A DNA stretch of 64,000 bases, taken from positions 24,689,832-24,753,831 of the forward strand of contig OZ038458.1 in the NCBI GenBank assembly GCA_964036195.1. Direction: 5' to 3'. The position numbers and the translations under genes were made by a program. Under the pieces are notes generated by a model. That model saw only the letters and a list, made by a program, of their open reading frames with translations, searched no databases and was not told the DNA's origin. Of the stretch, positions 1 to 64,000 are shown piece by piece. The DNA comes from Sphaerolaimus hirsutus (taxonomy: Eukaryota > Nematoda > Chromadorea > Monhysterida > Sphaerolaimidae). The first letter of the stretch is position 1. Each line of letters starts with the position of its first letter.

Positions 1-3000
1 GGTTTTTTCGATTTGTGAGGGTGTGAGGTTGAAAGATCCATCCGTCATTCTTTCCCATTCCTCTTTTGGAATTTTTCGCATGGGTTCAATCGTGGTGGAA
101 TCGAGTTCCAACTCACGTTTTTCATCCATGTAACATGGTGGTGGGGTGCCCCAAAGAAAATGTATTGGGCGCAGTATCGCTGCACCAATGTCTGTGTTTG
201 ACAAGTATGACAATGGTCGCGTATTGACGGAGAATTCGACGTCTAGCATGACTGTGAGAAATTCATGCCATGTGAGACAACGTCGTCCGCATGCTTTTTT
301 GAGCAAGCGTTTGACTAAACCTACCATGCGTTCATACACGCCGCCCTGCCAAGGACTATTGGCTGTGATAAAATGCCATTTTACGTCCGGTAGCATTTTG
401 ACGCAATTTTTGAATGCTGGGGCATTGTCGGACCAAATTGTGTCCGGCATGCCTCGACGTGAAATAAAACGATTTAGAGCCATAATTGTGTCAGCTGTCG
501 AGACACTATTAGTTGACTCTAAATGGATGGCGCGTGTACTGAAGCATGTCAGCAACAAAATGTGTTGACTGTGACGGGTTCCGTTCTGTGAATAAACTAA
601 CGGTCCCATATAATCAATGCCAATATGTTGAAATGGCTTGATTTGTGATTGAGTTCGAGTGACAGGTAATGTGTGAAAATCAGGTAATGTGAATGGACCT
701 CCTTCCGCTTTGCGGCATGTGACACATTTTCGCAAAATTTTTGCAACTACCTGCTTGGCACTTGACAACCAGCAGTGTTCGCGTAAATCTGCTAAAGTGT
801 GAAGCATGCCACTGTGACCAGCAAGCTCATGAAAATGAGTAACCACTAGCGTTGTTAACCACCCTGTCTTTGGCAGGTAGTAAAACAACGAAGGGTTTCG
901 ATGTTCTTTGTGAGACACACGCGTGACACAATATAATAAATTATTCCACGCGTCCCATTTGAGCATGTGGTGTTTGCCAAGTTGCGCTTGTGAAATGCAA
1001 CTGGCACATTCCTCTGCCTGTGAAATGCGCAATACATGTCGAAATGCTTCGTTCAAATCAGCTTGTGTGATGGGTTTTGATAAATATTCGCTTTCGCGCT
1101 TTGCAGCTTTATGCATGGAGCGATTTAGCCAATATGTCTTGACACGAAGCAAATATACGACAGTACGCAACAATTTTGACAGTGTTGAAAATCGTCGAAT
1201 GTCGATTTCGAATGGATTTGAAGGGATGTGACGTTGTCGACTTTCGACAAACGGATTTTGAGGAGTGACATTTTGTGACAAATTGGGGTCCAAGTTGACG
1301 GGTACTTGCTGTGCAAGAGCATTAGCTGGCTGTGAATCAGGCTGTGAAACGGGCTGTGAAGTTACTGCTCCAGCATATAAAGGTCGACTGATGTGAATGT
1401 CGCCTTTCGCAAGCTCTTCGGTGACAGGTTGCGCTTGATATTGTGAAATGTCAAGCATGGTTGATGTGAGAGGTTCAGCTAAAAATGTAGGTCCGGTGAA
1501 CCACATTGTTTCGATCATCAGTTGATCAAAAGTGCAACCCCGTGACGCGATGTCGGCTGGGTTGTCTTTTGTAGCAACCTTGCAAATTTGAATGCAATGT
1601 TTTGACATTAGTGAGTGGATTTTTGTGACCCGATTGTTGACAAAAGTAGCCAGCGGCTTTGCTGTATACAGCCAGCCGATGACAACGGTACTATCGGTCC
1701 AGAGGAAATTACTGTGAATTTTCCATCCACCCAGCTCAACGAGTTCATGATGTAAATAATCGATGAGCTGTGCACCAATTGTGACACCTAGCAACTCCAA
1801 GCGTGTGATTGTGAGGGGTTGACCTTGTTTTGACGGAAGTGGGGCTAGTTTTGTGCGAGCTGTGAGAAAACCACTAAAATATCGGTCATCTTCATAACCG
1901 TATTCGTCAGGTGAAATCGCTTGTTGACGCAAATAAGCGCAAACGGCGTATCCATCTTTTGAGGCATCGCAAAACACATGTAATTCTAATGGTCTTGTGA
2001 CAGCTTTGACATCGATGCCAAAAGAGTGAAAGGATCGCGGGAATTTGATTTGACTTATGGACGAAAGATGTCGTTTTAAATCGTCCAGTAAGTCATCCGC
2101 CTCTGGGTCTTCAATGAGTTCATCCCAGGTTGTGATATTGCACCTTTGAATTATTTGTGACACGCGAATTTTCAACCGAAATAACGCGGGTGCTGTGACG
2201 CCAATAGGATCGTATGTCGAAGCCAGCAATTTATTTAAATTGCGGCGAGTGGCTGTGACAATGAGCGTGAAATCTTTTTTGGGAGCTGGCACTGCAATGG
2301 TGTCTTCAATGTGATCGTAAACGAGACCCATTACTTTGATGTATTGTGACTTTTTCGGGTTGAGGTCATCGGGTTTGATTTTTTCCGAGACCATAGGCGA
2401 ATTTGTCATCCATTCGCGCATGTTGAAATTTGCTCTGGCAAAAACAGCTTTAATTAAACGATAGAGCTGTATTGCATATTTGTCATCATCTACGCTGATA
2501 ACTAAATTATCAACGTAAATGCTGTTGAGCAACAGCTCCAGTTTCATTCGTTCATTGGTTTCAGCGGGATGCATGTGAGCTAATTCCTCTTCTAGGTGAT
2601 ATTTGATGACAGTTGACAAAATGGATGGACTGCATGTGAGGCCAAACAGCACCCTTGTGAATTGCATCATTTGAATATTGTCTTCATGTGACGGAATGGT
2701 GTCATCACGCAGCCAGTAAAATTTTGTGAAGGCGCGTGATTTTGGGTGAAGAGCAATTTGTAAAAATGCTTTTTCAATATCCGCTAATAACACCACTTTT
2801 CCAGCTCTGAAGCGAAGCATTAATCCGAGCGCCAGTGGTGTGAGAACTGGGCCTCGAAATAAGCAATTATTGAGACTTGGTTTGCCTGCAGAACCATCAT
2901 ACACTATTCGACATGTTGTCGATCTGCCAGGTGTGAGGACAGGTTGGTGAGGTAAGATGTGTTCTTGCAGACCATCTTGTGAACCATAGACGGTTTCGAT

Positions 3001-6000
3001 GACCCCCTTGTGAAGTTGATCTGAGATGACTTTCGCATATGTAGCGAATAAATCGGGATCTTTTCGAAACCGTTTCAACAGTGACAGAAAGCGACGAAAT
3101 GCTTCTGCATTGTTAGTTGGCAATTCTTGAATGGTTGACTTGAATGGCCAATCTACGCTATAGCGACCGGTTTCTGGATCAAGAGTAATTGATTCCAAAA
3201 TTAACTGTTCAGCTATGTCGTCATCATGTGATAAGGGATCATCTGTGATACCTATTGACTCGAGACTGTGAAATTGAAATAATGTCTCTTGGCCAACAGC
3301 AACAGCTGATGAAGCATGTGAACTGCATGAAACCATGAATTGATGTGGGGAAATGTCGGGTGTTGTGACGAATGATTGTGAGGACGCATTTCCGCCTAAC
3401 ATCAACCCAAGTATTGATTCGACTATGATCAAGCCAGATGGGAGTTCGATTTCTGTTGGTCGAATATCGAACTTCCAATAATAGTCTTGACCAATGACTA
3501 CATCTGGTTGGCATAGTTTGTGACAAAACTCATCAGTCATTTCGGTCAATTCAAGCGGTTCCGCGAATTGTTCTTGTGCATGTTCACCGTACACAATATA
3601 AATGACTGTTTTGTCGTCTTGTGACAAAGGAGGTGGGCATGCATATGTTGCTAAATTATCCACTGCACGTAAGGTGAGCGGAATTTGTAACATATTGCCC
3701 TTATTGTCGACGTGTTTGTAAATAGGCATGACAGCCTCGACCAAAAACGTATTGACTGTGACAGGCGTTTTTGTCGCAAACACGTTCATTTGAAGAACAA
3801 CATCTCCTTTGTTTTCAAAGTTATACTCATTTGCCACGGATGCTTTAATGTATGAATATTCGCATCCAGTGTCAAAGAATATTAACAAAGGGTCTGTGAC
3901 TCGATTTAATTCAGCGTCTTTATTAATTAATGAAGCCTGGGCCACTTGCAAACGAACAATAGGTGCAAAATCGAACTCACATTCTTGTTCGGCCTGCTGC
4001 CTGGTAGCGGGGTTGGGGTTACCGTAACCCGCCTGTGCGCTCAGCACCTCCACCGTGGGCCTGTGACTAGGTTGAAGTGGCACCGACGATGACATTTGAT
4101 TCGGGTTGAGGTGTGGGTACACCTCATACCGTTTCTGCTGGAAGCCGCGGATTTTGGCCTCGACGGTCTCCATATCTGTGCCTTCCTGGATGAGGTTGGC
4201 ACGGAGCGTCGTCCACAGCTCGTTCTCGCTGTGATATTTGCGGGCTTCCTCCTGAGCTTTCGCCTGTTGTGCGTTAGCGGGCCTCGGCCATTCGCCCATG
4301 TCGAGCGGGCCGTCCATGTCCAGCTGGTACAGCGTACTCTGTCTCCACCGGAAATCGTTTTCATCCGGTGGGATGACACACACGCTCATCGGTTCCGTTT
4401 GTGAAGGCGGATACGATGGCGGTGCATGTGACGACGCCGCGCCCGTTGTGATTACCTGAGCGTTGACAAAATTAGCGCTCGTTGCTTTGACAAAGGCTTT
4501 ATTTTGTGAATTGTTTACCTGACGCCTGGCGGGTGCCTGTCTGGTAGGACAGAACGCCCCGTGATGCTGACCAATCTGGCGACAGTAGTAGCAACTCAAT
4601 TGTTGAGTGCACTGTGCCGCTTGATGGCCTCTGCGCGTGCAGCGCGTGCACACGTCGCCCAAAGCTCGCAACCGTTCAGTGCGCTCTCTCGGTGTGACGT
4701 ATTGAGGGCAATCGGTTGTGTAGTGCTCTTTGACGCCGCAGAACAAGCACTCGAATTTCGGCTGGCGATAGTTAGCAGCAGGTTGTGAGGGCTGCTTTTG
4801 ACTAATCGCTCCGATCGCCGGAGTTCTGGGAGGTTGAGTGGAATTTTTATTTTTTCCTTGTGATTTACCAGCGTTAGCGTTGGTACCAGCAAAAGCAACC
4901 GTATTGTGAATAGGTTTTGGTTTTGAAAAGGTATTTTGTGATTTATTTCCCTTTTTCTTTTGCTGTTGCCAACCTCCTCCATTTTGTGGCTTTTTTACCG
5001 ATGAATTTTGTGATTTCTGAACAACAGTTGAAGATTGTGAACTTTGTTGTTCAGTTTTCATCGCGTCTAACCGAGCACGAGCAATGGTAGTTAATGCATC
5101 GACAAACCTGACGACTGTGAGTTCGGTGTCGCCGGTTACAGCGGTGCGCATCGAATTCCGGTGTTCTTCTGTGACGGCAAGAACAATATTATCGGGAAGA
5201 TAACCACGAATTATTCTTAACACTGCACCAGAATCGACACTTTCACCTCTTTCTTTAAGTTGATTGAGAGTTGACAAAAGGGTTCGTGTGAAATTTGTGA
5301 GAGAGTCTCCTCTTGACGAAGGTTTTTCAAGTGAATACAATTTATCCCAAAGGGCTGCTTGTACCCGATGCGTTTCACCAAAATTTGATTGTAACATGGT
5401 GACCGCTGTGATGTAATCTCGACCATCACCTTTTAATCTGGCTAGCAGTTCTGCTGCTGGACCGGTAAGGCTGAGCTTGAGGTATGTATATTTCATACCC
5501 ATTGACAAATTAGCTCTGTCGTGAATTTGAGCTCGAAAAATCTCCCACCAAGCTGCCCATTCTAACGGATCACCGCTATATTTAGCAAGCTCGATTTTTG
5601 GTAACTTTAACAAAGTTTCCGGTTGTGAAGGTTGAGAACTACTTCCCATATTGACATTGTTGTAAGGGGGTTGTGAAAGGGGTTGAGTAGTTAAATCAAC
5701 AGTGGACTGACCTTTCAAGGAAAGTATCAACCTTTCCGCGGATTTGATGTGCGCTTGGGCGGACGCAATCCTCGATTCCAGCTCATCCATGAGCATCATC
5801 ACGTTGTTCGAGCCAGAGTAGAGCGCGCGATCCAATTTTGCGTTGGCGCTCTTTATCTCCTCGGCCGCTCCGTCTTCGTCTCTGTCTAGGCTTATGATGT
5901 AATCTTGGACAGTGGTTGTGAATTTGTCCATAGCCGTAGACAGGTCCGAGCGTTTCATCTCGGCCTGGTAGCCGTAGGCCTGAAGTAGTTCTAATACTTC

Positions 6001-6216
6001 CTCCGCCGCCCGTATGTTGACGGCGGCGGGTTGTGACTCGTCCTTGACGATTTTAGGAATCGGTTTGGATGTGAATCGTAGCACTCCGTTGCGCACTCCG
6101 GTCAGCGCCCGGCTATGCTGAGTCAACGGATGAGCTGTGTCGAACTCCTCAACGTTGCTCGCAGGCATAGCTGCGGCGGCGGCGGCGCGCTGAGCGCGTA
6201 TGCGTTCGTCGGCCAT
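1..6216 (-). CDS. BEL/Pao retrotransposon Gag-Pol polyprotein, partial (runs off left edge)
   Basis: Reading the minus strand from the ATG at 6216, I found no stop in 2072 codons; the frame is still open at base 1. In order: a Gag region; three CCHC zinc knuckles (about residues 485-550, first C-x2-C-x4-H-x4-C); an aspartic protease with a DTG active site (about 780); a BEL-type reverse transcriptase starting near FHSLE (about 980), with LPHQP, ADIEKAFLQI and YVDN in place of YxDD (about 1232); RNase H (FCDAS, TRLELLG, WTDST, NPADIASRG; from about 1415); an integrase with an HHCC finger (about 1790-1840) and D, D, E residues (IDYMGP, SDNAP, VYERM), with 31 residues between the second D and the E. 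The order protease-RT-RNaseH-integrase and the motifs are typical of BEL/Pao. The intact frame suggests a young copy. The end of the integrase C-terminal region lies outside the window. Confidence 0.93.
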   Translation of the reverse strand, partial: MADERIRAQRAAAAAAMPASNVEEFDTAHPLTQHSRALTGVRNGVLRFTSKPIPKIVKDESQPAAVNIRAAEEVLELLQAYGYQAEMKRSDLSTAMDKFTTTVQDYIISLDRDEDGAAEEIKSANAKLDRALYSGSNNVMMLMDELESRIASAQAHIKSAERLILSLKGQSTVDLTTQPLSQPPYNNVNMGSSSQPSQPETLLKLPKIELAKYSGDPLEWAAWWEIFRAQIHDRANLSMGMKYTYLKLSLTGPAAELLARLKGDGRDYITAVTMLQSNFGETHRVQAALWDKLYSLEKPSSRGDSLTNFTRTLLSTLNQLKERGESVDSGAVLRIIRGYLPDNIVLAVTEEHRNSMRTAVTGDTELTVVRFVDALTTIARARLDAMKTEQQSSQSSTVVQKSQNSSVKKPQNGGGWQQQKKKGNKSQNTFSKPKPIHNTVAFAGTNANAGKSQGKNKNSTQPPRTPAIGAISQKQPSQPAANYRQPKFECLFCGVKEHYTTDCPQYVTPRERTERLRALGDVCTRCTRRGHQAAQCTQQLSCYYCRQIGQHHGAFCPTRQAPARRQVNNSQNKAFVKATSANFVNAQVITTGAASSHAPPSYPPSQTEPMSVCVIPPDENDFRWRQSTLYQLDMDGPLDMGEWPRPANAQQAKAQEEARKYHSENELWTTLRANLIQEGTDMETVEAKIRGFQQKRYEVYPHLNPNQMSSSVPLQPSHRPTVEVLSAQAGYGNPNPATRQQAEQECEFDFAPIVRLQVAQASLINKDAELNRVTDPLLIFFDTGCEYSYIKASVANEYNFENKGDVVLQMNVFATKTPVTVNTFLVEAVMPIYKHVDNKGNMLQIPLTLRAVDNLATYACPPPLSQDDKTVIYIVYGEHAQEQFAEPLELTEMTDEFCHKLCQPDVVIGQDYYWKFDIRPTEIELPSGLIIVESILGLMLGGNASSQSFVTTPDISPHQFMVSCSSHASSAVAVGQETLFQFHSLESIGITDDPLSHDDDIAEQLILESITLDPETGRYSVDWPFKSTIQELPTNNAEAFRRFLSLLKRFRKDPDLFATYAKVISDQLHKGVIETVYGSQDGLQEHILPHQPVLTPGRSTTCRIVYDGSAGKPSLNNCLFRGPVLTPLALGLMLRFRAGKVVLLADIEKAFLQIALHPKSRAFTKFYWLRDDTIPSHEDNIQMMQFTRVLFGLTCSPSILSTVIKYHLEEELAHMHPAETNERMKLELLLNSIYVDNLVISVDDDKYAIQLYRLIKAVFARANFNMREWMTNSPMVSEKIKPDDLNPKKSQYIKVMGLVYDHIEDTIAVPAPKKDFTLIVTATRRNLNKLLASTYDPIGVTAPALFRLKIRVSQIIQRCNITTWDELIEDPEADDLLDDLKRHLSSISQIKFPRSFHSFGIDVKAVTRPLELHVFCDASKDGYAVCAYLRQQAISPDEYGYEDDRYFSGFLTARTKLAPLPSKQGQPLTITRLELLGVTIGAQLIDYLHHELVELGGWKIHSNFLWTDSTVVIGWLYTAKPLATFVNNRVTKIHSLMSKHCIQICKVATKDNPADIASRGCTFDQLMIETMWFTGPTFLAEPLTSTMLDISQYQAQPVTEELAKGDIHISRPLYAGAVTSQPVSQPDSQPANALAQQVPVNLDPNLSQNVTPQNPFVESRQRHIPSNPFEIDIRRFSTLSKLLRTVVYLLRVKTYWLNRSMHKAAKRESEYLSKPITQADLNEAFRHVLRISQAEECASCISQAQLGKHHMLKWDAWNNLLYCVTRVSHKEHRNPSLFYYLPKTGWLTTLVVTHFHELAGHSGMLHTLADLREHCWLSSAKQVVAKILRKCVTCRKAEGGPFTLPDFHTLPVTRTQSQIKPFQHIGIDYMGPLVYSQNGTRHSQHILLLTCFSTRAIHLESTNSVSTADTIMALNRFISRRGMPDTIWSDNAPAFKNCVKMLPDVKWHFITANSPWQGGVYERMVGLVKRLLKKACGRRCLTWHEFLTVMLDVEFSVNTRPLSYLSNTDIGAAILRPIHFLWGTPPPCYMDEKRELELDSTTIEPMRKIPKEEWERMTDGSFNLTPSQIEKT

Positions 6217-6474
6217 AGCAAAGTTTGATCAATTTATTGCTTATTAGCAAAGTGGTAGCTAGCTGTGAACGAAATAAAATAATAAAATAAATATTTCGAA
6301 TCTTGTGACTTGTACTTGTAAAATCGTAAGTATTTATGCACGCGCTACTAACGATTTTGCGTCCAAAACCGTATTACCGTAACCCCGTGCGTGTGACTCA
6401 AACTGTGAAAAGCAATTTCCAATGAAATTTCGCGCGAGACGACTTAATTAGAATGACCAATTAGTTTTAATTAG

Positions 6475-6496
6475 TCACCCTGCTCGCTGCGCCATG
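6475..6496 (-). other. Candidate tRNA primer-binding site
   Basis: On the minus strand a TGGCGCAGCG... stretch follows ...TTTTACA, the usual arrangement of an LTR end (CA) followed by a TGG that pairs with a tRNA CCA end. It lies about 260 bases before the Gag ATG. The tRNA is not identified. Confidence 0.4.
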
Positions 6497-7480
6497 TAAA
6501 ATAATACAGAACTTGTTGAAGTGACTTGTGAACCAGCTCCTATTCCTAACCGAGGAAGAGGACAAATGTGAACAAGTGAAAGTTGACGTGAAGCGTCGTC
6601 TCTAGTTGACGTTCCGTTATTTTATCAAATGTGATTAGTTGAGTTGGAGTGAATTGACGTGAGTTAGTGTGAAGCAAATTTAGATTGTTTACCAAAGGTT
6701 TTGACGAACGTTTTTATTTAGGCGATTAAATACAAAGAATTAAATGTAAATAAAATATATATAAAATATACGTAAACAAAGGAATTAATTTACAACTAAA
6801 TTAATTACTTAAATAAAACGTAAAAGAAGCTCTAATTACCGGAGAAATAAGGCAATTAAAAGAAGGCACTTAATTACGACAAAAGGCGAGAATTAAGTGG
6901 CGCGGTTGTGAATAAAGCACCTCAAACAGCGCTGGTGTGAAATAAAGCACTGAGGTGACTTAGAGCACCAAGCGTTAAACTTAGCACCAAAAACAAGCGA
7001 CTTAATAAAGTGACTACGGCGCTTATTTAGATCCTAGGAAGAGATTCGTGTGAAGTTGACGAGGTTGCAAACACTGCCGATTGTAGCTGTGAAATCGGCT
7101 TTTAAGGGCCAGACCGATGGCGATTGGTTTGGCGCCAATCGGTCGGCTCTAATCTCCGATTTTTACCTAACATTTCCAATTGTGAAAGTTCAATCCTTGC
7201 CCGCTCGCTTCTCCGATGAAAAGCGAGCTAAACTGGCAAGATAGTGAAAATGTGAGACAAGCCAGACGGCATTTGAAATGGCGCGCGGGCCCGGCGCCCT
7301 GCTCGGGGCGGGCCCGCCGCTTAACATAAACATGACGGCGTATATGCGTGCTGCTTGTCAAGGAAATGTGGCGGAATGTGAGCAATGACTAAGATCTAAA
7401 TATGTGAACGATGTGAAGCGCACGTTGTAAACAACATCGCTTGAGATATTAATTGGTGAAGGTGAAGATGTTAAAATGGG
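6497..7480 (-). repeat. Probable 5' LTR of the BEL/Pao element
   Basis: This is the region between the candidate primer site and the point where the element-specific TGTGA bias ends. It has no long reading frame that looks real. The right end is uncertain by about 150 bases. Confidence 0.4.
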
Positions 7481-8507
7481 AATGTAAATATGAATGAAAT
7501 CTTGACGAGTTGAATTAATTGAATATAAAAGAGAACATAAGAAGGTTAACTTAAATATTATAGGTTTTTACATTTTACGATAATGTTACACAGAATCAAA
7601 GCAGATGGTTTCAAAGTTAGGTGATTGCATAGTGCCCGGGCACTATGCACAGCACTCGGAAAGTGTTTGAAAAAGCCCCCGAATTTGTATGGTGCCCGGG
7701 AATTATACTCTGAGAAATACGGTACTGTGGAGGGGTTGCTTTTACTGACTAATCCAGAAGTGGAAATGCCTGTCCACATTCAAAATCTCATTGTGTCAAC
7801 TGAACGTGCGCATGTGATTAGTTTCATAAGAATAGTAATTACTATTTGATATTTTAGTCGGTACGCACTCCCACACAATAATTTTATTAGTCGTTCCTAG
7901 TACCTACCATATATTTTTGATTTAGTCCCACGGAGGGTGCTATTTTTTTCTTCAGACCGTTCCGTTTTGATAATTATCCAGCGGCTTGATTCGATAGTGG
8001 ATCTTAAGCGCGCTCTTTTTTACTTTTTAGCTTACATTTATTTGGTTTACGTTTACGTTTACTCTGAAAAAGTACCTGTACTGTACTCGCTTTTACGTTT
8101 ACTTTTGAACTTACTCATGTACAGGAAACGTATTCTGAAAAGCCTTTTATATAGGTAGGCTTTTTCAAGGCATAGAAGGGAAAAAAGAAAGAAGGCACTA
8201 AAGAAAAAAGCTAAATAAAATACTGAAAATGGACAAAAACAGGTATAAAAGGACATAATATTCAAAATAGCCAAAAATAATCAGAAAGCACATGAACTAG
8301 TGAACTCGAAGGTGAAAATGGGCAAAAAGTATGAAAATAAAGAGTGAAAATAGAGGCAATATTTTCAAAAATACTCACATTTATTTTTCCCAGGTGATAA
8401 AAAGTAGTTTACTTACTTTGAAAAAATTCGGTACTTTCAACAACTGTTTTGTTGCTGTCACTTCATGAAAAGTATACAATGGGGGGGGCTTTCTCAGAAA
8501 GATATGG
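7481..8507. other. Intergenic, repeat remnants
   Basis: AT-rich DNA without a supported gene. A perfect 20-bp palindrome centred on CCCGGG lies at 7629-7648. Between 8040 and 8440 are TTTACGTTTAC-type repeats that resemble the arms of the CAGAGTTG hAT family, so this may be a decayed copy. Confidence 0.5.
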
Positions 8508-8771
8508 TATACTCAGCGGACCGCACGCTATCCATTTTTCCGAAGGAAACACTCCATCATGACGTCATTGTACATAAAATAAAAATTGTTCCAGCAAGAA
8601 AGAAGAAAAAAGTCTAAGGAAAAAACATTCGCCGCTTGTACGAGACTCAGCCTTTTTATTTTTTCAATATTTTTATTTTTTATGAAAGTGCATACATAAG
8701 TATCCTGCTCGCGCGTTATCGACCAAGACATAACTAATTTTGGGCGCATACTTTGCGGTCTGCCGAGTATA
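8508..8771. mobile_element. MITE with TATACTCGGC-type ends
   Basis: Starts TATACTCAGCGGACCGCA and ends with the inverse (TGCGGTCTGCCGAGTATA). Related copies or pieces occur at 15415, 16240, 20865 and 32933. A conserved interior GACGTCAT segment is shared with the copies at 15.4 and 20.9 kb. Confidence 0.75.
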
Positions 8772-9190
8772 CATATGCACACATATTCTTTGTATTTAAC
8801 TCCTACTAATTCGCCTGTTCACTGCCTGTGCAACCATGATTTAATTGTTGTATATATAGGTGGATGTTTATTGTGAAATGATGTAAATATTTATAAACCA
8901 TAGCTTGGCTGACTCATGAACGCACGAGTGATTGCATGCGACAATCAAATCATACTTAAAAAGCACCTGGTACATTGTGTATTATTTTTAAACCATTGTT
9001 GACAATTGAAAGCCTTATTTCATTGACAACTGCACGTAGGTTGGATTGTTGTGCGACGCAAACTGTCAATTAACAGTGTCCTTTAGGGCTCGAAACTCGA
9101 TTTTTTTCAAAGTCGAGTCAGATATTCAGTCGAGTCAGTGAAAATCGTATCATAAGTTGGGGAAAAATTCGGAAAAAGTCGGATTGGCGC

Positions 9191-9390
9191 TGCGCACACT
9201 AGTTTACTATAATACCAGATCTTAGTAAACTCATAAATCAGCTTTGAACGCATTTCAGTTTACCAGAATGAGGTGTCTGTCAACTGCAGTTGATGGGGAT
9301 CAAGAATAACTCATTCCAGTAAACTCAAATGCCTTCAAAGCCGATTTATGAGTTCACCAAAATCTGGTAGTAAACTACCTAGTGTGCACA
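9191..9390. mobile_element. MITE with CACACTAG ends
   Basis: A long imperfect palindrome: GCACACTAGTTTACTA at the left, its inverse at the right, and a central AACTGCAGTTGA. The family recurs at 13351, 13575, 29530, 34841 and 51271. Confidence 0.7.
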
Positions 9391-9771
9391 CGATGATATA
9401 TACCACAGAATCTTGTGTGTGCGTGCGGTGCGGAAATGCGCGCGGCGCGTGCATGCATAATTTTTGAGCAATATGTAAAAAAATTAGTAGGAATAATATA
9501 TATTTTTGAACATCACGTTTTGATTTCGTTTTGAGTTACCGTATTACTTCGAATTATCCCCCCCCCCTTGAATTACCCCCCCCCCTCGAAATACCCCCCT
9601 AAATTTCGGCTGAGGAAATAATAACCCCTCCCTCGAAATACCCCCCTAAAATTGAGTGTAACGTGAACGTACATGACAAATACCGCAGTTTGTGATCTGT
9701 ACAATGCAGAACACACGTTAAAACTGATGATTAAGTGACATTAGGGAAGGGTTTTTGTGTATATACAGTAA

Positions 9772-11736
9772 TAGGGTGTCAAAAAATTTTTTTTTCGGAA
9801 AACGGAAAACGGAAAGGTAAAATTTTTTCACTTTACGGAAAACGGAAAACGGAAAGGTAAAAAAAAAATTTCTGCCGGAAAACGGAAAACGGAAAGGTAA
9901 AAAAATTTCACTCAGCGGAAAACGGAAAACGGAAAGGTAAAAAAAAATTGTCGGCCGGAAAACGGAAAAATGAAATGCCGGAAAACGGAAAACGGAAAGC
10001 AAAATTTTCACGGAAACGGAAAAAAATAAAGTGAAATTAGCACGGTAATAGACAAATTTGCAGAAGGAAAACCTGCATGCAGGCTTGCCTGTTTGGCTTT
10101 GATTGTGGTAGCTGTACATTCTGCAACTATGGATCATGCCTGTAACTTCACTTGTAGTTCAAGCTTAACTGAACCAACAAAAAATCATCAAAAAGTAGCC
10201 ATAGTGGCCATAGGAAAGAAAACACTACGACAATTTCACAGTCTAGAAGCAGTGGGAATCACTGATGGCCCCTATGCAATTGATGATGACATTGCAGAGG
10301 AGATGATAATAAATAGCATAAAATTCAATGACAACAACAAACGATACTATATTGACTGGCCGTATAAAGAGAGTATCAGTGACCTGCCCACGGGAAAAGC
10401 AGAAGCCTTGGTGCAGTTTAAATCACTGATAAGAAGATTCAACAAAGATCCAAACTTATTCAAACAATACCAGAAAGTTTTGGATGACCAACTAGAAAAG
10501 GGAATAATTGAGATCTGTGATGACAAAACAGACAACAAGGGGATTCATTACCTGCCACACCAGCCAGTAATCACACCGGGCAAATTGACATCATGCAGAA
10601 TCATGTACAATGGGTCGTCAGGTAAGCCCAGTTTCAACGAGTGCCTTTTTAGAGGACCAATTACAACACCATTAGCACTAGGCCTACTCCTGAGGTTCAG
10701 GGCAGGCAATCTAGCATCCATTGCTGATATTGAAAAGGCATTTTTGCAAATAGGATTGCATGACCAAGCTAGAGACTACACACGATTTTTCTGGCTGAAA
10801 GATGCCTCAAAACCAGTAACTGAAAATAACTTAATAGTACTTCTTTTTAAATGCGTACTGTTTGGACTTGTCTGCAGCCCAGCAATTTTGGGAGCAGTCA
10901 TAAAATACCATTTAAATGTGACAATAAACAACCTGAATGAATATGAAGAAAATGAAGGGGAACAAAACCAGTTGGCGATGATAATAAACAACATTTACAT
11001 TGATAACTTCATCATGAGTGTCATGAATGAAGTTGAAGCTTTAGAACTATATTACAAAGTCAAAGCTTTATTTAACCAATGTTCTATGAACATGAGGGAA
11101 TGGCTGTCAAACTCCAGATCAGTCATGAATGAAATAGCAGAAAATGACAGGAGTCCAAAGGTGAATAAAATTGTCGCAGTAATGGGCATGAAATAAAATC
11201 ACCAAACAAACATGCTGGCAATATCAACACCAAAATTGCAAATTGACAGCATCACAACACCAACCAGACGAAACTTGAATAAATTATTGGTGTCAGCATA
11301 TGACCCAATTGTGTTCACAGCACCTGTTTCACTGACCCTGAAATCCCAGTTGTCAATGCTGCTCCAAGAGACAAAAACAACACAATGGGATGAGCCAATT
11401 GAAGATAAATACAGATGGGAAAAACAATGGAAAAATGCCAGAAAACTGAAAATCAAGCCTGAAAATGGAAAAATGGCCTGGTAAAACGGAAACGGAAAGG
11501 TAAAAATTTTTCAGCCGGAAAACGGAAAAATGGGCCGGAAAAACGGAAACGGAAAGGTAAAAAATTTTCAGCTGCCGGAAAACGGAAAACGGAAAGGTAA
11601 AATTTTTTCGGCTGCCGGAAAACGGAAAACGGAAAGGTAAAATTTTTCAGCTGCCGGAAAACGGAAAACGGAAAGGTAAAAAATTTTCCTGCGGAAAGGC
11701 GGAAACGGAAAACGGAAACGGAAATTTGACACCCTA
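9772..11736. mobile_element. hAT-like element carrying a BEL/Pao pol fragment (copy 1)
   Basis: Begins TAGGGTGTC and ends GACACCCTA. It is flanked by a perfect 8-bp duplication TACAGTAA (9764-9771 and 11737-11744), as expected for hAT-type transposition. Both arms (about 9790-10025 and 11485-11725) are inverted arrays of a GGAAAACGGAAAGGTAAAA unit. The middle is a piece of BEL/Pao pol. No hAT transposase is present, so it is non-autonomous. A second copy with a different duplication lies at 49695-51248. Confidence 0.85.
10093..11484 (+). pseudogene. Captured BEL/Pao reverse-transcriptase fragment
   Basis: An open frame at 10093-11196 (367 codons) contains the BEL-type reverse transcriptase: FHSLEAVGITD, YLPHQPVITPG, ADIEKAFLQIGLHDQ, and YIDN in place of YxDD. 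A stop at 11194-11196 separates it from a second segment (11212-11484) that continues the same family sequence (TPTRRNLNKLLVSAYDPI) in the same order as in the intact element at 1-6216. Gag, protease, RNase H catalytic parts and integrase are missing. It is cargo of the surrounding hAT-like element, not a functional retrotransposon. Confidence 0.85.
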
Positions 11737-11946
11737 TACAGTAATATAGGTATGCCTATAAATATAAACACATATAAATCTATGTGATTGTTCGATTTTT
11801 CTACGTCTGCGTATGGGGAATTTCTGATAATTTCTGGCGAAAAAATAGAGCCCCACCTCGAATAAACCCCCCCTCGCATTATCACCCCCTCAAATTTTGC
11901 TGGCGAAATAATAAACCCCCTGGGGGTATTTCGAGGTAATACGGTA

Positions 11947-12965
11947 TGTCTTTCGGCACCCATTTTTTGCCTCGAGTCAATAGCCGAGTGCGAGCGCTAG
12001 TGCTCTTTCTTTACAATTAAAAAATACATTCCAATTGTCCCTCCCACACACGCCAGTTGAAATTAGCCACGTGGAACGTGGTTGAGACGGCTGAGAACTC
12101 CCGATGGCAAAGCCTCTGGAAAAAAATGTTTAAATTTTTAAGTGTTTTTCCAAAATGACTTTTCGAATAAAAATTTTTCCCGAAAGTAGTTTTCAAATTT
12201 TCAAATTTAAAAAAAATTACTTTTGTTTTTTTTTTGCATCAAATTATTGCATATTAGAATTTTTGGTCTGAGTTTTGAATACAATCGTTATGTTTTACAG
12301 CCTTACCGCTGTTACCGCATTGTGCTTATGCTGCACAAAAATCCATGTGAATATGATGTTGTTAGTTAAGTTTCTGCATTTTAGACTGATTTTCAACAGA
12401 AAACACCCCCCAAAAAATCTAAAATTCGAAAACGTGTTCAAATTTTTGAATTTTCGAATCCTTTGAAAACATAGATTTTTATGTATTTATTCACCGCGGG
12501 ATTAAAAATTTGAAAAGTCCGAATATTTTTTTGCCATCGTTACTGAGAACGCAGATCAGCAAAAAGAGAGAAACAAAATAGAGAAAAAGCAGATGTCAAT
12601 GTGTTCATGTCTCCAACTCAAAATGTGGGGGCTGATGCGATCGATCTTTGGTCGACAACTTTCCAGGATAGATTTTGAAAACCACCGTATTTGCTTGAAT
12701 AATTCCCATGCGAAATTATTTTTTCATCAGACTTTTTGTAGGCAAAATAGTCAAGGGGAGGAATTATTCGGGGGGGGGGGGGGTGGATTATTATTTCGGC
12801 AAAATATTTAAGCATGTTTTTATCAACTCATTTCATGATATACCGATTACCAATTTACAAAATTACATGCCATTTTTGTTCAAATTAGATGCTAATAATC
12901 GATCATATGCCTAAATGACGGTAATTACACAAGGGGGGAAATAATTTTTCCCCGCTCTTCTGACC
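11947..12965. other. Intergenic, AT-rich; diverged MITE at about 12684-12925
   Basis: No supported gene. A degenerate CCGTATT-type MITE (CACCGTATTTGCTTGAATAA ... GACGGTAATTA) with a G run is visible near 12684-12925. Confidence 0.45.
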
Positions 12966-12972
12966 GGGGGGA

Positions 12973-13070
12973 GTTAGGGTGTTAATTTTTTTTCATGGAA
13001 AGTGAATAGGAAAACAGAAAATTTTGTTGCACTTGACGGAAAACGGAAAAATGAAATGCCAGAAAAAGAA
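12973..13070. mobile_element. Fragment of the GGAAAACGG-armed hAT-like element
   Basis: Starts TTAGGGTGTTAA and contains GACGGAAAACGG. No right end is visible. Confidence 0.5.
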
Positions 13071-13350
13071 AGCATATATATATTTAAATCTGTGAATAAG
13101 CTTTTCTTGTTATTTATTTCTGTAAATGTTTTTTTAATATAAACACACAGCGAAAACAATAAATATATACCCATATACACGCACGCGTAAATACCTACCG
13201 TATTTCTTCTGATAGAATGGCAGACCTCCAATAGAACGGCAGGTAAAAACTTAGAAAGATGTAGAATAGCCCTCTTCTGTTAGAAGAATTACGGCATATA
13301 AATATTTATATCTATTCACACACGACATAAACCTATTTACATAAAATTGG

Positions 13351-13533
13351 CCACACTAGTTTGGACGACACTTTGTAAGCTGATAAAATCGTTTTTAACA
13401 CACTTAAGTTTGGAAGAATGAATCATTTTCGATCTCCGTCAACACTAGTTGACGGACTCAACATTCAAGTGAACTCAAATGTATCCAAAGCTGATTTACT
13501 AATTTCCAAAATTTGAGCTGTCAACTAGTGTGA
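13351..13533. mobile_element. MITE with CACACTAG ends
   Basis: CACACTAGTTTGGA at the left, CAACTAGTGTG at the right, with a central AACACTAGTTGA. Same family as 9191-9390. Confidence 0.65.
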
Positions 13534-13574
13534 GACGGTCCAAAACGACAATTAATACCAGGTATCACATTGTG

Positions 13575-13770
13575 GCCACACAAGCTAGTTTTCAATGTTC
13601 CTTTTTGAAAACTCGTAAATCAGCATTGAATGCATTGAGTTTTCTAGAATGAGTCGTTTTTACTCTCCGTCAACTGTAGATGATGGGCACCTCAATCTAG
13701 AAAACTCAAATGCATTCAATGCAGATCTACAAGTTTTCAAAATTTTGGTTGAAAACTAGCTTTGTGTGGC
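13575..13770. mobile_element. MITE, CACACAAGCTAG variant
   Basis: Imperfect palindrome from CCACACAAGCTAGTTTTCAA to TTGAAAACTAGCTTTGTGTG. Related to the copies at 9191 and 13351. Confidence 0.65.
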
Positions 13771-14004
13771 GCCATTGTTGCTGCACACACTACTTTATTA
13801 AATAATGAAATTTTAAGAATGTAGGTAGCTCATAAATCAGTCCTCAAAAGGGTTGTCCTGAACAAATTTGAAATTACAAAAAAAAGATCAAATAATAAGA
13901 AAATGGAAAATATAAGGAAAAATGAAACATAAAAATAAAATATAATATTTATACAATTTGTATACAATTTTAGTCAAATGAATTTTTATACAACCAACCC
14001 TGGG

Positions 14005-14506
14005 GCCAGTTCCGCAAGTAGACAAGTTAAGAGTTAAAAGTTAAGAGTTGAGTTAAAGGATAAAAGTTGAGTCAAAAGTTGAGTTAAAAGTTAAGAGTTG
14101 AGTTAAAGGTTAAAAGTTGAGTCAAAAGTTGAGTTAAAAGTTAAGAGTTGAGTTAAAGGTTAAAAGTTGAGTCAAAAGTTGAGTTAAAAGTTAAGAGTTG
14201 AGTTAAAGGTTAAAAGATGAGTTAAAAGTTGATTTAATTAGAAATTAGACAAATGGGTCATTCGTTGCAGAAGCGCGATACGCTGATCTTCAATCATATT
14301 TTGTCCCCGCACGGCCATTTCGAAACAACGTTCGGCGATTTTTTCTTTTTTTAGCGATAATTTTTTTGGATACGTTATTTTCAAATGACGTGCATACAAC
14401 ATTGGCACCATGCCAGCGAACAGCCGTATCGATACCAATTTCATTTTTTTATCTTTTTTTACCATCATTTTCCACTTGTCTCTTAACTCAACTCTTAACT
14501 CAACTC
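14005..14506. mobile_element. Array-armed element with enclosed reading frame (right part lost in assembly gap)
   Basis: Starts with GGGGCCAGTTCCGCAAGT, then a tandem array of GAGTTAAAAGTTAA units (about 14027-14232). A 77-codon frame on the minus strand follows (14238-14468). The array then begins again in inverted orientation (CTCTTAACTCAACTC) and runs into the gap. The end sequence is shared with the small element at 31072-31295. Confidence 0.65.
14238..14468 (-). CDS. Hypothetical small ORF between inverted arrays
   Basis: 76 residues, basic, beginning MMVKKDKKMKLVSIRLFAGM. I do not recognise it. Its position exactly between inverted minisatellite arms suggests captured or element-encoded sequence. 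It could also be chance. Confidence 0.3.
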   Translation of the reverse strand: MMVKKDKKMKLVSIRLFAGMVPMLYARHLKITYPKKLSLKKEKIAERCFEMAVRGQNMIEDQRIALLQRMTHLSNF

Positions 14507-14706
14507 NNNNNNNNNNNNNNNNNNNNNNNNNNNNNNNNNNNNNNNNNNNNNNNNNNNNNNNNNNNNNNNNNNNNNNNNNNNNNNNNNNNNNNNNNNNNNN
14601 NNNNNNNNNNNNNNNNNNNNNNNNNNNNNNNNNNNNNNNNNNNNNNNNNNNNNNNNNNNNNNNNNNNNNNNNNNNNNNNNNNNNNNNNNNNNNNNNNNNN
14701 NNNNNN
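14507..14706. other. Assembly gap (200 N)
   Basis: 200 undetermined bases. The gap begins inside the inverted GAGTTAAGAGTT array. Confidence 0.99.
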
Positions 14707-15007
14707 ATGGGGCTGCAGGGAGGGGGAGGGGTGTGAAAAGTTGCGCCAATTTAAGCCCCCATCATGCATGTTTCACTTGGCAGTGGACACAAAACGGAAT
14801 CATATCTGCATGTCAAAGGGATTTGTTCATGATGGCTTGTCACTGTGCCTGGACACTCGGATACAAAATAATGGTTGATTTTCTTATTGTGTGATTGTTT
14901 TGCACCCCCTGTAAACTTTTCAGCCAGTTTTAGGACATAAACTCACTGATTCTTTGTAAATTTGTGAAAATTCCGTATATATTGGCCAGCCAGAAATTTC
15001 AAAAATT

Positions 15008-15125
15008 TTACAGAAAATGCTCCTGTGGCTGCACTGGAGCAGCTACAGTGGTCCAATTTGGGGTGAACATTGGCAACAACTGGGGGTATCTCCACACCAA
15101 TTGGCTTCCCAACTTCAGTTTAGGG
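15008..15125 (-). CDS. Possible terminal exon, unknown gene
   Basis: Minus strand: acceptor TTTTCACTCAG, then an open stretch of 38 codons containing QLVWRYPQLLPMFTPNW, ending in TAA. Its phase does not fit the exon at 15198-15281. Function unknown. Confidence 0.25.
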
Positions 15126-15197
15126 CTGAGTGAAAACCAATTGAAATTTAAAAAATAAAAATTCCATATAAATTGGCAGTTTATGTATTTTTGTCAC

Positions 15198-15281
15198 CTT
15201 CTCTAGGTGGTGTTGTACCAGAGCAGCTAATTTGTCCATCTGATAATCCTTATAATCTTGATAAATGGCCCTCCCTTGGTC
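15198..15281 (-). CDS. Probable internal exon, unknown gene
   Basis: Minus strand: acceptor CTGTATTTTCAG, 28 codons beginning DQGRAIYQDYKDYQMDKL, donor GAGAAG then GTGACA. Only this frame is open. The splice signals are good, but no neighbour in matching phase was found and the protein is not recognised. Confidence 0.4.
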
Positions 15282-15414
15282 CTGAAAATACAGAAAAATA
15301 AATACGCGTTTCATAAAAGGGAAGATGCTTTCCCTTCCTTGCCTGGAATTTATTCTAACTATTATTTGCTTTGAAAGTTTATGGTGAATTTTTTTTTCTT
15401 CAAACTTTATTTGT

Positions 15415-15630
15415 TATACTCGGCGGACCACACGCTATGCATTTTTCTGAAGGAAACACTCCATCATGACGTCATCATTAACGAAATAAGAATAATTCCA
15501 GCAAAAAAAACGAAAAAAACATTTCGGGAAATAACATTCCTCGTTTTTACGCGACTCCGCCTTTTTCTTTTTTTAAAATATTTTTCTTTTTGTGAAAGTT
15601 CATACATAAGTATCCAGCTCGAGCGTTATA
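15415..15630. mobile_element. Truncated TATACTCGGC MITE
   Basis: Starts TATACTCGGCGGACCACACG and shares the GACGTCAT interior with 8508-8771. The right end is replaced by a piece of a C-run MITE at about 15630-15710. Confidence 0.65.
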
Positions 15631-15864
15631 CCCCCCCCAAAAAAATACCGCCAGGTGTTTTCCAGCTGAGGAAAAAATGAACGGATATAAAAATAAAGGA
15701 AATACGGTATCTTAAAATAATTTATTGAGGTGGACATCATGCTGTGTATACTATTTACCTCGAGAATAAATTTTTGACCGACTTGACTCGACTCGTCTGA
15801 AAATTTTGAGGGCTCTGACTCGAACTCAGGTCTGAAAAAATCGAATTTCCACCCACAAACTCGC

Positions 15865-16026
15865 CTGTTCCGTAGGATTCTGCCCCAGCGACCGCATGGC
15901 CACGCCCAATTCCTTGGTGGATATGTTGCCGGACCCGTCCTTGTCGAACAGCATGAACGCCTCCCGGAATTCATCCAGTTCTTCCGCGGATAGCGAGCGG
16001 ATTATCTCTTCCGAATATTGCATCAT
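15865..16026 (-). CDS. cal-1: Calmodulin-like protein, first coding exon (CAL-1-like)
   Basis: 54 codons from ATG at 16026. The N-terminus [20 protein letters not shown] leads into a complete EF-hand loop ([12 protein letters not shown], residues 28-39) and [14 protein letters not shown]. From memory, nematode CAL-1 starts almost the same way, with an N-terminal extension absent from ordinary calmodulin. No AG acceptor precedes the ATG, so this is a plausible start exon. The exon appears to end at CAG followed by GCGAGT, a GC donor; a GT donor seven bases on is possible but breaks the family alignment. I could not find the remaining EF-hand exons to the left on this strand, so the gene may have long introns or be a fragment. 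Confidence 0.75.
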
Positions 16027-18275
16027 TTGTGCGGATTTTTTCGGATTATTCGGAAGATTAAATTTCCGAGGGTTTTTTTTCGCTTCGGATCGATTAGATT
16101 GTGTTTTCTCTGAGTGGATAGATTTTTCGGGGCAATTTTTCGAATGAACGTAGTTCGCGCTGCTTTTAAGATTAACCGCGAATTAATTGGGAGATGCTTT
16201 GCGGCGGTGCCGCCATGCGTGGCTTATTAATGGAATACTTGTATGTACTCGGCGGACCGCATAGTTTGCTTCGAAAATTACTTATGCTTGAGTCGATAAC
16301 GCGCGAGCAGGATACTTGGGGACTTTCATTCCAAAAGTTAACATATCCAGATTTTCCGATTTTTCAAAATCGCATTTTAAAGTTTGGCGCTGGCCCGGCA
16401 GCGCCATGTTTGGGCGACAAAGCTTGCCCTGCACTTTTCAGATATCTCGGACATTTGTCTACAATTTTTGTGTCCCTAAATTTTGTCGGCTGGTAAATAT
16501 TTTGGGAGTTATGTCATATTTGTAAACCACCCCAAATAAGGAGTAAGTTTGAAAATTTGAACTTGAAATGTAAATAACTTCCTAACGGTGCATCGCAGGG
16601 CAAAACCAATTACACCACTGAGAAACCCTTTTCGAGAAGTACACAAACCTAAATTTTCAGATCTATATTTATACCCGTACTCGATTTATAGAGCAAAATA
16701 AATTTGGAAATTCACGTATGCACATTTGGAAATGAAACTTTATTTTGTATGGGAAATCCGGCCGGCTCTTCGCGAGCGATCCGGAGCACGCGTGCACTTT
16801 TGGAAATGAAACTATTTTTTGGATATGTGCACTTATGAAATGAAACTCCGGTGGTCCGACATGGATATGTTCACTTACAAAATGAAAGTCCTGTTTTTCA
16901 TAGGGGATCTGAGATGGATATGTGCACTTTCAATATGAAAATTGTGATTTTTCTGAAAAACAGTACAGCTGTATCTCGGGAACGAAATGGACTATAACAC
17001 TGATTTTTTTACCAAAATGGGCAGAATTATACGTGGATGTCGAATCCACAGCTAACTCGATTTTTCTGGATTTGGCGCTTGTGAACTTTTGGAACGGAAG
17101 TCCCCACTTATTCACGGACTTTCATAGAAAAAAGAAAAAATTTAAAAAACCAAAAAGACCAAAAATTTACTGCTTTTGGACTACCTAATGTTTTTTCCTG
17201 AAACGTTTTTTTATTACAAACATTTTTAATTTTATTAACGGTGACGTCATATGGAGGGTTATCGTTAAGAAAAATGCATATCTATCAGTCAAGAGTCGAG
17301 ATTGTTTATGTTTACCGTGCAGAGGTCGTTTATGTTTTCGCATGTAATGAGGTTGTTAACGAATGTCGTATTTGGAAACAAAATTTATCATAAACACGAA
17401 AACATTTAATATTCACATTGTGTTTAAAAGATTTTGTGTTCTGCACGCAAAAAGCATGTAATTTTTGTGAATGGAAATGGCTTAATTCTTATAATTTTTC
17501 GTTATAAGTTTTCGATGTGCAAATGTGTGAGCTTCTTAAATATTCGAATCCGCTGCAGAGCATACATTCTATAAATACATTTGACGCCTTTACATAGGAA
17601 AGTCGATAAAACCAAAAATCGATTCCAAGAAAAGTTCATTTTAAGTTTCATTTCTAATTCTCTACCAGTGATGCATGTCCAATGCGTGAGCTAGCTGACT
17701 CTCGTCAAGTTCCAACTGATCATTTTAAAGTTCCAAATGTTCCGCCTCCGCTCTCAACATATATGGGAGCAGTGGTATTTTCACAAAATGTAGTTGGACA
17801 TTAACAAAAGCTATCCTGTATCCAAGTATCCAGTAAAAAAGTGGACCTATCGTCTTACACATGCCATGACAAAATTTTTGTTCCGAGCCACAATAAACAT
17901 GTCTTACAGGCAAAATATGACTTACTGACTTTTAAGTCCAGATCTGAGTGGACTTATCGACCCATAAAAAAGTGGACTTATCGACTTTTTTATGGATACA
18001 GCATGGTGTTGTTGTCGTCATGCTGGAGATTTTTTGAAAATTGTTCCAAAGTGACAAAATTTTACACTTTAAAGAGCAACAAGTGGTGTTGAAAAATTGA
18101 TAAAAATCTATAAAAATTTACAGAACAATTTCAGATGCCGTTTCGGTGCCCAACTCAATTTTCAAAATTTTGGCGTTATCGACTTTTTTTAGAAGTGAAT
18201 CTTTCATTTGTAGGTGTGTTTTTCTTGAGGTTGTGGATAACGACATTTGTGGCAGAACAAACAAAGCATGTTGAC
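16027..18275. other. Intergenic, with degenerate short repeats
   Basis: No supported gene. A TATACTCGGC MITE fragment lies at about 16240-16320. At 16715-16940 a degenerate unit (TGTGCACTT...GAAATGAAACT) recurs about five times. Short GTGGACTTATCGAC repeats occur near 17840-17990. Confidence 0.5.
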
Positions 18276-18396
18276 GCAAGTGATGGAAAAGTGCCAAAAA
18301 ATGGTGTCAAGCGTCAATGGCGCCAGCCGCCAAGGCGCTGGCGCCATTGGCGCGTTTGAATGGCACCAGTGTCACTGCACCATTCTATCACTAGTT
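18276..18396. mobile_element. Short GGCGCC-type hAT-like MITE
   Basis: Runs from AAGTGATGGAAAAGTGCC to CCATTCTATCACTAG with GGCGCC-rich interior. Same ends as the element at 53110-53940. Confidence 0.6.
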
Positions 18397-18719
18397 TACA
18401 CATTAGGTAAGCATTCTTGACGTATGCAATATTTACATTTTACAGTATTTACATTTTACAATTAGCTTAGTTACGGTATTAAATACGAAATGTTTAGTTT
18501 ATTACACGCATGATATGATCGGAGATTCTGGGCATTTCTATATGGTAATGATTTGAACATAATTAGTGAAATGCTGCTTTTATGTAAACTTTATGTAAAT
18601 TTTATGTATATGTTCAGAGAAACTTTTCGTTTGTATTACCATGGCTATGCGCACTACAGCAGGTAATGTAGGGATGTAAATATTTTTGCAAGATTACCCT
18701 TTTAGATTATTGTAAATAT

Positions 18720-19327
18720 CAGAGTTGTTAAAAGGTACGTACGTTTACTCGAAAAATACGCGTACGCGAGTACTTGGTAGATACATTTACATATACTTTT
18801 CAAAAAAATACCGTACGCACTTGTACGCGTACACTTTCAAAGCGTACGCGTACGGAAAATGTATTTAAGAAAATTCAATGTGGGACATATTTATAAAGTA
18901 ACTACACTGCTATGTATTTACAGAAGTGGTTCCATTGAATATTTTAGACATGCGGGGGTAGTGCCTTTAAAAAATTTCAAAATTCGCAACCAAATCGAAA
19001 TGGTTGTGGAGACAATCGATGTGGTAAACGAGTCGGGAGAACAATGATTTTTATCTCCTAGAAAAGAGAGACCTTGAAAACTATATAATCTGTCATTTGC
19101 TTATAAAAAAACATACATTGTGCTGTACACGTATTAAAAAGTGCCCACTTTTACACATTCTATGAAGAAAAGTAGTCGTTTATACACTCACAAAAAAGTA
19201 CCCACATTTACGCGTACGTACGAGTAAAAAAAAAGTATTTTACGTTTTCTTTACTTTGTGGTGAGTAAAAAAAATACTTTACGTTTACATATACTTTTAA
19301 AAAAGTTCAGTAATTCTAACAACTCTG
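18720..19327. mobile_element. hAT-like CAGAGTTG element (GTACGCGTAC arms)
   Basis: Starts CAGAGTTGTTAAAAGGTACG and ends AACAACTCTG. The 8-bp duplication GTAAATAT is perfect on both sides (18712-18719, 19328-19335). Subterminal repeats are of the type CGTACGCGTACG. The weak frame at 18859-19047 inside it is not a convincing gene. Confidence 0.8.
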
Positions 19328-19404
19328 GTAAATATTACCTATCTATTGAACAGAGAAGACCGCATTTATTGCCAATATGTTACCATAATTTGATGAATAG
19401 CGAT

Positions 19405-19821
19405 TACCGTATTTCCTCGATATACCCCCCCTTGAATTAACCCCCCCCCCCTCGAAATACCCCCAGGTGTTTTCGAGCTGGGGCAAAATAACCCCCCCCC
19501 CCCTCGAAATACCCCCCGTCTGGAATAAGGTACATCATGTATACGATGTACATGATGTAAAAATAATGGACAATTTGCATCACTACTACGCATAGTCTAG
19601 TTCGTGTATACACGTTCATATGTCCAAGTATAACCTCTTTATTTCGCTGCAGTTATAACCAGTTTGGGGTACGAAATAGCCTATTCTTTACTATGACATT
19701 TGCGAAAATTTCTGGCGAAATAACCCCCCCCCCTCGAATAAGCCCCCCCCACGAAATACCCCCCTCAAAATTTCCACTCTGAAAAATAAACCCCCTGGGG
19801 GTATTTCGAGGAAATACGGTA
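19405..19821. mobile_element. CCGTATTTCC MITE with C runs
   Basis: TACCGTATTTCCTCGA at the left, TCGAGGAAATACGGTA at the right, with interior poly-C runs in CTCGAAATACCCCC units. Confidence 0.8.
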
Positions 19822-19965
19822 TGCTGAAATGAGAGCAATGCTATTAGTAAATAGGTAGGTATATTCACGGAAATATGATGCTGGGGTCTTTATTCAGATC
19901 CGATATGCTAGATTTCAGAGTAGAGCGTGCAAACTGCAATGCAAACTAAAATAAAGAAAATTAGG

Positions 19966-20137
19966 TACCGTATTTCCTCGAAATACCCCAGGAGGTTTAT
20001 TTTTTCAGAGTGGAAATTTTGAGGGGTTTTTTCGAGGGGGGGGGGGGTCTTTTTTCCTCAGCTCGAAAATTTCGGGGTATTTCGAGGGTGTGTTAATTCA
20101 AGGGGGCGGGGGGGGGGGTATTTCGAGGAAATCACAA
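19966..20137. mobile_element. CCGTATTTCC MITE, short copy
   Basis: TACCGTATTTCCTCGAAATA at the left; the right end TTTCGAGGAAATCACAAAAC is partly decayed. Confidence 0.65.
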
Positions 20138-20864
20138 AACCGTAAAAAATGTGAGCGCATCCAACAATTGGGATTGATGAAAGGACATCTTATCAAGTCA
20201 ATTTTGGCACTTTAAGTGAAAAGCTTCAAAACACTCAGAAATGGAACAATGACAAGCTGAATTTCAGTGGGCCGATGAACGAGCTAATGGTGGAAAAACG
20301 TGTAAAAATTAAAATTCTTGTTGTTGTTTTTCGTCAAAAATAGGTTTGAGTGTTTTCTGTAGGGTATTCTCAAGGATAGATTAAGCAATTCATAACTCAT
20401 GTAATGTTAATGAATATGTCATGTAAATGTAACGCAAATTTGTCAAATGTGATTGAAAATATTAAATGCCCGGAAATGATGCAAATACTGGAGATTTGAC
20501 TGTAAACATGTCAAACTGACAAATAATGAAAAACGGAAAAATTGACAAAAAAATTTTTCTTGCCATCCTCTAAAAGAAATCAACAAAAATATTTTTAACC
20601 CCGTACGCACATTTGCACACTTGTTTTCACTTTATGCTCACTTTTCAAGTGCTTTGCGTCGGCGCAGCCAACGCAGCGCAATGTTTCACATGTTTTATTT
20701 GTCTAGGTATATTGATTTGGGCAATTTCCTCGTACTGAAATACCGTATTCCTCGGAATAAAACTTCTGTTGATTATTTAAATCTATGGAATGGGGAAATG
20801 TTAATTACCTAGATTAGTGAGAGGATCATAAAAATATTTATCTTTAGTGAGTAGTGGGGGTGAG
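20138..20864. other. Intergenic, AT-rich, no gene seen
   Basis: No frame with splice sites or recognisable protein similarity. Confidence 0.5.
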
Positions 20865-21130
20865 TATACTCGGCGTCGGCGAACCGCATACTATGCATGT
20901 TTCTGAAGGAAACCATCATGACGTCATCGTTAATAAAATCGAAGTTTTGTTTCAACAATAGAAAAAAGTCGTTTCCGGAGCAAAATATTTGTCGCTTGTA
21001 CTTGACTCCGCCTTTTTAATCTTGTTGTCGATTTGTGAAACTGCGTACAAAAGTGCGTGCTCGGGCGTTATTGACTAAGACAATAGACATGAGTAATTTG
21101 GGACGCATACTTTACGGTCGGCCGAGTATA
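20865..21130. mobile_element. MITE with TATACTCGGC ends
   Basis: Starts TATACTCGGCGTCGGCGAAC and ends ACGGTCGGCCGAGTATA. Same family as 8508-8771. Confidence 0.75.
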
Positions 21131-22449
21131 ATGAAAACTAAAACCGGGGGATATTCAGCGACGACAATGAAAACTAAATCCAAGATAAAATAAAAAATCC
21201 GGCAAAAATGGTCCAGCAACACACATTCACACAATCGAAAACAACACATCAAAATAAAAACATCCGCATTCAAACCGATAAAATCAACAAAAAACCTCAT
21301 TACAGCCGACAAAACATCATTTTCATTTCATTTTTTCAACAAAAAACAACAACAACAACATCAACGTGAAAGAAAACTCAACTGTGGATTTTAAATGGAT
21401 TGGATGCGGCAAAAGTTCAGCGGACGAAAGCAACCTAAAGGGGCGGATAACAAAAGCGATCTGAATGTGACCACTGCGAGGTGATTTGAATATTGGTTAT
21501 GGTAGGTAACTAAGTCTGGAGCCAATCCTTCCGAAGAAGTGGATAAGTGACATGAAAAGTGGCAAGTTGGTGTAAAAGTGACAAGTTTTCTCATTTCGAA
21601 ATTTACTGTCGCATGTCAGTTTACTTGTCACTTAACTTATAATTGATCACTTTACTTACCACTTACCACTTTCGTTGTCACTAGGCCACTTCTGAATTGA
21701 CACTAGGTGCAGGGGGCAGCCCCGCACTCTGTAAACTGTAAAACAAAGTGTAAAGTGTCATGCAAATTTGTCATATGTCACGAAACATGTCGATATAAAT
21801 ATCACAAAAAGGTGCAGCACGTGCCGGAAGAGAGCTACTGTGATATGCAATGTGCACATGTTCCACATGTTCCAGCTTGGCAGCAAACCAGCTTAGTGGA
21901 GCTTGGCAGCAAGCCAGCTTAGCAGAGCTTGGCAGCAAGCCAGCTTAGCAGTGAACTAGCAAAGAACATTGTAGCCAGCTCTGGTGGCAACTTTTTCAGT
22001 AGCTTCATGGCCAGCTGACCAGCTAGCCAGCTTCACAATGAGCCAGCCATGTTTACAGTTGGTGAAATTTGGCATAAAGCTATCTTGGCAGAACCAGGCA
22101 ACAAGCCAGGTTTATAGTAAGCCAACAGTGAGCTTTTGTGGCCAGTTTTGTGGCAGCATTATAGCTAGCCAGCCAGCCAGCCAGTTTGCTTCATAGCAGG
22201 CTAGCCAGCTCTACAGAAAGCCAGTTAGTTGGCTAGTCACATTCACAGCAGCCAACATAACACAATAAACCAACTTGAATGTTGACATACATGTAAATAA
22301 CCAGATAAAAACACAATCATCAATCAACAACATTATACTGCCATAGTTTGGTTGGTTAGCAGCACCTAACCACCCACAAAATACTCACAAATACTAAGAA
22401 ATATACTCAATAACCAAACAAATACTCCAGAAAAATGCCCAGAAAGTTG
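21131..22449. other. Repeat-rich intergenic: AGCCAGC minisatellite
   Basis: 21870-22240 is dense in irregular AGCCAGC/AGCTTGGCAGCA units. A half copy of the intron-forming MITE (CCCCGCACTCTGTAAAC ... AAAGTGTCATG) is visible at 21715-21780. No supported gene. Confidence 0.5.
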
Positions 22450-23359
22450 TAAACCTGCCGTCTGGCAGACGGTCAATGATTTATGACCTTGCAAAATTCG
22501 TCTGGCTCTCGTCTGGAACCTTGATGATTTACAACACCCCGTTGTAAACCTGTCAGAAAACAGGGGTCAAACGTCTGGAAAAATGTCATTAATCAACTAA
22601 GGGGGGAGGTCGTAAAACCATCAAATTTTCCCGCACTTGTCTGTAATAAATCAAATTTTCCCGCACTTATATAGTAAAAGCCCAGCACAGCTGTTCAAAA
22701 ACTGACAGCATTTGTGATTTACTGTCAAAACTGACAGGTACACCTGTTAAAATGTGCAAAAATAGACAGACAACAGCTGTCAGACGGTTGTAAAACTGTC
22801 AGATTTCGGGGGGAGGTAAGGATCTCCAGAGTATAAAAGAGCAGCCCAGAGCCAGTATCTGGATCAGTCTACATTTCTACATTTCTCCAGTCTCCAGTCT
22901 TCACTTCCTGCTCTTCTTGGAATCTCCACCGCCTGCTGCTGTTTGGCTGATCCAGTGGCCCCTTCTTCTGGCAGCTCCCTCTGGGCTGTTGGTTGCTGGC
23001 AACTATTGTTTAGTTGTCATTGCCTGGCTGATTACACAGTCCCTATTCCAAAAGTACCCTTCACTCTCCCCAGTTGATTCAACACTCGGGGACCGTATCA
23101 ACTATTTGGCTGTCTTCCAATAGTCAATATCCTCTTGCTCCAAGCAATTGAGGAAAACCCCTGAAACCCATTGGTATTCCCAATAACAGTTTAGTGTTTT
23201 TATTCTTTCTTTTCTTCTTTTACTGATTTTTTCTGTTGTTGCTTTTCTTTTTTTTTACCTGTTTTGTACTGCTTGCGCGCTAAGTACAATAAATTCCTGA
23301 AACTTAAATAAGTCCCAAATTCGATTCAAGTGTGGCTATTTATTAGCTTTTCTCTAACA
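22450..23359 (+). repeat. Probable solo LTR
   Basis: Starts TGTAAACC and ends near CTCTAACA. It contains a TATA box with initiator-like surroundings (AGTATAAAAGAG at about 22830), a pyrimidine-rich leader and an AATAAA signal at 23289. Together these look like a promoter-plus-polyA LTR with no internal retroelement next to it. No target duplication was found, so the ends are tentative. Confidence 0.45.
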
Positions 23360-23707
23360 GATGTGTTGTGAAGTAAAGACAGGCTATAAGTACATTCTAA
23401 CTTGTATTTCCACATTATTCCTAGGAATAATCTTGTTTCTCACCTACACCTACTTTTCCAAGAAGGTGTGGAATTGAATAAGGCAAATAATACCATCCCA
23501 CTCAAAGCACATAAACCAACAATCATTTGCCAAACTTTTGGCTGGCGAGCGCAAATAATCTTTATCATTTTTCGAGAACCTTGTGTGCATTTCTGAAGTC
23601 CGATTCTTTCCGCCCAAATCATTCTTGCACACCAAGACAGTATTCTAAAGCTTGAACTAATTCTGCTGCTTCATTACTTGTTCACACTATCCACACATAA
23701 TCACAAA

Positions 23708-23905
23708 CAAAGTAGAGAGTTATCCCTGTAGTGAAAGATCAGTCTTTCTGGTTAAGGACCGCCAGGGCATACTTGTTGTAAATCAGCAAGGTTAACACAA
23801 TAACAAAGTAACTCTCCCCGAAAGTGTCCATTTCTGGAGTAATTTCAGGTACTATTATCTGACTTGAAAACGATTTGGATCATTTTCACCCCAACAGAAC
23901 AAATT
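23708..23905 (+). repeat. Direct repeat, unit 1
   Basis: About 200 bases, from CAAAGTAGAGAGTTATCCCT through the stretch before CACCCCAAC, repeated almost identically at 24014-24208. Confidence 0.8.
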
Positions 23906-24013
23906 AACCATTTGGTGTGAACAGTCCTGTCCCAGCAAATAGGTTCTAGTGACAAAGAATATTGTTCTGTTATCAATTGTATTTCTACACTATTTTTTTG
24001 TATCTACAACCTA

Positions 24014-24208
24014 GTCAAAGTAGAGAGTTATCCCTGTAGTGAAAGATCAGTCTTTCTGGTTAAGGACCGCCAGGGCATACTTGTTGTAAATCAGCAAGGT
24101 TAACACAATAACAAAATAACTCTCCCCCGAAAGTGTCCATTTTCTGGAGTAATTTCAGGTACTATTATCTGACTTGAAAACGATTTGGATCATTTTCACC
24201 CCAACGGG
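24014..24208 (+). repeat. Direct repeat, unit 2
   Basis: Near-identical to 23708-23905, about 306 bases downstream of it. Differences are a few substitutions and single-base indels. Confidence 0.8.
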
Positions 24209-24495
24209 ACAACAGTCCAAACTAGTGTAAATACATTGATAACAATCTATCTGACAAGTAGTTTGATAAGTTAACTTGGCCAAAGCAACATTCACCTTAC
24301 AGAGTTTCAAACTCATCAAGGGTGACTGCTGCTTTCCAGAATACACTACCTAGTTATAAATATCTAGATTTTTCCATCTAGAACACATGAAATGCACTCA
24401 GATATGATTAAAGCCCTACAGCTATGATTTAAAAAAGACAATTACCCGTGCAACAGCATGAAAAAATGTATTACAAAAATGTAACTCCCACTCAG

Positions 24496-24711
24496 GCTAC
24501 CGGTCCACAAGGCTCCATCAAGGGTTGAATCAACTGGTCAGTTGTCAAACAAGGACAAAGACACGGACAAGGACAAGACGACAAACAACGACAAGGACAA
24601 GGACAAAAACAACGACAAGGACAAGGACAAAAACACAGGCAAGGACAGAGACAAAGATAAGGGGAAAATAAAGGAAAAAGACAAGGATAAACCACTGAAG
24701 GGTGTTTTCAG
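24496..24711 (+). CDS. GSK3-like gene, exon 1 of those found (KD-rich)
   Basis: Acceptor CTCCCACTCAG, donor TTTTCAG then GTAGAT; starts with one base of a split codon and ends in phase 2. Encodes LPVHKAPSRVESTGQL followed by many K-D dipeptides. Confidence 0.6.
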
Positions 24712-27700
24712 GTAGATAATCTTGTGATTATGTAAACCTTCCTAGCCAAGGCCAGCACTAAATTTTTTTAGATGATTTCATTTCTAGAGAATTTCATTGT
24801 TAGAGAATTTCATTCTATTTAGTATTCAGGCATTTCAAAAAGTTTTGGGGAATGGTTGGCACTCAAAAATTGCATGCTCAGGGCTACATTGAAATTTCAA
24901 ATGCTATTTTGAAAACACCTAAAACGATGGAGATATCGACATTTGAAAGTAGACTGCATCAATATGATTCAAAACTCTATTTTTTTATCAAACTTTTGAT
25001 AAATATTTACTTCTATCTTTCTTTAAAGTTTTCTCATGGGTAAAAAATTTTTACTTCATTTTTTCATTGTTTTTTTTTGGCAATGAGTAAATTCCAAATA
25101 GTGTGCATTTCAATGCACATACATCAAAAAATACTATAAACCCTCAACTTCAAATCTACAGTTCCTTTGAGTAGTCCCCACTTGAAAAGTTCCCCACTCA
25201 CATAGTCCTCACTTATAAATCCCCCTTCCCCTGAATAGTTCCCCTATTACCAAGGTGAAGTAAAATCACCACCCCCTTGAAAAGTTCCACCCACTGTGAG
25301 GATGTACTGGGTTGTGAACTACGCAAGGATTCACAGTATTTCCACACTTATAACGATTCTGCAGGTGGAGCAAGAAAAGGGACTCCAGTGGGAGCAAAGA
25401 CATTGACAGGAGGAAAAAGCACAAGGACAAAAACAAGAACAAGGACAAAAATGAGGACAAAAACAAAAACAAGAGCAATTACAAAAACAAGAGCAATTAC
25501 AAAAACAAGAGCAATGAAAAAGTGAAGGGCAAGGACAAGCATAAGGTTTCCAGCAAGGACATAACAGAAAAGAGCAAAAAAAGTAGCGGCAATGAAACAG
25601 AGTCTGTCAACCGGCATAGGACTTCTCAAATATCAGTGACGCATAGGGATCAGGGAAGCCTGGCTACCAGTGAAAGCATTGGGTTGGTTTGGGGATTTAT
25701 CTGTAATTTTTGCTTTGGTGCTAGTGCCAGTAATTTTGTGGTACTTTTGGTTGAAGAAAACATGAGAATTCAAGGAAAACACATAAATTTTGTTGAACAC
25801 TTTGAAAAAACACTAAAAATAATTAAAACATTTTTTTCCTAGTGCACGCCATAGGGCTGGAAACACGATTTTTTCAAAATCGAGTTCGAGTCACAACTCG
25901 AAATAGAGTCGAGTCGAGTTCGATCCCTAGTTCGCCATCGTTAGAAGCCTATCATCGGCGCTTTCACATCATCACCCTCAATGGCGCACCGCACACTGAA
26001 ATTTTGCGTTCAGCGTTTGAACGTTTTAGCACGCTGAACTACAAACGCTGAAATCAAAATCTACAGAACAATGCGTTTTTGAAGCGTAAAAATGCGGCTG
26101 GCATTCCAATTACGCGAATATTGCAAATTCCGAATTGTTTGACGCTTCAAAAATGTTAGGTTTGATTACAGCATTTGTAGTTCGCACGACATCTTGTTCG
26201 CATTACGTTCGAACGCTGAACGCAAAATTTCAGTGTGTGGTGCGGCATTCAACCTCCTCCACCCTCCAATTTCACCCTACAGCAAGGTCAGCACTCTGTC
26301 GCGCGACCGGCCCGATGTGGAACAGCGAGAGCACATGCGCGCGGTTCAGCGCGAACGACACAGGCGCATGGAGGGTGGGAGGAGGGCACGCCCGCCCACC
26401 GAGCATGAAGTCAACTTTATAAATTATGCCAAGGTGGGGTGCAGGGGTGGCGGGGGGTTTTTTTTTGGGGGGGGGTAGGAAAGAGGGCATAATTTTTCAG
26501 TGTGTTTAAATGAATTTAATAATTTTTCAGTCTGTTTCGTATTTAGTTTCTGAATTTGTTATTGGTCTAAATACCTTTTAAAGTTTCGACTTTTTTCACT
26601 ATGATATGCATTTCGAATTTTATGGTCCATTTTGAATACCTACAATACAATCTTTTGTTTTGCAGCCCTCAAATCTGTTAGCGCAGACACATTCACACAA
26701 TTTTGTTTTGCCGCCACAAATGGATCCACGAGAAACAAGATGTCTTACCGTATATCCTCGAATAAGACCCCCCCCATGAATATCTCCCCACCCTTGAATA
26801 ACTCCCCCTCAAAAACCCTGGCGAAAAAATAACTCCACCCCTTGAATAACTCCCCACCCTTGAAAAACTCCCCCTCTGTGATGAGTGGATGATATAGTGC
26901 AACAAGTCAAAAAAAAAACGAAATGCAAATGCAGTGCAGCTGTGCAGTGTGTGAGACAAAAAATACAAAATAATGTTAGCCTAGAGCAGCGAAAGCAGAT
27001 ACACGCTGTACATACACCTACCTACCTGCAAGTTTTCCTGAAGTTGTGAGGAAATAATAACTCCCCCCTTGAATAACACCTTATCCTTGAATAACTCCCC
27101 CCTCAAACGCTCTGACGAAAAAATAACTCCCCGGGGGACTTATTCGAGGATATACGGTATTTGTGTTTCTGCATTTTATCCGTACAATTTCATGCATTTA
27201 AGAAAAAACAGCTGGAAAAATGAAACAAATAAATCATTAAAACTGCGAAATTCGAAAGGTCAATTTACAAAAAAAAACACAAACTCAAACACATTCAGAT
27301 CGTCAGCCATAGTTATTCCCCACCATCTACCCAACCAGCCCTACCTCCAAAACCAACCCTAAAAACCATACCCCTACATGTAGGGCACAGTAGACCGGCG
27401 CACAATCACCCTGGACCACGCGGGCGCCAGACTGATCGGCAACGGCGTGTTCAGCAACGTGTACAACTACCAGGTCATTGCGCCCAACGATCTCGCTGCT
27501 AAGGTGTGCTCGGTTATTTTTGGCCAGAACTCGGTGCGCATGTAGACCCGGTGCACATGTAGACCCAGTGCTCGGGGGATGGGCACATATCCGGGATTTG
27601 GAGTGGTGAGCTGTGCAATTCGGTGTATTTTGTAGAGAATTGACAATACAAGGACAGATTTACTTAAAGATGTGAGTGTGATGGAACAATGCGGGAAATT

Positions 27701-30700
27701 TGACCTACATGTGCACCGAGTTTACATGTGCACCGGCACAGAGCAGGTTTTTTTTTGTTGGGGAGGGTTAACGGCCCTGTGCCTGTACACATTTTAACCC
27801 ATTACACATCTAGACAGAGTATACGAAAAAAGGACGGGGGGATTAGTGTACAATGTGATGAAAACGGCCCCAAGCCATAAAAATGACGTCACGATCGAGT
27901 GTTTCGTTCAGAAAATTGTTTAGCGTGCGGCCCGTGGAAGTTATCAAGATGAAGCCAACCCAATTTCACAGGTGGCGATAAAGAAAAGCTTCCCGCAAGA
28001 CAGAATCGACGATATAGCGCACGAAAATTTGGTCCGTCAACATCGATACCTGAATTATCCAAATATTTCCCGATTGCTGTTTTACTTTTTGACGAAAACT
28101 GGGGAAACTACTTGCTGGAATATGGCGTTCGATTTTATGCCAATGACCGTTGCCGCATTTGAGGTGTGCTTTATTTATTACTTTTTTGGGGGACGTTAGA
28201 CGCTGCACCAGAGTTGCGAAAGCGTATTTACGCTTACCCGAAATACCCGGGTAAATGGGTATTTATACTTACGCTTACGCTTACGCTTTCATAAAATACC
28301 TGTACGCTTTATTACGCTTTCCCGGCCGAATTACCCGGGTACTAAAAGCGTAAAAAACTTTTCACACGGCCCAGTTTTACGGTTTTCAAAAAGCGTGAAA
28401 CTACAAAAAAAACAATATGAACGACAATGCGTACCAAAAAAATTACTGCGTGTGTGCATAAACACACTGAAAATGGTGGCACATGTACAAATTGTGCTAA
28501 AATTCTGTCGCCTGCAATATCGTGGCATCAGACTAGGAGTTTTTTGGGCGACGATGGATTCCGTCAACAGCACTTACCGTATTACCTCGAAAAAACCCTG
28601 TGGGGGTTTATTATTTCGCCAGCAAAATTTTAGGGGGGTTAATTCGAGGAGGGGTTATTCGAGGGGGTTTTATTATTTCCCGAGCCAATTTTGAGGGGGC
28701 TAATTCAAGGGGGCTGGATAATTCAAGGTAATACAGTGGGTCCCAGTTAGATGAAGTTGTGTTGTTATGTGGTGATCGTGTTGATGAAATGATGTGAAAA
28801 AATGAATGGAAATGATATGTAAAGTCGTCTAACAGTGAGAGCTAGGGTGTTTCCCCATGCTCAACAGCAGCAGCACTTTCTAGAAAATTTTTACGCTTAC
28901 GCTTTTTTTTACGCTTTCCTAGGTATTTTGAAAATACCTTACGCTTTTAGTATCCATACTCAAAATTTGGAAAGTGTATTTACGCTTACGCTTACGCTTT
29001 CCAAAAATACCGGTATTTAAACAACTCTGCGCTGCACCACACATTAATTTACTGGTCGTAAATTAAACAATTTACCGTATTACCTCGAAATACCCCCAGG
29101 GGGTTTATTATTACGCCAGCAAAATGTGAGGGGGGGGGGATAATTCGAGGGGGGGGTATTCGAGGGGGGTCTATTATTTCGCCAGAAATTTTCAGAGATT
29201 ACCCATAATCAGACGTAGAAAAATCAAACAATTACATAGATGTATGTGTGTTTATAGGTATACATAACTGTATATACACATCAACCCTGCCCCTCACGTC
29301 ACTCAATCATCAGTTTTAACGTGTGTTCTGCATTGTACAGATGACAAACTGCAGTATTTTTCATGTACGTTCTCTTTACACTAAATTTTAGGGGGGGGGG
29401 TATTTCGAGGGGGGTGGGTTTATTATTCCTCAGCCGAATTTTAGGGGGGATGGGGTATTTCTAGGGGGGTTAATTCAAGGGGGGGGGGGGTAATTCGAGG
29501 GGGGTTAATTCGAGGTAATACGGTAGTAAAAAAACTCATAAGTCAACTTTGAATAGCATTTGACTTTACCGGAATTGGGTTTTCGTCAACTACAGTTTAC
29601 ATATCTGATTACGTAAACTCAAATGCGTTCAAGGCTGATTTATGACTTACCTAACTATAAATTTTTAAAATTTTATTTCTAAAGTAGTGTGTGCGGCCCG
29701 GTGACTCACCCAGTCGGGTATGGTAATGCAACAAATTGACAAATAAAATTCCGACGAAAAAATAATCCGCCCTCTGAATTAATCCTCCCTCGAATTTTCC
29801 CGCAAAATAATAAAATCCCTGGAAATTTCGGATCTACTGACGATGCACCAACATGAAAAATATCTACCGTATTTCCCCGAAATGCCCCCAGGGGATTTGT
29901 TTTCCAGAGTGAAAATTTCGAGGTGGTATTTCGAGGAAATATTTACGATAATCAAATTCCCCCACAGGGTGAACTTCGCAAGAAAAACGAGAAACTCCAT
30001 CCGATCATCATCAAAGTGTGGGCTTATCAACTTTTATTGGCGGTCGCATTTTCGCACGCGTACAACATATGCCATCGGGATATAAAACCGGAAAATATGC
30101 TTTTGGATCCCGAAACGCACGTGATCAAATTGAGCGATTTCGGCAATGCGAAATGGATCAGAACTCATTTGGGTGAAAAATCGAGACCATATCAGGTATT
30201 CACTTTTTCTAGCGATTGATAAAACTTGTTATAATTAATACTTCTTATACTCGGCAGACATGATACTCTGCCCTCGCACTCATTTATGTCTCACGTTGGA
30301 TGCGTGCCAATGATGATGAAGCATGCGATTTTTGTGTAAAAGATGAAGAAAATCATTGTTGTGAATGAGTTGACGTATAGCGTTATAACAGCGATGACTT
30401 TTTTCACCTTTTTTTGAAAATCGCATGCGTTAAAAAACCGTTGGCACGCTTCCAGCGGGAACCACGCGTGCAGGGTATGAAGTAACTGGAGTATACCTAG
30501 TTTACTTGTTAATTATTATTTTTAACTTCACTTGTCACTAGAAACTTTTCTTGTCAGTATTTACTTTCACAATCGGCAGTGCAACTAGACCAGTAAAATC
30601 CGCACCCAGTAAAATTTCAAGTAAAAAAACTCTAAGGTCAAGTTTAAAAATGTCACGCAAAATGTAAAATGCCCGCCCAGTAATATTTTCATTTTTACTG

Positions 30701-33700
30701 GGAGTTTACTATTAATTTACATGACATCAGACTGTCCGCAGGTGGTCCCTTCCTTTCAAAATCAAACCAACCTACCGTATTTCCTCGAAATACCCCCCTC
30801 GAAATAACCCCCTTCAAAATGGGCACTATGAAATTATAAACCTCCCCGTCGAAATAACCCCCTCGTTAAACCCCCCTCAAAATTGTCACTCTGAAAAATT
30901 AACCCCCCGGGGGGTTATTCGAGGAAATACGGTACTTAGTCTTGTTCTGGCAGGAAACTCCCCCATTCACAGGTAACCCGCTATTACCGCGCACTTGAGC
31001 TGTGTCTAGGCAATGAACACTACGGCTTGCCCGTCGACATTTGGTTTGATCTGGGGAATTTGACTAGTCTAGTGCGGCCGCAAGTGGAGAAGTGAGAAGT
31101 GAAATGGCAAAAGCGAAGTGAAATGGCAAGTAAATTCATTGGCAAAAGTGGAGTAAAAAAAGAAAAAGAAATTTCACTTCGCTTTTGCCATTTTACTTCT
31201 CAATTCACTCCGCTTTTGCCATTTTACTTCTCAATTCACTCCGCTTTTGCCATTTTACTTCTCACTTCTGCACTTGCGGAACTGGCCACTGGTCCGACTT
31301 TTCGGGCAGCCCGATTTTTTCTGCAATGATTTGTCTGATTCGATATAATTTTGGGGTCGGTAACGTCCCGTAAAATTATACGCTAATTGTGGAATATCAT
31401 GTGATGTACAAAGCACCAAAAGCGCCATGATGCTTTTCTGACGCCAGGCATTTTGTTCCTGGCGCCGGGCCAAAATAGCGCAAAGTGCCATGGCATGGCT
31501 TTTCACGGACAAGGCGCCAAACGCCGATGGCGCCACAGCAAGATAGCGCAAAACGCCAAAAGCGCCATGGCGCTTTTCGCTAGCGCCAGGTGCCAGCGCC
31601 ACGGAGCTTTCACATCACTAGTCCGGTGCTGTCCCGCACCCTGTAATATTCTTCAGGAAAAGTTCAGGGAAAATATTTTTATTTTGGTTGACACTACACG
31701 ACACTTGACAGTACACTTTACCCCTTTACACCATAAAATCCAACACTGAAAAAATCGGGCAACCGGACAAAACTCTTCGACCCCTCGAAAAAAGTAAAAA
31801 CCCAGGTCGTGCGCGTGCGTCCTGGCCGGCTTCCTGTTCGGCGACATCTTCCTGAACGGCTCCGACGCGCACGACCAGATCAAGATAATCGTGCACACTT
31901 TTGGATCCCCCAATGACAAGCAGTTGATGGCTTTGAATCCTAAGTATAATACCGTATTTTCTCGATTACTTCCCCTGGGGAACTTGTTTTTTTTTCTCGG
32001 AATTATTTGAGGGGGGGATTTTTCAAGGGAATAAATTCCAGAGTTGTTAAGATACCGGTATTTTTGGAAAGTGTAAGTGTAAATACACTTTCCAAATTTT
32101 GAGTATGGATACCAAAAGTGTAAGGTATTTTAAAAATACCTAGGAAAGTGTAAAAAAGTGTAAGTGTAAAAAAATTTTTTAGAAAAAGCTCTCACTGTTG
32201 AGCATTAGAAAACCCCACTGTTTTCACCTTTAGATCAATTTATTTGTCATTTTCATGCATTTTGTCACATTTTACTGCCTTTTATGAAACATTTCAGACT
32301 GTAACAAATACTGTAGTGGTATGAAGTACCCTAATAATGGCACTTTTTCAGTGTTGATATTTTACTGATTAAATAATGCGACACACACTGTTTAAATGCA
32401 AGAATGGACATGCAGCAAATGTCAATGCAAAAGCCAGTTGACTTTGTGTCCAGCTGGTGAATTTCCATGGATCTTGTCCTTTTTACAAAAGTATGATGAA
32501 ACTGTAGAATACCATGAGTTCTGATCAAAGGTTGGAGATCAAAGACTAGTTTGTTGATTTTGCCATATTTTCTACATTCAATGCATAACTGCATGTGTGC
32601 ACTGTGCAGTTATTTTTTGTACATGACCCGATTTTATGCTTTCTCAAAAGCATAAGACAGGGCCATCTGAAAGGAAAAATACACTTTCTGTACCTGGGTA
32701 TTTCGCTCAGGAAAGTGTAAAAAAGTGTATGGGTATTTTATGAAAGTGTAAGTGTAAGTGTAACTATAAATACCCATTTACCCGGGTATTTCGGGTAAGT
32801 GTAAATACACTTTCGCAACTCTGCCGCATGCTAGCATTTTTATGAATGAAACACAACATTACGGAAAACGAAAGGGGTAAAAAATTTTCCTCCGGAAAGC
32901 GGAAACGGAAAACGGAAACTTGACACACTAACGATGACTTCATCGTGAATATAATAAAAATTATTACGAAAAGTTAGAAAAAAAACGTTTCGGGGAGAAA
33001 CATCGCTCTTTCCCTTTTATACGCCTTTTTAATATTTTGTTTTGTGGAAGTGCGTGCATACAGTAAATAAGTATCCCGCTGGCACGTTGTCGACTACGAC
33101 ATACATTTGAATAATTTTGGATGCATACCGTATTTCCCCGAAATACCCCCCCCCCCCCAAGAACAGTGTACATACCATCTACATACTAATATTAGTCTAC
33201 AGAACCTTATAAATGGCGGTTTTTGTTGCATTTTTCGACGTCTGCGTACGTTTCAGACGACTATTTCGTACTTGGTTTTCAAAAATTTTCTTGTGAAATA
33301 ATAATCCCCCCCCCTCGAAATACCCCCCCCCCCTCGTTTAAGCCCCCCCCCCTCTCGGGACCACTATGAAACAATCACCCCCCGGGGGGTATTTCGAGGA
33401 AATACGGTACATACTTTACGGGTCCGCAGAGTATACCACTTCCCGCGTTTAAAAATTATTCACACACTTAAAAATCATCCACTGAAATCAACCCCAACCC
33501 CTCCATTCACAGGCTGGCAACGAAAACCCGTGACAAATGGCCCAGAGAAATCGAACAATCCTTGGAAGTGGGCGTGCCCGCGGCGCAATGGACCGAACTT
33601 TTACCTGCGAAATATGCCAACGACAAAAATCTCACGAAATTATTAGATGGCATGTTTGAATACGAGCCCCAGTTGAGGTACAGGGCGATAGATGCGCTGC

Positions 33701-34816
33701 AGGTGCCACTCTGAGAGCCAGTGAAATATCATGTAAAATTTAAAATGTCATGTAAAGTGTCAAAAGTCATGTAAATTGCCATGTAAAATGCCGTTGAAAG
33801 TGTCAAAAATAATGTAAGATACCCTGTGAAGTGGCAAAAAACGTTTGCCATTTTACAGTGTTTTATTTAATTTTTACACTTTGAATGACATTTGATATTT
33901 TACGGAGAATTTTACAGGGTTTGAGAGTGCCCCAGGAGGCATATTTTAACGAGTTGAGAAGGCCGGAGACCAAATTGCCTAATGGTTGGTTTTGGTTGGT
34001 ATGTTCGGGGTGTAACAATGTATTGTATAAAATATTTTTCATGTTTAATTGAATTTTTTCAACAAATATCAAATATTGGCACAAAATTTCAGATTACTTT
34101 TGTATGTCATTTCTAGTTTTTTGGGTAAATTAGAGAAAATATATTATAAAAAATTTAATTAATATTGACAGAAAAATTAGGATATCAGATCAAATAGTAT
34201 ATATGGAGCACGTTTTTGGGCTTTTTACAACTATAAACATGAATTCACTTCCAAAAAATCTCCCACCTCAAATAGCCACCCGCTCCAAATAATCACAACC
34301 CCAAATAACCCCTACCTCAAATAATCCCCACCCAAATAATCACCACCCCAGATAATCTCAACCCCACAAATCCCTATCTACCACCTCTAAATAATCCCCC
34401 ACCTCAAATAATCCCCAACTGCATATAATAACCACACCAAATAATACACAGCCAAAATATACCCCTCCCCAAATAAACCCCTCCCCAAATAATCCCCCAC
34501 CCCAAAAAAATCCCCTACCCCAAATAATACCTCACCTAAAATAAACCCCACACTAGAAAATACCCAACCCTAAATGACCCCCACCCTAAATAGACCCTTA
34601 CCCCAAAAAATACATCACCCCTAAAAATTCCCTACCCCCAAATAATCGCTTATCTCAGGAAATCACCCACCCCAAATAATCTTCAACCCCAAATAAAACC
34701 CCACCCCAAACACAGGAAAGCCACTGCCTCTGAGTGCGATGCAATTAGAAAAACCAAAAGTTACAGATGTTCCAGGTGCCCAAGATCCTATGAAGGACCG
34801 GACTAAAACCGCCTGA
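24496..34816 (+). CDS. GSK3-like serine/threonine protein kinase with Lys/Asp-rich N-terminus, 11 exons
   Basis: Exons 24496-24711, 25365-25682, 26283-26433, 27384-27503, 27972-28163, 29968-30195, 30973-31043, 31806-31943, 33513-33702, 33936-33984, 34716-34816 join in one frame: 590 residues and TGA. All introns are GT-AG and all phases agree. Kinase features: glycine loop GNGVFSNVY (third Gly is Ser), VAIKK lysine, HRDIKPEN catalytic loop, DFG, the GSK3-type activation-segment Tyr (PYQVTRYYR), ALE instead of APE, and the GSK3 C-lobe signature FNELRRPETKLPNG. About 180 lysine/aspartate-rich, probably disordered residues precede the kinase. GSK3 phosphorylates primed substrates. The divergence here resembles the fast-evolving GSK3-like kinases of nematode sperm, but that role is inference. 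The start codon is upstream and was not found. Confidence 0.85.
25365..25682 (+). CDS. GSK3-like gene, exon 2 (KD/KN-rich)
   Basis: Acceptor ATTCTGCAG, donor ATTGG then GTTGGT. 105 full codons rich in K, D, N, S. The phase fits both neighbours. Confidence 0.6.
26283..26433 (+). CDS. GSK3-like gene, exon 3
   Basis: Acceptor CACCCTACAG, donor GCCAAG then GTGGGG. Encodes an Arg-rich segment ending HEVNFINYAK just before the kinase domain. Confidence 0.65.
26746..27159. mobile_element. CCGTATATCC MITE in GSK3-like intron
   Basis: TACCGTATATCCTCGAATAA at the left, TTATTCGAGGATATACGGTA at the right. Confidence 0.8.
27384..27503 (+). CDS. GSK3-like gene, exon 4 (glycine loop)
   Basis: Acceptor TACATGTAG gives GTVDRRTITLDHAGARLIGN and the glycine loop, in phase with both neighbours. 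The AG seven bases later would put a stop in frame. Confidence 0.8.
27972..28163 (+). CDS. GSK3-like gene, exon 5 (VAIKK, N-lobe)
   Basis: 64 codons from VAIKKSFPQDRID to MPMTVAAFE, aligning with the GSK3 N-lobe through the hinge (FDFMPMTV against GSK3 LDYVPETV). Confidence 0.85.
28209..29029. mobile_element. hAT-like CAGAGTTG element (GCGTAA arms) in GSK3-like intron
   Basis: Starts CAGAGTTGCGAAAGCG, ends AACAACTCTG, with a perfect 8-bp duplication CGCTGCAC (28201-28208, 29030-29037). Arms are TTACGCTTACGC repeats. A CCGTATTACC MITE (28575-28737) is nested inside. Confidence 0.85.
28575..28737. mobile_element. Nested CCGTATTACC MITE
   Basis: TACCGTATTACCTCGAAAAA to TTCAAGGTAATACAGT, with G runs, inside the hAT-like element. 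Confidence 0.7.
29073..29525. mobile_element. CCGTATTACC MITE (inverted relative to 51883)
   Basis: TACCGTATTACCTCGAAATA to TTCGAGGTAATACGGTA. The interior is the reverse complement of the copy at 51883-52311. Confidence 0.82.
29530..29695. mobile_element. CACACTAG-family MITE, decayed
   Basis: Palindromic AAACTCATAAGTCAACTTTG ... TTTATGACTTACC with central GTCAACTACAGTT; the right end is AGTAGTGTG. Confidence 0.5.
29867..29946. mobile_element. Short CCGTATTTCC MITE next to exon 6
   Basis: TACCGTATTTCCCCGAAATG to TTTCGAGGAAATATTTACG; it ends about 20 bases before the acceptor at 29967. Confidence 0.6.
29968..30195 (+). CDS. GSK3-like gene, exon 6 (HRDIKPEN, DFG)
   Basis: 76 codons containing WAYQLLLAVAFSHAYNICHR, DIKPENMLLD and LSDFGNAKW. 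Clean acceptor CCCCCACAG and donor CAG then GTATTC. Confidence 0.92.
30246..30494. mobile_element. MITE with TATACTCGGCAGAC and ACTGGAGTATA ends
   Basis: An inverted copy lies at 45629-45889. Both share CTCTGCCCTCGCAC and CACGCGTGCAGGGT near their ends. Confidence 0.65.
30773..30934. mobile_element. CCGTATTTCC MITE
   Basis: TACCGTATTTCCTCGAAATA to TTCGAGGAAATACGGTA, just upstream of kinase exon 7. Confidence 0.75.
30973..31043 (+). CDS. GSK3-like gene, exon 7 (activation segment)
   Basis: VTRYYRALELCLGNEHYGLP then VDI, aligned with GSK3 SRYYRAPEL...DVW. The Pro of APE is Leu. The tryptophan codon is split by the intron. Confidence 0.85.
31072..31295. mobile_element. MITE with GGCCAGTTCCGCAAGT-type ends
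   Basis: Left CGGCCGCAAGTGGAGAAGTG, right CACTTGCGGAACTGGCC. Interior inverted repeats of GAAGTGAAATGGCAAAAGC. The end sequence matches the array-armed element at 14005. A decayed relative is at about 35210-35320. Confidence 0.65.
31398..31619. mobile_element. GGCGCC-type hAT-like MITE fragment
   Basis: GTGATG...AAAGCGCCA at the left, ACATCACTAG at the right, GCGCC-rich interior. Related to 53110-53940. Confidence 0.5.
31806..31943 (+). CDS. GSK3-like gene, exon 8 (C-lobe)
   Basis: SCACVLAGFLFGDIFLNGSD through FGSPNDKQLMALNPK, matching the GSK3 GCVLAELL...LGTPT...MNPNY region. The donor GTATAATACCGTATTTTC sits directly at the end of a CCGTATT MITE. Confidence 0.85.
31947..32038. mobile_element. 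Half of a CCGTATT MITE at the exon 8 donor
   Basis: TACCGTATTTTCTCGATTAC starts four bases into the intron. The right half is absent where a CAGAGTTG element begins. Confidence 0.6.
32039..32823. mobile_element. hAT-like CAGAGTTG element (GTGTAA arms)
   Basis: CAGAGTTGTTAAGATACCGG at the left, TTTCGCAACTCTG at the right, arms of AAGTGTAAGTGTAAATACAC. No 8-bp duplication is visible at this copy. Confidence 0.75.
32870..32925. mobile_element. GGAAAACGG-array fragment
   Basis: CGGAAAACG ... GGAAACTTGACACACTA: one degraded end of the array-armed hAT-like family. Confidence 0.5.
32933..33435. mobile_element. TATACTCGGC MITE interrupted by a CCGTATTTCC MITE
   Basis: The right end GGGTCCGCAGAGTATA and the interior match the family at 8508. 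The MITE at 33126-33409 sits in its GCATACTTT segment. Confidence 0.6.
33126..33409. mobile_element. CCGTATTTCC MITE, nested
   Basis: TACCGTATTTCCCCGAAATA to TTCGAGGAAATACGGTA, with several C runs. Confidence 0.75.
33513..33702 (+). CDS. GSK3-like gene, exon 9 (C-lobe)
   Basis: Encodes LATKTRDKWPREIEQSLEVG to LLDGMFEYEPQLRYRAIDALQ. The last part aligns with GSK3 LLEYTPTARLTPLEA. The donor is CTGCAG then GTGCCACTC, the start of the element intron. Confidence 0.85.
33703..33935 (+). mobile_element. Intron 9 of the GSK3-like gene, formed by an inverted-repeat element
   Basis: The whole 233-base intron is one element. It begins GTGCCACTCTGAGAGCC right after CTGCAG and ends TTTTACAGGGTTTGAGAGTG then CCCCAG right before the next exon. 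The interior has ATGTAAAATGTC units and their inverse. The donor GT is the element's first two bases, and the acceptor AG belongs to a flanking CAGG that also precedes the element. Confidence 0.82.
33936..33984 (+). CDS. GSK3-like gene, exon 10
   Basis: EAYFNELRRPETKLPN, the conserved GSK3 segment FFDELR...KLPNG. It lies directly after the element intron. Confidence 0.88.
34258..34710 (+). repeat. Degenerate CCCCAAATAATC tandem repeat
   Basis: About 450 bases of 16-18-base units such as CCCCACCCCAAATAATC filling most of the last intron of the GSK3-like gene. The C-rich run ends at the acceptor. Confidence 0.75.
34716..34816 (+). CDS. GSK3-like gene, terminal exon
   Basis: Acceptor CAAACACAG; completes the Gly of KLPNG and continues KPLPLSAMQLEKPKVTDVPG to a TGA at 34814-34816. 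The phase fits exon 10. Confidence 0.75.
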
Positions 34817-34840
34817 GAACAATTTTTATTATGCCCACTG

Positions 34841-35038
34841 TACGCTAGTTTTCAATCGAAATTTTGGAAACTCATACCTTGACCGAATTTGAGTTCACTA
34901 GAATCATTTATTTATTGATCTCCATCAACATTAGTTGACAGACATTTCATTATAGTCAACTCGAGTCTAAAGTAAGCCTTCAAAGCTCCCGGAGTTTACA
35001 AAAATTTCCGTCGAAAACTAGTGCGGCATTATTGTTGG
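34841..35038. mobile_element. CACACTAG-family MITE
   Basis: GTACGCTAGTTTTCAATCGA to TCGAAAACTAGTGCGGC, central ACATTAGTTGA; same layout as 13575-13770. Confidence 0.55.
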
Positions 35039-35482
35039 GTGGAGTGTGTGAATAGTGATTAAACCGATTGGATACTTATGTACCCTGGAAATACTTATAC
35101 GCCTCAATCGAATCTTATACTGGTAAATGAAGAAATGAAATTTTAATGAAATGATTTTGTTTATTTTTTAGACGTTTTTATGGTCACTTTCATTGTCAAA
35201 AAATATAATTGTGAAGCTTGTGGAGAAGTGAACTCTGTCAAAAATTGGTTTTGAATAAAGAATGTAGCTTTTATCATTTCTCATTTTACTTTGCCACCTG
35301 CGTAATTGGCCCCTGCGTTCGAAAAATTTCCAGTAATTTATACTCGCTAGGGAATAAATGCCACCCGCACTATTCAATTTTTTTGGAACATCGCTCATCA
35401 AAGAAATTCCTCGCGGGAAAATAGTGGGGAACTAAGAAATTTGGATATAAATTTTCACTGTCGGTTGCGCTCGGACATTGCC

Positions 35483-35710
35483 GGGGGGTGCACTGATACA
35501 CACATCTGCCCGTTACGCACATTTGCCCGTTTTTTCACTTGACACTTTTCCAAGTGATTTTCAGATTTGAGTGAAGTTAAAAACGCTGCGCAATGACATT
35601 AGTGAACTTTTTTCACTTCACTCATATCTGAAAATCACTTGGAAAAGTGTCAAGTGAAAAAAACGGGCAAATGTGCGTAACGGGCAGATGTGCGTATCAG
35701 GCCTGCCCCA
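35483..35710. mobile_element. Hairpin MITE with CTGATACGCACATCTGCCCG-type ends (copy 1)
   Basis: Near-complete palindrome: CTGATAC...ATCTGCCCGTTACGCACAT, then TTTTTTCACTTGACACTTTT, and the inverse. A second copy in the opposite orientation is at 40911-41137. Confidence 0.8.
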
Positions 35711-35939
35711 TTGCAGCGACGAAACTGGATGTTACAAAACAAGGGACGGCCGAACAACAGAACAACAAGCCGAAAAAGTCGCCAGATAGTTCAAAGGCGA
35801 CTTGGCAGCGCCGCCCGGTCGCAGTTTGGCGCATGCTGATTTTCGCGACGTAGCACATTTTTCGGCAGCGCCCACAGTTTTAGCCGTCGGAAAAATGGCG
35901 GCGCCATATTGACGCCGAAGACCGAACGCCAAAAATAGC

Positions 35940-36178
35940 GCTAGTGGTTTTGGTCATGTGTCATGTAAAAGACCCTGTAAAGTGTCATGAGTATCCAAAT
36001 ATTATGTGTTTTTTTGTATCCAAATCTTACGTCAAAAGAAAACAAGATTTGGATACGATAAAATAAGATTTGGATACACATGACACTTTACAGGGTCTTT
36101 TACATGACACATGACCCATGACATTTTACAGGGTCTTTTACACTTTACAGGGTCTGGGAGTGCCCCCAGGTATTTCTC
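35940..36178. mobile_element. Intron-type MITE, partial copy outside a gene
   Basis: Contains AAGACCCTGTAAAGTGTCATG and ends TTTACAGGGTCTGGGAGTGC then CCCCAGG, the same right end as the element introns. The left GTGCCACTCCC end is missing. Confidence 0.6.
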
Positions 36179-37082
36179 TGGAAAATACCGGAAAAATGAA
36201 AATATAAGATAACTACCTATTATATATTTTCCCAGATTTAAATTTTTGAAATGCTAACCGCACCCCGCGCGGTATGCAATACGCACTTGGAACCCAAACG
36301 GTGTAAATACACATTACATGCTGCAAAATCGAAACGAAAAAGGTCCCAAATTTGGCGACATTACATTTTTCGGGTGCGGTTGAAACGATGAACTATAACT
36401 GTACGCACGCCCGTCGCATACCTGCCGCGTCAATTTTTGCTTTGATTGGTGTAAAAATGCCGCGGCACAAATTTCCGACTTGTGCATATCGGACGCCTGA
36501 AATCGACCCTGTGTAAATATGTATACACACACAAACATCGAAGATCTTAGTCTTTTGATTAAATCGTCAAATTTCAGCGATGGAAAATCACTCTCCGCCT
36601 GGAATTTTCTATAATCACCGTAGTATACGATATGCGCAATATCCGCAAAAGTTTTTAGGGACGGCTGCGTAGCGCGCCGCGTGAAAAATTTCAAGGTTGA
36701 TTTAAATGGGTATGTATAGTGAATGACAAGACTTGTGTCGGTGGGTGTTCAATTCACTGAACAGATTGGAAATTATCTGAAATTCTGAAACTCAAAATGC
36801 GAACACATGAAGAATTCTTTCCATTAAGAATTAAGATGTAACGAATCTTTATTCAAGAATCACAGGAAAAACAGTTACCTACTGTGAAGTGTGTGGAGTG
36901 GAAGATCCTGTGAAGATCTTGATCATGAGTGAAGCACACTTCACAAAATTCTCAAGCATGGCCAAACTAGGTGATGTGGCACACACCACACATCATCTTT
37001 TTGTTTGTTGGAAATCCAGAACCTGGTGGACACAAATGGACAGGGGCACTTTACTCTGTCAAACTTCCTTCACTACTGATTA
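36179..37082. other. Intergenic; doubtful minus-strand ORF
   Basis: An open frame of 126 codons (36314-36694, minus) has no recognisable motif. No other gene signal seen. Confidence 0.4.
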
Positions 37083-37490
37083 CATTACCATATTTCCTTG
37101 AAATACCCCCTGAGGGTGATTGTTTCATAGTGAAAATTTTGAGGGGGTTAAACAAGGCGGCAGGGGGGGGCGTAGTTCGAGGGGCAGGGAGCTTTTTTTT
37201 CACCAGAAATTTTCAGAACTCCCAGTACTAATTTGTTCTTTGTAATGCATGCAGACATAGAAAAATGCAACCATAATCACTATGTATAAGAGTCTATAGC
37301 CTTATATAAGCATGTAGATGGTAAAAAAACAGGTTCAATTGTAACACAGTCATTGTTTTTAATGTGTTCTGCATTGCCTGGATCACATACTGTAGCTTTT
37401 GTCATTTATAGTCTCTTTACTCAATTTGGGGGGAGGTATTTTGAGGGGGCTTCAAAGAGGGGGGGGGGTATTTTGAGGAAGAATGGTATT
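37083..37490. mobile_element. Diverged CCGTATTTCC MITE
   Basis: TACCATATTTCCTTGAAATA to TTTTGAGGAAGAATGGTA, with G-run interior. Confidence 0.6.
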
Positions 37491-37742
37491 CTCATTTGTC
37501 CCGAGGAATGCACCAACACAGCAATAAATTAGTTTATTAAATGTATGGGATGTGCAATGTGCATCTGTCTGCATACTTCCAAATGTTTTGACATATTTCT
37601 AGAAGCATCAAGAATCATTGGATTAAGTGTTTAAAAACATTTCATCTATCACCAGAGGATGATCGGATTCTTCCAAAACTGCTGAAAACACGTTGCAGTG
37701 TATTTTATGTATTTCACCAGCCACACCATTGGAAAGTGTGTC

Positions 37743-38176
37743 TACTGTATATCCTCGAATAAGACCACAGGGGAGTTATTTTTCATCAGAGTTTTTGAGG
37801 GGGGACTTATTCAAGGGTGAGGAGTTATTCAAGGGAGGGAGTTATTTTTTCCTCAGAAACTTGGACTGAATTCATCGTATGAATGCATTCTTTCAACTCA
37901 TGTAATCCATGTATTTAACAGTTCAACAACAACAAACAGGTGTTTATACACTGCATATATGTCATGTATCTGCTGTCGCTGCCATACGTTAACATTCTTT
38001 TGTATTTTCAACGATCATTTTTGTAAATTATAGCATATTTTTCACCCACAGGGGGACTTATTCAAGAGGGGGGAGTTATTCGAGGGGGGACTTATTTTTT
38101 CATCAGTGTTTTTGAGGGGGAGTTATTCAAGGGGGAGGAGTTATTCGAGGGGGGTCTTATTCGAGGATATACGGTA
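37743..38176. mobile_element. CCGTATATCC MITE
   Basis: TACTGTATATCCTCGAATAA to TTATTCGAGGATATACGGTA. Confidence 0.75.
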
Positions 38177-39456
38177 TGTACATGAGCTTTGTGCTGTATG
38201 GCTATGGTAAAGCATTATGAGGATTGTGTGTGTGATGACACTACACAACGCTTCACTGCACAAGTTTTAAGTTTATTCCGTCACAAGTCATGTCACACAC
38301 TGTATATCACTAATTTTGATGCTGTTTGTTAGTAATGAATACCGAAGTATTCTATGTACATCCATGGAGGCAGTTAAAATGTGTGTGTATATCAGTTTAG
38401 AGTGTCTACCTAATTGCAGCAGTGCCAATGTCCGTGTCAGTAAAAGTGCATTTTTGATTTTTTTGGCGCTACTTGACAAAATGTTCCTTCCCTCTTGGTT
38501 TCACACTGTAATTTTTCATGACTTTTGTATTTATTTTTTTACTGGGGGCGTCATAAGGAAAAGTCAACATTGCCAATTTTATACCGCATTTTTCAGGGTT
38601 TTCAGATTTGCGCACTAATGCAAATCGTGCGGAAAAATTATTATTCTGAATCTAAACAGAAACCATTGTTGGATTGAACAGAAATCCATAAAAAGTTGAC
38701 CTTGGGATCAGGGATTTACAGGTTAGCCTGTCAAATATGGACGTTATAAATTTTTTACATAGAAATTTACCTATTGTGCAAAATATCGATTGAGAAGTCT
38801 ATTTGCTGTTACACAGCTGGAATATAGTCAACTTGCCCAACACTTCGCAGTAAAATCTACCACTTCCATCTGAATAAAAAAAAACAGCTTTTATTTTTTC
38901 TCAACGCAGCACATCGCTCTCACTTGTCGGGAATTTGGTGCATAGGTAATTGTTTACGCAACTTTATTCCACAAAATACGGTAGCACTCTTTGTAAATCC
39001 TTAGTTCGCAAGAGTTATAAAAACGTGTGAGGATGACTTTGCAAAATTTCGATCCCCGGATTATATGGTAAATAGGTACTTAAATACATGTACTCGCACT
39101 GTACTTAGATATCTAGGTACACCCTTCATTTTATTCCGATCTACTATTTTTGTATTTATACGTAAACATCTACACGTGTATTTATGCAAACGTGTTTTTT
39201 TGTAGTTTTGCACCTATAGTCAATTTTCGTGTCCAGTGCGCATTGTAGAGGATAGCTATTTTCTACATTTATCAAATATAAATAGTGCTTTTTTGGACAC
39301 AATTGTAGGTGTTTCTATATTTGTTTTTGTATGGCAATTTTTTGTAATATCCTGGAAATTGTTTTGACGGGAAAAATTGTTTTGTTCTTGTCCACAGGAG
39401 ATATTTACGCAACAAACAGAGACAAGAGTGTTGTTTGCATTATATTTCAGTCAGCT
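38177..39456. other. Intergenic; one possible relic exon
   Basis: AT-rich, mostly featureless. At 39398-39457 an acceptor (TTGTCCACAG) precedes 20 open codons (EIFTQQTETRVLFALYFSQL) that end exactly where an intron-type MITE starts. The join to the next gene's first exon does not work, so this is noted only. Confidence 0.35.
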
Positions 39457-39710
39457 GGGGGAAATCCCAAGCCCTGTAAAGTGTAAAGTAAAGTGTCAAA
39501 TGTAAAGTCAAATGCAAAGTAAAGTGTCAAATGTAAAGTCAAATGCAAAGTAAAGTGTCAATCAAAACAAAAAAGAAAAGATTTTATTACTGAACTTTGC
39601 ATGACAATTGATACTTTACTTTGCATTTGACTTTACATTTGACACTTTTCTTTGCATTTGACTTTACATTTGACACTTTACTTTACTATTTACAGGGCTT
39701 GGGATTGCCA
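39457..39710. mobile_element. Intron-type MITE variant (CCCAAGCCCTGTAAA ends)
   Basis: Left ATCCCAAGCCCTGTAAAGTG, right TTTACAGGGCTTGGGATTGC. Interior is AAAGTAAAGTGTCAAATGT and its inverse. The left end lacks the GT that the element introns use as donor. Confidence 0.65.
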
Positions 39711-40017
39711 CCTGACCGCACACTTGACAGTTAAATCTACCATATAACACCTGAATAAGGAATTGTTTTTTAAATCATTTTTCTCATCACATTTTACTTT
39801 TTTCTTATGGGTGACTTCGCGCTGGTAACTTAATCCATCCATATTTGCGGCATTCTCATTGTAAAAGCGTACAGACTTTTACTTTTAAAGTGTACTGCGT
39901 CTGTGTACTTTTTCATACTTGAATTTTGATTTCCCCTCTGCCGACCTGATAAGGCACATAAATTGGTAATTCGCGCCCCAAAAAACCAAACTTTAACCCA
40001 AAACACTCCCCCCCCAG

Positions 40018-40240
40018 ATCCCCACACACCCCAACACCAAAACATGGCCAGTTCACCCCTGCACCCCCCACTGGGGTCCCCCCTCCCCCCCTCGAACACG
40101 CATCAAGGGGGAGGTTTGGGCGGGGACACGGCCGAGCAGAGGGACATGGTGGCCGCTCTGTTGGCTGATTACATCAATTTAGCCACCCCCCTGGCTACTT
40201 GGCTGGACGAGACCGCGCTGAGACAGGGGGAGGATAGCAG
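40018..40240 (+). CDS. GYGR-repeat gene, first exon found
   Basis: Acceptor CTCCCCCCCCAG, donor AGCAG then GTGGGC. It contains MASSPLHPPLGSPLPPS (ATG at 40044, a possible start) and a helical segment AALLADYINLATPLATWLDE. Confidence 0.6.
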
Positions 40241-43200
40241 GTGGGCATGGGGGTGCCACTTGGGGGGGGGTATTGGCTTGATTGGTGAATTGATGAGATT
40301 TTTGGCTGGCTTTTTTAAAAACTTTTTTGGAATATAAAATGTGAAAATTATTTGTGCAAAAAAATTAGTGTGGCGAAGATTAAATTTCCATATTTTGGAA
40401 GTTTTCCCATTGATGGACTAAGAGCTAATTTTGTATACACATACCTATACATAAATATATCTCATACCGGCCTGCTATTTACATTGCACATAAAACCGCA
40501 ATGCCCTACAGCTTCATTTGCAACACGATTAAACACTTTTGCATTTGAACGTCGTCCATCAGCATCAGCCCACGAGCAAGCTTCGAATTGGGATGGGGAC
40601 CAGTTGACATTCAGTTCAGTATCCCGTCAACTAGTCTGTGTATCCAACCCCCCCCCCCCACCCAGCCTGGGCGAACTCAACGAAGCCTCGGGAGAACAGT
40701 GTTGCTACTCGGACAAGGAAGCCTGGCAGGGCACCTACGACGCGGTGATGGCCCTGGGCGCCGAAACTACGCACACATTGGACCAGAGGGGGGAGCACAG
40801 GGCTGCCGCCGCCCTGGCGCAACAGTGCGAGCAGATCAGGGATAAGTGGAATGCGCTTGGACATAAGGTGGGTGGGGGGCTTTTTCGGGTGGGGGTGGGG
40901 GTTGGGTGCGGGCAGGCCTGATACGCACATCTGCCCGTTACGCACATTAGCCCGTTTTTTTCACTTGACACTTTTTCAAGTGATTTTCAGATATGAGTAA
41001 AGTGAAAAAAAGTTGCGCAATGACATTAGTGAACTTTTTTCACTTCACTCATATCTGAAAATCACTTTGAAAAGTGTCAAGTGAAAAAAACGGGCAAATG
41101 TGCGTAACGGGCAGATGTGCGTATCAGTGCAGCCCCGGTTGGGTGATGGGTCTGATATGAGGTTGGGGGTTGGTTCGGCACCATGTCAAGTGTGATTGAA
41201 AGTGGCGTTTCATCCAAAATGTCAATTTAACAAGGTGAGATTTTGTTACTAGATGTTTGACATTTTTATCGGCATTTTATTGGGTTCCGTTTTGGCTCTG
41301 GATTTGGCCGAGAAAATGTATTTCAAGTGTATGAAGTATTTATTTCTTTATAGAAAATGCCCAGTGAATCATAGGGATAATTTTGGCTCTTTTCTGGATG
41401 AGTCGAACAACTTGTCATAAAAACCAATAAAAACGCGGTAAAATAACTATACCTAAATGAGTTTTGGACATTGTTGGCTGCTCGCACACAAAAATCTGTA
41501 AATATATTGTTCATTGTGATTCATTCACCCACGCCACGATTAAACTACCCCGTTCAAGTGACTAAGAAAATTGACTTTTCACAAGCCCCCTCTAAAATTT
41601 ATCAAATATATTTACAAACACAACATTCAGTCAGACCTACAGCCATAGCCAACAAAAAACATCAAATAAAAAACCCTAAAATCACATTAATCCATTTCAA
41701 AACCTCAAATTACCCCAGCCCCTCCCCCCAAAACCCCCCAAAAAACAACAACATTTTTTATTTCCAACACCAAAACACCCCCCCCCCCCAGTGCATCCGT
41801 CTAGTAGTGGACCTAAACAGCGAGCGGGGCCGACCACGCTACGTGTCCCGCATCCACGTGGGCCAGTCCCAATTGCACAGTCCCACCGGCACCGGTGCGG
41901 GACATATGGCCGGCGGGGGCGACTCGGTCAGCACGCCGGACTTGGTGGGTTTGGGGTGAGGGTTGGATTTTGGGTGTGGGTTTGCTGTTGGCGATGGAGA
42001 ACCCTCTGAAAAAAGTGTGTGTATTTTGAACTGTTTTTTATTGACCTCGAATTTGTGATTTTCAAATTTTTCAAATATTTATTTTGGAAAGACGTTTTTT
42101 ACTCGTGGTGACATAAAAACTCAAAAAATTGACACTAACTTAAAAAACGTTTTCAACTTTTAGAATTTTTGTTTGCCATCGTGTTGCAATCATAGGGAAG
42201 TTGTTGTATTTCCTTCAAACGACACTGACTGTGTTTTGAGGTTTTGGAATTTGGAGGTTTTGAAATCCAAAACAAAAACACAAACACCCCCCCAAATTTG
42301 TTCTTCTACAATTCTAACAAAATAAATAATGCGCCACACAGACGTTGACCCCCTCCCCCGGGGCTACCTACGGCGGCCTGCGTCAACTGAGTGCCTCCCC
42401 TCTATACTACGAAACGACCGATACAACTGGTGAGTTTTTGCTGGAAAAGCGCCAAAAATTGCGCCAGGCGCCACGGGAAAAGGAGCTACCGTATTACCTC
42501 CAATATAAGGCATCCCTCTAATATAAGGTACCCTCTAATATAAGGTATAACTTTTGGCTATTTTGAACGCGACGAAATAAATATAAGGTACCCTCTAATA
42601 TAAGGCATACCTCTAATAAGGCACAGCTGGCTGCGTGCCAAAACACGCAAAATAATAAAAACGGTTGCTAAACATGGCGGAAAATTATGAAAATGGTGCT
42701 GAAGGGCACTGCGATGAATCTTCCTCGACTTCCGCCGCTGAAAAGTGTGTCAGTTTACAGCTGCACTATTCACTCGAAGAGAAACTTTGAATTGTTGACC
42801 AGACGAAAATCTGGCGAAAAAAATTGAAGGTACCCTCTAATATAAGGTACCCTCTAATACAAGGTATAACTTTTGGCTCTAAAAATATGACGAAAACAAT
42901 ATAAGGTATACCTTATATTAGAGGTAATACGGTATGTATTTACGTGTTCGTGGCACTTCGTAAAGTGTTCGATGCGAATTTATTTCAATAGTGTGTTTAT
43001 TCGAAATACATACGCCCGTCGGGGGGGGGGGGGGGGTATTGTTTGCCGGGGAAATTTGAGGGAGGTTTTATTCTAGCGCTGAGATCGTTTTTCGTCGGGA
43101 CTTTCATCTACCTAAATATAAAAGTGCATTCTCATGTTTAACAAATTCACTCTAGAGGGGTATTATACAGAGTTGTTAAAATACCGGTATTTTTGGAAAG

Positions 43201-46200
43201 TGTAAGTGTAAGTGTAAATACACTTTCCAAATTTTGAGTATGGATACCAAAAGTGTAAGGTATTTTAAAAATACCTCGGAAAGTGTAAAAAAGTGTAAGT
43301 GTAAAAAAATTTTCAGAAAGAGCTCTCACTGTTGAGCATTAGAAAACACCGCTGTTCTCACCATTAGATCAATTTACCGTATTACCTCGAATTATCCCCC
43401 TTGAATAAACCCCCCCCCCTCGAATTAACCCCCCCTCAAAATGGGCTGGGGAAATAATAAACCCCCCCCTCGAAACCCCCCCCCTGGAGTGAAGTACATC
43501 ATGTATGCAATGTACATGATGTATTAATTGCGACCAAAGGCATCGCAACTACACATAGACACTAGTTTGTATAGCGATGCACGTTGATACGTCCTAATAC
43601 AGTCTGTTGAACGTATTTATTACCTGTTTTGGGTACGTAAATGCCTACTCTTTACTACAATACTTACAAAAATTTCTGACGAAATAATACCCCCCCTCGA
43701 ATAAACCCCCCCCCCTCGAATTAACCCCCCCCCTCAAATTTTGCTGGCGAAATAATAAACCCCCATGGGGGTATTTCGAGGTAATACGGTATTTATAATT
43801 TTCATGCATTATTTCACATTTTATGGCCTTTTATGAAACATTTCAGACTGTAACAAATACTCTAGTGATGTGAAGTTCCCTAATAATGGCACTTTTTCAG
43901 TGTTGATATTTTACTGATTAAGCAATGCATACACTCTGTTTAAATGCAAGAATGGACATGCAACAAATGTCAATGCAAAAGTTGACTTCGTGTCCAGCTG
44001 GTTAATTTCCATTGATCTTGTCCTTTTTACAAAAGTATGATGAAACTGTAGAATACCATGAGTACTGATCAAAAGTTGTAGATCAAAGGCTAGTTTGTAC
44101 ATTTGCCATATTTTCTACATTCAATGCATTTTTTGTACATTCTGTACATAGGCTCAAAAGCATAAAACAGATCTATCTGAAAGAAAAAAATACACTTTCT
44201 GTACCCGGGTATTTTGCCCAGGAAAGTGTAAAAAAAGTGTATGGGTATTTTACGAAAGTGTAAGTGTAAGTGTAAATATAAATACCCATTAACGCGGGTA
44301 TTTCGGGTAAGTGTAAATACACTTTCGCAACTCTGGTATTATATCAAAGAATGGGTATGGTATACGAGGGGAGAGATAAATAATTCCACATAGGTAATAC
44401 AGAAATATTCCTAAAATTTCATACTTGTCATTCTTCCACAACAAAAAATTTCCAACCCCATGGAAAATTTATTCAATTCATTCAACACCTAAATAACCCC
44501 CCCCCCATCTAGACTCCAGCCAGCACCACACAAACATAGTGACAATTCGCGGCGCCAGCAGCACAATGCCGCGCCAGCGCCACCGCGCCACAAGTGGAGA
44601 CGATTATATACACGCTGAACGGCGCCAAGGCTCTCCAGGTGCCAGATCCAATTGGAAGGTAGGGCGCATGTAAGACGCCTGATGAGTGAGTAAGCGCTGA
44701 AATTGTGCGCGTACGCGGGCTACCGATTACCTAAGTTGAAAATGAAATTTAAATTTTAAATAAAATAAATTTTAAATAAGTTACAAAAAATATTATTTTT
44801 TCTGTGTTTTCCATATCTTATTCAAACTTCATGTTTAAAATCAAAATTTATTTTAAAAGATGATTTCATGCGAGATGTGAATTCCTAATTTGAATGAAAA
44901 ACCTAAATGGAAAATGAGCCGACGTAATATTAATTTCCTGTTAAATGAACCAGAAATTGATTTTAAATTGTCTCATTTTTAAATTATTCACATTTCATTC
45001 ATACTTTTTTATAATTTTTTCGATAAACTTTCATTTGAAGCTCCACTTTTCGGAAGCACATTTTTCGCAAAGCATGTAAACGCTCCTCAAAACACAATTT
45101 CATACATCTACTCGCGTGTCGGGTGCATTATGTGCAGCTTACGTTCCAATTGGAACTGGGCCCAGGTCCAGACCAGGCTCACCAGCACCGCTCGTATATA
45201 GCGCTGCATTCAACCAATTACAAACCGGTGGGCGGGCTACAGGTGAGTAAGAGAAGGAAGGTATTGGCTGAGACAAAAGTACCAAATCAGACAAAAGTAT
45301 TGCTGAAGATAGAACGGCCTGTGTTTGTTGTGGTGGGGTTTAGGAATGGTGTAGAGCATTTTTATTGAAATGTATTCACTTTTACTTAAAAAGCAAATAT
45401 GTATACTAGAATGGTGAATATGTTCACATTTCCAACCAAAGAATATTTTTACTCATTTTTACACATACTTTTACGAGGTACAAGTTATAAATTCGAGTGC
45501 AGCAAAAAAGTCATTTTTCGTGCTAATTCATAAAGATTTTTGAGAAGAGAAATCATGAACTAATAGTACGTTTAATGGGTTTACTGAAAAATGTAATTTC
45601 TTCTGTGGTATTCTACACATAACAATGGATATACTCCGGTTACTTTACACCCTGCACGCGTGGTTCCGGCTGGAAGTGTGCCAACGATGGTTAACGCGTG
45701 CGAGTTTCATAAAAAGATGACAAAATTGATTGTTGTTATAATGTTATTCATTAACATATTCACATCGATGAATTTTTTCATATTTTTACGGAAATCGCAT
45801 GATTTAATGATCATTGGCACGCTTCCAACACGAGACATAAATCAGTGCGAGGGCAGAGTATCACGTACGCCGAGTATACATTCTCCACACTCCCCTATCA
45901 CACATAAATATAAATATTCTCAGTTTCTCTTTTGCATTTTCTTTCATACACTATTTCCCTTACATTTTCTGTACAAATTAAAATTAGGAAAACTTAAAAT
46001 TTAGGGCAATTAGAAAATTTTAAATGCTTTACATTCACATTCAGTGGTTAAATTTAAAATGCTTTACATTTATGACATAAGTTTCATTCAAAATTTACTT
46101 TACTTTTAACAACTCTGGTGTGGGGATTGAATCATGTACAAACTGCATCTGGGTAGATTTCATCAGCTTGAAATCTTTTGGAAGTTGTAAAAATCATACT

Positions 46201-49200
46201 GTATATACTTAAATAATTACCCCGCCTTGAATATGTCCCCCCTCTTAGACGGGTGAGGAAAAAATAATGCCCCCCCGAATAACCCCCCCCCCCTTTTGGC
46301 ATATCATAAAATTTTTGCATCTACCGTATTACCTCGAAATACCCCCATGGGGGTTTATTATTTCGCCAGCAAAATTTGAGGGGGGGTTAATTCGAGGGGA
46401 GGTTTATTCGAGGGGGGTTTTATTATTTGGTCAGAAATTCTCGTGAAATTCGTAGTAGAGAATACGCTTTTTCACACACGAATACATACATGATGTACAT
46501 CATTCTGGAGGGGGGGTATTTCGAGGGGGGGTTTATTATTTCCCCAGCTCATTTTGAGGGGGGGGTTAATTCGAGGGGGGGGGGGTTAATTCAAGGGGGG
46601 GGATAATTCGAGGTAATACGGTAATTTGAACAAAAATGGCGTGTTATTTAGTAAGTAAAGCATATTTAGTGACATCAGTTGATAGAAACATGCTTAAAAT
46701 TGTTGACGAAATAAAAATCCCCTTGAATAATTCCCCCTCGAATAGTTCCCCCCTTAAAAAAGTCTGATGACAAAATTATTCCCCAGGGGATTATTCGAGT
46801 ATATATGGTAAATAGTTTTATGATGCTGGACAAAAATGCGTTTCTGATAGATTTATTGTAAATATCTAGCAGTGTACCGAAGATTTTCATTGCAATGATA
46901 TTGGTTGCCCAAAACTGTATCCTTGCTGTGAGATTCGGCTGGACAGCATTTTTTGTTTCAGTTTTGTAAATATAGAGAATTTTAGCCATTTAATGCTGCA
47001 GTGTTAAGCATTAATTTGCTTTTTTGCTTAATTAGTTCACAGGTTGGATGAAAGAAACAATTACTGTATTATAGGGATATTGAATTTGCCAATGTTTTTC
47101 TTCAATGACAGGATATTTTTGGCATAAAATACTTTTATCCATATAAAATAAAGTTAGCATATTTATTAGGTATCTTGAAGTACATTTCTATATGAAGGGT
47201 GTGCTTCTAAAAGTACCGATCTACAAAAAATCAATTTTGAGATAATCGCAATTCAAAGTTTGGAGTATGCAATTCCCACACATGAGTATTGGGTATGGGT
47301 ACTTGGGGTATATACCATATTACCTCGAAATACCCTTAGTGGGTTTATTATTTCGCCAGCAAAATTTGAGGGGGATTATTTGAGGGGGTTTATTCGAGGG
47401 GGGGTCTATTATTTCGCCAGAAATTTTCAGAAAGTCCCCATACTCAGACGTAGACAAATCAAACAATTACATAGATGTATGTGTGTTTATAGGCATACAT
47501 AACTGTATATACACATAAACCCTGCCCCTCACGTCACTCAATCATCAGTTTTAATGTGTGTTCTGCATTGTACAGATCACAAACTGCGGTATTTGTCATG
47601 TACGTTCTCTTTACACTCAATTTTAGGGGAGTATTTCGAGGGGGGGTTTATTATTTCCTCAGCCGAATTTTAGGGGGGGTATTTCGAGGGGGGGTTAACT
47701 CAAGGGGGGGGGGTTAATTCGACGTAATACGGTAGTTGGTTATTGTTATAAATGCATGGTATAGTCTTTGGGTGACACTTGTGTAACTAGCGATATAAAA
47801 TTTAGTGAATTGACTTCATTGTAAATAGATCAGTATTTTTAATGGTACAATTTGTGAAGCGCATGAAGATTGATACTTTTAGAAGCACAAAAAATATTGT
47901 GCTGATCGGTACTTTTAAAAGTACAATTTTGAAAAAAGTGTGTAGATTGGTACTTTTAAAGATACAAAAGCTGATAAAGCTTGTAGATCGGTACTTTTTA
48001 AATTACATAAACTGTATTTTGCTATTTTTTGTATTTTTCGACCCATCATATCTCAAAATTGAATTTCGCAGCCCCCACATATTACATATATTTTTGAAGC
48101 GCGTTTTTATGGGGACCCCAAAAATGGTCCTCAAATTTGAAATTTGAAGACTGAAAATTTGAAAAATTTGTAGATCGGTACTTTTAGAAGCACACCATTT
48201 ATATGCTGTTAGAACAGTCCAGTTTTAGCCAAAAAATTTGATTTAATATATTATTTGCAATTATTGAGACGAATTTTTGATTACTGCAATCACCCAGAGA
48301 ACATGACAGCAATTTTTTTGTCTAGCACTGTATACAGGTTCTAATCTGTAATGTTGTAATGTTTGTGTTCATTAGTTAAAAGTCACTAGTTATGTGGATG
48401 CTTTGATCACCGATTGGTAGTGATGTTTTGTTTTGGAAGACAATCCCAATTAATCATATTTTAATGAATGGGTCCTGTCTTGGAAATAAAACACACCTCG
48501 AAATAAATAAAAGTAATACCGTATTACCTCGAATTATCCCCTCCCCTTGAATTAACCCCCCCCCCCCCTCGAATTAACCCCCCCCCCTCAAAATGGGCTG
48601 GGGAAATAATAAACCCCCCCCTCGAAATACCCCCCCCTTCGGAATGATGTACGTCATGTACATAATAAATACGTCATGTATGCAATGTCCATGATGTATA
48701 TTACTGTTAATTTGCATTGCAGCTACACATAGACTAGCTATTTACGTTTTTATGTCCAAATATATCCTGTTTGGACACATTTATTACCTGTTTTATGTAT
48801 GCAAATGCCTACTATTTACTACGATCCTTAGGAAAATTTCTGACGAAATAATACCCCCCCCCCCCTCGAATAAACCCCCCCCCCTCGAATTAACCCCCCC
48901 TCAAATTTTGCTGGCGAAATAATAAACCCCCATGGGGGTATTTCGAGGTAATACGGTATTTAGTATTTTAGTGAGAAAACATAGGGACTGAAAAGTAAGT
49001 TAAGAAATAACAGTCTTAAAGTGCGCGTTTATTCACCAGGGGCAGGGAACATAAAAAAATCCAAATATGGCGTACATATTGTAAATGTAAAAATTCTGCA
49101 CGAAAAGAATACAAAAAACACACGCACATCCTAAAATTTTACATGTTCATTTACATGCCAACAATAAATACTGTTCTGTTACACTCGCAGCTATAGAATA

Positions 49201-52200
49201 GAAACCATGATATTTTGCGAACATTACTGTTTTTCACCTTAAAACTTAATACAACATTGTGTACAATTTTTGACAGTTTTTATAATTTCGTGTGCCGATA
49301 GGTGAATCGTGATTTCATTTGTTTAATAATTGTCATCATTCTTATTGATACGATAAATATTACGCTTTATCGGCATAAATAAAGTCTGGAACAAAATGAC
49401 GTTTTGAACAGTTTTGTGTTCCTAGTATAAAACATTGATTTTGCCGTTCTGTCATTTCGTTGCACATGCTTCCAGGCTTTCTTTATGCATTTTCTTGCCA
49501 TTTTTTTGCGTTTCAGCGTGTATTTTTCTGTTGCTGCATACTTTGCAAATTGTTAAATTGCACACACTTATTCAGTTTAACCTGAAAAATTTATCCAAAA
49601 AATCCAAGTAACCAAAGTACTTAAATTATTCAATTATTTTGCTCTAGTACTTTAATTTTTTAAATCTGCTCTTAGCGTCTTTTGGGGGCATGCCTAGGGT
49701 GTCAAATTTCCGTTTCCGTTTTCCGTTTCCGCCTTTCCGCAGGAAAATTTTTTACCTTTCCGTTTTCCGTTTTCCGGCAGCCAAAAAATTTTTACCTTTC
49801 CGTTTTCCGTTTTCCGGCAGCCGAAAATTTTTTACCTTTCCGTTTTCCGTTTTCCGGCAGCTGAAAATTTTTTACCTTTCCGTTTCCGTTTTTTCGGCCC
49901 ATTTTTCCATTTTCCGGCTGAAAAATTTTTACCTTTCCGTTTCCGTTTTACCAGGCCATTTTTTCATTTTCTGGCTCGATTTTCAGTTTTCTGGCATTTT
50001 TCCATTGTTTTTCCAATCTGTATTTATCTTCAATTGGCTCATTCCATTGTGTTGTTTTTGTCTCTTGGAGCAGCATTGACAACTGGGATTTCAGGGTCAG
50101 TGAAACAGGTGCTGTGAACCCAATTGGGTCATATGCTGACACCAATAATTTATTCAAGTTTTGTCTGGTTGGTGTTGTGATGCTGTCAATTTGCAATTTT
50201 GGTGTTGATATTGCCAGCATGTCTGTTCAGTGATTTTATTTCATGCCCATTACTGCAACAATTTTATTCACCTTTGGACTCCTGTCATTTTCTGCTATTT
50301 CATTCATGACTGATCTGGAGTTTGACAGCCATTCCCTCATGTTCATAGAACATTGGTGATATAAAGCTTTGACATTGTAATATAGTTCTAAAGCTTCAAC
50401 TTCATTCGTGACACTCATGATGAAGTTATCGATGTAAATGTTGTTTATTATCATCGCCAACTGGTTTCCTTCCCCTTCATTATGTTTTGTTGTCACAGAT
50501 CTCAATTATTCCCTTTTCTAGTTGGTTGTCCAAAACTTTCCAGTATTGTTTGAATAAGTTTGGATCTTTGTTGAATCTTCTTATCAGTGATTTAAACCGC
50601 ACCAAGGCTTCTGCTTTTCCCGTGGGCAGGTCACTGATACTCTCTTTATACGGCCAGTCAATATAGTATCGTTTGTTGTTGTCATTGAATTTTATGCTAT
50701 TTATTATCATCTCCTCTGCAATGTTGTCATCAATTGCATAGGAGTCATCAGTGATTCCCACTGCTTCTAGACTGTGAAATTGTCGTAGTGTTTCCTTTCC
50801 TATGGCCACTATGGCTACTTTTTGATGATTTTTTGTTGGTTCAGTTAAGCTTGAACTACAAGTGAAGTTACAGGCATGATCCATAGTTGCAGAATGTACA
50901 GCTACCACAATCAAAGCCAAACAGGCAAACCTGCATGCAGGTTTTCCTTCTGCAAATTTGTCTATTACCGTGCTAATTTCACTTTATTTTTTTCCGTTTC
51001 CGTGAAAATTTTGCTTTCCGTTTTCCGTTTTCCGGCATTTCATTTTTCCGTTTTCCGTTTTCCGGCCGACAATTTTTTTTTACCTTTCCGTTTTCCGTTT
51101 TCCGCTGAGTGAAATTTTTTTACCTTTCCGTTTTCCGTTTTCCGGCCGACAATTTTTTTTTACCTTTCCGTTTTCCGTTTTCCATAAAGTGAAAAAATTT
51201 TACCTTTCCGTTTTCCGTTTTCCGTAAAAAAAATTTTTTGACACCCTAGGCATGCCACATTTCCGGGCCGCGCACACTACTACAACGTTGAAATTAGGGA
51301 AACTCATAAATCTGTATTGAACACATTTGAGTTTACCAGAATGATTGATTTTTGTAGTTGACAGACTTATCATTCTGGTGAACTCAAATGTGTTCAAAAC
51401 GGATTTATGAGTGCCCCAAATTTCAGTGGTGTACATACTAGTGTGCGCAGCGCCAAAAATGACAACAAAAAAAACAGGACCATAAAAACCCTCACTCATT
51501 TTTGCCTCCCTTTCCACGCAAAAAAACACCGCAAAAACCACCCAACCCCTCAACCACCCCCCCCCCCCCATCTCAGGAACTAGAAAGCCGCGCGCACACT
51601 CTAGGGGGGTCTCCGCGTATCATAACGCGCCGCCGGACCACAGCCGCTACAGCGGGGGATAAAAATTCTTCCGGTGCTACCAGGGTCTATGGGCAGAGGC
51701 AGCAGAGAAGGGTTAGTGAGTAGGGATTCGAAGGGGGATAGGGATTGGGATTCGAACCGGGTACCCGGATGTTGAGTGGTTGCGGAATTTGTCTGCGATT
51801 GGAATATTTTTAGAAGGGTCAGGTCTGATCTGATTTTTTATCACACGTAGAAGCGATTTTTTGGATAAAATTTTTTTGTATTTACCGTATTACCTCGAAT
51901 TACCCCCCCCCCCCTTGAATTAACCCCCACCCCCTCGAAATACCCCCCTAAAATTTGGCTGAGGAAATAATAACCCCCCCCCTCGGAATACCCCCCCTAA
52001 GATTGAGTGTAAAGAGAACGTACATGACAAATACCGCAGTTTGTGATCTGTACAATGCAGAACACACGTTAAAACTGATGATTGAGTGATGTTAGGGACG
52101 GGTTTATGTGTATAAACAGTTATATATGCCTATAAATACATCTACATCTATGTAATTGTTTCCTACGTCTGAGTATGGGGAATTTCCGAAAATTTCTGGC

Positions 52201-55200
52201 GAAATAATAGACCCTCCCCCTCGAATAAACCCCCCCCCCTCGAATTATCCCCCCTTAAATTTTGCTGGCGAAATAATAAACCCCCTGGGGGTATTTCGAG
52301 GTAATACGGTAGATGTTTTAGTCTCACGCTAATTCGCTGAAAAATAGAACATTTTGCTCTTAATTCAGTTTCAATATGGAAAATTTGATTATAACGTACG
52401 CCAAAAACGACCACCAAAACCCCCCATCAATATACCGCCACCCCCAAACAACCCCTTCCCCTTCCCAAAAACCACCCCAACATACCCCCAAACAACCCCC
52501 CCACAGGTAGCGCGCGTAGCCCTGATGCGCAGCGAGGACGATTTGCACGCCATGCGGGGGGTGCCCCTTCGGCCCGGCGAGCGGTCGCCCCCCACCAGAC
52601 ATTTGGTGCAGGTGTATGCGGATGGGGATGGCAGCGGAAGCGGCGAAACTTGGAGGGTGGTTAGAGGAGGGCCAATGGAGGGCGTGCAGGGGGGATATGG
52701 ATCCCCTGAGTTTGATAGGTGGGTTGGGCTGGGGGTTGGGTGGGGGCAAATTCTGGAAGTGATGGAAATCATAAATAGTGTTCAAACATATAGAGTTTTG
52801 ATGTTAAAACATAGAAAAGCTAAAATAGGGCAAATAGCCAAAAATGGGTATATTGACACGTATAGTCCTATAAACATATTAGTACCCTGGGGAGTTATTT
52901 TTTCGTCTGAAATTTTTATTCAAGGGTGACTTATTCGCTCAGACCTGGGGGTATTTCGATGGGGGTCAATTCAAGGAGGGGATAATTCTAGGAAATACAG
53001 TATTCGAGTTTACACTGATAAGATGAATAGTTTTTAACTTCAGAGACTTTTTTAACATACAGCAATGCACATTGCGAACAAAAATACAATTTTGCCGGGC
53101 AGTCTCGGCTAGTGATGGAAAAGCGCCAGAAAAAAAGGGCGCCAGGCGCCAATGGCGCCATGGCGCCTTACGGAAACGAGGCGCCAAGCGCCAAGGGCGC
53201 CACAGAAAAAGAACGCCAGGCGCCAAGGGGGCCAGGGCGCCAATTGAAAAGAAGGGCGCCAGGCGCCAATGGCGCCAGATCAAAAAAGCGAGTAGAATAC
53301 CCTGCGTGTGCTAAAAATGCTTCTCCAGCACTAGTGCACACATTCACTTCTTTATTCATGTTCTCCCGGATGTAATCAGCAAAAATGAGACTAGCAACAA
53401 ACTTTTGTGCAAAAACCGTACTCACACGTGATTTTCAATTTGAACTCTTTGAAAATTGTCATTCGACAAAACAAGGAATGCTCTTCGAATAGATTTTCCA
53501 ATTATGTTTTCTTGAAGCGGACGACAAGCGACAACGGAATTCCGATAATTTCAATCCGTTGATTTACGAGTTTGCAAGTTCACCGGTCTATCATGCTCAG
53601 CTTTTGATCCGGTACACGTATCTGATAAAAATGGGATAAAACGTATACATCCACTCACACCACTTCATGCATTTTCCGGTGAATTTTGATCATTCACAGA
53701 CCCGTTTTTGTCTTTTTTATTCATTCACGCAGCACTCACCTTGAAACCCTGCTGGCGCCATTTTGGCGCCCTTTTAGGGCAGGGCGCCACGGAGAAAGGG
53801 CGCCATGGCGCTTTTCAGAAAGTGGGCGCCAGGCGCCAAGGGCGCCACAGAAAAAGGGCGCCAAGCGCCAATGGCGCCATGGCGCGGCGCCCTTTGGCGC
53901 TTTCAAATGGCGCCAGCGCCATGGCGCCATTCCATCACTAGTCTCGGCATAAAAACATCCAACTTAAGAACGTGATGATCCTATTAAAATATCGCCCAAC
54001 AAAAAATGACCCCCCCCCCCCAAAAAAAAAAACACAAACAAAAACAACAACAAAATAACAACAACACAGACGTGAAGTCCAATGGCGGCAGGGCCACGGC
54101 GCCAGGGAGCTGCAGTCGCGCAGCGCAAACTTCACCGAAACCATGGAAACGGTCGAAATCACCAAAAGACAGGTGCCACTCCCAGACCCTGTAAAATGCC
54201 CTGTAAAATGTCAAATGTCATGCAAATTGTCAAATGTCATGTTAAATGCCCTTGACATTACTTTTGACACTTTGTTGACATTTGCCACTTACAGGCTATT
54301 TTACAGGGTCTAGGAGTGTTCACAGGTGGCCACCGAAGAAATAAGGGTCGCCAAAATGTCTGGCAAATCGCCAAAAACTCTGCGGCGCGTGTTGCCAGCC
54401 GGCGCGCTGCCCCACTCCGAGCTGCCTGATGTGCCACTCAAAGTGCCCAGGTGCGCACACATGGTTGTGAAAAAATGTTTAATTTTATGTAAAAAAAGCA
54501 TACCTATTTGCTGGGTAAATAAGTCGGTACCAAGTAAATAGCTAATAGGTTTATTTTTTTACACTGAAGGTGCTTCAACTCCGTTTTATGTGTACTTTTC
54601 AACATACGAGTGCAGAAAATGTACTTTTTCAAACTAATTCAATGATGTATTTATTTTGTGAAACAATCTGCTTGATCATATAGGTATTCAACAGACTTAT
54701 TGAAGAGATATTTATGTTTCTCTTACATTTATCTTGCAATAAATAAGTCAATTTTCATAAGTAAAAAGTTTCACTCTATGTATTTGATTTCACATTTATT
54801 GAGCCAAATGTACTTTTACATTTTACATAAAAATAGCATAAAAACACTTAGAATTTACACTAAAGTTTTCAGTGGTCAAAAACTCAAAACACTTCACATT
54901 TACTTTCACTTTCCAAAAATATCGGCATATTTAACTGCAGGTGTGACCACGAATATGGCTATGGCAGAACTGAAAAGCAAGTGATTGCTGACAGGCAGAG
55001 ACATGCCCATCAGGTCAAAACCATCAAGCCATCAGCTGTGACAAAACCCAGAACCACCATCATTCACCCAGTGAGGCATGAGGAACTACAGGAAAAACCT
55101 CTCATTGTGCCCTGGTGCCATTCCCAAACCCTGTAAATGCCCTGCAAAATGTAAAATGTCATGCAAAGTGTCAAAAGTAATGGAAAATGTCAAACATCCA

Positions 55201-58200
55201 TTTTAAAATGCCAGACAATATGACATTTTCAAGAGCATTTTAGGCGACTTTTGACACTTCGCATGACATTTGACATTTTACAGGGCATGTTACAGAGTCT
55301 GAGAGTGCCCCCTGGTGTGAACGCGAATATGGCTATGGGCGCACTGAGGAACAGTATTTGGCTGCGAAACGTGTCAGTCACATGCAGCACAGAGAGTTGC
55401 CATTCAGGGTACTCAAGGTGCCAGAATGCCACCATGAATGGGGCTATGGCAGGGACAAAGATCAATGGATGGCTGACAAAAGGCAGCATGTTCATTCACC
55501 CCATGCTCAGCATGTCACCAAACATGTCAGCCACACCAGAGTGCAGTCAGTCAGACCTTCACCACAGATTGTAGTAAGGCAGGTGCCACCAGCTTCATCA
55601 TTGGCATATGATGAAATGGACCAACAGATACTATTGGTGCCAAGATGTGAACAGGAATTTGGCTATGGCAGAAGTCAGGAACAATATCTGGCTGACAAAC
55701 ACGACAGGCAGACATGGGCACAAAGACAAACAGTTGCTGCAGTTCACAAGGCAGCCCCAATAGTTTCTGGTAACCTGGCATATGGTGAAATGCATCAAAC
55801 TGACCTAATTGTGCCAGTCTGTGAACATGAATTTGGCTATGGCCGCACCAAAGAACAGTTTTTAGCAGGCAAGCAGAAAAAGTTGAAACTGGAAGAGCAC
55901 TCAATCACCAGAAAGGACTCTGGTCTCATCCAAATGTCACCAAAGGCTCAGTTAATTGAGGAAGTTGATCAACACATGACTATACCACAAGCAACTACGG
56001 GGATGACCAGAGAAAAAGTACCTGTGACAGGCATTTTGCTGGATCAAGAGTTGGGCCAGCATAACTTGGTGGTACCCAGATGTGAACGTGAATTTGGCTA
56101 TGGCCGCACCACTGAAGAAGTGCTGAGAGACAGGGACACAGCTGTCAAAGATCATACCATAATGGGGATGCACCAAAGACAGGCACTCACTATCTCAGCT
56201 CTGAATGACCATGAATTGCCTTACAGTGACTTGCGTGCACCAAGATGCCAAAATGAATGGGGTTATGGCAGAACTGTGGAACAAGTTCTGGCTGACAGGA
56301 TGCACAAAGAAGAGGAAATGGTCAGACAAACTGCTAGACCACTCAAAGTCAGCCACTTACATCACCATGAACTGCAGGGTGAAATCTTAACAGTGCCAAT
56401 GTGTGAAAATGAATGGGGCTATGGCAGAAACAAGGAACAGTATCTAGCTAACAGGCAAGCAGCATTGGAAAAACAACAACTGGAAGCCAGGCAACTCAGA
56501 ATTGAGCAACACAAACTACTGACAGTGCAGCAGGTCCCAAAAGTAGTCAGTGCCAATGCAGAGCTGAAGCATGCTGAATTGGGTGAGAAAAATATGGATG
56601 TACCAAAATGCCAAAATGAATGGGGTTATGGCAGAACTGTGGAACAAGTTCTGGCTGACAGGATGCACAAAGAAGAGGAAATGGTCAGACAAACTGCTAG
56701 ACCACTCAAAGTCAGCAACTTACATCACCATGAACTGCAAGGTGAAATCTTAACAGTGCCAATGTGTGAAAATGAATGGGGCTATGGCAGAAACAAGGAA
56801 CAGTATCTAGCTGACAGGCAAGCAGCATTGGAAAAACAGCAACTGGAAGCCAGGCAACTCAGAATTGAGCAACAAAAACTACTGACAGTGCAGCAGGTCC
56901 CAAAAGTAGTCAGTGCCAATGCAGAGCTGAAGCATGCTGAATTGGGTGAGCAAAATATGGATGTACCAAAAGCCCAGTATGAGTTTGGTTATGGTCGCAC
57001 TGGGGCACAATATGAAGCTGACATGGAATCAAGGCATTACTGGCATTCTGTCAGATCCACTGAAGGACGCATTGAACACAAAGAACTGTCCACTGGTCAT
57101 CTCAGTGTGCCAAAATGTGAGCATGAATGGGGATATGGTAGAGATGCTGAGCAGATCAAAGCTGACAAACTGAAACCACCAATCTATGTCACAACATTGG
57201 CCAGATCACACTCTGGTCTCCTGTCAGTAGAAGAACACCAAAGGCTAATGTTTGAAAAGTATTGGACAGAGGCCAAACAGAGAATGGTCACAACAGATAT
57301 GGGTCACAATGAAATGCAAGCATGGAATCTGGATGTGCCAAAATGTGAAAGGGAATGGGGCTATGGGCGCAGTACAGATGAATACCTATTTGACAAGAAA
57401 TTTGAGAAAGATTGGGCTGAGAAGCAAAAGACAATGGTGCTCACAGACATGTATGATGATGAAGTGAGGCATGAGCCATTTGATGTGCCAGTTTGCACAC
57501 GTGAATGGGGCTATGGCAGAACACCAGAAGAGTATGCATCAGACAAAAAGTTTGAAAGAGACTGGGTGGAAAAGCAGAAGACCATGGTGCTTACAGAAAT
57601 CTCAGATTCTGAATTGCTTCATGAGCGCATTTATCTTCCTCCATGTGAATATGAATGGGGGTATGGCAGAACTGAGGAGCAATATAAAGCAGACCAAGAA
57701 TTCAAAATGATATGGCTAGAAAAGAAAAAGAACATGGTTTTGACTGACTTGCCACACCAGGAATTAGGTCATGAGGAAGCAGCAGTCCCAAGACCAAAAT
57801 ATCAGTTTGGTTATGGTAGAACTGAAGAGCAGCTCATAAAAGACAGGCATGCCCACAGCCTATGGATGGTCAAACGTGAAGGGCTCACAGACTTATCACA
57901 ACTAAAACACCAAGAAATGAGTCCAGCACATTTGGCAGTGCCAGAGTGTGAACATGAATGGGGTTATGGCAGAACTGAGGAACAGGTACTGGAAGACAGA
58001 CAAAAAGCAGAGGAATTGGCCAGATGGGAAGCTGAAGAGAAGACAAAAAGATCACAGGTTTTCTCTGGCATCATGCCAAACCAGGAGGTGACACATGAAC
58101 ATTTCCATGTACCACAATGTGAAAATGAGTGGGGCTATGGCAGAACTGAGCAACAATACCTTGCTGACAAAGCAGACAAAGAACAGTGGGCTTCAAAACT

Positions 58201-61200
58201 TGCAGTCATGGAGCTGACAGACATGCCCCATCAAGAGCTAGGACAAGAAGATCTCACAGCACCAAAATGTGAACATGAGATAAACTATGGTCGCTGGCTT
58301 GACAGGGATGAATACATCTCTGACAGGTCATTCAGGGATCACTGGACAGAAAAGAAGAAAACTATGGTGGTTAGCAGACAAGACAACATGGAGTTAGGAA
58401 ATCAGCCACTTGATGTGCCAAAATGTGAAAGGGAGTTTGGCTATTGTCATACTGAAGAAGAATATCTACAAAGGCTGGCATATTTGGAGCAGTGGAATAC
58501 CAAGAAAAGTGCAATGGTGCTCAGTGACATGACAAACACGGAAATGGACCACCAACCACTCAATGTGCCCAAATGTGAACATGAACTGAATTACGGCAAG
58601 TGGACTGACAAAGAAGAATATCTTGTTGACAGGTCATTCAGAGAGCAGTGGGCAGAGAAGAGAAAAGCCATGGTTGTAACCAAGCAGGACAATACTGAAC
58701 TGGGAAATGAGCCATTGGATGTGCCAAGATGTGAAAGAGAAATTGGTTACTGCAATACAGAGGAGGAATATCTTGAAAGACTTGCATATTTGGAACAGTG
58801 GAACACCAAGAAAAGTGCTATGGTACTCAGCAACCTGGCACATGATGAAATGCCTGAGGAAAAACTCCGTGTGCCAAAGTGTGAATATGAGTTTGGCTAT
58901 GGCAGAACAGATGAAGAATGGCAGGAAAGGGTTGAATTTCTCAAGACTTGGCAGACAAAAAAAGATGCCATGGTTAACACAAATCTTGGAAACCAAGAAC
59001 TGACACCAGAACCACTTGGAGCAGAGAGGTGTGCATACCAGTTTGGTTATGGCAGAGATGAAGCTCAATACAAACATGACAAGGAAACACGTGAACTGTG
59101 GCAGTCAACGAGGGTTGGCTTAGTTGGTGGCACCTTGATTCACACTGACATGCACCAGACAAATTTGGAGGCACCGAGATGTGCCAATGAATGGGGTTAT
59201 GGCAGGACTGAACAACAAGTGTTAGCTGACAGAGAGGAAGCAGCAAAAAAGCCAAAACCTCCCCCAGTACCAGTGGCAGCTTTGATGGCAAATATGGAAC
59301 TGCCCAGGGCAAAAATGAATGTCCCAAAATGTGAATATGAATATGGCTATGGTAGAAGTGAAGAGGAATGGGTCAAGGAAAAGCAATTCATTCTGGACTA
59401 TCAGATGAGGCAGAAGGAAGTTGGACTGAGTCAGATTGGCAATTCTGAACTGCCACAACAACCTTTGGAGGCACCAAGCAGTATGTACCAATTTGGTTAT
59501 GGCAGAAATAAGCAACAATTACTACAGCAGAGAGAATCATTGAAACTTTGGACAGCAAGAATGAAGCACTTCAGAGACTGGAGTGTTCAGCCACATCAGG
59601 AAATTGAAAATGAAGAATTCACCTTGCCAAAATGTGAACAGGAGTATGGATATGGCAGGGACATTGACCAATGGCTGGCTGATAAACGCAAAGCCAGCAA
59701 GCGAAGGCAAGTCCAACAGAGAATGGCTGAAACTACACTGCAACTTCAAGACCAAGAACTGCCACATGGCATTTTGAATGTTCCACTGTGCCATCATGAA
59801 TTTGGATATGGGCGCACTCGGGAACAACTACTGGCTGACAGGCAGCAGGCTGAAATGCTGACAGTGGAACCAACAAAAATCAGACAGAGATTAGTTGTGG
59901 AGAATCTGGCTGATGGTGAACTTCATTCACTGCCATTGAATGTCCCAAAATGTGATGTGGAATATGGTTATGGCAGAAACAAGCAACAATTACTACAGCA
60001 GAGGGAATCATTGAAACTTTGGACAGCAAGAATGAAGCACTTCAGAGACTGGAGTATTCAGCCACATCAGGAAATTGAAAGTGAAGAATTCACCTTGCCA
60101 AAGTGTGAACATGAGTATGGATATGGCAGGGACATTGACCAATGGCTGGCTGATAAACGCAAAGCCAGCAAGCGAAGGCAAGTCCAACAGAGAATGGCTG
60201 AAACTACACTGCAACTTCAAGACCAAGAACTGCCGCATGGCATTTTGAATGTTCCACAGTGTCATCATGAATTTGGATATGGGCGCAGCCAGGAACAACT
60301 GCTGGCTGACAGGCAGCAGGCTGAAATGCTGACAGTGGAACCAACAAAAATCAGACAGAGATTAGTTGTGGAGAATCTGGCTGATGGTGAACTTCATTCA
60401 CTGCCATTGAATGTCCGAAAATGTGATGTGGAATATGGTTATGGCAGAACAAAGGAGCAGTACCTGGCTGATCAGCGGATCAAGCTGGAAAGGGAAGAAC
60501 GCAGCAAAACCATTGATGCCAGCAGACTGCGCTATAATGAGCTAGACAAAACTGCACTCAATGTGCCACCATGTGAGGAAGAATTCAATTATGGCAAGTC
60601 TGTTGGTTATGGCAGCAAGGTGGCTCATATGGTCTCTGAATATGAGAAGCGCACCAGCCACCTGCAAGAGCACAGCATCATGCGCAAAGCATCAGGTCTG
60701 GTACAAGTTGAACATCAAGAACAAATCACAGCTGAGCCAGCCAAACCAACAGACCAGCCAGCCTCAATGTGGTTAACAAATCAGGAAGTCCAACCAGCCA
60801 CATTGAATGCACCAAAGTGTGAATATGAATATGGTTACGGTAGGACAAATGAACAGGTTCTTGCTGACAGGCACAGCAAAATGAGGCTGGAACAAAATGT
60901 GCCAGCAGTACACATGGCACATGGTGAACTTCAGCACACAGGGATGAATGTGCCAAAATGTGAAATCGAGTATGGCTATGGCAGGAGCAATGAACAGTAC
61001 TTGGAGGACAAACAGTTCCAATCATTGTGGATGGAAAAACAAAGAACCATGCACACTGGCCAGCTGCAAGATCAGGAGCTGGCATTCAGCCAACTTTCTA
61101 TGCCAAAGTGCCACAATGAATTTGGATATGGCAGGACAAAGGAACAATATGAGGCAGACAAAAATGTTACTATACAAGCAACACAAAGAACAGTCCCAGT

Positions 61201-63619
61201 TCCAGTGCCTGCTAGTAATCTGCAACACCAGGAATTGCATCAACTGCCATCCAACCTGCCTCCATGCCTGAATGAATTTGGGTATGGCAGGACTAGTGAA
61301 CAAATTGCTGAAGACAGGGCAAAATACAGAGTGGCCAAAGTTGGTGATAATGGCATGAAAACATATTATACAAGGGAAGATCATCTAGTGGAATTAGAGC
61401 CAGCTCACACAGAAATGACTTATGTTCAAAGGACAGAAATTCCTCCAGCCAGTCACATGCCAAATCAGGTAAGGTTCGCATGACAAACTGGTTGTTTTTA
61501 CAATAACTGAAAAGTTGTATTTTTAATTGACTGAGTTTATAATCTGCAATGAGATATATTTACCACACACCATCTGAAAAAAGTACAATTTTTATTTTTT
61601 TCTAATTAGATATTTAACATTGCTCTCACTAGTGTGCATTCGGTGCACAATGTTCCACATTATTTTTTTCAAAATACGGTAAACCTTTGTAATGCATGCA
61701 GTCTGATCAGTATAACTGGGTTTTTCTCCACAAATCCACAGGAGCTTCAATTCTCTGCTCTTCCAATGCCACCGTCAGAAACTGGTCACTCCTGGTCCTA
61801 TGACGTCATCACAGGAGAAACTGTTCGCATGGACACAGAAACCATGGTTGAAAGGCAGGCGCCCAGCACTCCACCCAGGTGCCACTCCCAGACCCTGTAA
61901 AATACTCTGTAAAATGTCAAATGTCATGTAAATTGTCAAAATTCATGTAAATTCAAACCACGTTTGCTTTTTTCCGAGAAGCTTACATGACTTTTGACAC
62001 TTCGCATGACATTTGACATTTTGCAGGGCATTTTACAGGGTCTGTGAGTGCCGCCCAGCACGCCCAGCCTGAGCAGAAGGCGCATTGATTATCAGCAGAT
62101 GGAAGGAACTTCCGAACCAGAAATGGTGCGTTTGATGTCTTGAATTGTGCATTTTATATGCATTTTCAACCAAAAATACAGAAAAAAATTTTTAACTTGG
62201 AAATGTTGTTGAATATGAGAATTTTCCAGGAAAAACAACAACGATTTTTAGTGTTTTTCTAGTGGTGACGTAAAATTCAAAAACTTCGAAAATGTTCAGT
62301 TTTTGTTTACCATCGTTAGTGGTGCCTTATTACCATTGGACGCTGCAGGCGCTGTCAAAAAAGAACACAAAAGCATCAGTCGACATCGCGTTCCCATAGT
62401 TTTAGCATTCACTGGTACCGTATAAAATAAGTTTTAGATAGCTTAAATGTGTAGTAGTTGAGTGAACTTACTACAAATTCACTCAACTACTACAAATGTA
62501 TATTATTTTAACACATTTCTAGCAGCTTAGTGCCTGGTGGCAGTCCCACTCCCTGTAAAGTGTGGAATGTCACACATACAAATTTGCCAAATGTTTATAA
62601 TGCAAAATGTCAGAAGTTATCGTCACTAGGATGTAAACAAAATTAAATTAGGCGCTTTTGGACCACCCAACTTTGTGATGTTCACTAAACCCCCACAAAA
62701 ATTCCAAAACACACATTAACCCCTCATACCCCTAAAAACGCAGGACCAGTCAAACAGCTACACCTACCAGCAGTGGGTGATCGAGCAAAAAGCTCCCAGC
62801 ACGCCGGGCAGCCTGACATCCACTTTGATGAGGTGCCAGGAACTGCCGCAAACCAGTTTTGAAGTGCCCAGGTGTGAGAGAGAGTTTGGATATGGCAGGA
62901 GTGCTGAACAGGTGGGTGGGGTGATATTTGAGTGGAGATGGTTTGGGGGGTGGATTGGGAATTGGGATAGATGCGTTTTGTTTTTATTTACGTTGTCTAC
63001 TGACTGGTCGCATACATATCTCATCTGAATAATAACCCAATTGTTGTATTAGCAAAAAATACAAATTGATTTCAATGTGCAAAAGTTTGTCGCAGCAATA
63101 TTCACATCACTTCAATCTATTCATCAAAATGTGGCCGCATTTTGGCCGCGTATGAAACAATCCTTGGCCGCATATGAAAATATGAAATCGTCAGAAATCT
63201 CTTTAGAAATACAGAAATGACATTCAAATGGCCATGCTCGTACTAGGCATAAAATATACCGCATTTCCTCGAATTACTCCCCCTTGAATAAAAACACCGC
63301 CACCTTCAAAATTTGCTGGCGAAATTTTAAACCCCCTGGGGTATTTCGAGAAAATACGGTACCTCTTTTTCCTGAGTAGTAATTTGAAACCACCACCAAG
63401 CAACTTCAGTCTATCTATTCCCAAAAATCTGGTAAACCTCGAATTGACCCACCTTCAAAAAATCAGATCGGAATGGAGCGTTTGCATTTGAAGCAAGTCG
63501 GCGGCGACCAAACCGACAGCCGTATGGATTCATCATGGACAACTGAAAGTACGGCTCTGTACGAAATTGTGCGCAGCGAACCGACCAGTCCCGAAGTGCC
63601 CCATGTTTGTGGGCGGGTT
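40018..63619 (+). CDS. Giant GYGR-repeat protein with spectrin-like N-terminal part, about 16 exons
   Basis: Exons 40018-40240, 40666-40867, 41792-41944, 42342-42429, 44513-44658, 45138-45242, 51577-51711, 52507-52718, 54070-54172, 54326-54450, 54941-55114, about 55306-61468, 61742-61878, 62059-62125, 62744-62911 and probably 63467-63616. Every join agrees in phase; without the last exon this is 2733 codons. Exons 1-3 contain a spectrin-repeat-like helical segment (ATWLDETA ... QCEQIRDKWNALGHK). Exons 4-9 are low complexity. From exon 10 on a unit of about 56 residues recurs, with core E-L-x4-L-x-V-P-x-C-E-x-E-x-G-Y-G-R-T-x-E-Q-x-L-A-D: about 39 copies. I see no signal peptide or membrane segment and no known domain name fits. 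The spectrin-like part hints at a cytoskeletal scaffold (inference). Start and end are not established. Confidence 0.75.
40666..40867 (+). CDS. GYGR-repeat gene, exon 2 (spectrin-like helices)
   Basis: LGELNEASGEQCCYSDKEAW through QQCEQIRDKWNALGHK. The spacing of Trp and the amphipathic pattern resemble helices B and C of a spectrin repeat. Donor AAG then GTGGGT. Confidence 0.72.
40911..41137. mobile_element. Hairpin MITE with CTGATACGCACATCTGCCCG-type ends (copy 2)
   Basis: Inverted copy of 35483-35710. The palindrome core CTGATAC ... GTATCAG is at 40918-41127. Confidence 0.8.
41792..41944 (+). CDS. GYGR-repeat gene, exon 3
   Basis: 51 codons from CIRLVVDLNSERGRPRYVSR to GGDSVSTPDL; acceptor with a long C tract, donor TTG then GTGGGT. 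The GC-rich exon contrasts with AT-rich flanks. Confidence 0.7.
42342..42429 (+). CDS. GYGR-repeat gene, exon 4
   Basis: TLTPSPGATYGGLRQLSASP then LYYETTDTT; acceptor CCACACAG, donor ACTG then GTGAGT; phase 0 to 1. Confidence 0.7.
42487..42934. mobile_element. CCGTATTACC MITE with AATATAAGG units
   Basis: ACCGTATTACCTCCAATATA to TTAGAGGTAATACGGTA; the interior repeats CTCTAATATAAGGTACC. Same outermost bases as the C-run MITEs but a different satellite-like interior. Confidence 0.75.
43168..44335. mobile_element. hAT-like CAGAGTTG element (GTGTAA arms) with nested MITE
   Basis: CAGAGTTGTTAAAATACCGG to TTTCGCAACTCTG. Perfect 8-bp duplication GTATTATA (43160-43167, 44336-44343). The interior is highly similar to 32039-32823. 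A CCGTATTACC MITE (43375-43791) is inserted. Confidence 0.88.
43375..43791. mobile_element. Nested CCGTATTACC MITE
   Basis: TACCGTATTACCTCGAATTA to TTCGAGGTAATACGGTA. The copy at 32039 lacks it, so it gives an empty site. Confidence 0.85.
44513..44658 (+). CDS. GYGR-repeat gene, exon 5
   Basis: DSSQHHTNIVTIRGASSTMP and an Arg-rich tail; donor TGGAAG then GTAGGG. The phase fits exons 4 and 6. Confidence 0.6.
44659..45137. other. Intron 5 of the GYGR-repeat gene, AT-rich
   Basis: AT-rich stretch with TTTAAATT-rich segments; no element ends seen. Confidence 0.5.
45138..45242 (+). CDS. GYGR-repeat gene, exon 6
   Basis: 35 codons: LTFQLELGPGPDQAHQHRSY to NYKPVGGLQ; acceptor TATGTGCAG, donor CTACAG then GTGAGT. 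Confidence 0.62.
45629..45889. mobile_element. MITE, inverted copy of 30246-30494
   Basis: TATACTCCGGTTACTTTACA to GTATCACGTACGCCGAGTATA. Confidence 0.65.
46323..46623. mobile_element. CCGTATTACC MITE
   Basis: TACCGTATTACCTCGAAATA to TTCGAGGTAATACGGTA, G-run rich. Confidence 0.8.
47198..48196. mobile_element. Element with GGTGTGCTTCTAAAAGTA ends, interrupted by a MITE
   Basis: Long terminal inverted repeats: left GGTGTGCTTCTAAAAGTACC, right GGTACTTTTAGAAGCACACC. Near the right end a GATCGGTACTTTTAAA motif is repeated. The 47313-47734 MITE is nested inside. Confidence 0.75.
47313..47734. mobile_element. Nested CCGTATTACC MITE
   Basis: TACCATATTACCTCGAAATA to TTCGACGTAATACGGTA; interior as in 29073-29525. 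Confidence 0.8.
48517..48958. mobile_element. CCGTATTACC MITE
   Basis: TACCGTATTACCTCGAATTA to TTCGAGGTAATACGGTA; interior similar to 43375-43791. Confidence 0.82.
48959..49686. other. Intron 6 of the GYGR-repeat gene, AT-rich spacer
   Basis: No element ends or exon signals seen. Confidence 0.5.
49695..51248. mobile_element. hAT-like element carrying BEL/Pao pol fragment (copy 2, inverted)
   Basis: TAGGGTGTCAAA to TTTTTTGACACCCTA, with a perfect 8-bp duplication GGCATGCC (49687-49694, 51249-51256). Same arms and cargo as 9772-11736 but on the other strand. About 0.4 kb of the reverse-transcriptase core is deleted (junction near 50500). Confidence 0.87.
49948..50920 (-). pseudogene. Captured BEL/Pao pol fragment, internally deleted
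   Basis: Minus strand: 50920-50480 matches the N-terminal part of the fragment at 10093. 50505-50236 and 50220-49948 match its C-terminal parts. The segment from LPHQP through AFLQI is missing. Confidence 0.82.
51271..51441. mobile_element. CACACTAG-family MITE
   Basis: GCACACTACTACAACG to GTGTACATACTAGTGTGCGC; AACTCATAAATC and its inverse near the ends. Confidence 0.6.
51577..51711 (+). CDS. GYGR-repeat gene, exon 7
   Basis: 45 codons: ELESRAHTLGGSPRIITRRR to VYGQRQQRR; acceptor after a C tract (CATCTCAG), donor AAGG then GTTAGT. It follows a 6.3-kb intron filled with nested elements. Confidence 0.62.
51883..52311. mobile_element. CCGTATTACC MITE (uninterrupted counterpart of 9537-11946)
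   Basis: TACCGTATTACCTCGAATTA to TTCGAGGTAATACGGTA. The interior around 52110-52126 is the undisturbed version of the site where the hAT-like element sits at 9.77 kb. Confidence 0.85.
52507..52718 (+). CDS. GYGR-repeat gene, exon 8
   Basis: VARVALMRSEDDLHAMRGVP to GVQGGYGSPEFD; acceptor CCCCCACAG, donor GATAG then GTGGGT; ends in phase 2. Confidence 0.7.
53110..53940. mobile_element. hAT-like GGCGCC-rich element with non-repeat cargo
   Basis: TAGTGATGGAAAAGCGCC to GCGCCATTCCATCACTA. Perfect 8-bp duplication GTCTCGGC (53102-53109, 53941-53948). Both arms are GGCGCCA-type repeats. The middle (about 53290-53740) is ordinary AT-rich sequence including an exon-like open stretch near 53515-53600. 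Confidence 0.87.
54070..54172 (+). CDS. GYGR-repeat gene, exon 9
   Basis: Completes an Arg codon and continues REVQWRQGHGARELQSRSAN to VEITKRQ. The donor is the start of an element intron (CAG then GTGCCACTC). Confidence 0.72.
54173..54325 (+). mobile_element. Intron 9 of the GYGR-repeat gene, formed by an inverted-repeat element
   Basis: 153 bases beginning GTGCCACTCCCAGACCC right after GACAG and ending TTTTACAGGGTCTAGGAGTG then TTCACAG. The pair ACAGGTG occurs at both junctions. The frame hits a TAG near the end if not spliced. Confidence 0.82.
54326..54450 (+). CDS. GYGR-repeat gene, exon 10
   Basis: VATEEIRVAKMSGKSPKTLR to PHSELPDVPLKVP; the first partial repeat unit. Donor CCCAG then GTGCGC splits the unit at VPR/C. 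Confidence 0.8.
54941..55114 (+). CDS. GYGR-repeat gene, exon 11
   Basis: CDHEYGYGRTEKQVIADRQR to HEELQEKPLIVP. One complete GYGR core. It ends at CCCTG, directly before an element intron. Confidence 0.8.
55115..55314 (+). mobile_element. Intron-type element in the GYGR-repeat gene without an AG at its expected acceptor
   Basis: Begins GTGCCATTCCCAAACCCTG after CCCTG and ends TTACAGAGTCTGAGAGTGCC before a second CCCTGGTG. Precise removal would need a TG acceptor. Splicing at the internal CTGAGAG (55305) keeps the frame and adds three residues (C-A-P) between VP and WCE. Confidence 0.75.
55306..61468 (+). CDS. GYGR-repeat gene, giant exon (37 repeat cores)
   Basis: An open stretch of about 6.16 kb. 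It starts inside or just after the element intron (55306 if CTGAGAG is the acceptor, 55315 if the element is removed precisely) and ends at AATCAG then GTAAGG. It contains 37 GYGR-type cores with a mean spacing near 56 residues. A few cores diverge (GYCHT, GYCNT, NYGRW, NYGKW). Two recent in-frame duplications are visible: 363 bases (cores at 56249 and 56612) and 471 bases (59510 and 59981). Coiled-coil-like, charged linkers follow many cores (LWTEKKKTM-like). Confidence 0.9.
61742..61878 (+). CDS. GYGR-repeat gene, exon 13
   Basis: ELQFSALPMPPSETGHSWSY to VERQAPSTPP; acceptor AATCCACAG. The donor CCCAG then GTGCCACTC is again the start of an element intron. Confidence 0.75.
61879..62058 (+). 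mobile_element. Intron 13 of the GYGR-repeat gene, formed by an inverted-repeat element
   Basis: 180 bases beginning GTGCCACTCCCAGACCC after CCCAG and ending TTTACAGGGTCTGTGAGTGC then CGCCCAG. CCCAG is present at both junctions; the second copy supplies the acceptor. Confidence 0.85.
62059..62125 (+). CDS. GYGR-repeat gene, exon 14
   Basis: STPSLSRRRIDYQQMEGTSE then PEM. The reading APSTPP-STPSLSRRR is seamless across the element intron. Donor AAATG then GTGCGT. Confidence 0.72.
62126..62743. other. Intron 14 of the GYGR-repeat gene
   Basis: AT-rich. A fragment of the intron-type MITE (GCAGTCCCACTCCCTGTAAA) lies at about 62540-62625. Confidence 0.55.
62744..62911 (+). CDS. GYGR-repeat gene, exon 15
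   Basis: 56 codons: DQSNSYTYQQWVIEQKAPST to VPRCEREFGYGRSAEQ. It carries a complete repeat core, which ties the 3' exons to the same gene. Acceptor AACGCAG, donor CAG then GTGGGT. Confidence 0.82.
63257..63361. mobile_element. Short CCGTATTTCC MITE
   Basis: TACCGCATTTCCTCGAATTA to TTTCGAGAAAATACGGTA. Confidence 0.75.
63467..63616 (+). CDS. GYGR-repeat gene, probable exon 16
   Basis: Acceptor AAAATCAG; phase 0; IGMERLHLKQVGGDQTDSRM to SPEVPHVCGR, resembling the start of another VPxC unit. The donor could be CAT then GTTTGT or CGG then GTTTTT. If unspliced, the frame runs into a GGCGCC-type element and stops at 63680-63682. Confidence 0.5.
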
Positions 63620-63644
63620 TTTCGCAATTCAATCCGGGCTAGTG

Positions 63645-63800
63645 ATGGAATAGAGCCATGGCGCTGGCGCCCTTTTCTGTAGCGCCATCTGGCGCCTGGC
63701 GCCATTATTTCGAATGGCGCCATGGAGCCCTTGGCGCTTGGCGCCATTTTCGCTGGCGCCCGGCGCCATTGTTCTGTAGGGCGCCAGAAATGGCGCCAAA
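63645..63800. mobile_element. GGCGCC-type hAT-like element, left end
   Basis: TAGTGATGGAATAGAGCC followed by GGCGCCA-type repeats. No clear right end before about 63800. It abuts or cuts exon 16 of the GYGR-repeat gene. Confidence 0.6.
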
Positions 63801-64000
63801 ATGCCGGGATGAACGGTAATATTTGGCCATATTCAACAGCTTTTTCTGCTGAATGATGTCATTTTGGTGATATTTAACACATTCACCTTTGTAATTTTTT
63901 GCCAGCATTGCAAGTTTGGGTTTACGTTGATTGTTTTATGCCACATAAACAGCAAATCTTCATGTACAACAATTGGAAAAATATTAATCTAGATGATGTT
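63801..64000. other. Window end, no feature seen
   Basis: AT-rich, no exon signal. Confidence 0.5.

Follow-up and report, generated by a model that had tools for sequence, protein, structure and literature searches.

Copies of a NuwaI-like MITE at CAG sites in exons as probable GT-AG introns of a nematode

Described introners and gained introns

Introners were reportedly described in Micromonas and Aureococcus by Huff et al. in 2016. According to the accessible part of a large survey (Gozashti et al. 2022, PMC9860276), the introners of Chrysochromulina, Aureococcus and others are made by transposable elements, many of them with TIRs or short TSDs; in a Chrysochromulina example the family brings the 5' splice site and the 3' site comes from the TSD. 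Introners were found there in only two animal groups, of which the copepods are named. The hairpin introners of Amoebophrya carry inverted repeats and direct repeats of 3-5 nt at the exon borders, non-canonical introns there make up more than 60% and a family-specific repeat was not found, as far as the accessible text of PMC7789003 goes. The gained introns of Caenorhabditis are GT-AG introns, 166 of the 168 without indels in the flanking exons, and no source sequence could be identified for any of the 168 (PMC9169325, accessible part); where nematodes get their new introns from has been hard to pin down so far. NuwaI transposons (PHIS superfamily, Harbinger-like) make CWG target duplications and their TIR usually starts with GGG; the accessible part of PMC4482050 mentions no intron role for them. 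Splicing in tunicates is the subject of PMC13326754. Among the papers listed in the literature searched, with preprints and most subscription papers outside its scope, neither an introner in a nematode nor a NuwaI introner was found.

The family treated here resembles the Chrysochromulina introners in that the 5' splice site would lie in the element and the 3' site would come from the TSD, but compared with the introners in the accessible part of PMC9860276 the TSD is CWG, the family is abundant outside exons too and its host is apparently a nematode. Inverted-repeat hairpins with short direct repeats at the exon borders are shared with Amoebophrya, whereas here one family is seen, with GT-AG geometry at CAG sites (PMC7789003, in part). 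As with the Caenorhabditis gains, the candidates would be new GT-AG introns in a nematode; unlike in those gains (PMC9169325, accessible part), a candidate source element is visible. With NuwaI the family shares the CWG duplications. One of its ends starts in many copies with GGG, the usual start of NuwaI TIRs, and the other with GTG; unlike in NuwaI, no transposase is linked to its TIRs, and its copies appear as candidate introns (PMC4482050, accessible part).

We propose, with a probability of about 0.84, that insertion of this NuwaI-like MITE at CAG in exons yields GT-AG introns in a nematode. An abundant non-autonomous MITE with the habit, and probably the kinship, of NuwaI would enter CWG, preferentially within CCWGG, and duplicate the CWG. 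One TIR starts with GTGCCA and the other, as its reverse complement, with GGGGCA; the donor would, by inference, stem from a G-to-T change close to the end of one TIR. Where an insertion into a coding exon puts the GT end directly behind a CAG of the coding strand, the product would be exon-CAG/GTGCC...GCCCC-CAG/exon (slashes mark the borders), a canonical GT-AG intron with GT from the element and AG from the duplicated target, the exon retaining its CAG; excision of this unit by the spliceosome would give back the original reading frame exactly. The transposase target, CWG, matches CAG/G, the motif that splice sites prefer at the exon border. The hairpin would draw the two ends of the element together, copies at non-coding sites would remain ordinary MITEs, and exon copies, presumably gained within this lineage, would survive mainly where splicing works. 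If the copies are spliced, the origin of new introns in these worms can be seen directly in the family. The numerous copies located outside exons provide an internal control, and the step from transposon to intron could be measured in one animal genome.

Anatomy and target duplication of the element family

The window, that is the whole stretch of 64,000 nucleotides that was analysed, contains the following features.

33513..33702, + strand: GSK3-like exon upstream of the 33703 copy; start approximate
33703..33935, + strand: candidate intron in the GSK3-like kinase; element 33703-33932 and CAG duplicate 33933-33935, left copy 33700-33702
33936..34000, + strand: GSK3-like exon downstream of the 33703 copy, bounded by a GTATGT donor; end set by eye
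35970..36169, + strand: partial family copy, inverted repeat, 3' end GAGTGCCCC followed by CAG
39458..39711, - strand: relative of the family with CAG on either side, in DNA that appears to be non-coding
54173..54325, + strand: candidate intron in the CMI2B-like repeat gene; element and CAG duplicate 54323-54325, left copy 54170-54172
55115..55314, + strand: CTG-type copy in the CMI2B-like repeat gene; element and CTG duplicate 55312-55314, left copy 55112-55114
55315..61483, + strand: very long CMI2B-like exon, about 2,050 codons with 35 YGR/YGK motifs; end taken as the end of the open frame
61879..62058, + strand: candidate intron in the CMI2B-like repeat gene; element and CAG duplicate 62056-62058, left copy 61876-61878

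It was confirmed that the four inverted-repeat elements which the preliminary description had placed here, one in the GSK3-like kinase and three in the CMI2B-like repeat gene, sit exactly between coding segments. All four start with GTGCCAYTC, as had been described; ACCCTGTAAA, said to lie further in, comes after the 5' end in three copies, and the 33703 copy reads GAGAGCCAGTGAAAT there. The CAG duplication claimed for three elements was also found, since 33703-33935, 54173-54325 and 61879-62058 each consist of the element and one CAG. At CAG sites the layout is CAG/GTGCC...GCCCC CAG/, with the first two bases of the element at the donor position and the AG of the downstream CAG copy at the acceptor position. 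Each of the four folds as RNA better than all 200 shuffles (z -13.3 for the 54173 copy, -15.4 for 61879, -10.3 for 55115 and -8.7 for 33703). The copy at 39458-39711, which has an open joined frame in neither direction, and the partial copy ending at 36169, whose 5' end is not recognisable, do not look like introns.

The host was characterized by protein domains. Col_cuticle_N domains (cuticle collagen N-terminal) are generally regarded as specific to nematodes. The genome has 56 matches to this profile, all listed ones over the cut-off, and no match to tektin; these two results point to a nematode, as the preliminary description had supposed. The CMI2B-like repeats fill one exon-like open frame (window 55315-61483) in this genome.

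In the 348-Mb genome ACCCTGTAAA occurs 15559 + 15509 times on the two strands vs 718 + 755 for the reversed control, thus the family is present well beyond chance. For closer analysis 37 elements of the window and the fetched loci were delimited by hand, with 48 candidate pairs as the starting point. Left out were nested starts, sites retrieved once on each strand, paralogues (L026, L029, the second copy in L040, L044) and a copy without recognisable duplicate (L007 at 3143). Thirty of the loci (L016-L045) were found by similarity to a window element and are therefore not a random draw, fourteen 10-kb stretches (L002-L015) were chosen arbitrarily, and L001, chosen for a cluster, contributed no element. 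The arbitrary stretches held five kept elements, which suggests complete copies on the order of 10,000 as a rough figure.

The family, a MITE, duplicates its CWG target and has the ends GTGCC.../...GCCCC (GTGCCASTCCCAGACCC / GGGGCASTCCCAGACCC). The 5' end is GTGC in 30 of the 37 elements and the 3' end exactly CCCC, GGGG on the other strand, in 24. In strict register the W is identical on both sides in 22 of the 24 sampled copies that have CWG on both sides, and in 39 of the 43 exact-ended copies of C1:0-22.33 Mb (CAG/CAG 23, CTG/CTG 16, CTG/CAG 4, CAG/CTG 0). The bases next outward of CWG agree in 13/24 and 18/24, the flanking C and G disagreeing in 11/24 and 6/24; a three-base duplicate within a CCWGG-like target fits these counts, and, given the preference for CCWGG, a duplicate of 5 bp is conceivable but unlikely. 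Target duplication of 5-8 bp, hinted at by individual copies (CCCTGGTG at 55115, for example), was rejected, only CWG being common to nearly all 24 copies. Mismatched duplicates in strict register are CTG...CAG in six cases, L032 and L038 (CTG left, CAG right) being examples, and CAG...CTG in none (two-sided p 0.03, 43 paired plus sampled copies), as if a T-to-A change were able to supply the acceptor later. Outside strict register, L004 and L030 at 1501 have CAG left and CTG right, with no sign of coding.

Duplicated loci hold some of these insertions in common. L018 and L026 (C14:18710033 and C14:18699560), about 10 kb apart, carry the same four insertions around carboxypeptidase exons, which seem to predate a duplication, and the duplicated loci L034 and L040 share insertions as well.

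Reading frames, homology and splice signals at the joints

In all four window cases the coding frames are separated by one element and one three-base target copy, nothing else, and the joined flanks form an open reading frame; at 54173 and 61879 this open joined frame is the coding support. This anatomy bears on the possibility that the MITE later invaded or overwrote older introns. Introns commonly contain MITEs, and in L018 at 969 and 1889 copies lie, by eye, apparently in non-coding DNA between exons. Later invasion would not, however, produce an element with one target copy only, nor the duplicated target that is visible in the sampled copies, and we regard it as highly improbable.

Of the 37 elements, 34 can be read through the joint in an open sense frame and 25 in an open antisense frame. 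The Pfam scan gave matches above the curated cut-off at 6 of the 34 sense joints (7tm_1, Peptidase_M14 twice, Med10, DUF726, Aconitase_C) vs none of the 25 antisense joints (p 0.034), where no Pfam match was found at all. Three of the six span the joint, both Peptidase_M14 and the aconitase. The clearest case is the aconitase (L020), whose alignment to aconitases of solved structure runs gap-free over 67 residues. The Peptidase_M14 matches (L018 at 649 and 1501) span the joint with loop insertions near it, 58 residues corresponding to 32 profile positions in one and 86 to 69 in the other. Med10 (L045) stops 2 residues before the joint and 7tm_1 (L009) begins 14 residues past it. Under the Pfam cut-off, the ASC joint (L028) is spanned over equal lengths (E 7.8e-4), the PDB search with it giving no relevant chain, and weaker matches (E up to 0.01) were obtained for TPR_17, CMI2B-like, SMN_Tudor, FANCI_HD1 and DUF2382. 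The joined GSK3-like peptide aligns without a gap to a GSK3 chain (best E 2.5e-4); the Pfam scan of the joined exon gives no kinase match. Removal of the element and one duplicate restores homology across the joint in the GSK3-like, aconitase, ASC and carboxypeptidase genes, which supports the intron reading. The preliminary description had noted two unrelated genes, GSK3-like and CMI2B-like in our assignment; both hold, and the fetched loci add the carboxypeptidase, aconitase and ASC genes. The candidate introns are many and similar, with the similarity reaching both splice borders as placed from the frames.

The genome-wide search for element ends which the preliminary description had proposed gave exact 20-base 5' ends next to CAG in 1399 and CTG in 1207 cases, and 3' ends next to CAG in 1515 and CTG in 967; the ratio differs between the two ends (p 1e-7, subfamilies pooled), so the would-be acceptor copy leans to AG. 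The contrast between the ends is much smaller among the 43 paired copies, with CAG in 23/43 at 5' and 27/43 at 3'. The CAG excess at the 3' end is 548/2482, about 22%, and one of the five elements of the arbitrary stretches (L009) lies apparently within a coding exon; from these two figures perhaps one copy in five, as a loose guess, is an intron. Many family copies do not look like introns. Donor loss is slightly rarer in CAG copies (114/1513) than in CTG copies (127/1334), a weak difference (p 0.059); among the first 100 non-GT copies listed, read by eye, GC occurs 21 times in CAG copies vs 40 in CTG copies and GG 65 vs 49.

The splice signals themselves are less favourable. GTGCCA is a weak donor. 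In either orientation the TIRs (e.g. window 54190-54310) include GTAAAA at one side and TTTTACAG at the opposite one, hence cryptic splice sites accompany near-consensus copies. These are stronger-looking signals, and by arithmetic their use in a consensus element would add 37 nt and shift the frame. The weak donor together with these signals counts against splicing at the exact borders.

CTG-type exon copies and presumed transposon kinship

The suggestion that the donor comes from the element and the acceptor from the duplicate holds for the anatomy, the genome-wide counts and other genes, but fails at CTG exon sites. CTG-type copies occur in conserved exons of the aconitase (L020), the ASC gene (L028) and the window gene at 55115, with no AG at the joint, and the splice logic of CAG sites cannot cover them as the sequences stand. 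The stretch 55115-55314 had been listed as an intron; it does consist of the element and one CTG and has an open joined frame, yet its 3' joint lacks AG, the joint reading CCCTG/GTG ... CCCCCTG/GTG. Exact removal there gives IVPWCERE, matching the repeats of the CMI2B-like gene itself.

These AG-less copies would be expected if exon copies were recent disruptive insertions (segregating knock-outs or pseudogenes) rather than introns. Against this, the CAG bias at the 3' end and the one-way CTG-to-CAG mismatches point to selection for an acceptor; at E up to 0.01 the aconitase exon pair matches one genomic site only, its CTG-type copy being in the only aconitase locus (C7:1694381-1694745); and the insertions shared by L018/L026 and by L034/L040 are not brand new. 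We consider disruptive insertion quite improbable, and the reading of CAG-type exon copies as introns is preferred.

For the CTG-type copies, the odds seem about even that they are spliced at cryptic sites in or near the element, with codons added or removed. In-frame GT/GC-AG pairs are present for the aconitase, ASC and 55115 (up to 12 pairs listed for each): the aconitase could gain 36 nt via GTAAAG/TTTTTACAG or, using a GC donor, 21 nt, ASC could gain 21 nt with a GC donor or lose 9 nt, and at 55115 a gain of 9 nt with GAGAG is offered by the AG at 55304-55305, in frame with three extra codons. Every such choice would, however, change conserved protein sequence, and several need GC donors. 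It is rather unlikely, though conceivable, that CTG-type copies are excised exactly by a GT...TG (or GC...TG) joint, the ends being held by the hairpin, some copies later gaining AG by T-to-A in the downstream duplicate; if true, nematode introns would be born on a non-AG acceptor and would then mature to GT-AG.

Regarding the origin of the family itself, one mark of NuwaI (PHIS), the CWG target duplication, is present. Autonomous NuwaI copies would be expected to carry a DDE transposase and a Myb/SANT protein together with these TIRs. No autonomous element with the TIRs of the family was found in the one DDE copy read over 4 kb (L046), a Harbinger-like DDE transposon (L046:1-4000, C1:20512300-20516299) rejected as autonomous partner for lack of matching ends. 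Among the DDE matches listed on C1, checked by eye, one, at 27123437, lies about 3 kb from an exact element end (27127322), and this proximity may be chance.

DDE_Tnp_4 has 163 matches in the genome. Most listed ones have near-equal score and carry, at an identical position, some 190 additional bases in which TGA occurs four times; these bases look like a common intron, and the pattern suggests that a Harbinger-like transposon spread recently. In the window, 10030-11196 and 50236-50983 are open frames of one retroelement, presumably BEL/Pao, in opposite orientations, with an RVT_1 match, just under the cut-off, in 10030-11196 only.
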